A stretch of 64,000 bases of DNA from Clytia hemisphaerica (taxonomy: Eukaryota > Cnidaria > Hydrozoa > Leptothecata > Clytiidae): positions 561,536 to 625,535 of the forward strand of contig CACVBU010000956.1 in NCBI GenBank assembly GCA_902728285.1. Direction: 5' to 3'. Positions 1 to 64,000 of this stretch are shown here, one piece after another. Below the pieces are notes generated by a model that did not search any database, was not told the origin of the DNA, and saw nothing but the letters and a program-made list of their open reading frames with translations. A program made the position numbers and the translations under genes. The first letter of the stretch is position 1. Each line of letters begins with the position of its first letter.

Positions 1-2829
1 CAACATCATCAATCATTGGTCGATAAACTTAAAGAAGAAATGGCCATTCAAGAAAATAAGGTCGTCCAATTAGAATCAGAATTGAAAGAAATCAAAACAG
101 CAAGACGATCGCAGAGCCATATCCCCCGGCCACCTGGGTCAGCTGCGGGCCGTAGAAACGACCCTAGAAGACCCTACAGTGGCAGCAGGTAGGTTTAGAA
201 TTGGATCATATCTCCCACGCTTTGATTTCGTGTTTTGATTTTTTTTCAGCAGGTCCTTTACCATAAAGTTTACTTAATCTTGGCTAACCAAGATAGCCCT
301 CGACTAAATGCATGTTACTTTATTTGTGAAAAAAGCAATTACATGGTTATCATTTCAGCGTTCCATCAACAGACACTATCGATCAACAGCTTCAAGAATT
401 TAAATCTTTAAACCAAGCAGCTGGCGTGGAAGTTGAGAGGTTGAATGGATTGGTCAAACTACTACAAGATAGGTAAAAGTCTTGAATACAAAACTTTGGA
501 TCAATACTTCAACTTGTCACATAAGTAAATCAGATTAATTGGCCAAGGGGACCCAAAATAACTCTTTTCTTTATATTTAGATGAAACAAAACAGAATTCT
601 GATAATTCTGAAAGGATTTATTTTTCACACTTCACGTTGAATATCTGCTTACTGTTTGTCTGCTCGCCCATGAACATATAAACGACTGGACATCCATCTC
701 CTTTGTATTTTTGTAGAAAGCACGGCTAGCTTCGTAATAAATCTTAATGATATACCTCTTGGGAATACTTTGCTAACAACGTCAAAATTTCGACAAAAGT
801 CTCTGTTGTTCTACTTTAAAATACAGACGGCAACGAAGCTCGTTTCAAAGACATAATGGACGTCTAGTCATTTATTATGTTCATGGTTCGCCTAGAAACT
901 TGTAACTGTCGGGGAGCCTTGGGACAAGTTTTACACATACAGTTTTGAATAGGCCTCTGACTTGTATCTGAAAGCTTACAATACGCTTTTGAGTTTGGGA
1001 ATTTTTCTCTTTAGAAACGGTGAACTTGTGAAGGACTCGTTAGAGAAAACGATACAAATCAATGAACGAAAACATCAGAATGCTCAACTCGAGAAAGAAT
1101 TGGAAAAAACGTTACTCAGCCAACGAAACAATAAAAAAGCCAGCCTTTCACCGAGGAAAACCGATCCTGCTAAAGACCTGCTAGAAATGGAAACGAAGTA
1201 AGACTGTCAATTTTTCACCTCTGTCTCAGTGACCCAGTGGGTACGCCACAGAGGATTCAAATGTAATGAAAAGTCTCTAGCTTTCATCGGGTGGGAATTT
1301 CAAAGTATAATTCTTATAGCGCAAAAAAAGCTTTGGGATCCTCTTAGGATTTTTGAGTCCTGTTAACATTTCTAATTTAAGGGTTGGACGATTTTTCAAG
1401 ATTGTAGGAGAATCTACAGGCTCTTTTTAACACAGGGCTGTTTTTGAAGTCTGTTGAAAGGATTTAGTATGTTGAACATTGTTTGTAGTTCCATTCTTTA
1501 AGGGGTAAATTTTCGTCATGTTTGTCGAAACCCTGTGAGTTCAAGAATCTGACTTATTTTTCTTGATCGATAGATCTTTTCATAAATTACGTTACGAATA
1601 TCACTTGCCTCGTTTTCCCATGGTGATTAAACCCCAGTGGATTTTATTAAAACTACTTCCTATTCATAAAAAAATAATTTAATGTCCCAAGAGAAACAAG
1701 ACGACTTAAAGTCTAAAATTTCGCCTAGAATTTAAACTACATAGGAAAAACAAGAAGTAGAGATTGAAGCCAATTTGAAATCTACTTTACATCGAGCCTT
1801 GATGAAACAATTTTACAAGAACAACGAGGCTTAAAATCGCTAAAAAAGAGACCAATTTAAGAACAACTGTTGTTGTTTAATTTTTAAGAACTAATAAACA
1901 AAGGTAATATCACCGTCTATCAAAAGTTATTGATTTGATTCTTATAAAGCAAATGCTTATATAAGAAAAATGAATATGCTCATATTGTGCGCCATCCCTT
2001 ATTTACTTTGAAAGAACTAATTACCGAAAGGTATATTACCGTCTATAAAGAGTTATTGATTTGATTCTTATAAAATAAATGCTTATAAGAAAAATAAATA
2101 AGGTCATTTTGTGCGCCATCCCTTGTTTACTTTTTAAGAACTAATTACCGAAAGGTATATCACCGTCTATCAAGAGTTATTGATTTGATTCTTATAGAGT
2201 ATATGCTTATAAGAAAAATAAATATGCTCATATTGTGCGCCATACTTTGTTTACTTTGTAAGAACTAATTACCGAAAGGTATGTTACCGTCTATCAAGAG
2301 TTATTGATTTGATTCTTATAAAGTATATGCTTATAAGAAAATAAAGAAAAAATCAAAACTGTGGAGCTGAAACAAAGATATATGACGTAATCCGAAGAAA
2401 ACCCGCGAAAATCGTGGTTATACGAGCGTGTAATTTGTAAATTAAATTTAGTGATTTCGTCCACCGTATCAAGCACTTTCGTTTTCTAATTTTTTTTCCG
2501 ATGACACCGCCGCCGCCGCCGCCGCAGAAAGGCTATCGTAATACTTTCGCTAAGCGAAATTAATAATCACCATGGTAATTGTTAGAATACGAGGCAAGTG
2601 ATGTCATTTATGAAAAGGTCTTTTGATCACAACAAATTACATATTCTTTTTCTTTAGATTGAACATTCAACTTGAGAACAATGACGCATTAAAAGAAGCG
2701 TTGAACGCAGCGTTGGAATCAAAAGAAGAAGATTTGAAAGTTTTTCATCAAATGGTGGAAGAAACGAAGAAAATTTTCTTGCAAGGTTTGCGACAATATC
2801 GATCCAATGCTGTTTCGTCAGCTTCTTAA
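1..2829 (+). CDS. 3' part of a coiled-coil protein gene (four terminal exons)
   Basis: Exons <1-188, 359-472, 1015-1197 and 2658-2829 join in one frame to 218 aa plus a TAA stop. All three introns are phase 2 with GT/AG borders (for example CAG|gtaggt and tttctttag|A). The gene continues upstream of the window, so the start is not seen. The protein is charged and heptad-like, rich in Glu, Lys, Gln and Leu, with a basic Pro/Arg/Ser linker around residues 38-62 and coiled-coil segments on both sides. The C-terminal exon reads as one amphipathic helix ending in a Leu-rich, Arg/Ser tail. No catalytic motif is visible. It resembles the long coiled-coil proteins of cilia and centrosomes, but I cannot name a family. 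The last intron is enlarged by a TIR element that carries a tandem repeat. The gene converges with DHCR7, stops 1.7 kb apart. Confidence 0.8.
1572..2621. mobile_element. TIR element in the last intron of the coiled-coil gene
   Basis: The left end (about 1572-1612, agatcttttcataaatta...) is the inverted complement of the right end (2590-2621, ...tttatgaaaaggtct). The left subterminal stretch (about 1618-1700) is the reverse complement of the right half of the compact element at 49453-49653, so both belong to one family. This copy is about 1.05 kb against 0.2 kb for the compact one. The extra length is the 125-bp tandem repeat at 1886-2340 and a (CCG)n run near 2506-2526. It has no coding capacity. 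The compact copy has TA on both sides, suggesting mobilisation by a Tc1/mariner-type enzyme; here the right flank is TT. Confidence 0.75.
1886..2340. repeat. Tandem repeat, about 125-bp unit, about 3.7 copies
   Basis: Units begin with aagaacta at 1886, 2012, 2136 and 2260 (periods 126, 124, 124). Each holds a 'ttattgatttgattcttata' block, a 'tgcttataagaaaaat' block and 'tgtgcgccat'. The array lies inside the TIR element at 1572-2621. Confidence 0.85.
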
Positions 2830-3623
2830 TGTGAAATGAACGTCATTGATTGATTGATTTCATCAGCTGGTAAAACGAACTTTTATACAGTATGTACAGG
2901 AAAAACAAAACGGCATTTTATAAATTGCATTGAAAATACTTGATTAGGGTACTTTATTTATATAGGATACTGTAGTAGATTTTCGGTGACACGAGATTTT
3001 TTGGCTGAGTATGATGGATACAACAAAATCTAAATAACTTTCAATGATTTCAAACTACCAGCATAAGGGAAAGAGTTTTAACCTGAGATGATTCAGTCCA
3101 TCCGACTTTGAATTATTAAAAATTTTGACAGTTACTGCATTTTTACCAAGATATTAATTTTCAGTTTTATCATATTTTTTCTAAAAATTAATTTTACTGC
3201 TAAAGAGGTTGAATGGGTTATGTTTTAGATTTTGTATCAATATGCTTATAAAAGAAAAAACATGTAGGCATTATCATAAATTATTTTCAAGTGCAATGAC
3301 TGGTATTTCCTGAATTTGATCCTTCAAGTGTTACTTTTATCGTCAATACTATAGAAAACTAATTTATGAAATAATCAAATATCACGTTATTAGAATTTTA
3401 TTTGTAAATATCTTTTTATCATCAGTGTACAAATTTTGTAAGTGATTAATTTAAAAAAAAAATGTAAATTATCAAAATTTTTAAATCTAAGTTAATAATA
3501 GGAATCATGCTACGACAAATGACTAACTTTGCTTATTTATTTCCTTACGTTTATGTACTTGCTTTAAGAACTGGTTATATTTTGGCAATTATTAGCATAC
3601 GACGGTTGGGAAGATTGAATACA
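2830..3623. other. Intergenic, no feature seen
   Basis: This is the 3' flank of the coiled-coil gene. It is AT-rich, with no open frame of note, no repeat and no canonical AATAAA close to the stop. Confidence 0.6.
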
Positions 3624-3627
3624 TTAA

Positions 3628-4086
3628 GGGAAGATATTTTCGCGGGACACGCATTCCCCTAGCCTATACTAGACGTCACCCGCGTTTACGCAATTAACGT
3701 TTATTCCACTTTGCGACTTTTTCGAATGTTTTGAGCTTTCGGGTTTTCGGGCTCTAAACATTCGATTTTTTGACGTCACTTTTAACTTTCGAAGCTCCTG
3801 CAGTAGCAAAATAATCGAATTTGCGTCAAAACACTTAAAAGGCTTCTATTTTTCGAAAATCGTCAAAGTGGAACTCACTAAGAAACGAGATAAAAAATCC
3901 CGGTTTTTAGTGAGGTGCTCGCTAGCATTCCCCCAAATTCGTACTATTTCAAGCCTTAAAGCAGTTTTTTTGCTTATTTAATAACGCTTTTGGCCAAAAA
4001 TATCTTGCAACCGCGAAATTAAATTCCCGTGAATTTTTCGAAAATCGGTGAACCGCGAAATTAAATTCCCGCGAAAATTTCTTCCC
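3628..4086. mobile_element. TTAA-flanked MITE (piggyBac-type)
   Basis: TTAA at 3624-3627 and 4087-4090 brackets inverted ends GGGAAGATATTTTCGCGGGA and its imperfect complement (about 4067-4086). The inside is non-coding, with repeated 'aaccgcgaaattaaattccc' blocks. A diverged relative on the other strand lies at about 14590-14905. Confidence 0.8.
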
Positions 4087-4208
4087 TTAAGGTAAGTTAT
4101 CAAAATATATAAGATTCTTTTCTATTAAACTTCATTCTAACATATTTTTTACAACATGCTTAGGACACAAATTCAGCTTAACATAATTTTTAATTTGTTA
4201 GCCATTAA

Positions 4209-4495
4209 GTGGATAAATTTTGGCGGGATTAAATTTGGCGAATTTGGCGAATTATGCCAAAATTCGCCAAATTAAATCCCCGCCAAATTTAACAAAAAGA
4301 GAATTATGTGAAAAATCACAACTTTTTAGTATATTCTTGAGTAATTTTCACCCATTTCAGTGTGACAAAATTTCCAGTTCGCCAAATTAAATGCCCGAAA
4401 AATTTTACGAAATTGATCTATCGCCAAATTAAATCCCCGCCAAAAACCGTATTTTGGCCAATCGCCAAGTTAAATCCACGCCAAAATTTATCCAC
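4209..4495. mobile_element. TTAA-flanked MITE (piggyBac-type), second family
   Basis: TTAA at 4205-4208 and 4496-4499 flanks inverted ends GTGGATAAATTTTGGCG and its complement. The inside is built from 'gccaaattaaatcc' blocks on both strands. It lies 65 bp past the DHCR7 stop and so may sit in its 3' UTR. Confidence 0.85.
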
Positions 4496-4563
4496 TTAAG
4501 GTATACTTATATAAAGAGTAAATTATTTCAAAAAGATCCCTAAATTAAAAAGTTAACAATCAC

Positions 4564-5883
4564 TTAGAAAATATATGGGACAATTTTATAAGGTACTTTC
4601 TTGCAGTATTGTTGCCAATATCTGCCATATTTCTTTTGGCATTTGACGTCATCACGGAAAGTGCGATGAACCAATAGGATGGTCAGAAAGATGAAATAAG
4701 AGAATGGTAACAAGTGATCAAAGAGAGCTGGAACCGACCAAAAGAAGGATAAAGCAAGCTCTGGTAAATAGTGAAAATGCCTTGCAACACCCCACCATCC
4801 AGATAAAAGCAATGGATTCAATTTATCTTGACCGGCCTCTGTGCGGTATTTAGCCCAAATCATATCTGGCTTCTTACCCCAGATCAGACATTTACCTCCA
4901 GTCTCACGGAACACCTGGCGTTGATAATCAGCTTGGTAATTGATGAAGATTGACGCAGCTCCGGCAACAATGAAGAAGGCGGTCAACTCAATACCAAGTT
5001 TCACTGGATGCGCAACCATGTACAAACTACATAATGTGTAAAAACCAGGTACGTAGACAAGACACCCCCAACAGATGTAGAAACCAGCTCGATCAACAGA
5101 GATATCCATGGTACGCATGTAGCCTCCTTCCCACCAGAAGAACTTTGTCAAATAGATCATCTGCAATAACCAGCATACGAACATACTGTCAACAAAACCG
5201 TACAGTTCGTAACTCTTCAGAAAACAAATGCTAATAACCAACGCCCAAATGGTTAGACCAAATCTGCAATTAGTGAATACTTTGATGTCAATACCGAAGA
5301 CGCGTGGATAGAGTTCAGTACCCCAGTAATAATCAAAGATGAAGTTTCCACTAGATCCGTTATCAGATGTCGAGGGCGCCAACCACCCTTTCAGATACAA
5401 CAATACACAAATGAATAAACTGTACAAACTCAACCACGCCAATACTTCTCCGTAATGATCAAACACGATAGTTGGCGTCATTCCGTACTTCGTCTTCATG
5501 ACGTACGTTAATCCACCAAACGCTACCATGGTGATGACGTAGCACGAAAACCCGTTATCCTTGTACACTGGTGTGTTCCCTTTGGCTGTCAGAGGGCCTT
5601 CTAGTCGTGGGCCAGGAACGATAACTTGCAAAAGACCAGCCCATAAGCTGTACCCGAGAATGAAGACATGTGCTTTAGATTCCCACGAGAATGCTGGGCG
5701 CCACATTGCCAACAAAAATTCTTTCGGTTGCACAGTTAGGATTTTATCATAAAATTGCATAAAGCTTCCATCACACTGACTCACGATATACCATAAAACG
5801 AGCACGAAGTTTGGCATGATGGATATCAGCAGCAAGGGTACAATGGTGTACGAGAAAAAACGCTTCAAAAATTCCAGCACCAT
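4564..5883 (-). CDS. DHCR7: 7-dehydrocholesterol reductase, intron-less
   Basis: An uninterrupted 439-aa ORF of the ERG4/ERG24 sterol reductase family. The enzyme reduces the C7=C8 double bond of 7-dehydrocholesterol with NADPH in the ER membrane. Diagnostic features: 'SPTIIFD'-like TPTIVFD after residue 130; GNFIFDYYWGTELYPR near 180; the NADPH-side segment with RETGGKCLIWGKKP near 325-340; LLLSGWWGVARHFHY at 358-372; and a C-terminal RTFRDD...KKYGRYWQQY...VPYKIVPYIF block that matches the vertebrate end. Hydrophobic segments fit the usual polytopic fold. At 439 aa it lacks most of the hydrophilic N-terminal tail of the roughly 475-aa human protein. The start ATG lies about 20 bases after a splice acceptor. 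Vertebrate DHCR7 has several coding introns; here there are none, without stops or frameshifts, so an expressed gene is likelier than a dead retrocopy. Confidence 0.95.
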   Translation of the reverse strand: MVLEFLKRFFSYTIVPLLLISIMPNFVLVLWYIVSQCDGSFMQFYDKILTVQPKEFLLAMWRPAFSWESKAHVFILGYSLWAGLLQVIVPGPRLEGPLTAKGNTPVYKDNGFSCYVITMVAFGGLTYVMKTKYGMTPTIVFDHYGEVLAWLSLYSLFICVLLYLKGWLAPSTSDNGSSGNFIFDYYWGTELYPRVFGIDIKVFTNCRFGLTIWALVISICFLKSYELYGFVDSMFVCWLLQMIYLTKFFWWEGGYMRTMDISVDRAGFYICWGCLVYVPGFYTLCSLYMVAHPVKLGIELTAFFIVAGAASIFINYQADYQRQVFRETGGKCLIWGKKPDMIWAKYRTEAGQDKLNPLLLSGWWGVARHFHYLPELALSFFWSVPALFDHLLPFSYFIFLTILLVHRTFRDDVKCQKKYGRYWQQYCKKVPYKIVPYIF

Positions 5884-5910
5884 CTTTGACTTTTTTTTTT
5901 TCCTGAAAGA
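5884..5910 (-). promoter_or_regulatory. Splice acceptor just upstream of the DHCR7 start
   Basis: On the minus strand, TCTTTCAG is followed by 19 mostly A bases and then the ATG. As the coding part has no intron, this acceptor serves either a 5'-UTR intron or a trans-spliced leader. The sequence cannot separate these. Confidence 0.6.
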
Positions 5911-6142
5911 GATAGATAAAGAAAGAATAAACCAGCTGCGCTGGAAGGTCAGCCTAAATTGCTTAATATGATTAGAAAGATATGTTGTTAAAAATTGATA
6001 TGAAATACTAAAACGAGAGTAAAAAAATAATCAAATTTACGTTTGTATACAATATGGATTAACGAAAATATGCCATGTTACAATCTGTGTGACAGAATAA
6101 TTATTCGTCTCTTAATTAGGATAAATATTTATATAATAAAAA

Positions 6143-6972
6143 CGGCAGGTCCAAAATGCATAAAACATAATGCATATTGCATGATGCATAATGCATAATA
6201 TTTGAAAAATGTCAATTTTAGAGGATATAATAAGGAGAATTTGAAAGATACTACTTTCATCGAAACAAATATACCATTTTCTACCAGAAAATAAAGGATA
6301 GAAAGCTGTAAATTTGAATTTTGGATGATGAAGAAAATCCATGATCCACTGAAAATGCTTGTCGCCATTTTGATTTTCATAGTTGTAATTTACAGAACGT
6401 AGCATAGTGTAGAAAAAACACGAAAATATCTCCTCCGTATATTACTTTTTTAACTCGAAAACGTAAATTTTATAGCAAGATCTTTATTCTTTTCGAACAA
6501 TTGCTAATAAATTTCAAAGGGTTTTCCCTTTTACAACAAAGCATTAACCATGTGAATGCTTTTTGTTAGATAAGCCAATATCCAGCCAATATAAATTAAA
6601 GAGCTTCATGAAGTTCATGCGAAAGCTAAAGAAAATAGACTTCGAATCTTTTTACATTCGAATGTTTATGTGTTTACCTTTTTTTGAGAAAGACGAAGGG
6701 GGAACCTTTCTGATCTGTTGCATGCATCGAGCATGCATCTTCTTACTATTTATGCTGACGCAAAACCCTTTGTTATGATTCGAATGTTTTCTCTTTCGTT
6801 CGAATTCGAAAAGTAAATATCATGTCTGGGGAAATCCCCTGATTGAAGGTTTTCGCGGTTTTTAGCCTGTACAAAGGAGAGTTTTAGAAAGTATAAAATC
6901 GTTCTGTAAATTACACAATACTAATATGCATTATGCAATATGCATTATGTTTTATGCATTTTGTACCTGCCG
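6143..6972. mobile_element. 830-bp non-autonomous TIR element with 10-bp target duplication
   Basis: Inverted ends of about 50 bp start CGGCAGGT and are rich in 'atgcataaaacataatgcat' blocks (6143-6200 and about 6922-6972). An exact 10-bp direct repeat, ataataaaaa, flanks the element (6133-6142 and 6973-6982). Long TIRs with a 9-10-bp duplication suggest Mutator-like mobilisation. Short ORFs inside lack any recognisable domain. Confidence 0.88.
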
Positions 6973-7404
6973 ATAATAAAAATTAGATATACAGATGAAC
7001 AGCAACAAAAGGCTACATCAACAACAGATTCAAGAAAATAAAAGTCAAGCTGGACAAAAAATCAAAAAAGTTTCAAAAACGAAGATGCTGTAAATCAGTA
7101 AAAGTTAAAATTGTGTCATTCTTATTCATCTTTACTCCAGAGAAATAGTTTAGCTTAAAACTACATGTTTTTTATAATAAGCAATGAAAAATTCAAAATA
7201 AGGTTTACACCGACACCCAAAATACTATTTAAAATTTATTCAAATTTAAAGTTTTATGTTTAGCATACCCGGTGTCGTCCCAGAAAGACTGTAATTATTG
7301 TACTGTATTTTCCCTAATCTGAGCCTAAATATGCTTAAAAGTGCAATATTTATCTATTAAAAAATATTTAATCCATTTATATACATTTATTATTTATCAT
7401 TATT

Positions 7405-9425
7405 AGCCCAGAATGTATAAGTGTCCGCCATCAAATCACAGTGAAAAAATGTAAGTCTAGAAAAACATAATTTTTGTCAATAATTTGATGAAGAATACTT
7501 CAGCCTTTCTGAAATTTACATAGGCAGCTCCTACTTTAAATATATATACTTGATTAAAGTCTATTCACGATAAGTGTGCACTCTTTTTTCTTTTACCTAT
7601 AACTTTTGAAGGAATTCTTCAATCTTTATAAATTTGGTATCATTGGAAAGATATTAGTGAGTGGAACAATTTGAAATAAAAAAATCTTTAAAAAAATTCT
7701 AAAAATGAAGATGAAAATGAAGAAGAAAAAAATGAAGATCTTGTAGAAAAGTGCTATAACTTTCATTTTCACTGGAGAGATTTTTTGATCTTAGGAGATC
7801 ATCACTGTGAAGAAATTTCATTAAAATATTTATTCAATATAAAGTTATGATACAAAGTTAATAAGTGATTGACCCCAAAAAACAGCAAAAAACTGCAGAA
7901 AACAGCGTTTTTAGACGTCAATCAGCTTATAACTTTGTTTGATATCTTTTGATTGAATGATTATTTTTGAGAATTTTTTTCACAGCGATAACGTTCGATG
8001 ATTAAGGATTTACTTCAGTGAAAATGATAGTTATAGCACTTTTCTACAAGAACTTCATTTTTTTCTTTTTCATTTTCATCTTCATTTTTATAATATTTTT
8101 AAAGTTTTTTTTATTTCAAATTGTTCCACTCACTAATATCTTTTCAATGATACCAAATTTATAAAGATTGAAGAATCCCTTCAAAAGTTATAGGTAAATG
8201 AAAAAAGAGTGCACACTTATCGTGAATAGACTTTAATTTCCATTTACGCTTGATCATAATTATCTCCAAGTCAAAAAGAACAAAATGAAATGCAAGTGTC
8301 TGCTTTCAAATCACAGTGAAAACTTAAAAGTCTAGAAAAAATCATTTTTACGTCAATAATTTGATGGAGAACTTCGGTCTTTCTCAAATTCACATATGAG
8401 CGGTACTTTAATATACTTGATCAATTTCCATTTATGCTTTATCATAATTATCTCCAAGTCGGTCCAAAAAAACAAACGTAACTGCCAGTGAAAAACGCAA
8501 GTCTAGAAAAAAATCATTTTTGCGTCAATAATTTGATGAAGAACTTCGTTGTTTCTCAAATTTACATAGGAGCTGTACTTTAATATACTTGATCAATTTC
8601 CATTTACGCTTTATCATAATTAACTCCAAGTCGGTCCAAAAAAACAAACGTAACTGCCAGTGAAAACGCAAGTCTAGAAAAAAATCATTTTGGTCAATAA
8701 TTTGATGAAGAACTTCGTTCTTTCTCAAATTTACATAGGAGCTGTACTTTAATATACTTGATCAATTTCCATTCACGCTTTATCATAATTATCTCCAAGT
8801 CGGTCCAAAAAAACAAACGTAACTGCCAGTGAAAAACGCAAGTCTAGAAAAAAATCATTTTTGCGTCAATAATTTGATGAAGAACTTCGTTGTTTCTCAA
8901 ATTTACATAGGAGCTGTACTTTAATATACTTGATCAATTTCCATTTACGCTTTATCATAATTATCTCCAAGTCGGTCCAAAAAAACAAACGTAACTGCCA
9001 GTGAAAACGCAAGTCTAGAAAAAAATCATTTTTGCGTCAATAATTTGATGAAGAACTTCGTTCTTTCTCAAATTTACATAGGAGCTGTACTTTAATATAC
9101 TTGATCAATTTCCATTCACGCTTTATCATAATTATCTCCAAGTCGGTCCAAAAAAACAAACGTAACTGCCAGTGAAAAACGCAAGTCTAGAAAAAAATCA
9201 TTTTTGCGTCAATAATTTGATGAAGAACTTCGTTCTTTCTCAAATTTACATAGGAGCTTTACTATTTAATATACTTGATCAATTTCCATTTACGCTTTAT
9301 CAATATTGAATATTATCTCCAAGTCCAGAAGAACAAGCATATTAAAATGTCTAGCTCTATCAAATCAAAAGAAAACACCAAGTTCGAGAAAACATTATTT
9401 TTGTGAATAATCAGATAATTAAGCT
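7405..9425. repeat. Satellite-like tandem array, about 171-bp unit
   Basis: The marker tgatcaatttcc recurs at 8419, 8590, 8759, 8931, 9102 and 9276 (periods 169-174). The unit contains 'aagtctagaaaaaaatcatt', 'ttgatgaagaacttcg' and 'catttacgctttatcataat'. The central copies are nearly identical and both edges are diverged. The first unit is split by a palindromic element at 7557-8233. Confidence 0.9.
7557..8233. mobile_element. Long palindromic (foldback) element, 677 bp, TA target
   Basis: The two halves are inverted copies: AAGTCTATTCACGATAAGTG at the left end and its complement at the right, with arms of over 300 bp meeting near 7890. TA flanks it at 7555-7556 and 8234-8235. Joining the flanks with one TA gives ttgattaatttcc, one base from the satellite consensus ttgatcaatttcc, so the insertion site is exact. 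Relatives lie at 23790-24147 and 28058-28750. Confidence 0.9.
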
Positions 9426-11005
9426 GTGAACTGTAATATATATACATTCCATCAAATTCCAGTAATTGTTGGTGGTTATTCTATATTCAATTCCAAAATG
9501 AAAAAATATGTTTTCATGCTACACAATTCAGGAAAAAACTTGAGCAAATAAGTTGAAATCTTCATACTTTAAAGAAAAGAACATCCTTATAATCTAACTC
9601 CAGTGTTGTATCTTCCTTAGTTATAAGTTTAAAAGCCACTTCAACAAGATGTAATGATTGCATAAATAAAAGCTGGCGAGATAAACACCGAACGAACGAA
9701 AAAGCAGCGCCTTGGCAGCCATATTGAATTGGTTTTGACACATATCGGGAAACCAAACTTAGCCCGATTGGATGAATTGAAAGCGTATCCCAACCGGAAC
9801 GCTGCCCTAAAAAAGCAAATACACAGGTCGGGAAACCAAACTTAACCCGATCGGATGAAAACTTTAGAAATCGGGGAAACACTTTTTTTTTTCTGACCCT
9901 GCTGCGGAATAATAGCGAAATGAATGCTCAGCTGGGGCTGACCAATTATTTCTATATATACGTTTCAAGTATTTTTCTCAAAACACTCGCACTCCGATCC
10001 TTTAGTATTCATTTTTGAAAAGAAGAATGATACAACCAAAATTAACACAGCAAACGCTTCCAGGTATAAATGTTTGAGTATGTTTAAAGGTTTAAAAGCT
10101 CGTAGTTTACAAACATTAAAAATCTGCAAAAAAGCTCGAGCAAGAATACTCAGTATTTTTCACTGTGCAAGAAAAGTAGGTTAAGTTGTTATGAGAGCTG
10201 TTGACGTAAAATCACTAAAACACATGATTGACATATCTTTTTCCACGTACCCACCACCACAAGAGACAAAGTTCACATAACCTCAGAAATGTCCCTTTTA
10301 AGATTATGCAATGGTTGCAAGATGAAACCACATTTTGTTCCAATAGCACCACGACAACCCTCTCCCTCTCTCTTCCATGTCAAAATAATCGTATGACACG
10401 ATTAAAATGAAATTACATGACCCTCCATCGCACATGTCTTTATTTATAAGAAATGATACGTACTGGATTTTTGGAATAATATTCTTAAAAGCTAGCCTTA
10501 AAACCTAGGTAGCTATTATTTTTTAAAAGAATCGTCTGAAAGCTTTTCACTCTTTAAGAAGATCACAAAATTTAAAAAACCTTAAATATAAATTTTGTAC
10601 AGAACTGTGAAAAATACTTTAATATGGCATCATGCGCTTCCTACATAAAACTGCTCTCCACCTTTCTCATTATACACGCACAATATAAGACCCCCTTGAG
10701 GCCTCTGATTCTAACGATTTAAATATCAATATCAATAACAATCGATTCTAAGATTAGGTAATATAAAATTCTTTTTTTCTAAATAAAATTTTTTTTATCA
10801 TATTTTAATAAAATCTTGGTAAAAATTCAAGAAACGTTCAATTAATATGCTATTATAGTAGAAAAGCGTATCTTAGAACGCCATGTAAAGTATAGATATG
10901 CAAAACAATTCGAGTTTCAAGTTGCTGAAAAAATAAGAGCAGTAAAGCCTCCACAAATATTTACTCCTTATTACAAAAAACGAGTGTACTTTCGGTCAAA
11001 AACCT
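9426..11005. other. Intergenic, little structure
   Basis: AT-rich sequence with no supportable gene. The only pattern seen is a direct repeat of about 30 bp (cgggaaaccaaacttagccc...) at about 9747 and 9829. Confidence 0.5.
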
Positions 11006-11009
11006 CTCC

Positions 11010-11665
11010 AGGGGAATAAGGCGGGTTTGTGGAGGTCAAAATTCTTGCAACGTTACAAATCATTTCCAGAAGCTCATTTTAGGCTCAAACGAGGCGTATA
11101 ACTAAGCAGAATAAGATCCAGTCTATGCAGATGTTTCTTTATTTCGAAATTTTACGTAATTCGCAAAAATCCTCAATTTTGCGCTTTTTTGATGACGTCA
11201 TAAAAATTGAAATTCTAATAATTTTTGATAGAATTATCAAAATAATTTCAAATTTTCACCAATGATGCATTTCAATCCAAATTTTCAAAATATTTCAAAC
11301 AAATTTCAAAATCTTGATGACGTCAGCATTTTTTAAGGATTTCAGTTTTTTGGCCGAAAAATGATGACGTCATCAAATTTCAGTAAAATTTTTTTTTTAA
11401 TTCTGAAAACATTAGTAAAATGCATCTTTGGTCAAAATTTGAAATTATTCTGATGAATCTATCAAAAGTTATTGGAATTTCAATTTTTATGACGTCATCA
11501 AAAAAGCGCAAGATTAAGGATTTTGCGAATCACGCAAAATTTCAATGTAAAAAAACATCTGCCTAGACTGAATCTTATTCTACTTAGTTATACGCTTCGT
11601 TTGAGCCCGAAATGAGTTTCTGAAAATGTTTTGTAACGTTGCAAGCATTTTGACCCCGCCTGGAG
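11010..11665. mobile_element. Foldback element, about 650 bp
   Basis: Arms of about 300 bp are inverted copies. The left arm has ggtcaaaattcttgcaacg and the right has cgttgcaagcattttgacc. 'gatgacgtca' palindromes recur at about 11190, 11310, 11360 and 11490, and the centre is near 11335. It has no coding content. The ends are given roughly. Confidence 0.75.
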
Positions 11666-11700
11666 CTCTATTTTATCATAAAATGGGATATACTTGGCAT

Positions 11701-12804
11701 CAGTGGCGTTGTGGGAAAATTTTTCTGAAGGGGCCAAAGTCAATTTTTTTTAAATGGCGCCCCCAATTTTTCACTAGTTTCAAAACTTTTACTAATTCAT
11801 TTGCCTAGGCATACTGAGGAAGGGAATATTTAGTGGATAAGAGTAGATATAATGAATGGAAAAAAGATAAACAGGCCACCATGGTTGGGGCCGACTAGAA
11901 AATTTTTGAACATCGACTGCCAAGATACCCTAAATCACAAAATAAAAATAGACAAATTTGACACTTGCTAGAGTGAAAAAAAATTAAAGAAACAATGTGT
12001 AATACGAGCGAAGCGAGCGAAAAAATTGATGTTTTATAATTTCAATATTGTTGTCAGCAAATTGGTTTTGGGGCGCAGTTAGATTTTCATTAATACAATA
12101 ATGACCGGTTAGTGAGGGCTGTACTGAGAAATATTGCCCGAGGTCAAGTAACGACCGAGCTTGCGAGGTTGTTGCGCTGACCGAGGGCAATATTTTCAGT
12201 ACAGCCCGAAAAAAACCGGTCATTATTGTATTTGTTAACCGTTTCCTTCAGCTTTGATTGATTTTTAGCGCTTTATCCAGGAAAGATAGCGAAATAAAGC
12301 AGAAAAAACAAGCGAAAAGAGATAAAAAATTGCTATAATTTCTGACGTCAGAAATAAAAATTGAGAGAAATGATGTCAACGCATTGTTCATTTTCCTTTG
12401 AAAAAGAAACGTCACAATGAATTTTCCTAACGACGGGCAACTCTGGACAATGTAGGCCCGTCGTCATGCGAAAAGAACCAATTGCATTGCGCAAAAAGTC
12501 GTGTAGCCCGCTTCGAATAAGTAACCGGTTAACAATTAATAATGTTATATTGTACGCAAAAACTTGTAAATTAGCTAGATTTGAAAGAAGTTACCAAATT
12601 AACTTTATTGCGAGCAAAGCGAGCGAAAAATTGCAAGCATTTTAAAATTATCTCAGTAAAATTGGTCCTGGGGCGCAGTTTAAGACGCATAAAGTATGAT
12701 TTTTAAGATTAAAAAAATCTCTTTTGGCGCCCCTTGCTCTTCGGCGCCCCTTTAAAAAGCTCCGCTTGGGGGGGGGGCATGGCCCCCCTGCCACAACGCC
12801 ACTG
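11701..12804. mobile_element. Non-autonomous hAT element, 1104 bp
   Basis: The ends are CAGTGGCGTTGTGG and CCACAACGCCACTG, the usual CAGTGGCG-type hAT terminus. An exact 8-bp target duplication, cttggcat, flanks it (11693-11700 and 12805-12812). Inside are 'gcgagcgaagcgagcga' runs and cggccc-rich blocks, and no transposase ORF. Confidence 0.92.
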
Positions 12805-12818
12805 CTTGGCATGTATAA

Positions 12819-13175
12819 TACACGCTTTTTTTATATAAGAATATACACTTTATAAGAATGTCCATGATGAAAATGGCCAAAAAATTAAGAATAATGCTAA
12901 GAATATCACCATCATGGAATTTTGCTACTCAAGCTAAGAATGCCATTTTTAGAGCATTCTCAATAATAAGTCGCCAATTGGGGGTCCAAGTAAGGCTCAC
13001 TCCTTTCACAAAAATGTAGGGGGCCTTGAGACGTATGTACTAAATGCTAAATCTAGTCTGAATTTGGATCCTAACCTAAGAATGCTGTAAGAATATTTTA
13101 GGATGATTTTCCCAAAAAAGTTAAGAATATCCATGATGAAATGGATTTACACCATTCTTATAAAAAAAGCGTGTA
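12819..13175. mobile_element. TACACGC-type MITE, copy 1
   Basis: The ends TACACGCTTTTTTTATATAA and ...TTATAAAAAAAGCGTGTA are inverted; the outer TA is probably the target duplication. Other copies: 22408-22622, 29393-29547, 40785-40987 (one end lost) and 45291-45550. Confidence 0.8.
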
Positions 13176-13297
13176 TCAGTCAGACAAAATATTACGACAG
13201 AAGAATTTAAACAGATATCTCCCTAAAGGGCTGGTGGATACCTAGAACAGCAAAGGATCTTTCTAAAGTGATCTTCTACGCCGTAGATGTCTGCAGC

Positions 13298-13446
13298 TAA
13301 GACCATGTTCGCACGTGACTGAGGGTTCCGTTTCGCTCTGAAACGAAATGAAGCCATTTTATTGGTGAGAAGTGACGGTAACCTTGAATGTAACCAATAG
13401 AATGGCTTCATTTTGTTGTGCAAACGTAGCGTGTGAACGTGATCTA
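13298..13446. mobile_element. Small hairpin MITE
   Basis: The left arm (gttcgcacgtgac...aatgaagccattttattggt) and right arm (accaatagaatggcttcatt...gtgtgaacgtgatc) form an imperfect hairpin of about 145 bp. It lies about 0.2 kb past the CYP20A1 stop. Confidence 0.6.
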
Positions 13447-13668
13447 AAACATCTTTTCAAATCCAACCCACAAGCTTATCAAGAACTTTTGACGTAAATT
13501 TGTACAAATCATATCCCCAACAAAAAAAATATGCTAAAAAGTCAAGTATGTCAAACATATTTTCTATTATATATAAATATAAAATCGTAGTTCCCAAAAA
13601 GATCAAATTTAAAGACAAAGGGTATATCCAATCGAATTTATACAACCTGTCATCCAGTCTGTTTCCAG

Positions 13669-16600
13669 TTATCGTTTCTCAATATTGATATAGATTTCTT
13701 CTTTGGGTGAGGTTACTAGTCTATGAACAGCCTCTACTTTCATGTCGGGCACTAAAGAAACCTTGAAATTTCTGACAATGGCTACAAGAAATATGATCGC
13801 TTCGTAATATGCGAATCGATATCCAGGGCATTTTCGTTTACCGGCAAAACCGAATGGCTGAAACGCCAGAGGATGTCGTTTTGGAGCGTCTGGGCCAAAT
13901 CGATCGGGATCAAACCTTGAGAAAATCAGTTACATTGGTAGATTCTTTTATAATATTGCTATTATAAGAAGGCTTTAGATGGATTAAGGGGATTCGAATA
14001 AGCAAATTTCTTTTTTTATAAAACCACCCCTTAAATTTCAACTCAACCCCCTCTTTCAAAAGAAAGAAGATTGCACCAAAAGTCAACAAAAGTCAGCCAA
14101 TTTTTAAGGAAAATATCCATTAATTGTTATTCCATTTATTGAATTGCATAAAGAAAACTTAAAACTTTGTTCTGCAATACTGGGAATAAATTTTGCCAGT
14201 TCAAAAAAGCAACAATAAATTAATAAACGCACCTTTTTGGTTGTGGCCAAATTGTTTCGTCTTGTAGAACACAACCCAAAGCTTGCAAGAGAGGAGTCTA
14301 ACATGATAAGAAAGAAATTATATCATCATTAGGGTAGACTTAGTTATTCAGTACAGTCCGCCAGTGGTAAAAAAAAGTTCTATACAAATTGGGGAAATTT
14401 TCCTCTAAATTTACACTCCCTTGGTAAAAATATCGTCCCCGGTGGAAATTTATTCTTCGATTATTGTCCCTACAGATAATAATCAAATAAACAACCCCTC
14501 ACTGCAAAATATTGTACTTTTTTCCCGTCTTCTGAATATTGAAAATACTTTAAAAGAAAAAAATTTTGACGGAAATTTAATTTGGCGGATGGCCGAAAAA
14601 GTTTTTTCAGAGGGAATTTAATTTAGTGGATGGCTGGAAAAACTAAATTTGAAGGGAATTTAATTTGGCGGTTGCAGGATATTTTTGGCCAAAATCGTTA
14701 TCAAATATAAGTAAAAAAACCTGTTTTGAGCCCTGAAATAGCACTAATTTGGGGAATGCGTTATATAAAATAAATTTGGCAGGAATTTAATTTGGCGGAT
14801 GGAGGAAAAAATACATTTTGGCAGGAACTTAATTTGGCGGATTCTGGCTAAATCCGCCAAATCCGCCAGATTTTCTTTCCGCAAAAATTTCTTCCTTTAA
14901 GGGTATAGAATTCAAATCCCCAGCCATTAAAAACAAGGATATATCAATCCTCATTGAGTTTCTGTCCGTGATTTTTACACCCAATAGCGGAAAAAATCTT
15001 TCCTACGGACATCCGTGAGAAGGGGGTGTAAATTACCATTGGTTCTTTGAGCTAGAAACTCTACATCCCCATTTAGAAAAACTTTACCAACTCGGAAATT
15101 TGCAATGTAGCAGAAGAGACCCTAAAGTTTCCGTGTCACCCAAATTCATCGAGAAAGACAAAATCATCATATCTTACATGTTTTGGTATGACGTGCCCAC
15201 CAATGACCATGTCATATTCCGAATATCTTGCAGCATACGGTGCCAACACGGAGCATCTCATTGTTTCGTCCACCACTTGTCGCGCGTATCTGTCCGAAAT
15301 AAACATCTTTGGAAGATCAATTTTGCGAAAAAGCAATTTGTGAAAAAAAACAATTGAACATGAACCACGACATGTGTCATTTTCCTTTTGTTTAAGAATT
15401 TCATTCCATGCGCGTGCTGTATTTTTTAGTTGTGAAGAAAATAAATAGAAAACGCCTCATAAGTATGTTCTTGGGAATTTTGCTAATTCATCGTCATGCC
15501 TTAGGTTTCAACTCAACTTCAGATCGTCTATAAAACCATCAGCGTGATATTCTTACATTAACTTATCAAAGTTGTCCATAGTGATTTCACCATCACCCAG
15601 TACTTCGTTTATTTCAGTCAACATTTTGTCCACCACTTTCGAATCGTTGCAAAGATAATACACTGCCCATGTCAACACTGAAAAAATAAAGCAATGGTTC
15701 CTGTCGGATGGTTGTAACTTATTTCTTGTGGACAACTGGGATATGCAAATCAGACACAGGGTTAGAATGTGTTAACCTTGAATCTGCCCCGGTGGTCTAA
15801 TCTAGTGTAAAGGATGTAAAGGGCGTATTGAAGGTTATAAAAGGGAAAGCCTTGAAGGCTAAGCATAAATAAAAGACTTACGATTTCCAGTAGTGTGAAA
15901 ACCTCCAACGATATACGAGATGACCATGTCAAAAATCTAAAAAACAAAAGCAACAAGCTTTTAGTTTATATCGTCGCATCGATCCTTTCGGATAACAAAA
16001 AGACAGAGAATTGAAAAAAAAGAAGGTAGAAAGAATATGGATCAAAAATTAAAAAGCACGGGGGTCGTAATAAGATTATCAAGCAGATTTTCTGGCTCAG
16101 GAGACTTAAAAAGTAAGTACCTTTGATTTCATTAAATTTTCAATATTAAATATAATCAAGTGAAGACACTTTTTAGGTATCCTACAAACACCTCAAATAG
16201 GCTTGACAGGAGATGAACTACCAACAAAGGATTGAGAAGTATCGGGTACCTGTTGATCTGAAGTATAGAGGTCTTCAGCATCAATCATGATGTCCAGTGC
16301 ATTGTTGTCTTTCTTCTCTTTATTCGCTTTGCGATGGTTCACAATCTGTGACACTTTCTTACTCAACCAATTCAACGCTACGGAGAATATACGCTGGTGT
16401 GTTATGAGTTTTGCGGCCACTATCGAGCGTGTTCAGAAAGGGTCACCTTTCAATTTTTCATTACATAAAGAGGTTGACATTTAAGGGTCTTAACTTTTAT
16501 CTTTTTGGGAGTTCTGCGTTTTTTCACACCAAAATACTTGGACGATAATTGTATCACCAAATATATATGGAGCTCTAATGATTGCTTTCACATGTGAATC

Positions 16601-19600
16601 AAATCGCAATGAACGATTAAAATTATGTGTAGATTTATAACAATGAATTCAGACGAATTAAGTTTTTTTTAATTAACTTACAATCGTCGTAATTCTTCTG
16701 GCGATCACTGTCTGGTTCCGGCATATTTCCATCCAAACGTCGCTCCATTTCTTCCCAGCACTGAACGGAAATTCGATGAAAAATTTATTAATACATTGAA
16801 CATTCAGTCTTAAACTACGAACTAGAATGTAAAAGGCTTCGGAAAATCAACCAAAATCGGAGCCTGGTAAACGAATGGGTAGACAGGCGAAAAGTCTGTC
16901 AGATATCCCTTTTTAAAATCAGGGCCCAAGAAGAGAGCTTGACCAGTTATAAGTCAACTAACCTAAAGTAACATTACAAATAAGACAAAAATATTCTAGA
17001 ATATCATCTTTTAGTTCAATTTGTTCAGTGTGACAATTTACCCTTACTCATAAGAAAGTACAAAAAAAACTAAAAGACTTACTACATCGTAAGCAGCTTC
17101 TAGCTCTAATATTTCTTTGTTACTTTTGAAGTAATCTTCGCCAAAGGAGGTTCTGATGATGGACTTGATAGCCACAGCTAACATGTGTTGACGCAGGGGC
17201 ACCATCTCGTCCTTTGGTACCTTGGACCACCTGGTAACGAGCTCATTTGCAATCTAAAACCATCAAGTTTATTTACTCACGTAAGACTTGCTTGAATAGT
17301 AAATGAAAAATAAATATTGGACATGGATCCGAATATATCAAATCCAGAGGCGTATTTAGGGTAGGTCAAGTAGGTCAAGTGACATAGTTCCGAGAAATTG
17401 AATAACATGAAAAATTGTGAAACAGGCTTTCTTATTCCTTTTAGTGATACACAGTCCCCTTCAGATGCCATGTCTTGTATCAACTTTATCAATTTTATGC
17501 GTGCGGCAGTTAAAACTTATCTCTAGTTAAATTTATCTCCGCAGTTTTACCTCTCTAATGTTTTGCGAGTGAACCTTTCGCTATTTAGAGGCTTTTATTT
17601 TGATAATCCGAAAACCTATCTAATACCGCCCGACCCATATCGCCCCGCTTGAGTGACTTAGCAACACCCTTTTTGACCTCTTTCACCCTAGCAAATCGGG
17701 ATCATATTATTACCGAGCTCAACTTCTCTAAAAATTCACGTGTAATGACCTTGAGTAACTGCTATATATCTGGCCGCCTTTCATTTAGAGATAATATGAA
17801 GCTGAGAGACATAGCTAGAAATAGCTGAAACGACCTAGCAAAATTTCTGAAAAAATCGGGGTAATAGCTATGAGGCTACGTACAGCTTCTCTGTCGAATT
17901 TATTAAAAAACAATACTCAATTCACTTTTCCTAGCTTATCTCTTTCACAGTTTTTATTGAGAGAAGCTCAGTTTCCAGAGCTGAAATTTGCTGAAGCGAC
18001 CCAGTTAACTTTTGAGTTTGATCTGAAATTTTGTGAAAGTCCAAGTAACTTTCACGTCAACTGTGATTTTATAGCTTTAATTCTTATGGATCGATTGCTA
18101 AGAATTGATCGTCAGGGTATTAAGTATAAGCACCAGTTGTCACTGCTTTAAGTTGAACTAATAATGTTTATTTTTTAGCAAAAATGAAGCATTTTTCAAA
18201 GTCTTTTAAAACTTTGTTTTTTACCTGCTTTTTGGTTGTTGTTGTGAGCGGAAATGAATATATTAGAATGACTTGACACCATTTAATTACCTCCTATTCA
18301 ATTCAAAACATAAAAAATAATTTTAGGGATATAAAGGCCTATAAACTCAACTATAACTCATCTATATTTCTTGTTTTGGGGAAACGGACATTGCTCCACA
18401 TCAGTATCTATTTTTTTACCACAAGCGATTAATTAACGTAAAAAGGTAGTTAAAACGTGAGACAGGTGTATATGTTGAGTAAAAAAATTCTCATAATTTG
18501 CAAAGTACGAGTGCGATACAAACTACGTCCGTCTAAACAAAAGTGGAGTCTTGCATAGAATAACTCGGATAGCGTTTAAACGAAAAATGATAAACGCCTT
18601 TCTAAGAACCAGACTTGAACCACTTGGCTTCAAAAGTTTGACCTACTTGGCAAAATTCCTAAATACGCCACTGAAATCCTTTGTTGGAAATCAAATTAAC
18701 GTTAGCGTACAATTTGATTTAATTCTGAATTTGTTTTGATCAACAAGAAATTTGTGAGGGGTTATAAACCTAACTTTACATTGATACTTAGCCAGTAACC
18801 AATAATGCGGGGTTCTAAAAATGATGGCGTGATGATGAAAAATACAATGACAAGTTTCGGGTTGTCATAGTGGAAGCATAAGGCGAGACCAAATTAATTT
18901 ATTGTTCTACAGGCCCGACTGACCCTGTTATTATAGAAAAAATCATAACATTAAATTTGCTTAACTGAATAAGTTGAAAGAGTGTTAATTCATCCTAGAA
19001 CTTTGATGAACTTAAAATATCACAATAAGAATGCCACGAATGTCGTCCATCGACAAAGAGGAAAAGGAAATATTTCAGATCTTGATTTTCCTACCTTAGA
19101 TTTTAAGAAATTTTTTTTATTATACCGACCGACCAACCCGTATTTTCCTAAAGAACAATAAATCAAATTTGTCCCGCCTAACCATTGCTCATCAGAAAAC
19201 GAATCAAACTTTGTCTATAGCTTCGAGGATGAAACCTTAGATCCACTAAGTATAGTATTAAAGTCCTGAAACTGAAACAAATTTTTATCAAAGAAAGAAA
19301 CAAACTAACAGTGGTGAATGTTTGGAAATATAATCCGATGGCAGTAAACGAGAAATGTCGATCAAGTATTTTACGATGTTTCTGTCCGACAGGTGTGTTC
19401 ATGTATTGAATGCTGTACACTCCCACCAAAGGTTTGAACAATTCAAACTGGTTCGCTGAAAATGGAAGAGAAGGGTAAATAGTGCAAATCACTTTAAAGG
19501 GACACTAAAGTAGTAAAATGTAAACATTGCGCGAATCACGTGTCATTAAAGAGAACAATTAAAATCACGTGTCCAAAACAAACTTGTAAAACAATTGAAC

Positions 19601-22600
19601 GATCAAAATTGACCATATTTGGTTAGATTTTTTATTTTGACATGTGGCGTTTGTTTTGATTTATATCCGCTCGTACAGTTTGTTTACAAATTTCGCAAGT
19701 ACTGTTATGTCCCTTTAATCTCCAATGGTTCCCCGAAAAAGGATCAGTATGTATTTTGCAGACCAGCTTGTAAATTAATCACATGAGTCCTAAACGGAAT
19801 CAAAATATTAGTTTATTTCAATAGCTCAAGAAAGAGTAGACAATGTCAAAAAATATGTAGACGAGGAAAGCGGCAACTAATAATATGAGCTTCACCTGGT
19901 CTATCGAAGAGTGTTTGTGTATCTTTCCATGCATAGGGCGATGCCAAACTCACAACCAATTCCTTTCCCCAATAAAATGAAAACATGGGTCCAAACTTTT
20001 TGTGATGATCCAATAAAAATTGATGCAAGCCGCCATCTTTGGTGATTTGTTTTAAATTCCCATATCTAGTATGAAGTAATGGAATGCGATGTCCAAACAA
20101 CAATCAAGAAAATCCAAACTCAAGATACTTCAGTCTGAGGGTTTATAATTAAGAATTTTTCCGAGAGTGCAGTCCACTCTCACTAGATCGTACTAAAGAA
20201 AACAGTTTTTTCGAGCTACAGAGTGAATTGAATTAAAGGAAGAATTTTAGGAGTGTTTCTTTTGATAAGGAATGAGAATTAGTTCGAATTATAGAGAAGG
20301 TCGAATAATAGAAATTCGAAATAGCGAAAGCCCACTGTTAAATCTAATCCCTTTATAGGGGAAACAGTTTTTTTTGGGATCCTTAGATTCATTTTGCTTG
20401 ATTTTTACAAAACCATATATACCTTATTGGCCTTTTTTTACGCCGGCCCTTATTGGCATTATTTTTGGGCTCGTGGCGTAATAAGGGCCGGTGTTAAAAG
20501 GGCCGGTATAAAAAGGGCCAAAATTTAGCAATTTTTACCTAAAAGCGGCGTTAATTTTTGACCATTTTTTCTCAATTTAAAGGATTTTAGGCATGAAAAA
20601 AGGATGAAAACTATCCATTTTTTTACTCTTTACTTTTTTTATATCCAAAACTTCACGAAAATCAATGATTTTCAATGGAATTTTCAACAGTTTAATACTG
20701 AAAGTAAATACTTACTGTTTTGAAGCCTGAATAGCGATTTTTACAAGTTTTGGCATCATTTACGGCCCTAATTGGCGTAAGCCCAAAATTAGGCTTTGGC
20801 GGAATAAATGCCGGCGTAAAAGGGGCCGGCGTTAAATAAGGGCCGGCGTAAAAGGGGTCGGCGTTAAATTAGGGCCGGCGTAGAAAGGGCCGATAAGGTA
20901 GTCAAAATCTCGAAAATCGAGGGAGAAGGGAAATCTTGATTTTCGTTAAAGTTTTAACTTCTCAGAGATAGGGTAAATTTTCAAAACCTTAATTTTCCGT
21001 AACTTTCTACAGGCGGTAACTTCGATCAAAGATGGCGGATATAGCTTGGTCCAGGGATATATAAAGGTCAGTGGTCTGAGCAGGTCGGAGAGGGTTGTCA
21101 AAAACATCCTGTGTTACTTTAGGTAGATAAATCTTTGGTTGTTTTGGATTCACATTTGCAAAGGACATAACACTAAGAAGTGATGGACGTGCGAAGAGAT
21201 GTGTACAGTGGGGCTTTCGCTAGTCTACACAATAGACAGATCCAGGCTTTTAGGCCTTACTCTTGGTCTATAGGCACTGCTATAGGCGGCCACTAGTGAC
21301 CCCCACTGGGAATTGCTTATTAATAGGTTTAAACATAATAGACAACATTCACAAAAGATGTTTATCAATAGAGATTTTAAATAAAAGAATGTTTAAAACA
21401 CAGCTGATTGGCTTAGGTTTCGAAACTCTCTATTGTTTCATTAAAACCTCAGTGCGCATGCGATTTATCTGGAGAATTTCAATATTCAAAACAAGAGGAG
21501 TGCTCATAGCCCGAAGAGTAGGAGTTTTACGCTCGAAACGAAGGAAGATATGACGTAGCCTAGGCTTTCGCATGTCTTTACACGTACACGAACCTTGCGT
21601 GTCAGAGACTCGCAAGCGGCTCCTTTCACTATTGAAAACCTATTTATTGGCGACTCGTAGCCTCGAACTAATAGGGACACTCAAGCTATTTAAAACAGGT
21701 CAAAAGCCTATTATAATTTGCGAGCTATTATGTAGTGCAAACAGAAAACAATAGTCTGCGTGTTGAGTGTCGCAAGTCTTCTTATGTGCGAGTGCTCCTA
21801 TTGTTGGACGCTTAACAGTTGCTTATATCGTTTTATAAAAATGTATTGTGCTTAGGATGGAACTAAAAGGCTTGAAATCAAATGAAAGAAAGTAAACTTT
21901 TTTCTTTTCTCCTTTTTAATTCATTTTACATTTCTTTCAGTCTAAAATTTCGAAATGTAGTAAGGAACCAACAGAATCAAATGTTGTTGCTATTAAAAGA
22001 ATTGAATATAGAACAAATACTGGATATGTTAACTTGTCTCCCTTGTCCAGAAATTTATTCTGGAAGATTCATTTTGGAAAAAAAAGTTTTAACCCTTATT
22101 TTTTCACACTGACAACGTTAACAAAAAACACTGATGAAACGTCAATGAAAATGGATATAATTTTTTAGTGTCCTAAAGCTTTACCCCCTAGTTTAACTAC
22201 TATTGGCAATACTTTGTTTATATGGTTGACGTCCATGGGTTAATGTATCGGCATTTCGCTTGGCCAACCATGTCCCAAAAGCTTTTAATACCATCAACTA
22301 GTTGATCTTATGCCATCGGTTATGTTATTTCTGAGATGATATCTCATTTCAGCCCATAGCATAGGTTTTTTTAGATTTAATTTTTTTCTTCTAATTTCAT
22401 TTACTTATACACGTTTTTTTAGATTTAAGAAACTAGTTTTACCAAGCAGCCTCAATGGTTCTTAAGAAATCGGCCTTTTTGGAAGGCTCTTAAAAAAAAC
22501 CGAATTAAAAAATGTTATTTTCTCATTCTCAGCCTCAGCATGTTTCCTAGATGTTTCTTAGTTTTTAGGCGTTCTGAGCCTTGTGTTTCTTAAAAGTGTG

Positions 22601-25600
22601 TTTCTTAAAAAGAAAACGTGTAATTTTATTATTACCCTCTATATACTATTACAGTGTTAGTCTGATATCAGGGTTCGAATTATAAATTTTAAGAGCTTCC
22701 CTATTTTTTTGAGCGAAGCGAGATAAAGGAGCAAAGTATAGTGAAGTTTTGAAGTAACGAGTAGATGAAGCAATATGTAAACGAGTGAATAAAGTTGCGA
22801 GTTTATAAAGCAATAGATAAACGAGTGAATAAAATAGCGAAATGACAAGTAGATAAAGCAATAGATAAACGAACGAAGAAAGTAGCGAAGTGGCAAGTTG
22901 ATAAAGCAATGGATTTTTAAACAAGTGAATAAATTAGCGAAGTAGTGAGTTTATAAAGCAATAGATAAACGAGTGAATAAAGTAGCGAAGTGGCAAGTTG
23001 ATAAAGCAATAGATAAACGAATGAAGAAAGTAGCGAACTCGCAAGTCGATAAAGCAATAGATAAACGAGTGAATAAAGTGGAGAAATGGCGAATTGATAA
23101 AGCAATAGATAAACGAGTGAATAAATTAGCAAACTCGCAAGTCGATAAAGCAATGGATAAACGAGTGAATAGAGTGGAGAAGTAGCGAGTTTATAAAGCA
23201 ATAGATAAACGAGTGAATAAATTAGCGAAGTGGCGAGTTTATAAAGCAATAGATAAACGAATGAAGAAAGTAGCGAACTCGCAAGTCGATAAAGCAATAG
23301 ATAAACGAGTGAATAAAGTAGCCGAGTAGATAAAGCATTAGATAAACGAGTGAATAAAGTAGCGAAGTAGCAAGTTGATAAAGCAATAGATAAGCGAGTG
23401 AATAAAATAGCGAAATGACAAGTAGATAAAGCAATAGATAAACGAACGAATAAAGTAGCGAAGTAGCAAGTTGATAAAGCAATAGATAAACGAGTGAATA
23501 AATTAGCGAACTCGCACGTCGATAAAGCAATAGATAAACGAGTGAATGAAGTGGAGAAATAGCGAGTTGATAAAGCAATAGATAAACGAGTGAATAAAGT
23601 AGCGAACTCGCAAGTCGATAAAGCAATAGATAAACGAGTGAATAAAGTGGAGAAATAGCGAGTTGATAAAGCAATAGATAAACGAGTGAATAAAGTAGCG
23701 AAGTGGCGAGTTTATAAAGCAATAGATAAACAAATGAAAGAAGTAGCAAAATAGGTGTTTTCTTATGGTTTTTTAATTTTGCATTTTTAAAGTCTATTCA
23801 CGATAAGTGATTGACCCCAAAAAACAGCAAAAAACTGCAGAAAACAGCGTTTTTAGACGTCAATCAGCTTATAACTTTGTTTGATATCTTTTGAATGAAT
23901 GATTATTTTTGAGAATTTTTTTCACAGTGATGACGTTCGATGATTAAGAATTCACTTCATTGAAAATGATAGTTATAGCACTTTTCTACAAGGTCTTCAT
24001 TTTTTTCTTCATTTTTAGAATTTTTTTAAAGTTTTTTCTATTTCAAATTGTTCCACTCACTAATATCTTTCCAATGATACCAAATTTATAAAGATTGAAG
24101 AATTCCTTCAAAAGTTATAGGTAAATGAAAAAAGAGTGAATAGACTTTAGTTAGGAAATCTTTTTGGATCGCTAAAAAATTCACTTCGCATTTTGTGAAG
24201 TGCGAAGCTATAAATTGGAACCCTGGATATTGTTTATATTATCTCGTCTTTTAGACGCTCTTATTATTCAATAAATACATTGAAAGGCTTTTCACAAATC
24301 TTTCAGCTGTATCTTCTTTGCTTAAAATAGGAGGCCTTTAAATATAAAACGTCAGTAAAATACTCACTCGCTTCCCTATTAATTCAAAACAAATAGCTTT
24401 GCTTTCCTATTAATCAGCGGTTGAATAGCACGTACCTATTATACTAAACTAAATAGGCCTTTTATAAAAGGTACGAGTTGAGTGTTGGGAGGGAAATCAA
24501 AAGCACTCGCATTGAACGAGTCTAAATAAATTGGATTTCTAACACCTATACATTATGTACTTGCAACGCGCGAGCTTCGCGCACACGTAAAGACATGCGA
24601 AACCCCCACTAGGTGTTTTTCTTCGTATGGAACATGAAAGATTGAACGGGTGAGTTCTCATTATCCTAACAGTTCATTATGTAGTTTTGATAAAAGGGAA
24701 AAGAAAAAAAGAGCACTTACATTTCATGCTTGCTGGAGAGTCCAGGGATTGATAATTTCCCTTGATTTCGTTCATTCTAAAAATAAAATAAAATAAGAAC
24801 ATTTGTAACACAAAAGTTTGATATCTTATTTGAAACTTTTGATAAGATAGAACGTGTAAAACAGAAGATATGATTGAATATGATTGGTTTAGATAATCCT
24901 CACAATGGACACGATGCAAGCCCGAAAGAAGTAACCAAAAACAAGATCAACTTTTTATTTTTTTTATTTATTCTTTATTTATCGTTGATACGAAACAAAA
25001 ATAGTACAAAAGAAAAAGACTAATTAAATAACCAACATGACAATCTAATATTTACTGAATAGTAAATAATATTATCAAAATTAAAATATTAAAATCATTA
25101 AAATATTGAACACAGTTTGCAAGAACAATATATTTTTGCTTTCAAAATGTTGGTTTTAAAGCACTCTACTGAGTCTGATGTTTTAAAATCTCATTTGGCA
25201 GTCTATTCCAAGCCTGTCCTGCCCGATAATTGAAGGAGTTCAAGCAAACTAGATTTTTTGGTAGAGGAAGTTTAATTTGAGCGCCTCTCCTGAGTTTTGA
25301 AGCATGTGGGGAATCCACATCCTCATCCTCGTTCTCAGTATCACGCTGGATGATTTCAAAATGGCTCCACGAGCCCAATTTATTTCCAATATTGTTGACG
25401 TTCTTATAAACTTCCACTAGCATGAGTTAGAGATTTTGAGTATATGGACACACAATTTGCTTCGAACAGTTTGCGATTTTGGACAGATTTGGGCGGAAAA
25501 TGTTGGGCGCCCGAGAGTGGTGGGCGTTTTTGTCGAGAAAAAGTCAAAATGAAAGTTTGAAAAAGTCAAAAAAAAAGTCAAAAAGTCAAATAAAAGTAAA

Positions 25601-28600
25601 AAAAAAGTCAAAAAGTCAAATGAAAATTCAAAAAGTCAAAAAGTATCGTACACCTTTTTTCAAGAGATTTACCCCTCGGAGAGGGCAATATTTAAAAGTA
25701 GATCATATAAAACTATTAAATATTAAGTCTGCCTGCTCTTGGTTCAGATATGATCTGATTCTGAGGATAGTTTTAGTTTTATGAGAGGCTTTGTTTCATA
25801 GATCCTGAATATGAGGATAAAATGATAAAGCACTGTCGATGGTTACACCAAGAAGTTTAACATTTTCAGAAGATTTAAGTTTAAAATTGTCAAGAGATAT
25901 ATTTGCGTTTTTTGTACCTGGAAATAACATCTGAAACTTCTCCGGGTTCGCTACAAGAGAGTTTTGTTTATATACAGTAGCGTGGTGGCAGGGGGCAACT
26001 GCCCCCTCCCAGCCAGCAGAGGCTTTTTGAAGGGGCGCCAAAAGAAGGAAGTTTTCTTTCGTATTAGCTCTTTAGTATGTAACTTTAGCGCCCCTTTCCC
26101 TTTAAGGCGCCCTTTTACTAAAATTTTGGTCAAATTTACAAAATTTAAGCTCTATTTTGGAAAAGATTTTTTTCTTCGCTCGTAAATTTTTTACACTGAC
26201 TATAGACCAGCATGACCAATAATAGTTCCTCAAGGATCGTAGGTGGAATTTCTATTATTTTACATAAGATTTGTCATATATTACATGCCTGATTTGGTTT
26301 TTATAATTTTATAAAGTTATTATAATAATTTAACGTGGTTGTATTTTGTTCCTTTTCTAGTCGAAAATTTTGTGCTTGCTTCGCTAACATTTCAATATCA
26401 TTTTACTCTATTGGCTTTACGCAATCCATCTCGATAAACAATGTTGCAAATTTTTCCTAAAATGTTCCTAAAATGACCAAAAATTTGAGTTAAACAAAGT
26501 TTAGTAAACGATTGCGACCAAAAAGGGGGCGCCTGAATAAGCCTACAAGGGGTGCCTTAAGCCAAAATTCTACTTTTGCCTCCCCAGCCTTGACCTACCC
26601 ACCACTCTACTGTGTATATATGACCAGCAGAAAATAAAATACTCCAGCCCAGTAATACTTTTTGGGCCTCAAAAGTTACTTTTTCCAGACACACAATTTT
26701 ATTGATTATAATTCTTGAATTTAAAATCGTGGACAAGTAATTTGTACAAATAAGTCCATCAGTTTTTTTTTCCGCTCACTTCGCTCGCATGGAGGGTTGA
26801 GAAAATACAAAAGTTTTCTCCATCGAGGCCTACCACACAACAAAAATGCTTTCTTTAGAATTGCCCCTCCTTTAAGTACATAATAAATGCAGAAACCCGT
26901 ATTGAATAGTATTGACTCACTAAGCCAGCTTATTTTCGGAAAAAAGTGTCTAAAATAGGTCGTTTTTAGCCTAAACGAAAGCTATAGAAAGCTGAAAATT
27001 TTTCCGTCGGTGCATACCATGGTTGCGCCTCCTGCTGCCCCCTCAACAACAATTTGAATTCCTGCTAGCATGCATTGGGGATTATGGGTTAGTTTTGTTA
27101 TAACAAATTCGGGGATACATTCTGTCTACTTTTAAGAGTCACAGATCTTTTGAAGCAAGAGTAAAAAGTCGGTGTCGGTGAAGAGGATAAACTTTGTCGG
27201 TTTATCGGTGAAAGAGCTATTTTTGCACGGCTTATCGGTTTTTGGAAGTCCCGTACGCCCCCCCCCAAACAGTCAAAGGCTTTCGACAAATCCATCATAA
27301 TTGCTCAAATTTTATTATTGACGACATAGTTTCTCTGGCGATTATAACGAGCAACATCATCAGGATTTTTTGTAATGTTTGCTATGTTTTTAAGTTTTGA
27401 TCGGAGCATAATAGCTTTCCTGAGATCTTTGGTCACGTGTTGCTTATTTTAAAATTTATTAAATTTAAAATTTAAAATTTAAAAAAAATTCAAGCAATAT
27501 ATTTCGGTGGTATCACCATTCTCAAGCTTATAAAAATAAAAAGTGTTCTATCAGATTACGCAAATTTCTATCTAGGTCTAATTAAAATTGATTAAAAATT
27601 ACTTAGAAACATTCTACAAACAAAGAAAATGCATAAAATATCTACGTGACTCCATTTCTAGGCAGTAATTTTGATGAATCTAGTTGGTCATTAAGTTCAG
27701 GTTTGTTGAGAGCAATAAAAGATGCTTCAAGATTTTTACGAGTTCTCCAATTCTTTGGGGCATTGAGGACAATTTCCCATTGGAATTTGTGATTTGGGTA
27801 GGAATTTAAATTTTTTCCAAGCTCTGATTTTGAAGTGACATTTTCGTGCTCTCCACATTTTGTAGCGACGTTTCGTTTAGTTTCACCAATGAAAATTTGA
27901 CCACAAGAACAATCAACTTGGTAAATTTTGCAGGCTGGATACGGGTTCTTGTCTTTTAAAGGGAATAAAGATTTCACCTTTCTCGTTGACCATTTGATAA
28001 TAAAATCAAAAATGTCATTCGTAAAAAGCTTTAATTTCTCTAATAAGCGTTTCACTAAAGTCTGTCTCGAAATAATTTGCAGCTGGAGAAAAAAATGGCT
28101 GTAACTTTTGATAAAACTCGAATCAAGTTGCGATTTTGTGCTCGTTAAAAAGATATTCGTGAGTGGAACATTATCAAGTAAAAAAATTGAGAAAAAAAAG
28201 GAAAATGAAAATGAAAAATGAAGAAGAAAAAAATCAACTTTTTGTAGAAATGTGGTATAATTACCATTTTCACAGGAGTGACTCTTCAAACTTAGATCAT
28301 CATCAATGTGAAAAAATTTTTCAAAAATATTCATTCAATCAAAAGATATCAAACAAAGTTTATTGCTGGTTGATTGACAAAAGGCTGTTTTTTTGTCGTT
28401 TTTTACCAGTTTTTACTATTTTATAGAGTCAACCAGCAATAAACTTTCTTTGATATCTTTTGATTGAATGAATATTTTTGAAATTTTTTTTGACAGTGAT
28501 GATGATCTAAGATTGAAGAATCACTCCTGTGAAAATGGTAATTATACTACATTTCTACAAAAAGTTGATTTTTTTCTTCTTCATTTTTCATTTTCATTTT

Positions 28601-31600
28601 CCTTTTTTTTCTCAATTTTTTTACTTGATAATATTCCAATCACGAATATCATTTTAACAAGCACTTAGTCTTAATCGCAACTTGATTCGAACTCTATCAA
28701 AAGTTACAGCCATTTTTGTCTCCAGCTGCAAATTATTTCGAGAGAGACTTTAGTATTTCGTTTTTCTCGCAAAACGGTATTTCAATCAAAACTCTTCTCT
28801 TTGAGATCTCAAAAAGAAATAAGGGTATAAGAGGACACTCGTCAGAAAAATCGACTTCTTCTTCAAATTGATTAATTACACTATCAATAAAAAACGTGTA
28901 GGGAAAGCTTCTTTTTGGAACTTGGAGCGAACAGCTTGTTTTTCTGCTTCAAAATCCATGGAGATTTTGTGGGAGCGATACAAGTCTACATTTATGGCAT
29001 TGCGTTTGTAGCGTTTTTGCACTTTAGACGTCCAGTGGCTTGGTACTTAATTTGGTTTACGATAGACTGATGTGACTGCTTTGTTATTGTTGATTTCTTT
29101 CTATCTGAGTGTCTAGAAATCTGGATGGATTTTCCTCGACGGTAAATTTAATGCTTCTATGATAACTGTTCAGCTTTAAAAAGACTTCATCATTTTCATT
29201 GGTTTTCCTTCTACTAATAACATCGTCATCACTGACTTTCTTATTCCAAATAAGAAATTGTTTTGTTTCAAAACTAGGCATAAGTGAGATTTAATGAAAT
29301 GTCCATTTATAGTCAGTATAGCGTAGACAGGAGGGGCGCAAAATTTGTGTAGGAGAGCAGATTTTTATGACACAGTAATTATCTTTATATAATACACGCT
29401 TTTTCTTTTATAAGAATAACTTCTATAAGAATATCAGGGTGAGATTTCGGGTTTAAAACAATAGGCCTATTGTTTAGAACAATAGAAAAATAAGAATAAT
29501 GCTCACCCTCAACCAAAGTACACTATTCTTATAAAAAAAAGCGTGTATGAATATATAATTAATGCGTCATAGAAATCTGCTCTCCTACACAAATTTTGCG
29601 CCCCTCCTGTCTACGCTACTACTAGCGTATTACTATTAGTCTTATGGGATTGCCAGGACGAGACAAAACTATTTGAACATATTGAAAACGGTTCAAGTGT
29701 ACTCTTTAAAAATATTGTTAAGTGTTGTGATTTAAAATTCTACATTTCATTTAGAAATAGAAAGAAATCAAAGAAGAAACAATGGTTTGCATCATGGACG
29801 AAGGCTATTTGTATATCGATCCAACGTTCCGCAATATTGCAAGTTTTTTCTTTGCCATGTCAGCAATGATCGCATTCTTCGGAAACATTTTTTGTCTGAT
29901 TGTATTATGGCGAAATTCAGACGGTTCGAAAGCAAACAAAATTCTGTCATCGTTGGCTACCAGTGATTTGTTGTGTAGCATTAATAATATTCCTGCTGTC
30001 ATCTACATGATGCACCATGGCCACACGCAAACTAATATCCCATGTGAATTGAAATCCTTTGTGAATGTGATCACGCTATTGTCAATAAATTGTTCAGTAT
30101 GCTCGATCATACTTGTAACATACGACAGATTTGTCCTCATCAACAATCCCTTCACATACGATGACCTACTCTCCGAGCAAAAAGTCAACTTTATCATCAT
30201 GTTCATTTGGATGATAGGCCTGGTTGTCAGCATAATAGCTGTCCTGTATCAACCGTTTTATATAGCCAGTACCTCTATTTTCTTGATTGTTACCACACTT
30301 GTTCTTATTTTGAGTTATTTCTTGCTTTGGCGAGCTGTTCGTAAAATTCAAAGAAACACTGCTGCAATACAGATACCAGAAGATGCACAATCCGATAATA
30401 TCCGTCTAGCTAAGAAGGTTTCAATCTTCATCATATTTTATTTGGTAGCCATTATACCAACTTTTATCTACGTTCTCTTGTCATTAGGATTTCATGCTCT
30501 TCCTGATCACACCAAATCTCAACTATATCTTTTTTCATTGTTTACACTGTTTTCCAACTCGGCTGTCAATCCGTTTCTTTATATATGGAAAGATCCAGAG
30601 TTCAAAATTACTTGTAAAAGACTGCTCAAGAAAAATAAAGTCACTGCTTTCTTTATCCAAGAATCAATAAACTAAATATAAGAAGATGGCTCAAGTTTTG
30701 AGCACTGAGCTTCAATAAATGGCTGCTATTTCTACCATCTTTGATCGGATCTTTTGCGAGCGGTATCCACAAGAAGCTACAACGTCACTACTATACAAAC
30801 GTTCAAGAGAAAGTATATCGAGGACTATGGAAGTATTTGTAGCCCTATCAATAGTAGTGGAAGCATTTAGTAGTCTTAAAGAATTTGTACCTCTACCATA
30901 CCTTTCTCACAAACCCGGTGGTATTTTTTCGGACCAAAAATCGATGTGAATTGATTTTACTAGTTCTTTAATGGCTTAGGATTTTAATTCCATTGTTTTC
31001 GAGCCAGAAATTTCAGTAGGGATAGATAGAAGACAATATTTTGTACTGAGGATATGCTTATCTGATTATTTTTAGCGGGAACAAAAATTAGAGTACAATT
31101 TTCCACTGGGGACGATATTTTGGCCAATTTTTCCAGTGGGAAGGGGTCCCAGTGGGTCTGCGAGAAAGGGGTGTCCTATCAATAGTAGTTGTATCACAAT
31201 ATCAAGAAAACCAGGATAAAAGAGTTCCAGGGTCTATATAGGCTGCACGCATCCCCAGAATTTATTTTGTTATAGGGGATGCGTATCGTGTATGAAATTC
31301 TCGTCCGAGAGTTACCTCAAATTTGGGGTAACCGAAAGTTGCATAAATTTACATAATTTTGTTACATCCAATCACAGAAAGAGAAAAATGACGTCATTGT
31401 GTTATTGCTTTCATAATTATAAATTTTCATTCATTAAACAAAGAAAAAGAGAAGTCGTTGTACAGCTGTGACACATAATCAAAAAAGAGAAAAGAAAAGA
31501 ACGGGGGTAAGCTGGGACAGGAATATCTTAGACGATACGCATCCCCTATATCAAATCATATCAGAAGGGATGCGTGCAGCTTAGGGTCTATATAAAGCTC

Positions 31601-34600
31601 AGTGGTTTTGAGATACAAACAAAATGGATAGTTGTTAAAACAACAACTTCCATTGTATTAAAATCTGTGGGTTTGAAGATTTTACAGGAATTGAACAATT
31701 GGGAATAAGATAATAAAAATAAATGAATAAAAAAAGCAATATATATACTTTCAAAGTAATCAATAGTTCGCGATTACTCCCCATCAATTTTAGCAAGGAA
31801 ATGTACGTTGAATGAGAATAATCTTATAAGTACTTTAATCAAACAACCGGTATAAAACCTGGTACTGTGGTTGTGTTGCATTTGGCAAAAGTTTGTTTGA
31901 TCTAGTAAACTTAGCACATAATTTTTTATGTTGCTTCAAATATAATCAAAAGTCTGTCTCAACATACTCTGCAGCAGAGACAATTTTTTACCGTTTTTAC
32001 ATTTTAAAAAAGAGTGTGCTTTTTATATTCTGATACAAAAGCAGCAAAGCACGATTTTGAACTTTTCTTTTTAATCTGTATGAAATTTCTAATCAAAATG
32101 GTGTATAATAAAAATATATAATAATAAGAATGGGTTTTTGTTCTCGTTTGCAGAGCCTGGCAGCCAATATGATGAAAGAAAATTTTGAATCTGCCATTAT
32201 GTACTTCAAAACCTTTGTAAGACAAAAAGTTACTTTTTGTAATTTCTCATTTAGGTGGTAGAAATTCAAGTACATCGAATAAGCTGATCAAATATTACAA
32301 CCCCAGCAAATTTTAGGAAAAAATTGAATTTCTCGAACAAAATCAGATTTCTATGTTTACTCCGATTGGCACCCTCTACACCTGCAACATACCCTTGCAC
32401 AGGTGGAAAAAATTTAATTTGTTAACATCTTTTCTCAAGTGATGCGTATACAGAAAAAATTATTGCTTCCACAATAGAGTGCAAATCATGTGGTAAGTAT
32501 TCAATTATTAGTTAGACCAGCAGCCGAGGTAGTGAATTGTTTCACTTCGTAGGGTACCCCTTAGATCAGGGCAAATTTTTGATATTATGCTCCTAATAGG
32601 GTGTAGAGTTGACAAAAAAAATTTGTCTTTCGATTCTCCTGCAGTTTTCGAGTGAATCGATTTTTAGTTAATCGATAGAACTTATCAAGGGTCCCCCCTT
32701 TACTAACGGTTTTTTCGAAGCTGAAAATCAAATATCTGAGGCTACCAACGGATTCAGCGTGAAGAGTAAATAATAGTTGGGCCCTCCTTTACCACAACTA
32801 TAAAGAAAGTATCTGTTGAAGAATGTTATTGAGATTTGTTAATAAAATCAAGGGGATGGAAAAGACTGATTTTTATTTGAAGGTTTTTATGATTTTGTTA
32901 AAGAAAACGTCTTAGGGGTATTTCATGCATTTTAAGGAGTTGAGGATTCAACCTTGAGAGTTGAAAATTCAACCTTTCTCCTAATGTCGACAGATTTCCT
33001 TGAAGTCCTTGAAAACTAACAAAGATCGACTAAAGACCCTTGAAAACCCTGGAAAATTAGTCAAAAATGACTCTTGAATTTGTCGAAAAAGAAGTGCTGG
33101 CTACCATAGAAGTATTTTCCCAGGAATTACAAAAGAACAAAAAATCCTTTTTGCATTTTTAACAATAAACAAGTGATACTTTTATGGACCTACCTGGTTA
33201 TCAAACTAATCAATGAAATTGAAACAATGAAACATATAAGACATAACTGGTCAAAATACAAAAAAATAAAGAAAAATGAAAGCATATCTATTGGGAGAAA
33301 CTATCAACACTATTGAAAAAGACTTTTGATAAAGAAATAGAAAAGCTTTTCTTTATAAAAAAAATGCACTATCTGAAAAATGCACAGCTCAATAAATAAG
33401 GTTTCCAGAAAACTCAAACCATCGCGCTCTACCGTGACATTTTCTTCTTTTAGAAAAAATAATAATAAAAATAATAATTATGCAAAGAACATTGATCTAT
33501 GCTTATAAATAGTGATTCTTATAGATAAAGATTCGTTATCAGACAAAAAATAATAAGTGTTTCTAGAAAACTCAAAATATTGCCCTCCACTACGGTGGCC
33601 GAGAAGGGCAAAAATCTTACTTTCTTTTTTCTGGGGGAATCTTTCTTTTTTTGGGGGAATCTTTGTTTTTTTGGGGGAATCTTTGTTTTTTTTCGGGAAT
33701 CTTTAATTTTGTTCGAATCTTTAACTTTGGAGGAATCTTTTTTTTTGCAGTGGGGGAATGTTTTTTTGAGTCATGACTTTTCATTCGGTCCCGTAATAAT
33801 TGAGTCAAAATGGTAACAATAAGTTATAAGAATCACGTGCGGAGGAGATCGAAATATGTTCAGTTGGCTAGTTGGGTTGGCTGGCTGACACTCACTTGAA
33901 AGAAAATTAGAGCCCCGTGAATTATTCGACCCTGTTTTTCACATTGGAAAATTTTGCGGAAACTCAATTTTGCGGTATGGCCCAAATCCACAAAAACCAC
34001 AAAATTCCTATTCCTGTCTTACAATTGTGGATGAGAATTTTGCTTTTCCTCTCTGAAGATGTCATGTCAATCCCCACTTTCTTCATTTTCCGCAATTTAA
34101 ACTCCCTTAAGTAGACTCTTTGCTGGTTGAAGTGGTGCATCTGCGTTGTATCAATGTACTTTCTTACACAGGTTCAACACAACAATTTAACAAAATTTAA
34201 TCCAATGAGTCCAGCTAAACAGCTAAAGTAGAGTGTACTTGTCCACTTCAACTCGCCAAACGCAGGAGACCATTTCGTCAAAGTGGAAAACGTTCAAGTC
34301 GCTCGCTTTTTATCTGAGCCATTTTGTAGAATCATCCGTTATTTTTAGTAAGTAAGTAAGCCAGAATAAATGGCCGAGTTATTCCGGAAAAACTTTAGTA
34401 ATGTTTTTGAAATTTATGACAATAACGGAAATACGCTGGATGAAAATCAGTTCCTTTTTTTTAAGAAAAATTAGCCTGAAAACTCACGGGCATCGTACAG
34501 AAATCATTTTAGCCTCAACGTTTCTTAAGAAATCGGCCTTTTGAGCCTTAAATGTTTCTTACATGTTTCTAACATAACATTCTTTTTGACATAATCAGCC

Positions 34601-37600
34601 TCATGTAAGGCTGGATTGGAAGGTTCTTAAAAGAAACCGAATGAGAAAATGTTATTTTCTCATTCTCAGCCTCAGCATGTTTCTTCGATGTTTCTTAGTT
34701 TTTAGGCATTCTGAGCCTCGTGTTTCTTAAAAGTGTGTTTCTTAAAAAAAAACAACGTGTAATGCAATGCCCAGATTGACCCTCAAAATCTTTTTTTCGA
34801 AAAATGAACTCATTCATATTTTGGACAACGTTATTCTACGTATCTGTACAAAAATCAGGAAATTCTAATGAATGCACTTTTCACAAAGTCCAAAAAACCA
34901 ATTTTAGGCCCGAATAGGCCCAAGAAAATTTAAAAGGTTCGATAATACACCGTTTAGTAGTTTAGTAGTGTCGACTGCGCACGCGTCCAAACAATTTTCC
35001 ATTGTTTTGATTTTAGCGACCACTCTTTCCCGTAAAAAAACAGTGTAGCTGGAACCTCGATATTCCAGGATTAGAAAAAGCTATACCTGTTATCTTTTTT
35101 CTTTAAAGAATCAACAAACCATCAACATCGATAAATTACACACATTTACTCAGAAACTTTTAAAATTATCTGCCATTATGACTTTCTTGAAGCCGTTTCG
35201 AAATGAACCAATCGGGTTATGTATCGGAATTCCTACGGGAGTTCTTTTCCGAAATTTGTAAAATAGCTAAGTCGGCAAAAAAACTTTTCACGGGGGTTTG
35301 AGGAACAACAGAACTGCTATCATTTGTTTGTTATTTAACCAGATATTTAAATTCGGGCTCAAAAATACTTAAAAATAAATCAGTTAATAATATTAAATAT
35401 ACTATTTGTATCTCTCAGAAAATAAACACTTACAGAACGACATCGTTTATCATTTGGAATACCCCCGTATTTGGACCATTCTATTGTTGGCGCAAAATAG
35501 GGCGGAAACTAAGTAGCACCCTCAGTGCAAGATTGCCGCCTCATCTTTATTCACCCCCGCGAGAATGCGAGCTAATCATTTTTTACTCGCGCACTCAAGG
35601 GGAAAAGGAAAGTGATCGATATTCTTTGAAGAAAAAACGTCAGAAACAAACCCAAAGACCAAATAATGTATTTTGTTGTTGAGAATCGATCCTGTGAAGA
35701 TGAAAAAATTTCTGCTTTGCGTTTTTTTCGGAACGCTGAAAAACTCCAACTTCGATCTTCCTATAAGGTAAAGAGGTTGCGAGATTTGGGTTAGCAAGGC
35801 AAAAATTGCTAAAAAGCTGGTAAAATCGTAATCCTCAAAAATCGAAGTTCCAGCCTCACTGAAAAACGGTAGGTAAAATTCCGGTTCTCGTAAGGAAACC
35901 TACCAGAGAAATATCAAGTTCAAATATCTAAATCATTCTCTTTAAGGAATGAAAAAAATTGAAAATGTTTACATTCCTCTAACCTTCCACAGTACTAAAG
36001 TGCGCATTTTTACTTACCTTTTTTACGGTGGAACACGGTGGAGATAGCAAGACTCCTAAACAGTGTATTGGCCACCAACATTTCAGACCGTTGTACCAAA
36101 ATAAAAAAAACCCTGTAATTCAATCCTGAGAAAAGTTGGCAACAGACGAACGAAGGAGCGGCGGAACCGAGGAACACAGGTTAATTTATAGGTATGGGTC
36201 AAAAAATAGCATGGGGAATACTTCTGTCAATATGTTTCATGCGTCAACTATGTAAGCATTGTATAGTAGTTTGGGAGAATGTGACAAACTATAGTTGTTT
36301 AGGAGAATGCGGTCTATTGAATAACAAATACTCCACATAAATTACTTTTCCTCAGCCATTAAAAACAACCAGACCATTTTTCATGCCTTTTTAGCATCCG
36401 GTTATTGGAGGCTGTCTTTCTTGAATTATGAAAAATAATGGTAAAAACAGCCTTTATTATGAAAAAACAGCAGAAAAAGTGCCTTTTTTGGTTTTAAGCC
36501 GACACTGCCATGCCTTGCCTTTCTATCGGCCTTTCAACCGAACCCTCTATTAAACCCAATTTTATTAATTGAACCATCAAACTCAATCGAACGATGGATA
36601 GGTGTTAGTCGATTACCAAACCAATAACTTCTCAAAATAATATGTCATAAATAATCTGACATTACAAAAGTAACAGTGCAGTGCCCAGTTTGCAGAGTAT
36701 GACATAGACAGGAGAACTGTCCTGTATTTTTTTATAATCTGATGTATACAGGACGGGTATGACCTGTCAAAAAATGTACAGTGGGAAATTCGAATTTAGC
36801 GCTGTCCTCACAATAAAAACCAAATTTGGGAAGTTGCGCATTCTCTAAAAAAGTGTGATCAGTAAAACAATAACAAACAAAATTTGATTGGCTATGTTTT
36901 CAACCGTTATTAGGATTTCAAACTCTCAGCCAATACCATGCTATATATTTCGCCATCAGTATATAAAATAAGAAATCATAGCATGGATCTCCAGGCTGCA
37001 CTGTTTGAGGAAAAATTAGGAAATACTAAGTTCTTCCGCACTGGTGACTGGGAGAGCGTACCTGATAAATTTTAGTTGTGACAAGGTCCACCTATAGACC
37101 TTTTTCAAAGAGACAACCCTGTTGAATAATTATGTAGTCCAGCCATACAAACAATGATACAGCAATGCATAATTACTGTTTCGTGCATATTGTAATAATT
37201 ATGCATGGGAGTATCATTGTTTTTCTGCTGGACTACATAATTATTCAACAGGGTGGCTTCTTTGAAAAAAGGTCTATTCCTATATACCTCAGATATTCGC
37301 CCAAAAACTAAAAAGGCAAAAATTGCTAAAGTTAGCTAAGGGGTCAGTCACAAATCGATTCTAGGTTAGAAGAACGTCAATTGACGTATATGGGTGGGTG
37401 GGTTAAAGGTTGTTGACGTTTTTTCAGAAACATCTATTTTTCATTCCATGCCAAATATTACTTCTCGCCATGTTTCTGTTTGATCGCTTCGTTTGTTTTG
37501 AAAACCAAAACAAACGGCCCGATGTTTATGTCTTTTCTTTGTTTAACGGCCCGGACGGCCCTTGAATTTTTGCAGATGGTCGTTCTTTCTGTCGCTACAT

Positions 37601-38321
37601 ACTACGGAGATAATTAATTACGGGAATTTTGTGAACAAGTTTAGAAATTGTCTCCGTTTCTTTTTTTTTTTCAAATATAAACTATGCAAGCCGTAGTGAA
37701 AATCAAGATGGCTGACGAAACAGCGATGAAGGCAGTTTTAATCGATTTTCGTGGATTTTAGGCGTTTGACGTTTTCAAGGTTGGGTGGGTGGTTCAGCAA
37801 TTAAAACGTCAATTGACGTTCTTCTAACCTAGAATCGATTTGTGACTGACCCCTAAAACTGCACTTGAGAAAAAATAACTGAACTCTGCATCTGAGGTTA
37901 AAAAACAGTCACTTGCACTTGCACTTACACTGGAAAACCTCAAATTTTGCACCTGAAAAACTCAAATTTTGTACCTGCACTTGACTTTTTCGGAGTCGAG
38001 TTTGTGCACTTCAAGATATCTTGAACAAACAGACAAACGTGCCACACTCTGCAAACAAACACTGGGTGCAGCAGTGCAAAGGCTTCAAAATAAAGAACAA
38101 TGAAATCTGATATTTTGTAATCTTAACCAAGCAACAATAAGCTGATAATATGCAAGGAACGAGGTTGGGTTGATGGATGGCTGGATGGGGATGATATTAT
38201 AATATATGAAAAAATCACTTACCCACCAAAGGTAAACAAGGGTGAAAATGAGAAGAAGAATTGCTGTAGTAGCAAGTGCAAGGTAATCTGATGATCCTAT
38301 ATTTGTTATCAATTGCCTCAT
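13669..38321 (-). CDS. CYP20A1: CYP20A1-type cytochrome P450, complete, 12 exons
   Basis: Exons (minus strand): 38321-38223, 24776-24721, 20065-19896, 19455-19310, 17253-17083, 16760-16682, 16377-16250, 15936-15882, 15677-15557, 15289-15178, 14297-14233, 13915-13669. Every junction has GT/AG and matching phase; the sum is 1449 nt, 482 aa plus TAA (human 462 aa). Exon 1 gives Met and an ER signal anchor (about residues 13-33). Exon 2 gives the proline hinge (IPGL), and exon 3 opens with the CYP20-like GNL...GLHQFL stretch. The I-helix is 292-301 with GGFHTT, the K-helix ExxR is E350-R353, FDPDRF is 402-407, and the heme loop FGFAGKRKCPG is 422-432 with Cys430 as predicted iron ligand. The VVSL, VPL.QHML and DRF stretches match human CYP20A1 best. 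The substrate is unknown, as for the human orphan. The I-helix has His297 where most P450s carry an acid before Thr. Intron 1 (13.4 kb) contains a GPCR gene on the other strand. Confidence 0.93.
14298..15177. other. CYP20A1 intron with a degenerate TTAA-type MITE
   Basis: From about 14570 to 14905 the intron repeats 'gggaatttaatttggcgg' blocks and ends ...aaaatttcttcctttaa. This is the reverse-strand relative of the element at 3628-4086, including a shared 'ttggccaaaa' core. A matching left terminus was not found. Confidence 0.55.
17254..19309. other. CYP20A1 intron 4, no supported feature
   Basis: Contains short open frames (for example 17870-18151) with no recognisable domain, poor initiation context and no splice partners. 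No TIR element was seen. Confidence 0.5.
19497..19715. mobile_element. Small TA-flanked MITE in a CYP20A1 intron
   Basis: The ends AAGGGACA and TGTCCCTT, with subterminal gtaaac/gtttac blocks, are flanked by TA at 19495-19496 and 19716-19717. It is 219 bp, just upstream of exon 4. Confidence 0.65.
20422..20898. mobile_element. TA-flanked MITE with repeated GGGCCGG boxes
   Basis: The ends CCTTATTGGCC and GGCCGATAAGG are flanked by TA (20420-20421 and 20899-20900). The inside carries about seven 'gggccggcgtaaa' boxes clustered towards the ends around an AT-rich core. The boxes resemble transposase-binding subterminal repeats. It lies in CYP20A1 intron 2. Confidence 0.75.
22408..22622. mobile_element. 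TACACG-type MITE, copy 2
   Basis: The ends TACACGTTTTTTTAGATTTAA and ...TTAAAAAGAAAACGTGTA are inverted. The interior ('ctcattctcagcctcagcat', 'gtttcttagtttttaggc') is shared with a truncated relative at about 34450-34764. Confidence 0.75.
22690..23750. repeat. 48-bp minisatellite, about 22 copies
   Basis: The unit ataaagcaatagataaacga...gtgaataaagtagcgaagtggcaagttg recurs every 48 bp (for example 22805 and 22853). As 48 is a multiple of 3, each copy keeps frame and several long open frames arise on both strands. These are by-products of the array. Variant units alternate (gtggcgagtt, actcgcaagtc), indicating higher-order structure. Confidence 0.92.
23790..24147. mobile_element. Deleted copy of the palindromic TA element
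   Basis: Ends AAGTCTATTCACG and AGAGTGAATAGACTT with TA on both sides (23788-23789 and 24148-24149). The sequence jumps from the left terminus to the middle of the 7557-8233 element and keeps only the right arm, so the palindrome is lost. Confidence 0.85.
25166..27430 (-). pseudogene. Broken non-LTR retrotransposon (LINE) reverse transcriptase
   Basis: Minus-strand fragments in RT order: about 27430-27300 (LRKAIMLRSKLKN...RNYVVN, N-terminal side), 27298-27260 (MMDLSKAFDC, the catalytic-region LSKAFD motif), 25990-25800 (NSLVANPEKFQ, VKLLGVTID), 25795-25660 (YLNQEQADLIFNSF with stops) and 25423-25166 (FNYRAGQAWNRLPNEI, C-terminus). The pieces are separated by deletions and by inserted repeats, including the CAGTAGCG repeat from 25975 and a low-complexity 'aaaaagtcaaa' stretch at about 25550-25650. 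It cannot function. The fragments fit a CR1/L2- or Jockey-like clade; I cannot place it further. Confidence 0.8.
25975..27170. repeat. Interspersed repeat starting CAGTAGCGTGGTGGCAGGGG, copy 1
   Basis: This sequence recurs, interrupted, at 39107-47150. It begins CAGTAGCG, has 'gaggctttttgaaggggcgc' and 'ccgctcacttcgctcgcatg'-type blocks, and runs to 'gcatgcattggggattatgg' and 'gtgtcggtgaagaggataaa'. The start is hAT-like, but no matching right end was found. At 26490-26493 it has an uninterrupted TTAA exactly where the second copy carries a 7-kb insertion. Confidence 0.7.
27500..29290 (-). pseudogene. Broken Penelope-like retrotransposon (3' part)
   Basis: Minus-strand fragments in the expected order: 29281-29084 (RT thumb side, FTVEENPSRFLDTQI), about 29060-28900 (VYRKPN, an in-frame stop, then HWTSK...YKRNAI and FEAEKQAVRSKF), about 28890-28760 (VINQFEEE...EIPFCEKNE) and 28055-27642 (LFPLKDKNPYPACKIY, the GIY-YIG-type motif with CSCGQIFIGETKRN, ending in a NGVT tail). 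The GIY-YIG endonuclease next to the RT end is the mark of Penelope-like elements. It has stops, a frameshift, no 5' half and an inserted palindromic element at 28058-28750, so it is dead. Confidence 0.88.
28058..28750. mobile_element. Palindromic TA element inside the Penelope-like pseudogene
   Basis: The ends AAGTCTGTCTCG and AGAGAGACTT are flanked by TA (28056-28057 and 28751-28752). The arms of about 330 bp meet near 28400. It shares termini and the 'aaagatattcgtgagtggaa' block with the 7557-8233 element. It interrupts the retrotransposon codon-exactly: removing the insert and one TA puts both sides back in frame. Confidence 0.92.
29319..29623. mobile_element. Hairpin MITE with a second MITE in its loop
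   Basis: Outer inverted arms of about 45 bp: tagcgtagacaggaggggcg and its complement at about 29578-29618. The loop contains a complete TACACGC-type MITE at 29393-29547. The outer target duplication is unclear. Confidence 0.8.
29393..29547. mobile_element. TACACGC-type MITE, copy 3 (nested)
   Basis: TACACGCTTTTTCTTTTATAA at the left and ...TTATAAAAAAAAGCGTGTA at the right, 155 bp. It is inserted in the loop of the hairpin MITE at 29319-29623. Confidence 0.82.
29744..29781 (+). promoter_or_regulatory. Splice acceptor upstream of the GPCR start
   Basis: tttcatttag ends at 29754, 27 bases before the ATG. As with DHCR7, an intron-less CDS preceded by a good acceptor fits a 5'-UTR intron or spliced-leader addition. 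Confidence 0.55.
29782..30675 (+). CDS. Orphan class A G-protein-coupled receptor, intron-less
   Basis: A 297-aa single-exon ORF with seven hydrophobic segments. Rhodopsin-family marks in order: GN in TM1 (FFGNIFC), LATSDLL in TM2 (LAxxD), Cys before TM3 (PCELKSF), YDRF at the end of TM3 (a DRY variant), a basic third loop, and NSAVNPFLYIW in TM7 (NPxxY). The retinal lysine of opsins is absent: Phe lies six residues before the Asn of NPxxY. It is therefore not an opsin; amine, peptide or lipid ligands cannot be told apart. The extracellular N-terminus is only about 20 aa and lacks a signal peptide, which is normal for the class. It lies entirely in intron 1 of the CYP20A1-type gene, on the opposite strand. 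An acceptor precedes the start and AATAAA follows the stop. Confidence 0.9.
   Translation: MVCIMDEGYLYIDPTFRNIASFFFAMSAMIAFFGNIFCLIVLWRNSDGSKANKILSSLATSDLLCSINNIPAVIYMMHHGHTQTNIPCELKSFVNVITLLSINCSVCSIILVTYDRFVLINNPFTYDDLLSEQKVNFIIMFIWMIGLVVSIIAVLYQPFYIASTSIFLIVTTLVLILSYFLLWRAVRKIQRNTAAIQIPEDAQSDNIRLAKKVSIFIIFYLVAIIPTFIYVLLSLGFHALPDHTKSQLYLFSLFTLFSNSAVNPFLYIWKDPEFKITCKRLLKKNKVTAFFIQESIN
30714..30719 (+). terminator. Polyadenylation signal of the GPCR gene
   Basis: AATAAA, 38 bp after the TAA stop. Confidence 0.65.
31239..31583. mobile_element. 345-bp MITE with 9-bp target duplication
   Basis: The ends TAGGCTGCACGCATCC and GGATGCGTGCAGCTTA are inverted. The exact 9-bp direct repeat gggtctata flanks them (31230-31238 and 31584-31592). 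A second inverted pair, ggggatgcgtatcgt and its complement, lies just inside. A 9-bp duplication suggests Mutator-like mobilisation. Confidence 0.85.
31593..37096. other. CYP20A1 intron 1, mostly featureless
   Basis: No exon or domain was recognised. It contains a (gggggaatctttgttttttt)n minisatellite of five to six copies (about 33630-33745) and a truncated TACACG-type MITE (about 34450-34764, right end aacgtgta). Confidence 0.5.
37097..37274. mobile_element. 178-bp TA-flanked hairpin MITE
   Basis: The arms are gacctttttcaaagagacaa and its complement, continuing through 'gttgaataattatgtagtcc'. TA lies on both sides (37095-37096 and 37275-37276). It is nearly a perfect hairpin. Confidence 0.88.
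37340..37853. mobile_element. 514-bp MITE with TAA target (Harbinger-type)
   Basis: TIRs of about 48 bp start GGGGTCAGTCACAAATCGAT and are almost perfect. TAA flanks both ends (37337-37339 and 37854-37856), the TWA target typical of PIF/Harbinger elements. It lies in CYP20A1 intron 1, 0.4 kb from exon 1. Confidence 0.88.
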
Positions 38322-40784
38322 CCTTCTCTTTTCTTCTCAAAAATCAAACCAACATAAAAATTTCTTCTGGTTAAGTTAATGCTGAAACTCTGCAGTGAAA
38401 CACGACATCACCGGCAAAATAGAAAGTGAAAGTATTTGGGGGTTGGGGCGAGTCGAAGTTATCTAGATTTGATTGGAGTTTTTTTGGAATTGGTACCACT
38501 GACCTTTATATAAAGGTCAGTGATTGGTACCCGAGGAGAAGCCATTGCAATGTTAAAAATTAACGCTACATCATCAAGAGAATTTGAGGAAAAGTAGACC
38601 TAGCGCTCTCGATGCATTTACACCGCTATCGAATAGTGCCGCCATTAGGGTACCAATTTTCAAAAAACTCCGATCGAAGATTTTGCTTGGCTGGGATTGA
38701 GAAGCTTGGTCCAGGGTATATAAAGGTCAGTGGTGGAAATAAACCTTTCCCTCAACCTCGTCCCCGTGTATCCCAGGCTTTATTTACGTTACTGATTGAC
38801 GCCAGAGAATATTATATATTATCTAGCGCTATCAGTAAGCATAAAAAAGCTGATAATGCGCAGGGAACGAGGTTGCCTTTCCCTTAGACGTGGGGGGCGT
38901 ACGGGAAAGCGGTTTTGCGCGGTTTGTCGGTTTCGGCCCTTTTTTTGTCGGTTTATTGGTGAAGAGCTCGAAATATGTCGGTTTATCGGTGAAGGGTAAA
39001 CATCACGGTGTCGGTGATTGAGCTGTTTTTGTTCGGTTTTGTTAAATAACATATGTTCAGCAATAGCCCATTAGTAAAAGCTCTGATGGAAAAAATTGTT
39101 TACATACAGTAACGTGGTGGCAGGGGGGCAACTTCCTCCTCCCAGTGGAGGCTTTTTGAAGGGGCGCTCAAATTTAAGCTCTTTTTTGGAAAAAATTTTC
39201 CCGCTCGCGTCAAACAGAGTCAACTTTTTGCATTGATTTTTTTAGAATAGGCATAACCAATAATAGTTCCTCAAGGATCGTATGTGGAATTTTTCATAAG
39301 ATTTGTCATATATTATATGCCTGATTTTAAAGTTTTTATAATTCTATAAAGTTATTAAAATAATTTAACGTGGTTTTATTTTGTTCCTTTTCTAGTCGAA
39401 AATTTTGTGCTCGCTTCGCTCGCATTTCAGTATCATTATACTCTAATTGGCTCTACGCAATTCATCTCGATAAACAATGTCGCAAATTTTTCTTGCACGC
39501 TTTGCTCGCATTTCCTAAATGTTTCTAAAATGACCAAAAGTTCAAGTTAAGGTATGTGTTCACCTTTCTTGACACATTCTCTTTAATTGATCATATCTTT
39601 AGAACAACAAATTTTTATATACCAAAAGTATATATTTTCTGAAAGCCAATAAGATTCTCTTTCTAATGGTAAAAGTTTCAGCTGGATTTAAAAAACTGGG
39701 CAGGATATAATTAAAATCTTAAGAATTTTAACCTTACCTACTTCAAAGAAGTTAAAGTCACCCATAGCTTTTGAATTTTGAAAAAATAATTTCGATTAAA
39801 TTATGTTCCCAATAGATTAAACTAACAAAATTTCTTAGGATTTTTTTTGGGATTGACTTTAACTCTTTAAATCCTAAATTCTGTAAAAATATCGATAAAA
39901 AAGTAAATTTAAATGTGATTTTTTCAGTTATCTGTAAATTGAGGAAAAACAACTCGGTTAGAAATAAAATCCTTAGACACTTTTTAAGTTTGATCTTTTG
40001 GGAATCATATAAAAAAAGAATGAAGTTGATATCTCAATGCTATGGGTGACTTTAACTTCGTTAAAAGTAGTATGGTGTGGTAAAATTTCGTTTTTTTCTA
40101 CATCAATTTGAAATTTTTAACGAGATGATTGCTGTTTATTTGAGTAATCAGTGAAATGTGTCAAAAATATTACTACACTGGGCGAAATCTTGTCTTTCCA
40201 TTTTCGAAAGATGTTGAGAAGATCAACTTTCGACAAATTTCCAAAATTTTCGAAACATGAAGTTTCAAATTTGTTGAAAGATATTGGAAGCTCATCTTTC
40301 GATGTCTTTCGACTTTTAGGAAGATGAACTTCTCTATTTTTCCAAGATTTGGAAAGACGAACTTACAAGTTTGTTGAATTTTGTTGAAAATTCATCTTCC
40401 AACAACTTTCTCTTTTTCGAAAGACGAACTTCTCTGTATTTCAAAAGTTTTGAAATATGAACTTTCAATTTTTCAAAAAGATGTCGAAAAGTCGTTTATT
40501 GACGTCTTTCAACTTTTCGAAAGATGAACTTCTCTGTATTTCAAAAGTTTTGAAATATGAACTTTCAATTTTTCAAAAAGATGTCGAAAAGTCGTTTATC
40601 GACGTCTTTCAACTTTTCGAAAGATGAACTTCTCTGTATTTCAAAAGTTTCGAAATTTGAACTTTCAATTTTTTTAAAAGATGTCGAAAACTCCTTGAAA
40701 CTCGTATATCGACGTCTTCCAACTTTTCGAAAGGCGAACTTTTACACTTTTACGTTTAATGTTTAATGTTTAATATTTTTTAAA

Positions 40785-40987
40785 TACACGCTTTTTTATA
40801 GGAACAATTTTAAAAGAACACGAGTTTGCTGATTTTAATGGGTTTTAATAGATTTTAAGCCATTTTAATTTCTTAAGGAAAAAAAATAATCGTAAGAACA
40901 TTTAACCCTAAAAACCTCGAAAAATTAAGAACAGTCCAGACAGCCCAGCCTGAGCCAAAATTTTCTGGTTCTTCTTATAAAAAAAGC
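40785..40987. mobile_element. TACACGC-type MITE, copy 4, right end lost
   Basis: Starts TACACGCTTTTTTATAGGAA and ends ttcttataaaaaaagc without the final GTGTA. It is inserted in the subterminal array of the CACTG element. Confidence 0.6.
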
Positions 40988-41771
40988 AAAAATTTCGACG
41001 CTCGTATTTCGACGTCTTTCAACTTCTCGAAAGATGAACTTCTCTTGGTTTTTCCATGTTGCTGAAAGAAGGACGCGCCAAAACGTTTACGAACCAAAGT
41101 CCGCACTGATGATTACCGGGGATCAAAAAGACTATTTGAAGCATAATTTTTGACGTTTAAAACACAAGAAGATACTAAAATATCTAAATTTCTTGTAAAA
41201 TGAACTAGTTCTAAGTGTATTACATACACAGTTTATGGTTAAGTACTGTAAATATAATACCCACATCATTGGAAGTACTTTTGCAAACCCCCGGAAAAAA
41301 ACTTAGATTATTTTCGAATGTTATGATTTATGATTGCCGGCAAAATTTATTTTTGTAATTTTGAAACTGGAAGCTGGAGAGTGGAAGGCAGTGTGTGTGT
41401 GTGATGAGGAAGACAGCAAACCAAAGCAAAGCCAAAATGCAGTGCAAATGGAAACTTTATTCTAAAGATATGAAATGGGAATCAAAAGAAGCTAAGGTGA
41501 GCTCCTTTTTATATATTTCTAATTATCAACCACACTTCAATCATACTTCAATCACATGGCTACACCACAGCTTTTCAAAGCTATGGGCAGTTCAAGTTAT
41601 AGTCTGTTAACTCCCAGTGGACGATCCTCCCATTGGGAGGCACTTAGAGGCAAAGTTGGGTATGTTTCGCTGCTGGTGACAGGGTCCCATTTTTAGGCTC
41701 CATAGCCATCAGACGGCTGACCAATTAAATCAGAAAAATTTCAAAACAAATGAACTACGCAGCTCTGCTAG

Positions 41772-42117
41772 AGGACCCTGCCGACGCACCGGACTGTCCG
41801 GTGTATTTGTCCGGTGGCAAAAAGTATCCTTTCGCTACACCGGACGCAATAAGTCCGGTGTCAGTCCGGTGTTGCCTACAGGGAATTTTGGACGCCGGAC
41901 ATTTATGAAACAAAAAATTAAGAAGCACCGGACGCACCGGACTGGTCATGTCTGGTGTTTTGATTGTCCGGTGAGAAAAAATATCCTTCTCCGACACCGG
42001 ACATCCGACTTCCCTAAGTCCGGTGTAGAAATTGTCCGGTGGTAAAAAGAATTCTCATTTTACACCGGACTTTCGCGTGTCCGGTGTTCGTTAAGTCCGG
42101 TGCGTCGGCAGGGTCCT
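41772..42117. mobile_element. 346-bp hAT-type MITE made of rccggac boxes
   Basis: The ends AGGACCCTGCCGACGCACCG and its complement are flanked by an exact 8-bp duplication, tctgctag (41764-41771 and 42118-42125). Inside, gtccggtg/caccggac boxes repeat about 15 times on both strands. Its GC content far exceeds the surroundings. Confidence 0.9.
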
Positions 42118-42579
42118 TCTGCTAGTAGTAGTACTCTACCATTTTTGTTTTGATTTAATGTTGTATTTTAATGACCAACCAGCCAGGTCAATCATACGAG
42201 AGCTATGCATGTTAGCCTCCACTGATGTAAGTTACCCAATCTCACGGTATATGACAGGTTCCCAAAAAATTAGATTTTTGATTATTTTGGACAATCTTCA
42301 GGGTGGAAATCAGAATCTTTTAATTTTTCATCTACTTTTATTAATTTTTGCCACTTTTCAGGGTGAAAATGGGGAAAAATTTTCAATTTTTCGTTCTGAC
42401 AGAGTCCCAATTTTGCCGAAAATTCATATCTGACAGGGTCCACTTTTCAAACTCCAACGGCACATCCCTGTCGGCTGTCTAGATCAGTGCCCCACCCCCT
42501 AGGTGAAAGCCTCCTTTTCAAAAGTTTTCCACCTAGGACGTTTTAATACCAATTTTTTATTTATTATAATGTGTAATGT

Positions 42580-43145
42580 ATATACAGGAATTCTTCTTGA
42601 TAATCAACCAAGTAGGGGGTCAAGCAGCTAGTACAAGACATGTCATCTATAATGCCTTTTCGTAAGAAGCTGGTAACATCATCACACATACCACGAGTGG
42701 TCCTAAATCCGACGTAGTCTTTCAAAGATACAAACTAAAATGAAAACAATATAGATATACTGCGCGGATGCATCTGAAGCAAACATAGAATTTTTTTCAT
42801 ACCCGTTATTTGGGGGTTGGAATTAAGCAAGGCTGTCAAATTTAGGACCACTCACGGTATACACTTAGTACTTTCCTTGAAAATAGGTTTTCGACCGTTA
42901 CAGTGACAGATAAAAAGAATATAATCAGATAAAATAATATCTGGACCCTTTAGAACCTTTAAATTTTTTCATCTTTCAATAGGAGATTACAACATTTTAG
43001 AAAACATTTTAGATACCTAATAAATTTCTCTGACAACCTGCAAACCGATTTTAAGATTTTTTTAAGGAAATCAAATTCACATAACACACCACCAGGTACC
43101 AACTGGTATGATGTCTTGTACTAACTGCTTGATCCCCCTGGACCA
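42580..43145. repeat. Imperfect foldback inside the CACTG element
   Basis: Left 'gggggtcaagcagctagtac' and right 'gtactaactgcttgatcccc' are inverted, as are the inner 'ccacgagtggtcctaaat' and 'atttaggaccactcacgg'. Ends and target duplication are not clear. Confidence 0.55.
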
Positions 43146-45290
43146 AAGCTGGTCACTTTTGTTTTAACTAGTTGTCTTTCCATTTTCAGGAGATAAAATA
43201 AAAGTTGGTTGGTTGGAATGCAAGCTGTCAGATCATTTTATTTTGGAAAATTCTTATTCTGACTTCCCTGTTAGAATTAATGAAGTCATAACATGGTTGA
43301 AGTTAAAAATGATGTTAAATTAAACTCAACGTGGAATATCAAATGATAACATAGCTGAAGGTAGGCCTTTTAGACATAGTTTTTTAGTCTAAAAACAAAG
43401 AAATGTTGACGTTTTTGTTTTCGCTATGGAACTGAAAAAGATGACATGATTAAATGCACATTTTTTAATAAGCAACTCCAATTTTCTGGTCAGGCCTAGG
43501 GTTGCTTAGCATTCTGGTCCATTTTCTGAAAAAATTGCTTTGAATACCCCTAATATTATACCATATTTATGTGTATTGGGTCAAAGGGCTATAGTTGGCC
43601 ATGGTTAGATCATCTAAAACAGCTGTCACTTTTTGAGATAGTGGAAAATAATTGACAAATTTGAGGCCTCAAGCCTTAGCAGCCTGATTGCTTATAAAAA
43701 ATGTGTAGAACAGAGAAATTACTTTTTAAACTCTGAGGTGGCAAGCTTTACAGTGTGTCAAATTTTCATAAAACTTTCATGTTTATAGGATACATCGAAT
43801 GTGTGTCGATAATGAGCCATTGAAGTTTTGGGGATTTCATTGAAAATAGATTCATTTTATCCATTGAACAAGGAACAAAATACAACACGGTAAGTATTTT
43901 TTGTAATATAATCCAGTAATACAAGACTATTGATGATACTATTCCATTGTACATCAAAAGAAGCTAAAATTTTGTTACAGTACACAAAGTCTTGACCTAA
44001 GTTCAAAATATTTTTGAAAATAGGTTTTTGTAACCTTTTTTAGAACTCTTTAGAAATAGAAACAATCTGAATAATTTGTCTTACTAAAGGGTCTTTCTAC
44101 TATAGTCTACTGAAAGCTGTAAATAACTTATCAACAATTTTACAAACCTCTTTTAGTTATACACCATTTTGTATGCCTGGATTTCAATACTGATTCAATT
44201 TCTATTTGTTTTATTAGGGTCATGACGTAAGGACAGTTACTGGCTGATTTTGAAATGCACTTGAAAAACGATGCTGCAAAACAAAAATGTATGTTGCTGC
44301 CATGCAATCAAGATATTTATATGCTTCATGTGGTAGTTCGTTTCAACTTCGAAAATAATAACTTGGTAATATTTTCATTGCAATAATTGGTTGCTGAATG
44401 ATAGAAGCTATTCTTGTACTCTTTAATGCTTAATTGTAAGATTCAATCTGTACCATCTTCAAGGGATTGACAATACTGTACCATCACGTGTTGTATAGCA
44501 CAATAACCTCAGTCTAATAAGTGAACAACTAAACTGAGGACTGGAGTGAGATTGTGGGTCATAATTTTGGAAAATATCACCGTAATATAATTTTATGATT
44601 TTTTCTGAAAAGGGCTTAAAAACCTTCATTTTCGACTACTCTAGGTCCCAAGTATATTATAAATTATGATAAAATATTGCAAAATCTAATAGGTGGGGGT
44701 CTGAATAACAAGGTGGAGTTTAAAAATTTTCGGTCTGGTTCAGATTTATGCTTCTTTTACTGTGTAGATTTTTCGTTGGATAATGTGTTTAAGGTTTGAA
44801 AATATTCTTCAAAAGCATTCAAAAATATCCCAGAATATGTTAAATTGAGAAAATGGAGAGACTTTTGGTTTACCCCTGAAATTAATTTTGTCAAAATATC
44901 GGAGTCCACAATTTTTTTTAAAAAATTACAAAGTAGGTGGGACGTTTATTCAGACTAGGGCATTTTGGGAAAATCATCTTAATATCAGTTTTTAATAATG
45001 ACTTGTACTTTATGGTTTTTCTACCCTCCCCTATAATTGTGCACAAAAGAATTTATTTGGGATAGCTTTCATTATTCATAGTGTCATCTTTTTAGAGTGA
45101 TTTGCATAATTTTTTAATTTATTTAACAGTATTTTTATATTTTTCATACTTTTATAGAAATTTCAATGTATCCTTTAATGTCCTTTGAAGCCCTATGGCC
45201 AATCTATTCCTTGATAGGGACTAAGATTCTAAAAACTTATAATTTAGATTAGTTATTATATTATTGAAAATGAAATTAGATCATAGAAAT
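43146..45290. other. Interior of the CACTG element, no supported gene
   Basis: AT-rich. No long open frame, transposase motif or inverted repeat was recognised. Confidence 0.45.
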
Positions 45291-45550
45291 TACACGCATT
45301 TTTTATAAGAACCAGTAAATTTCTTGCTCAGGCCGGGCTGTTCTTAATTTTTGCAATTTTTCAGGCTTAAATGTTCTTATGATGTTCTTAGCCGCTTAGT
45401 TTCTATACTTAAAAATCAGTTAAAATCTGTTGAAATTAGTGTTTTAATAATTTCTGAAAGCTGAGGCTCAGATCGTTCTTAATTGTTTTTAAGTTTTGGC
45501 CAAATTTCAGCCTCGTGTTCTAATAAAATTGTTCTTATAAAAAACGTGTA
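45291..45550. mobile_element. TACACGC-type MITE, copy 5
   Basis: TACACGCATTTTTTATAAGAA and ...TTCTTATAAAAAACGTGTA, 260 bp, within the CACTG element. Confidence 0.8.
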
Positions 45551-47179
45551 ATTTTTCATTCAGAATTATTTTATTTAGACTACTTAATTTTTTAGCAAAA
45601 AGTCATCACTACCGTACTATTTTGTTTCATATTTTCTGTTTTCTATGCTTTGTAAATATATGAATTGTTCGTTTTAATGTCACAGAAAAAATTTATCCGC
45701 ACATAAACACAAATTATTTAAAAGATCTCTCATTTACTTTTGAAGACTTGTTAATGAAAGATTTCGAAAAAAGCAAAAATCATCTTCTAAAGTATTTAGA
45801 AAGTTTCGGAATATGAAATTTCAACATATTAGGAAGTTAGGGATTTAATTTTTCAAGCCTGTTTGAAAGTTTGAGAATGTGGTCTTTCAACTTTTTTGGA
45901 AAGTTTGAGAAGACGATCTGGTCGAAAGATGTTGGAAGGTAAGGTGCACAACTTCCCAATCCTTGTTGAAAGACCGACTTTAAAACCTGTCGAAAGATGT
46001 CAGAATATGAAATTTCAACATATTAGGAAGTTGGGAATTTCATTTTCCCAGCCTGTTTGAAAGTTTGAGAAGGTCGTCTTTCAACTTTTTTGGAAAGATG
46101 GGAAGATGATCTGGTCGAAAGATGTTGAAAGGTAAGGTGCACATCTTTCCAATTTTTGTTGAAAGACCAACTTTCAACTCTGTCGAAAGGTGTGGAAATG
46201 TGACCTTCCTACATCTTTCCGACGATTTGAAAGACATTATTTCGCCCAGTGCTATTCAATAGAGGTGAGAATAAACATCGGCTGAATTCTCTCTTTTGTC
46301 TTTGATGTTTACGAAAGAGACAATTATTTGAGTAAATAATCCATCATATGACGAACTTTGTTTTGAAATTTAAATGGTTATAACTCCGGATCAAAAAAAG
46401 ATTTTAAGATCGCGATTTTACCAAAATGAAATCCAGTAACTTTTCTTCCACTTTGACTGAAAAATTTTTTTTTGACAAAAAATCGGAAAAAAGGTGTACA
46501 CATACCTTAAACAGATTTTGGTATACTACTGATACTAATGCGACCAAAAAGGGGGCGCCAGAATATGCCTAGGGGGCGCCTTCATCCAAAATTCTACTTT
46601 TGCCTCCCCCCACCCTTGACCTACCCACCACTCTACTGTGTATATATGACCAGCAGAAAATAAAATAGTCCAGTCCAGTAATACTTTTAGGGCCTCAAAA
46701 GATGCTTTTTCCAAACACGATTTTTTTAGAGATTATAATTTTTGAGTTTAAAATCGTGGACAAGTAACTTGCACAAATAAGTCCATCAATTTTTTTCTCA
46801 CTCACTTCGCTCGCATGGAGGGTTTAAAAAATACACAAGTTTTCTCCATCGAGGGCAACCAACATACTAAATGCAGAAACCCGTATTGAATAGTATTGAT
46901 TCACTAAGCCAGCTTATTTTCGGAAAAAAGTGTCTAAAAAGGGCGTTTTTAGCCTAAACGAAAGCTAGAAAACTGAAAAATTTTCCGTCGGCGCAACGCA
47001 AACCATGGTTGCGCCTCCTGCTACCTCCTAAACAACAATTTGAATTCCTGCCAGCATGCATTGGGGATTATGGAATAGTTTTGCTGTGTCGGTGTCGGTG
47101 AAGAGGATAAATTTTGTCGGTTTATCGGTGAAAGAGGTATTTTTGCGCGGTTTATCGGTATTCCCTAAAATTTTTCAAA

Positions 47180-48078
47180 TTTCAGTCCAAATTTCAAGAA
47201 TTGATGAGAATTTACAGAGACTTGATTGCTTTTTAATGGTTTTTATACCTCCTCCTTCGAGGGACTTTTGTCTCGCACATACCCGGAAAACGAATCTTTA
47301 TGATCAAAAAGGGATGTATAAATCTTTTCGTTACAAAATATCTTCTTCTATTGTTAGGAACTCAAAAAATCTAAAGTTACAAAATTATTCTAATAAAGTG
47401 TTTCATGTAATTTCTAACAGTCTAATGGAAAAGTGCTGCTATAATTCTGAGCTCTTCCATAATCTTATTCAAAAAGATTTCATTACATATTAGTTAAAAT
47501 CAGAACTTTAAACTTGCATCTCAAAGAGGTTCAATTACACAAGTAGGAACAATAAAAGATCAAAATTACTCGAAAAGACAAAACATTGTTCTTTCTTTTC
47601 TTCTACACGAAAAATAATACCCAATCCACTCAACTTAGGAAGGTTCCCTTAATTTAGCGTGAAAACAGAAAAAACTAAAGAAATTAATTGCAAGCAAAAG
47701 AATCAAATAAAGTTAGAAAAAAAAAACATTAAAAATAAAAGAACAAAAAAGTATGCATGTAATATCTTTTGATGAAAAAATAGATAAAAAATTTCTTTTC
47801 ATGTTATCATGCCCAAACTAAAGAAGTTAATATATCTAATATCTAATTTGAAAAACTCTATTAGGTATTCTACAATTGCAATTCAGGAATACCTGAAAGA
47901 TAAGACGAAGCTTCGGCAAACCTATAGTCGCTTCAGGGGAGTCTCAATAACTCAAACACGCATTTGGAACGTAAATTTGTTTCGAATTATTACGAGTTAT
48001 GGAAAGTTGTTTATAAAGACTTATCAAAAATTGAAGAGGTCAGAAAACCTGCGAAAGGATTCAGTTGTCTCAAAATGA
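47180..48078 (+). other. Two unassigned open frames
   Basis: An open frame follows a good acceptor (tttttcaaatttcag at about 47184) and ends at 47493. A second ATG frame runs 47809-48078 (89 aa, Lys/Arg-rich). Neither shows a known domain, and no splice links between them were found. They could be remnants of a gene or chance. Confidence 0.2.
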
Positions 48079-48521
48079 CATAAATTTAATAATCAGAGTA
48101 TAAACATGCCCAAATGATCAACAAATTCCTGGTTGATATGTGTAATAATTTCAGGTTCGACTAGACTAAAATTCGCTCTGCTGTTCAGTAAAACGTTACA
48201 AACGCATCAGTGCTTCGATAAAAAGCTGTAAATCTACAATTGCGTACAACACGGCCAATATCAGTGGCTTCTAAAGTTTTATAAGGTTAGAAAAATATAG
48301 ACTTATGGAATTAAAATTATCATCATCATTTCTAAAAAACAACTTTTCATAATTATTACAGTGTGTTGGTTGTCACAAAATTGACAAACTTCAAAACACA
48401 CGCCGTTAGTCATTCGAAAACAACAAATGCGCGGTAGCTTATTGGTTAATTCATTTCCTCATGCACCATCCCATTGGATGATCAATTCAAACCTGAACAC
48501 TGATTGGTCCAATCAACAAAC

Positions 48522-51500
48522 CTACTCATCCACGTGCATCTCATCCCCCTGGTCAAGTGGCGAGACGATAGACGTGCGCACCATGGTACTGGAAAGAGTA
48601 GAGGCATCACTCGAAGGTAACATGGCCAAAATCAAGATGCGTAGACATTCAGCAACTTCGTTATTGGGGGCACACGCCAATGCTGGCCAGAATCCTAAGT
48701 GTAAAAAAGCAGGAGAATCGTCATGCAAGTATACAACTAACAATTATTACAAAACTTGCGAATGCTGGCATGTTATGGTTCTGAGGTTCTGAGCTAAAAA
48801 GCAAGCTTCTTACTGTATGATGACAACATGCAAACTGCAAGCAAAAAATATGTAATTTTTCAAACCTTAAGGACACTGAATTTAAGATGATTCCCATAGG
48901 CGAAGCGAGATACCCTGCAAAATTTATGAGGGAGTGCAGACGTTTATGACATATATTCATTATCTTTCGATAAAACAAAGACAATAATTATAGTGTCGTA
49001 AAAACCGCTCTCATCCATAAATTTTTGAAGGTATCTCGCTACGCCTATGATTCCCTTGTAGCAAAAATCCCAAACATTAATTACTGACATGCCAATTAGA
49101 TTTTATCGTGCTCCAGTTTACTTTAAATTTAAATTTAGAAATGAGATGTTTATAATGAACATTTTAAGTTTGCCACCATCTAGTAACAGAAGTACGACGA
49201 TCAGTTGCATTTGTACCTTGTTTATCTTCCGCTAGAAAGTTGGCACCACGATCCACCAGTGAGCTGACAACGTCAGATAGCCCGTTCTTCGCTGCTATGT
49301 GCAAACACCTTTTTGATAAGAGAAAGAGACCGATAGTTAACAAAAAATATCTTTCCAAAATAAAAGAAAGTAGCATAACGGAGTTAAAAGTTGAGGCAAT
49401 TCAACTACTAGTAATTTTTTTTTCACGCAAAGGCCTAAAATTTTACTTCAATAGACGTTTTCATAAATTACGTCACGAACATCAATTGCCTCGTATTCAA
49501 ACAATTACCATGGTAATAATGTCTCTTGAGACATTAAATGATTTTTTTATGAATAGGAAGTAGTTTTAGTAAAATCCGCTGGGAGTTAATCACCATGGCA
49601 ATAATTTCAAAGCGAGGCAAGTAATGTTCGTGACGTGATTTATGAAAAGGTCTATCGAGGATCTATTTTTCGTTTATATCCCAGTTGAGTTGAGTTACAA
49701 AAAAACACTACTTACGTTTTGCCATCTTCGTTGGGTGCACTGATTAGCTCATCGTTGATTTTTTCCAAGATTTGCAACGCACACATGGAATGACTCTGTG
49801 CAGAATAAAATGAATCTTGTATTTACATCATAGAAAATAACACACTAAAATAAAGTTAGCACCCGATTCAAAACCGGTTTCGAAGGAAGATTTCCACATT
49901 CAGAGAAAATTTATCATCCGAAAAGAATAGAACTTATCGGAGTTTTTTATTTTTCTAAAAAAGCGATACATTGTGGGATTGGGATATTACAATAGAAATC
50001 TCTTAGGAATTCCTCGAGGGAATTCTATTGTAATACCCCCGAAACAATCCCACAATGCTTCGCTGTTTTAGAAAAACCGATAAGGTCTATTGATGATCAC
50101 TTTGCTACCGACTAAAAAAGCCTTTGAAACGCATAAGCTTTCCTCGTATCTTCAATATGCCGTCTTAATTGAGCTTTAACACGTATAAAAACAACTCTCT
50201 TACATCTAAACAGGCGTGATGTAACGCCGTATTCTTGGATTGGTCGACAACATTGAAATCTGCATCAACGTCAGATAGAGCATCTTCAAAAAATAAAAAA
50301 GAATCAGGTGAGATGGTCATTAAGTTAATCCGTTGAAATATCTCTGTTAATGTGCATGGTCTAGTCGCACCAGAAGGCAATTAGATTAAACACAAGCCAT
50401 TACCTATGTGTACACATAGTGTCCTCCAGGGTTTGTTCCCCCCACCAAATTCTTGATTTTTTTCAATCTCCCCCCTCTTTTTTTTCCCCCTATGACTTTT
50501 CAGTTTTTTAGTTTCCCCCCTCTTTTTTGCTTTCCCCCCAGAAAATTCTAAAAATATCAGTTCCCCCCATATACCCGAATAAATTTCTCAAATGTTAACC
50601 TGACAAAAACGTAAAATTTTGCTGCAAAAGGAATACTAGACAAAATAGAACGAAAATTGGTTAATTTTTCAATCATGATCTAATCACATGATATCATGGG
50701 GACTGACCTTGGTTGCTGAGATAAAATTGAAGTGATTTCACACTTCCCCCCACCAAATTTGCCAACTATCGATGTTTTCCCCCCCTCTTTTTTCCCCCCT
50801 TCCCCCTTTACTATTCAAATTTTCATTTCCCCCCCTCACCCATTCAAAATTGGAAAATTGATTTCCCCCCCCTTTATAAAGGGGGGGGAGGACACTATGT
50901 GTACACAGCTTTGTGCAAAATGCTTTACCCAGCTATAGCATGTACCCTAATAATTGGAAATCTTTTTTACTTCTCATCTAGTTTAAGAAGTTTTGAAATC
51001 CAGTACAAGAAAGATCCTCCTGAAATTATAATCAAATTAACAACATAATCTCTCTCCCGACAAATCATTTGATGTGTTTCTCAAGTACATTAAGCATGCT
51101 GTTATTTATAATTTTAGCATTGTGGAAATTAATAGCACTTCGTGGTCGCAATTAGAATCTTTAGAAGCTTTTTATATTAAACGATAATCACCAACTATAA
51201 ACGGTCTGAAGGTATGGAAGCTTCTAAGGAATTGCAATTATCATCATGAGAAGTGTTTTTCTAATTTAAGTTTTCTCGTCTCGGTTTATGAAAATTTTTC
51301 GCTAGTATTTAAAAATGATAATTTTGTAGTAACATTTTACTGTTGTTTGCTGACAATGACTCGATAAAGAAGTCGAAATATGCAGAAATTTTAACTATCT
51401 CTCTCTTTTTTGTATTTTGAATGTCGAAATCAAGAAGATGAGCTTATTCAGTTTAAGTTTTGTTTCGATTGTTATCAAATTGTTTGGTAAAAATGGATTT

Positions 51501-54500
51501 TGAAACAACATTTGTCCACTTCCTTTGGCGTGATCAATGCTTACCTAATACAGATGAATGACCACGTTGAGAAGCTACCATTAATGGTGTTTGACCAGTG
51601 TTGTCGGTGGAGTTGACGTCGGCGTTATTCTCCAGTAAGGTTTGAATGCAATCACCATGGTCATTGAATGCTGCAGCGTGCAAAACAGACCTGAAAAAGA
51701 TTGAAAAATGTCGTATCGTTCGGTCAGTTTCATCTTGTCCATAACTCTGAATCGATGCGGATAGGGTACCGATAAGTTTATGTAATCACATGATAACGAG
51801 TGCAATCCGGAAATAATTGCACGAGTGAAATTTTTGTTTTTAATTTTCCGAGTCTGAAAGGACGAGGAAAATTCGAAACAAAAAAATCACGAGTGTAATT
51901 TTTCGAATTGCACGAGTTATTGTGTGATTACGAGCTAATCGCACGATGATTTTCAGAACTTTTTTTTCAGTATCATGAAAACAATGAAAGGAAATACACT
52001 GAAAGCTTTATTTTTCTCTTCTCTCTGTATGTTTATCTTTTTGCTATTTTTATTGTTTTTTTCTCTCGCAAAGTAACATTCGAATGAAATCAAGACGTTC
52101 GATGAAAGAACGATGTGAAAATTACTAAAAACTCAATTTCGAAGAAATTTGCGCCCCTTCGAGAATATGATTAACGATTAATTGCTCTCTTTGAAGGCGT
52201 GCCAAATAAGAAAAAAAACTCATCGTGCGATTAGGTATTAAACATGATGTGGGTAACCACAATTTTTGATGACTGAAAGACAAGTAGAGAATTGGTAACT
52301 TTTTATCAGAAACAATTGCGGCGGCGCTCAAACGCTTGTGGTGTTGGAACTTTTTGGATTTTATGAAACACAATCTCCATGGATACATTTGTGTTATTTT
52401 TATCGTTGCTATTCGCATTTATTGGAAAAAAACTTAAGTTTGTCCTCTTTTTATTCAACTCACCTTCAAAAGAACTTTTACACGATTACAACAAATTATG
52501 GGAGAACTTTTAGCACCTTCGACCAATAAAAAGCACAAGCAGTCCCTCCCCATAACATTTTTAGTCTATATGAAAAGGGATCATCATACCTTCCTTTGTG
52601 ATCTTTCAAATTGATGACATCTTCTTTATTTAACGTGTCTAAGATGACTTCAAGACATGCATCATGCCCTCGTAACCTTAAGAAAAATGGAAACAAAGTT
52701 TGAATATACGTGTCTGTGAATAAAAAGTGAACTGCCCGAAAAACCAACGGAAAGTTAGAATAGATACTTACACGGCACAATGAAGAGGCGAAAAATTGTT
52801 TCCACTAAGTGCATCTTTTGAGTTGTCCTGCAAAAAAGATTAAAGATATCATCACTTAAAATAGAAAAAGAAAACAAAGTTTTACAAAAATAATTATTTA
52901 GTTTAGTACTCACATGCACAAGATGAATGAAAAATTACTTACTTCTAAAATTAATTCCACACAACTTTCGTTTCCTAAAACAAGACCGAAAAGAGATGAT
53001 TTAATTATATTTTTTTCAAATGGAAATAAATAATCGGGGAATACAAAAGCCAAATTTGTTGCCGAAATCTCAGATATCTTCGCCTACTTTTGGATTAGCC
53101 AATAGGAATGGGACATCAAGTTTTATGAAAAAAAAAACCACACTTTAAAAGTTTTGCTTATGTAGTCCTTAGGAATAAAATAATACCGATGTAGCAAGCC
53201 CAATGCAAGGAAGAATATCTTCGGTTATCAAGCGAATAAACATTCCCTCCGTTTTGTACTAACGTTCCCAAAATACCAATGTGATCGCATATGGAGGCAA
53301 ACGTGACTGGCGTGTGCCCGTGAAAATCGCTAAAGGATGAGGAAAAGTTAAAATTTAAAAGTTAAAAATCAATTACTTTTACTTGTTCTACAAACCGCAT
53401 CACTACGAATCATCGTCCCTTTCTTTTTAACGCCAAGGTCATTTATTCGAAGTAATACGGTTTTAGTGAGAGCAGTCGTGAAGGCTTCGCTTCATATTAA
53501 CTAATGGTAAATACATTGAGTTTGGGTTTGTTGAAAAGTTCTTTTGAATAAAATTTTACTTCCCAGTGGTCAATAGAGTTTTATGAACAAATTTTATATT
53601 CAGGTACCTTCGCAAGGTAACAGATCAGTTGCTTTTTCACTTACCGTGCATTAGGGTCAGCTTTGGATAACAACAATGCATCCACGCATTCTTCTTGTCC
53701 ACAAATCGCCTGTAACATACCGAAAATGCTAGGGTGTTAGAATTTAAGTCCGGAATAACGGAAATTCAGCTCAAATTCAGTTCAATTTGAGTTTTGTAAT
53801 TGACAGAATATAGTCAAGAAACTTGCGGTGGTCGAGTTTTGGTTCCCGTTTAAATGGTTTGTGAAATATGGGAAAAATTGACAGAATAGCAGAATCAGCA
53901 ATTTTAGGCGTACAAACTTTCGCGAGCAGAAACTTTCGCTAGGTCGGAAAATCGTAAAATTTTACTTTTGCGAATTTGAGGAAAAAATGTTTTTCGCGAG
54001 CATAAACTTTCGCGAATTGCCCCGTTAAGAAAATCGCTCGCGAATGTTTGTACGGCTAAAGTACCCCCTCACTTAGTGTAGACATACCCCTCTATGAGCA
54101 GACGTCCTTCCGTTGACATCAACAGCATTGGCGTTGGCAGCTTGTTCCAGAAGTAACATGACACTATCTCGATGACCATTCATCACCGCCAACATCAGTG
54201 GTGTCCTGGCAACGAAAAGAGACATGATGGTAATCTCAAGCTATCGAAGCAAAAGGTCCAAACAAAAGATCAAAGAGTAATTATAAAGAGCATCGGACGG
54301 TTAACATATAGCCATCAGTCCTCTCACATTCTACAAGCAAGCGAGGATTGATTAATATTCAATATGAAGGACATCGAACACTAGTTTTTCTTCACCACCT
54401 TCCCATGTACAATACATTCACATATTTTCTTTTTGTAAAAAGAGACGAGTTTGTATTTGGATGGACTTACCTATCTTGACCATCGAGACAGTCCACGATA

Positions 54501-57500
54501 CCTTCGGCTTCCGCATGCTGCAACAACAAGCGCAAACAATCTGTGTGACCGTTGTATGCTGGGAAATTGAAAAAGGAACAGGAAAGAAATTAACAACTTT
54601 AGTAAAAAGACTGAAAAGAACCAAATTGTTTTATGAGCATTGTTTGGGTTGGTTTAGTGTCTCTTCACAAAAAAAGTGTCTCAGCCGAAAGAGATGATCG
54701 TAGAGGAGACCCTATCAAACCTCTTGTCTGATCTTTTGTCTTATAAGGCATTAAAATAAAAACCTCCAAAAATGAAAAAATAATCTAAAGGTGAACCAAC
54801 CTGCAGCGTGCAATGCTGTCCTTCGTGATTTATGAGAATACACCAACACGTCAGCCTGGTTGTCACTCGTCAATAATGTGCGAACACAGTCTGTATGTCC
54901 CGCGTAAGAAGCTAGATCTAAGGGCGTGCACCCGTTACCATCTTTGGCGTTCAGGTTAGTATAGTGAGTCATGAGGGCGCTCAGGGCGTCATTGTGTCCG
55001 TAAAAGGCAGCAAAATGAAGAGGTGTGGTCGATGAGACTTCACTCGCTCCCTTTTGTTTTAACTTCTTCCCGCAATGATCCAAAAGCTATATGCGAAAAT
55101 ATGAACAGTTACTAACAAAAACTGCGAACCTTCTGAAATGTCTTAGTCCCATAATAAACAGGTTGAGATTTTCTAGGTTTTCAGTAGCGAGAAATTTATA
55201 AAACATCTTTTGCAGAGGTGTTTCGCTGAGAATCTAACGGCAAACACTTGTGACCCAACAAACAGATGTACTTACAATTTGGATTGTCAAGCGATGTCCG
55301 TTCAACGCAGCGTAATGCAGTGAAAGGAATCCCTGCTTATCCACTTCCGTTCCCAGTGATCCGTATTTGATCAGCAAGTCAACACATCTAAACAACAACG
55401 AAATGGAGAAATTGAGATCGTCCATCAAACCTAGAGAAGTCATTCTATGTGAAAAAGTCATTCTACATCTAGAATCTCGTCTTAACAGATATATCCAAAG
55501 TAGCTTTAGACTATCCGTCCATTATAAAGGAGCAAAACAAACAGTTTGAAGGCTTGCTTGAAAACATTCTGTCTGTTAAAAACCTGGCAAGAGGGAATAC
55601 CTTAAAACCCGCAAACGTACGGTAAACGAAAGTTTTTTCGAATTAAGGATGGTTTTCTGTTGTACTCGAGTAGATATTCTATGTAATTATTTTTTCTCAG
55701 TCAAACATAATCAACTAACAGCTAAACTTACAAAGCGTCCTCGTCTTTGGCAGATGCGTAATGCAAAGGCGTGCATCCATTGGTGTCTTGCTTGTCCACT
55801 GTACACCCTTTATTCAATAAGATCTTCACTGATTTGTGATGTACAAACGAAGCCGCGTAATGTAACGGCGTTCGACCCAACTTGTCGGACAAATCTACTT
55901 CTGATCCTGCAATTAGAAACGCGAGATAGAAAGATTAGAAAGGTAATTGGAGTGATTGTATATCACGTCTCCGTCTCAAAAAGATATTTTATCCTTTTAT
56001 CTTTATGTTACTTATATTTCGTAGCTGCTTCAAAAATTACTGATACGGCGTGCCCGTGAGCCGACCACCGCTCTTTATCCCGTTGGTGGTAGATTGCAAA
56101 AGATTTTCGACAAATCGAAGGCGCTTTGGGCCTTATTGTTAGTTCTCACCTTGTCGTACAAGGAGTTGTAGACACTCTTGACTTCCCGAACAAGCTGCAC
56201 AATGCAAGGGAGTGCGATCATTCCCATCGATTGAGTTGACATTACATCCATTACCGATCAACGTTCTTGCACAGTCAGTAAAACCACCCAGGGATGCCAA
56301 GTGAAGAGCTGTCATCCCCGCCTCTCCACGCCTGTTAGAAATAAAATGTGAGAAAGATGAGTAAGGTACTTGTAACAAATGATGATTTAAGCAGTCTAAA
56401 TTGAAAGCTGAACACACTTAATGTGAATGTTATTTGAATATTTTTTAGCCGTGGATATAATATCAATTCAAAACTAAATTGTTGACTTCCCCTTGAGGAA
56501 GTGGTTGTCATATTATTTCTAGAATAACCTACTTTTTTCCAAAGAGAAGGAGTACACTGATGAATGTAGCAAATTCACTCGAATATTCAAGAAAATAAAT
56601 CGAGCAAAACTTACGATAGAGGATCAGCATTATGACCGAGAAGTTCCAACACGAACAACTCGTGACCGTTCCGTGCAGCTAAATGAAGGGGCGTGTTCCC
56701 TTTGGCGTCCACCACGTTGATTTGGGCGCCTTGTTGCAAGAGAGAACGCACTTTAGACACGTGACCGTGTGTGGCGCAAATGTGGATCGGTGTTTGACCG
56801 TTCGCGTCCTAAAGCAATAAAAGTAATGCAAAAGTAATTAGCTAAATTACCAAACGCGTCCCTCAAAAGACAAGGAAGAACAGGCTGTAAACGGTGAATA
56901 ACTAGAGATAAAACTCTTAGACTATACCAATCAGATACAATCAGAGTATTAGATCTAGATTGCACCGCGAGAGAGCCAGAACAAAGAAATTCCATTACCC
57001 CCTAATAGAAAAGTACCGTACCGGTAGATTAGGATCAGAGCCATAATCTAACAGCATGTCAATGCACATTCCACCAACAGGACTTGCACAAGCCAAGTGT
57101 AATGGTGTCTGGAAGCAAACAACAAAAATAACGCGTTATTGACGGCGAAAACAAACGCAAATTTGTAGTCGGAGCAGCACTTCCAATTTAATGTTAGTAG
57201 TTTATTTAGTTATTTTAGATCATTTTCATTTACAAAATAATCAGAAATTCAGTTTTCAACGCAAAATTGAACCTGTCTGAGACTGAAATCCTTCTGAGGC
57301 GATGGAACCTTAGAAAGTAGCAATTTGGAAACAAACCCTCTGATAAATGTCTAAAAGTATTGAGTCATTCTAAAAAGTGGATTCGCTTCCACCCAATACC
57401 TGTTTCTTGCTATTCAAAGCGTTGACATCGGTTTGAAAATTGACGAGATCGGCAATGACACCTCCTTGACCGTTCAAACAAGCGATATGAAGAGGAGTGT

Positions 57501-60500
57501 TCCCTGCTACTGTTTTCGTATTCGCCTAAAGAAAAGTTAAGGAATTTTATGTATGTTTACTATAGCTGGACGTTTTATCGGACGTGGTGCGAGGTGGCGG
57601 GGCACTGAAGATTATAATATTGCTATCATCATTATTATCAATTGGTACAGACGCTAGAATATAAAGTGGTGACTTAAAAAAATCACAAGTAACCGAAGAA
57701 TCTGTTCATCTTGTTTTACTTACATTAGCACCAAAGTCGAGAAGATCGGTAACCACGTTTGATTGGCCCATCGAAACAGCAGCATGGAGCGGTGTATATC
57801 CCTGAATGAAGAAGATGACAGCGGTTCAAATGCAAGAATTGTGAATTGGAAATAAAGTGCCGAATTGTAAAAGAAAACAATTTTACAAAACTATAGTAAG
57901 TCGTCAAGGGTTCAAATATTCGAATACTAATTTGCGTAGAATAATGATGGTCTTACTTTCTTGTCAGCACAGTCAATGTCAGCGTTATTGCTCACAAGAC
58001 GATGTAACACTTCTATGTGACCTATTGAAAAAACAAACGAATATCATTCAAGTCTTATGAACCTACATTATGGCTTCAACCAATCAACATCTTAATGACA
58101 TTGTAGAATCGAATGATAAACGATACGAAGCCGACAAAACGTTTAGTCTATCGATATCACGAGAGCGATTTAAAGTCAATCTTCTCACCGAAATAGAAAA
58201 GGATATATGCTTTAAATTTTATAACGTCGCCTAATAAGTCAAAAAACAGACTTTGGCAACTTTGTTGGTGACCCGTTTACGGAGAAAGAGCGTAACAAAG
58301 TGTTTAATCGAGTTCACCTCACATACAGAAAAAAGTTTTTTACACTTCTAGTTCGCCCAATGTGAAACTTGCAGATTTTGTTGTGGAAATGTCTTGGCTC
58401 AGTTATCCTTGCGACAATCTTTGAACCTTTTATAAAGTAGAGACATATATCGTCGCATCAAAATAAGAAAGCCTTAAGTCCATTTTTTCAAAAATTGAGT
58501 TATGACCATACCGATGCTTTACACCCCATTTTTTATCGAATTTTTGGCTTAAATCCATCAAAAACCAACCTAAAGTGGCCTAATTTTAAGTTTTTTGAAA
58601 AATAAGAATTTTTATTTTTGAAATTTTCTCAAGTTAAGAAAGTCTTAAGTCCATTGTCATTTTAGTTGGACTTTAGGACCTTTTAGATTAAGGTTTTAGT
58701 TAAAGAGTTCGAAAAAGTTAAGAAAGTTTAAAGCAAGAAAGTCTTAAGTCCATTTTGGAGTTAAGACACTTTTTCACTGGAAATTTTTCAAATTTTCAGT
58801 TTTAATCAAGGAAATTTACATAGAAAAAAAGGTTTAAGTCCATTCTCGAAAAACATGCTATGAAGAAGCATTCATATCTCTGCAATGGTATAAGTGACAA
58901 TGTTGATACTTTAGAACTTGAAAGATCTTTCTTCATTTATATTCATATCAAAAAAGCAGCTAGCTAGCCCAACATGGTCAAAAATGGCAGCCATTTCAAA
59001 CCTTTAAACTTGATTTTCTCAAAACTACAAAAATGGACTTAAGGCTTTCTTATTTTGATGCGACGATATAAATTTGCTGAAAGCTTACCCATGAAAGCAG
59101 CATAGTGAATTGGTCGGCGATCCTTTCTATCCGTTGCATTGACATTGGCACCACGAAACAACAGCAAAGTTAACATCTAGAAAGAAATCAGCACGACACT
59201 TTTTAAGTTATGGCCGCTTCCAGATTTTAGATACAGTATATGGCCCCCAAAACGGAGACGGCCCCCAAAACGGAGGTTTTCATTAAAATGAAGATTCTGA
59301 CTTGTAGATTTATCAGAATTAAACGATTTTTGTTTATTTGAAAGAATGATGGTTATACTTAAAAATTAGTATGTTTTTGCTGGTTTGAGACGGATTCAAA
59401 ATAACATATTTGCGTCTAAAGGAAATATTTTAACACCAAAATTAGATAAAAATTGCATATAACTCACTCTAGCTCCTTGGATATTGAAAATAAGTTATGA
59501 AAACGGGGTATAGGAAACTTTCTACACCTAATGCCGTTCAGAAAATGCAAATACATCTGTGACTTTAGAGGCTGGGTAAAAGATATAGCATCTTGAAGGT
59601 CAACCAGTATTTTGGAGCCCTAGAATCAGCATTGACAAAACCGAAAATTCTAAATATGAGAAAAAGCAAAAAATCTTGGAATTCCATTCCCATCACCTTA
59701 AGTTAATAGTTTATAACAAAAAATTGATATTATATATAAATTTTTTCGCTGAATCAGCAAAAACGGCAAATTCTGTCATTTTTTGCAAAATATAGGAGAA
59801 AAATATCTTTAAAGCTTAATATTATCAGTTTCAGTTAAGCTTTTTTTCTAAAATTTTCACAGCTTATTCCATACATGAATGGAACTATTTTCAAAAAGAT
59901 TTGTTTTCAGAAACTTGATTAAGACGTTGTTAAATCAAAATTGTCATTTTGAAAATATCTAAATTTTCAGTTTGGACTTTGCAATATCGGAAATCTTGAA
60001 ATATTTCATAAAAATCATACCGTAAATTTTACATCCATCGGGTCGTAAATTTAAGGGAAAACACAAATATGTTCATAGTTTTCCCCCTATTACCACCGGG
60101 CTTAATAATTAGATTTTAGCTACACCTCCGTTTTGGGGGCCCCAAACCTGCATTTTGACAACCAGGGGTATACTGTAAAAACAAAGGACAAAGGAAATAT
60201 AGCTTATTAAGCATCCTCTATAAGGAGCACCAATCCGTTAGTGGATGCCAGCAGCCTACCGTTTTTTTAAGCGATTGAAAAATATTGTTTAAATTGAAAA
60301 TTTTGAAAAATAACTTCCAGGAAATAAAGTAGAGATGTTAAAGGTTTTCATGCAGCAAAAATTTTTGTAAAATATCTTTTCCTCTAGATTTGAGAAATTT
60401 CAAATTTGATCGCCGTTTTGGGGGCCACATACTGTATATCTAAACAACCCGTCAAAAGCCTTTCCAGAGGGCTTGAATTAAAAGAGGATAATATGGCGAT

Positions 60501-62242
60501 TTTACCTCAGCGTGTCCATTATATGCAGCGTGATGTAAACTTGATCGTCCTGCTCGATCTGTGATGTTCACATTACTGACCAACGACAATAAGGTTTCTA
60601 AGGGAAAAATAATTGATTTTTAAATTTCTATTTTAATCCATTCATATTTTATTCAATGAATTTCGTTTTCATGTTTAGAGTGCTCAAATTTCACAGATCA
60701 ATAATCATGAAAATGTTTAAAAAATTTATGAGAGGATATTTTTCTTCAGTATTTCTTTAAGTAATAGACTCACCTTTCTTAGCCAGCCCGGTATACTTAA
60801 TGAATGATTTAGACTACAGTCCTTAGAGATTGACTTTAAAAAGGAATACTGAAATTTGGAAGGGCAACTAATTTGACAAACTCTAACAATGTAGGGTAGT
60901 TTAAGAGTAAGGGACTGGAAGCAACCTGCAGCGGGTAGGAAATTATGAGCAGCAACGATATGAAGAGGTATTTGCCAACTCTTATCACGTGCGTTGACAT
61001 CAGCTTGGTAATCCAACAAAACACGAATGCACGCTTCACTCCCCGTTGCGCATGCGCGGTGCAAAGGTGTCAACCATTTAGCATCTTTGACATTCACTTT
61101 GGCACCTAGAAAAGGAAACGTTTTATTAACTTGAAGGTTACTTTAAACACAATTTCTTCTTACATACAAACGACATCTATTCGTCTCCGGATGGATACTA
61201 TTCTCCTAAACGTTTTTTTCAGTTCTTAAAATTAACAGACAATGACATCATAAACAGTAAGGACTTTCCGACTAAAGACTTTCCGGTGAGGCCTGTCAAA
61301 AAGGGATTTGGTGCTCGCTTACCATTGTTGATGAGCACTTGTAGACATTCCACATCACCACAATGTGCTGCAGCGTGCAAAGCTGTTCTCTTCTCCGAAT
61401 CCTTTGGTAGCGAAAAGAAAAGATGAATGGTGTAGTTTTTGTCAGAAATGTAACTTCGTAGAACTAATCGTTCCTTGTAGAATGATGGTGAAGTTTATAC
61501 TTGACCATGTTTCTCAAAAGAAGAATTATTTACCAAGACATAACCAAGAACACACGGTAAAAAGAAAAAACACGTCATATCGTGGATTGATACCCGAAAT
61601 CTTAACCTATCAAGGGAGTGAGTGATATTTTGCAAGTGATTACCTGATAGTTGACTGATTCTCCGCGATCGACGTACGTTTGAATGTCGTCTGGTTTGCC
61701 ATGAAAACATGCTTTCACAATCGGTGGCTAATGGCGAGAAAAAGATGAAGATATAGAATACAGTTTGAACAAAATAGTGATTAATGACAAGCACACAGAC
61801 TTCAGTGAATGTGAATTTTTACTAATTTTTGATATGCTTGGCTATGTACATGTCTTTGCTGCGCAAGTTCTACCGAAGTCAAACGACTCTTGTGTTAATT
61901 AAAGTCTGAGGAAGATCAACACTATCTTGTGAAAAGTAAACAAATCATGTCCAAACCGTATCAAGAATCGAGCCCATAATAGTATTCTTCTTATCAAAAC
62001 TGAACTTTGCATTTTCTAGGACCCTTTACTTTTTCTTTTCTTCACAAGTTCGAGTTGTTTTGGAATATTTTGCAGAGCTTGCTCATAAACATGATAAAAG
62101 CTTGTTAAACTTCTATAATACTCCTCATAAAAATGTCACTTAATGTCACTTTCGAGAGGTTTTCCAATAAAACATTCATAAAATTATGACAGAAATCTGT
62201 CACTAATCCCTAGGTACATACACGAAGTTTCGATCTGTACAT
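48522..62242 (-). CDS. ANKRD28: Ankyrin-repeat PP6 regulatory subunit (ANKRD28/44/52 type), 27 exons
   Basis: Exon ends (minus strand): 62242-62222, 61727-61644, 61401-61323, 61105-60926, 60597-60506, 59176-59089, 58021-57957, 57801-57724, 57525-57400, 57108-57022, 56808-56615, 56331-56150, 55906-55732, 55387-55276, 55086-54801, 54558-54471, 54205-54088, 53709-53645, 53329-53187, 52974-52943, 52827-52772, 52676-52590, 51690-51545, 50283-50204, 49795-49716, 49308-49217, 48694-48522. All borders are GT/AG with matching phase; 3009 nt, 1002 aa plus TAG (human ANKRD28 about 1053). The protein is almost entirely ankyrin repeats (TPLHxAA...G...LL). Family marks: KWLTPLHRA near residue 70 and [15 protein letters not shown] near the C-terminus. 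In mammals this family scaffolds the PP6 catalytic subunit with SAPS subunits in the cytosol. One human-type ancestor gave three paralogues, so this may be the single pre-duplication gene. The 21-nt start exon is the least certain part. Confidence 0.92.
48896..49048. mobile_element. 153-bp MITE in the last ankyrin-gene intron
   Basis: The ends ATAGGCGAAGCGAGATACC and GGTATCTCGCTACGCCTAT are flanked by an exact 7-bp duplication, gattccc (48889-48895 and 49049-49055). Confidence 0.82.
49453..49653. mobile_element. Compact copy of the 1572-2621 TIR family
   Basis: agacgttttcataaattacg at the left and the inverted cgtgatttatgaaaaggtct at the right, with TA at each edge. About 200 bp, in an ankyrin-gene intron. 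Confidence 0.85.
49930..50087. mobile_element. 158-bp TA-flanked hairpin MITE
   Basis: gaacttatcgg... and ...ccgataaggtc with long inverted arms ('cattgtgggattgggatatt' against its near complement). TA flanks it at 49928-49929 and 50088-50089. Confidence 0.8.
50409..50905. mobile_element. C-run-rich TIR element in an ankyrin-gene intron
   Basis: The ends TGTACACATAGTGTCCTCC and their exact complement bound 497 bp dominated by 'ttttttcccccc' runs on the plus strand. These are G-runs in the sense strand of the ankyrin pre-mRNA. The target duplication is unclear because the ends are palindromic. Confidence 0.8.
58448..59068. mobile_element. 621-bp TA-flanked MITE with repeated internal motif
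   Basis: The ends TATCGTCGCATCAAAATAAG and complement have TA on both sides. 'aagaaagtcttaagtccatt' recurs at about 58465, 58637 and 58737, plus the inverted end copy. It lies in an ankyrin-gene intron. Confidence 0.85.
59234..60434. mobile_element. 1.2-kb TIR element with doubled GGCCCCCAAAACGG ends
   Basis: The left end CAGTATATGGCCCCCAAAAC is followed at once by a second ggcccccaaaacgg block. The right side has the matching inverted blocks at 60123-60145 and 60408-60434. Flanking TA on both sides. Non-coding; it fills most of an ankyrin-gene intron. Confidence 0.8.
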
Positions 62243-63146
62243 ATAGTGCTATGAAAAATGTTAGGTTTATCATAAACAGCGATATGAAGGCTTTATAGGA
62301 TGATCACTTTTTAACGAATAGATATCATAAACCAAGAGTGAATGAAAAAAGGTGATGTTAAGATACTGAGAAAAACCAAAAATTCAAGAGAATTATAATC
62401 AACTAGATAAATATATAAGTGACCTAAATGAAATAGAAAAGAAGAACAAATAATTTTGCTTTTTGCATGCTTTTTTAAAGTTTCGGGAAAGAAAAATGAT
62501 TTGTATGGCTTTGACATTTGGATATACAAGATTCATGTATTATGCATACTACTATTTCGTCAAAGCATCAAAAATGGAAAATTTTGCCATAACTTCATCC
62601 TGTTCTATCCATTTTAAGAGTATTTCGAATTCTATCGAGACTAAAAAACAACAAGTATTATTTACTCTATTATTCCACTAGACAATCTTTTTACCTTACA
62701 AGCTCCAGCCTCTCCTAAGTCAACTTTTAAAGTTAGTCTGTTTCAGCCTCGATTTGTCAGAAATCTAATAAGCTATAAACTACGAGACGAGTCCCATAAT
62801 ATAAAATTAAAAAGAATGAATTTATGGAGTCCCAAATTTGCGAATCTTAGAGGGAAAATCACATTCCCAATCATTAACGTACAGCAAAAGCAGTGCGGTG
62901 AGTTGTAGCTTCAGAAGTAGAAGAAAAAACTTCAAAATGCTTAAATTGAGCAAATGCTTAAATTGAGCAAATCCTTTTGCCACTCGAATTCCTTATTTTG
63001 TATCAATGTCAGCGAGATAAGTATTGTTCGCCAACCATGAAAGGTTCGTCGACTTTTGACTTTCCAGATCTTTATTTATATCTCTCCAAAGGAAAGCTTT
63101 GAAAATGTCACGTTTAAAAACAAAGCACCCGAAAGGAAACATAATA
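62243..63146. other. Intergenic between ankyrin gene and upstream ORF
   Basis: AT-rich, no repeat recognised. The 5' leader and promoter of the ankyrin gene should lie here; a possible acceptor (ttttcatag at about 62250) sits just before its start exon. Confidence 0.45.
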
Positions 63147-63791
63147 TCAAAATACTTCATCAATTTCGTATTCTGCATCGCAATGATCTTGTGGTTTGGT
63201 TTTGGTGATGTAACCTTTACTACGTCTCATCTTCTTGCATTTCTTGGAAGGTCCAGATGTTGGTGATGATGAAACATTCTGGTAAACTCTTTCCCCAAGT
63301 TGTTGTACATTCACAAATTTGTTCTTCTGATGGTCATTAGTACGTTGTTGTGTGCTCTCATTCATCATACGCTGCTTCTGATGGCTAGCCACCTCATTTT
63401 GAACATTTTTATTTTTCACCATATCATTTCTACTATAACTTTGTCCTCTTAATAATTTAGTTGTTGATGATGTACATGACTTTTGTTGACTTATATAAAC
63501 GTTATTATGAAAGTACTTTAAAGACGTCGTACTATGATTATTGTTGACTTTTTGTTTTGTCTCTGATGACGATAAAACAACCCCGTTATCATAGGTTTTG
63601 GTACTTAGGTGTTTTTTCTCCTTTTTTTGTTCGTTACCATTGTTGTTGGATGATGAGAATAAATCCAAACTGTCTTGTGTGATCAAGAAACGTTTTTGCA
63701 AGCGACGTCGTTGAGATACGTACACAATGTTGTTGTTAGTGTTGGAGTTGGTAGATGGGTCTTTCAAACCATTGCTAAAGCTTAAATTCAT
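63147..63791 (-). CDS. Low-complexity basic protein, unknown
   Basis: A 214-aa single-exon ORF starting at an ATG that is preceded by an in-frame TGA. It is rich in Ser, Asn, Lys and Gln, with poly-Asn and poly-Ser patches, basic clusters (QRRRLQKR near 27-34, KKCKKMRRSK near 182-192) and an acidic C-terminal tail (EYEIDEVF). This looks like a disordered nuclear protein. No domain is recognised. It is on the same strand as, and 0.9 kb upstream of, the ankyrin gene. An acceptor-like tttcaaaag lies about 20 bases before the ATG. Length and biased composition argue for a real gene, but no homology supports it. Confidence 0.5.
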   Translation of the reverse strand: MNLSFSNGLKDPSTNSNTNNNIVYVSQRRRLQKRFLITQDSLDLFSSSNNNGNEQKKEKKHLSTKTYDNGVVLSSSETKQKVNNNHSTTSLKYFHNNVYISQQKSCTSSTTKLLRGQSYSRNDMVKNKNVQNEVASHQKQRMMNESTQQRTNDHQKNKFVNVQQLGERVYQNVSSSPTSGPSKKCKKMRRSKGYITKTKPQDHCDAEYEIDEVF

Positions 63792-64000
63792 CTCTTTTTT
63801 ATGTGATCACTTTTGAAATTCTTTATTTCAAGATAAAATAAAAATGGTCAATACTTGATGAGCACTCACTTTAAAATTGAGGAACAATAGGGAAACAAAT
63901 GAATGCCTAACAAAAAACATTAAAAAAAAATTCAAAACCGCTGCAAACAAATATCTGCCTAGAACCTTGAGCAAGGCCAATGAATGTTCTGGATACTCTT
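63792..64000. other. Upstream flank at window edge
   Basis: On the minus strand a possible 5'-UTR exon (about 63867-63899) lies between ttttttgttag and gtgagt. It would serve the unknown ORF. Weak. Confidence 0.25.

Follow-up and report, generated by a model that had tools for sequence, protein, structure and literature searches.

The stretch of Clytia hemisphaerica DNA analysed here, 64,000 nucleotides in all and called the window below, carries an intron-rich cytochrome P450 gene on its minus strand and, on the opposite strand, an intronless GPCR gene that falls within the first and by far the longest P450 intron. Rebuilding the P450 from the minus strand joined 12 exons into a single open frame of 1449 nt (482 codons plus TAA), and all 11 introns proved to have GT-AG borders. 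A preliminary description of this DNA had proposed the same exon coordinates, codon total and phases, including a first exon of 33 codons and a second of 56 nt ending in phase 2, and all of these were reproduced. The introns sum to 23,204 nt, of which intron 1 alone accounts for 58%. The features of the two genes are as follows:

38223..38321, minus strand: P450 exon 1 (CYP20A1-type), 33 codons, with the start codon, a hydrophobic N-terminal anchor and the donor GTAAGT; predicted join to exon 2
24777..38222, minus strand: P450 intron 1, 13,446 nt, containing the GPCR
29782..30675, plus strand: intronless rhodopsin-family (class A) GPCR, 297 amino acids, head-on in intron 1, with TYDRF and NPFLY motifs and AATAAA at 30666 and 30714
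24721..24776, minus strand: P450 exon 2, 56 nt, phase 0 to phase 2
19896..20065, minus strand: P450 exon 3, from the exon-chain rebuild
19310..19455, minus strand: P450 exon 4, from the exon-chain rebuild
17083..17253, minus strand: P450 exon 5, from the exon-chain rebuild
16682..16760, minus strand: P450 exon 6, from the exon-chain rebuild
16250..16377, minus strand: P450 exon 7, from the exon-chain rebuild
15882..15936, minus strand: P450 exon 8, with the I-helix motif GGFHTT
15557..15677, minus strand: P450 exon 9, from the exon-chain rebuild
15178..15289, minus strand: P450 exon 10, with the K-helix motif ETMR
14233..14297, minus strand: P450 exon 11, from the exon-chain rebuild
13669..13915, minus strand: P450 exon 12, with the meander FDPDR, the heme loop FGFAGKRKCPG and the stop codon

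An ATG at 24775, within exon 2, was considered as the start of the P450 and rejected, since it does not lie in the reading frame of that gene. Intron 2 carries a 48-bp minisatellite of 20 copies (22792-23747); its frames of 264 and 191 codons stay open because 48 is a multiple of 3, and their coding look need not mean coding.

Elsewhere in the window, a sterol reductase gene (ERG4/ERG24, 1.3e-70) occupies a single frame at 4567-5883 on the minus strand, its best solved relative being the delta-14 sterol reductase 4quv (2.9e-54). A 172-bp tandem array spans 8328-9302 (5.7 copies, 96% matches), and ankyrin-repeat frames lie on the minus strand at 54754-55086 and 60729-61142. Neither ARAGORN in its bacterial setting nor Rfam at gathering scores gave a match in the 64-kb window. 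Searching the assembly for cox1 returned one match, on a contig of 14,551 bases that carries, on one strand, cox2, atp6, cox3, nad2, nad5, nad6, nad3, nad4L, nad1, nad4, cob and cox1. This mitochondrial contig was read with the coelenterate code, cox1 being recognised by profile and the other genes by eye; cox1 is cut by the contig end, and the contig may be incomplete. Its order of protein genes is the same as that given for the hydrozoan Podocoryna in a passage of PMC13119343 and fits the hydroidolinan organisation outlined in part of PMC4655093, which bears out a cnidarian origin and narrows it to Hydrozoa.

The predicted P450 protein matches the Pfam profile p450 (PF00067) at 8.8e-65 over residues 44-475, and its K-helix, meander and heme-loop motifs start at residues 350, 402 and 422. 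In the CYP20A1 motif rows printed in PMC8110760, the corresponding starts are 360/412/433 for Hydra and 348/400/423 for Aurelia, and the spacing of 52 residues from K-helix to meander in the Clytia protein recurs in the printed rows of Hydra, Aurelia and Capitella CYP20A1. The heme loop is identical, letter for letter, to that in the Hydra vulgaris CYP20A1 row of PMC8110760, and the 482 residues compare with 496 and 481 in the rows for Hydra and Aurelia aurita. Within its own genome, the loop is one residue longer than in all nine aligned P450 rows, which represent eight genes (rows L006 and L043 are one gene; L008 and L046 were left out of the motif comparison), and the extra residue of the Clytia protein is seen again when it is aligned with 7wg0, its best solved match and a P450/reductase fusion of bacterial type. 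PMC8110760 terms the CYP20 heme-loop change a deletion, and its Aurelia row prints a dash; in the Hydra row printed there and in our protein, however, the loop exceeds the 10-residue consensus by one residue rather than falling short of it. The I-helix GGFHTT has His in place of Asp/Glu with both Thr kept, whereas D/E stands at this position in the same nine own-genome rows. Capitella teleta CYP20A1 reads AGFHTT in the row printed in PMC4229089, GFHTT thus being common to both; the I-helix column of PMC8110760 holds a dash for Hydra and Aurelia, and the comparison is with Capitella alone.

The same gene was sought across the whole assembly (417,433,876 bases in 951 contigs). With all 79 candidates scored and 67 matches found, identities of 78-100% fell only on exons of this gene, and the other matches reached at most 34%; exons 2 and 8 had no match of their own, which is unsurprising because they are only 56 and 55 nt long. 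We also found 94 matches to the P450 profile in the assembly, of which 24 (two matches that share a frame being counted once) sit in frames of 449-568 codons without a stop, so that an intron-rich P450 represents a contrast within its own genome. Heme loop, I-helix, K-helix-to-meander spacing and single copy together bear out the CYP20A1 assignment made in the preliminary description, and the motif rows printed in papers support the reading of this P450 as a single-copy CYP20A1 orthologue. As to CYP20A1 elsewhere, a table in PMC3012610 gives 15 for the zebrafish gene in a column that we take as the exon count, and the same source places CYP20A1 next to ABI2 in vertebrates. Passages of PMC8669017 and PMC3012610 describe its substrate as unknown in human and in zebrafish, respectively, and the former terms it the last human orphan P450.

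The GPCR frame runs for 297 codons from the ATG at 29782 to a stop ending at 30675, with no internal stop, and its coding frame lies entirely within intron 1 (24777-38222), separated from exon 2 by 5,006 nt and from exon 1 by 7,548 nt. The opposite-strand nesting that had been proposed, with a plus-strand GPCR inside intron 1 of a minus-strand P450, is therefore upheld, and so is the placement of the receptor in class A, which is corroborated by a Pfam 7tm_1 match at 7.9e-25 (in two stretches, the best over residues 34-157) and by TYDRF and NPFLY, the forms that the DRY-like and NPxxY motifs of class A GPCRs take here. The two AATAAA hexamers at its stop fit a short 3′ end. By sequence, the closest solved relatives are the adenosine A2A and beta-adrenergic receptors, together with the melanocortin 4 receptor. 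A simple cut on hydropathy fails to resolve all seven helices; homology to the melanocortin 4 receptor covers residues 24-282; AlphaFold2, run on the single sequence, gave a poor model (pLDDT 48.5, pTM 0.34). Unlike the usual class A GPCR, the nested receptor has no TM6 tryptophan (AIIP in place of CWxP) and no cysteine in the ECL2 stretch with which a TM3-ECL2 disulfide could be formed. Both CWxP and this disulfide are common in class A GPCRs, yet neither is defining.

The nested GPCR belongs to a large family. After 132 of 464 candidates in the assembly had been scored, at least 123 matches stood at E 0.001 or better, the nested gene itself included, and among those scored the nearest relative is 39% identical. 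An uninterrupted frame of at least 285 codons was present in 27 of 30 fetched family loci, again counting the nested gene; the three loci with shorter frames (L035, L036 and L037) were dropped before the counts of cysteines and upstream sites, leaving 27 full-length members. In a tree of 30 rows, the nested GPCR is sister to a clade of 14 rows that includes an array on contig C472 (support 98/91), although the length of its branch (1.44) makes its place in the family unsure. An intact frame at the end of such a branch would point to constraint, since neutral decay would have broken it. The TM3 cysteine occurs in 22 of the 27 full-length members, every one of which also has a cysteine in the N-terminal stretch, and three of the five members without it likewise carry an N-terminal-stretch cysteine (in one case inside helix 1), these rows being related by descent, so that the count is not a probability. 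In the ECL2 stretch, 20 of the 27 lack a cysteine altogether. A reasonable guess is that an N-terminus-TM3 disulfide takes the place of the usual TM3-ECL2 one in this family. A site resembling a splice acceptor is found 27 nt upstream of the start codon of the nested GPCR, and such a site was seen, at another distance, in one of the 26 other full-length members; it may be there by chance, or may belong to a 5′ intron, a 5′ exon that is non-coding or a leader added by trans-splicing.

The weakest joint of the P450 gene model is the predicted splice between its first two exons. Were exon 1 absent, the K-helix would begin at about residue 317, as against 338-360 in CYP20A1 of Hydra, Aurelia and Capitella; because of this shortfall, the N-terminal anchor must derive from upstream of exon 2, and an exon roughly as long as exon 1 is needed. 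We scanned the minus strand from 24777 to 46000 for first exons that start with ATG, are in phase 0, span at least 20 codons, encode a hydrophobic helix and end at a plausible donor, and obtained two candidates, 38321-38223 (donor GTAAGT) and 31784-31686 (donor GTAAAA). Between exon 2 and the GPCR (24777-29781), no candidate first coding exon appeared even when any GT was accepted as donor and the helix cut-off was lowered. Because both candidates sit beyond the GPCR, its nesting is robust to the choice between them. We also screened 481 strand-kb from the window and the fetched loci, a total in which 19,839 bases of fetched loci that overlap the window are counted twice. Under strict rules, which asked for a GTRAGT donor and a helix score of at least 2, there were two matches, namely P450 exon 1 and the sterol reductase start (5883-5785), itself a real membrane-protein start. 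Looser screens of the same sequence gave 18 matches with GTRAG and 597 with any GT at a score of 1.6. It is also possible that the 5′ end of the P450 includes a non-coding exon, or that its start is split among several small exons. Pieces of one repeat, 93-95% alike, lie at 26210-26456 in intron 1 and at 39251-39492, some 0.9 kb before the start of exon 1.

Several readings other than that of two ordinary genes in one place have to be weighed. One would have the P450 start at 31784-31686, or at another nearer start, which would make the call of exon 1 false and leave the GPCR nested in an intron of about 6.9 kb. We consider this very unlikely: the rival exon likewise opens with an ATG, encodes a hydrophobic helix and is in phase 0, and sequence by itself does not dismiss it, but its donor is GTAAAA rather than the GTAAGT of exon 1, its helix score is 2.09 against 2.3, and the strict screen retained exon 1 and the sterol reductase start without it. 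Less likely still is the idea of a decaying retrocopy trapped in the intron. The GPCR is intronless and sits among repeats, as such a copy would; it has, however, no internal stop and retains its DRY-like and NPxxY motifs, and no parent above 39% identity was found among the 132 of 464 candidates scored. A recent retrocopy origin was rejected on the distance of this nearest relative, and the uninterrupted frames in 27 of the 30 fetched loci indicate that the family is intronless anyway. Preferring a self-contained family member, we infer that the GPCR would have reached this place when a member that already lacked introns underwent dispersed duplication, or else that the intron grew around it. 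Inverted repeat arms flank the gene, upstream within 28138-28664 and 29319-29618 and downstream at 31266-31309 with 31512-31555, and repeats hand-picked from the repeat listings cover at least 1,894 of the 13,446 bases of intron 1. The intron also holds, at 27645-28334, a frame of 230 codons with no Pfam match at E 0.01, whose cysteine-bearing middle resembles a retroelement endonuclease by eye only.

A further reading takes the nesting as a working regulatory device, in which the GPCR and CYP20A1, when transcribed, would each silence the other, whether through head-on collision or through antisense RNA. Collision and nuclear antisense pairing are both feasible for two genes on opposite strands of which one fully contains the other; nested layouts are common in animals, however, and PMC8467205 reports that nested pairs in human and mouse do not show a significant excess of divergence in expression, and we consider such a device very unlikely. 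The preliminary description raised a regulatory link as inference, and the present results lend it no support. Much the same doubt attaches to a longer form of this idea, that the nesting is old and has been kept in hydrozoans through head-on mutual exclusion between cell types, an orphan P450 and an orphan receptor being coupled by layout. To our knowledge, no substrate of CYP20A1 has been found in organisms other than human and zebrafish either. Among the literature matches listed on CYP20A1 in connection with nesting, GPCRs or hydrozoans, and on hydrozoan GPCRs that lack introns, there was no report of a CYP20A1-GPCR nested pair.

What the locus holds, then, is very probably two unrelated protein-coding genes that share a stretch, an intron-rich CYP20A1 outside and a self-contained intronless class A GPCR inside. 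Each would have its own promoter. The layout predicts that the two transcripts overlap at the level of pre-mRNA; splicing would strip the stretch antisense to the GPCR from the P450 precursor, so that only nuclear precursors could overlap or pair, and any mutual effect would most likely go no further than ordinary head-on transcriptional interference in cells where both genes are active. Surveys of nested genes in animals describe internal genes as typically short, intronless, on the opposite strand and in large introns with repeats around them, and the layout here is the same. The pair is thus one further example of a well-known class, from which it differs in the identity of its genes alone, and, set beside CYP20A1 of Hydra, Aurelia and Capitella, the GPCR in intron 1 is a feature of the Clytia gene as read here.

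The main value of the locus lies in a clean gene model for a cnidarian CYP20A1 and, beside it, in the shared I-helix histidine. That GFHTT is common to a hydrozoan and an annelid suggests an early origin: the histidine may predate the split of cnidarians and bilaterians, and the ancestral CYP20A1 may have possessed a possibly working oxygen-activation site.
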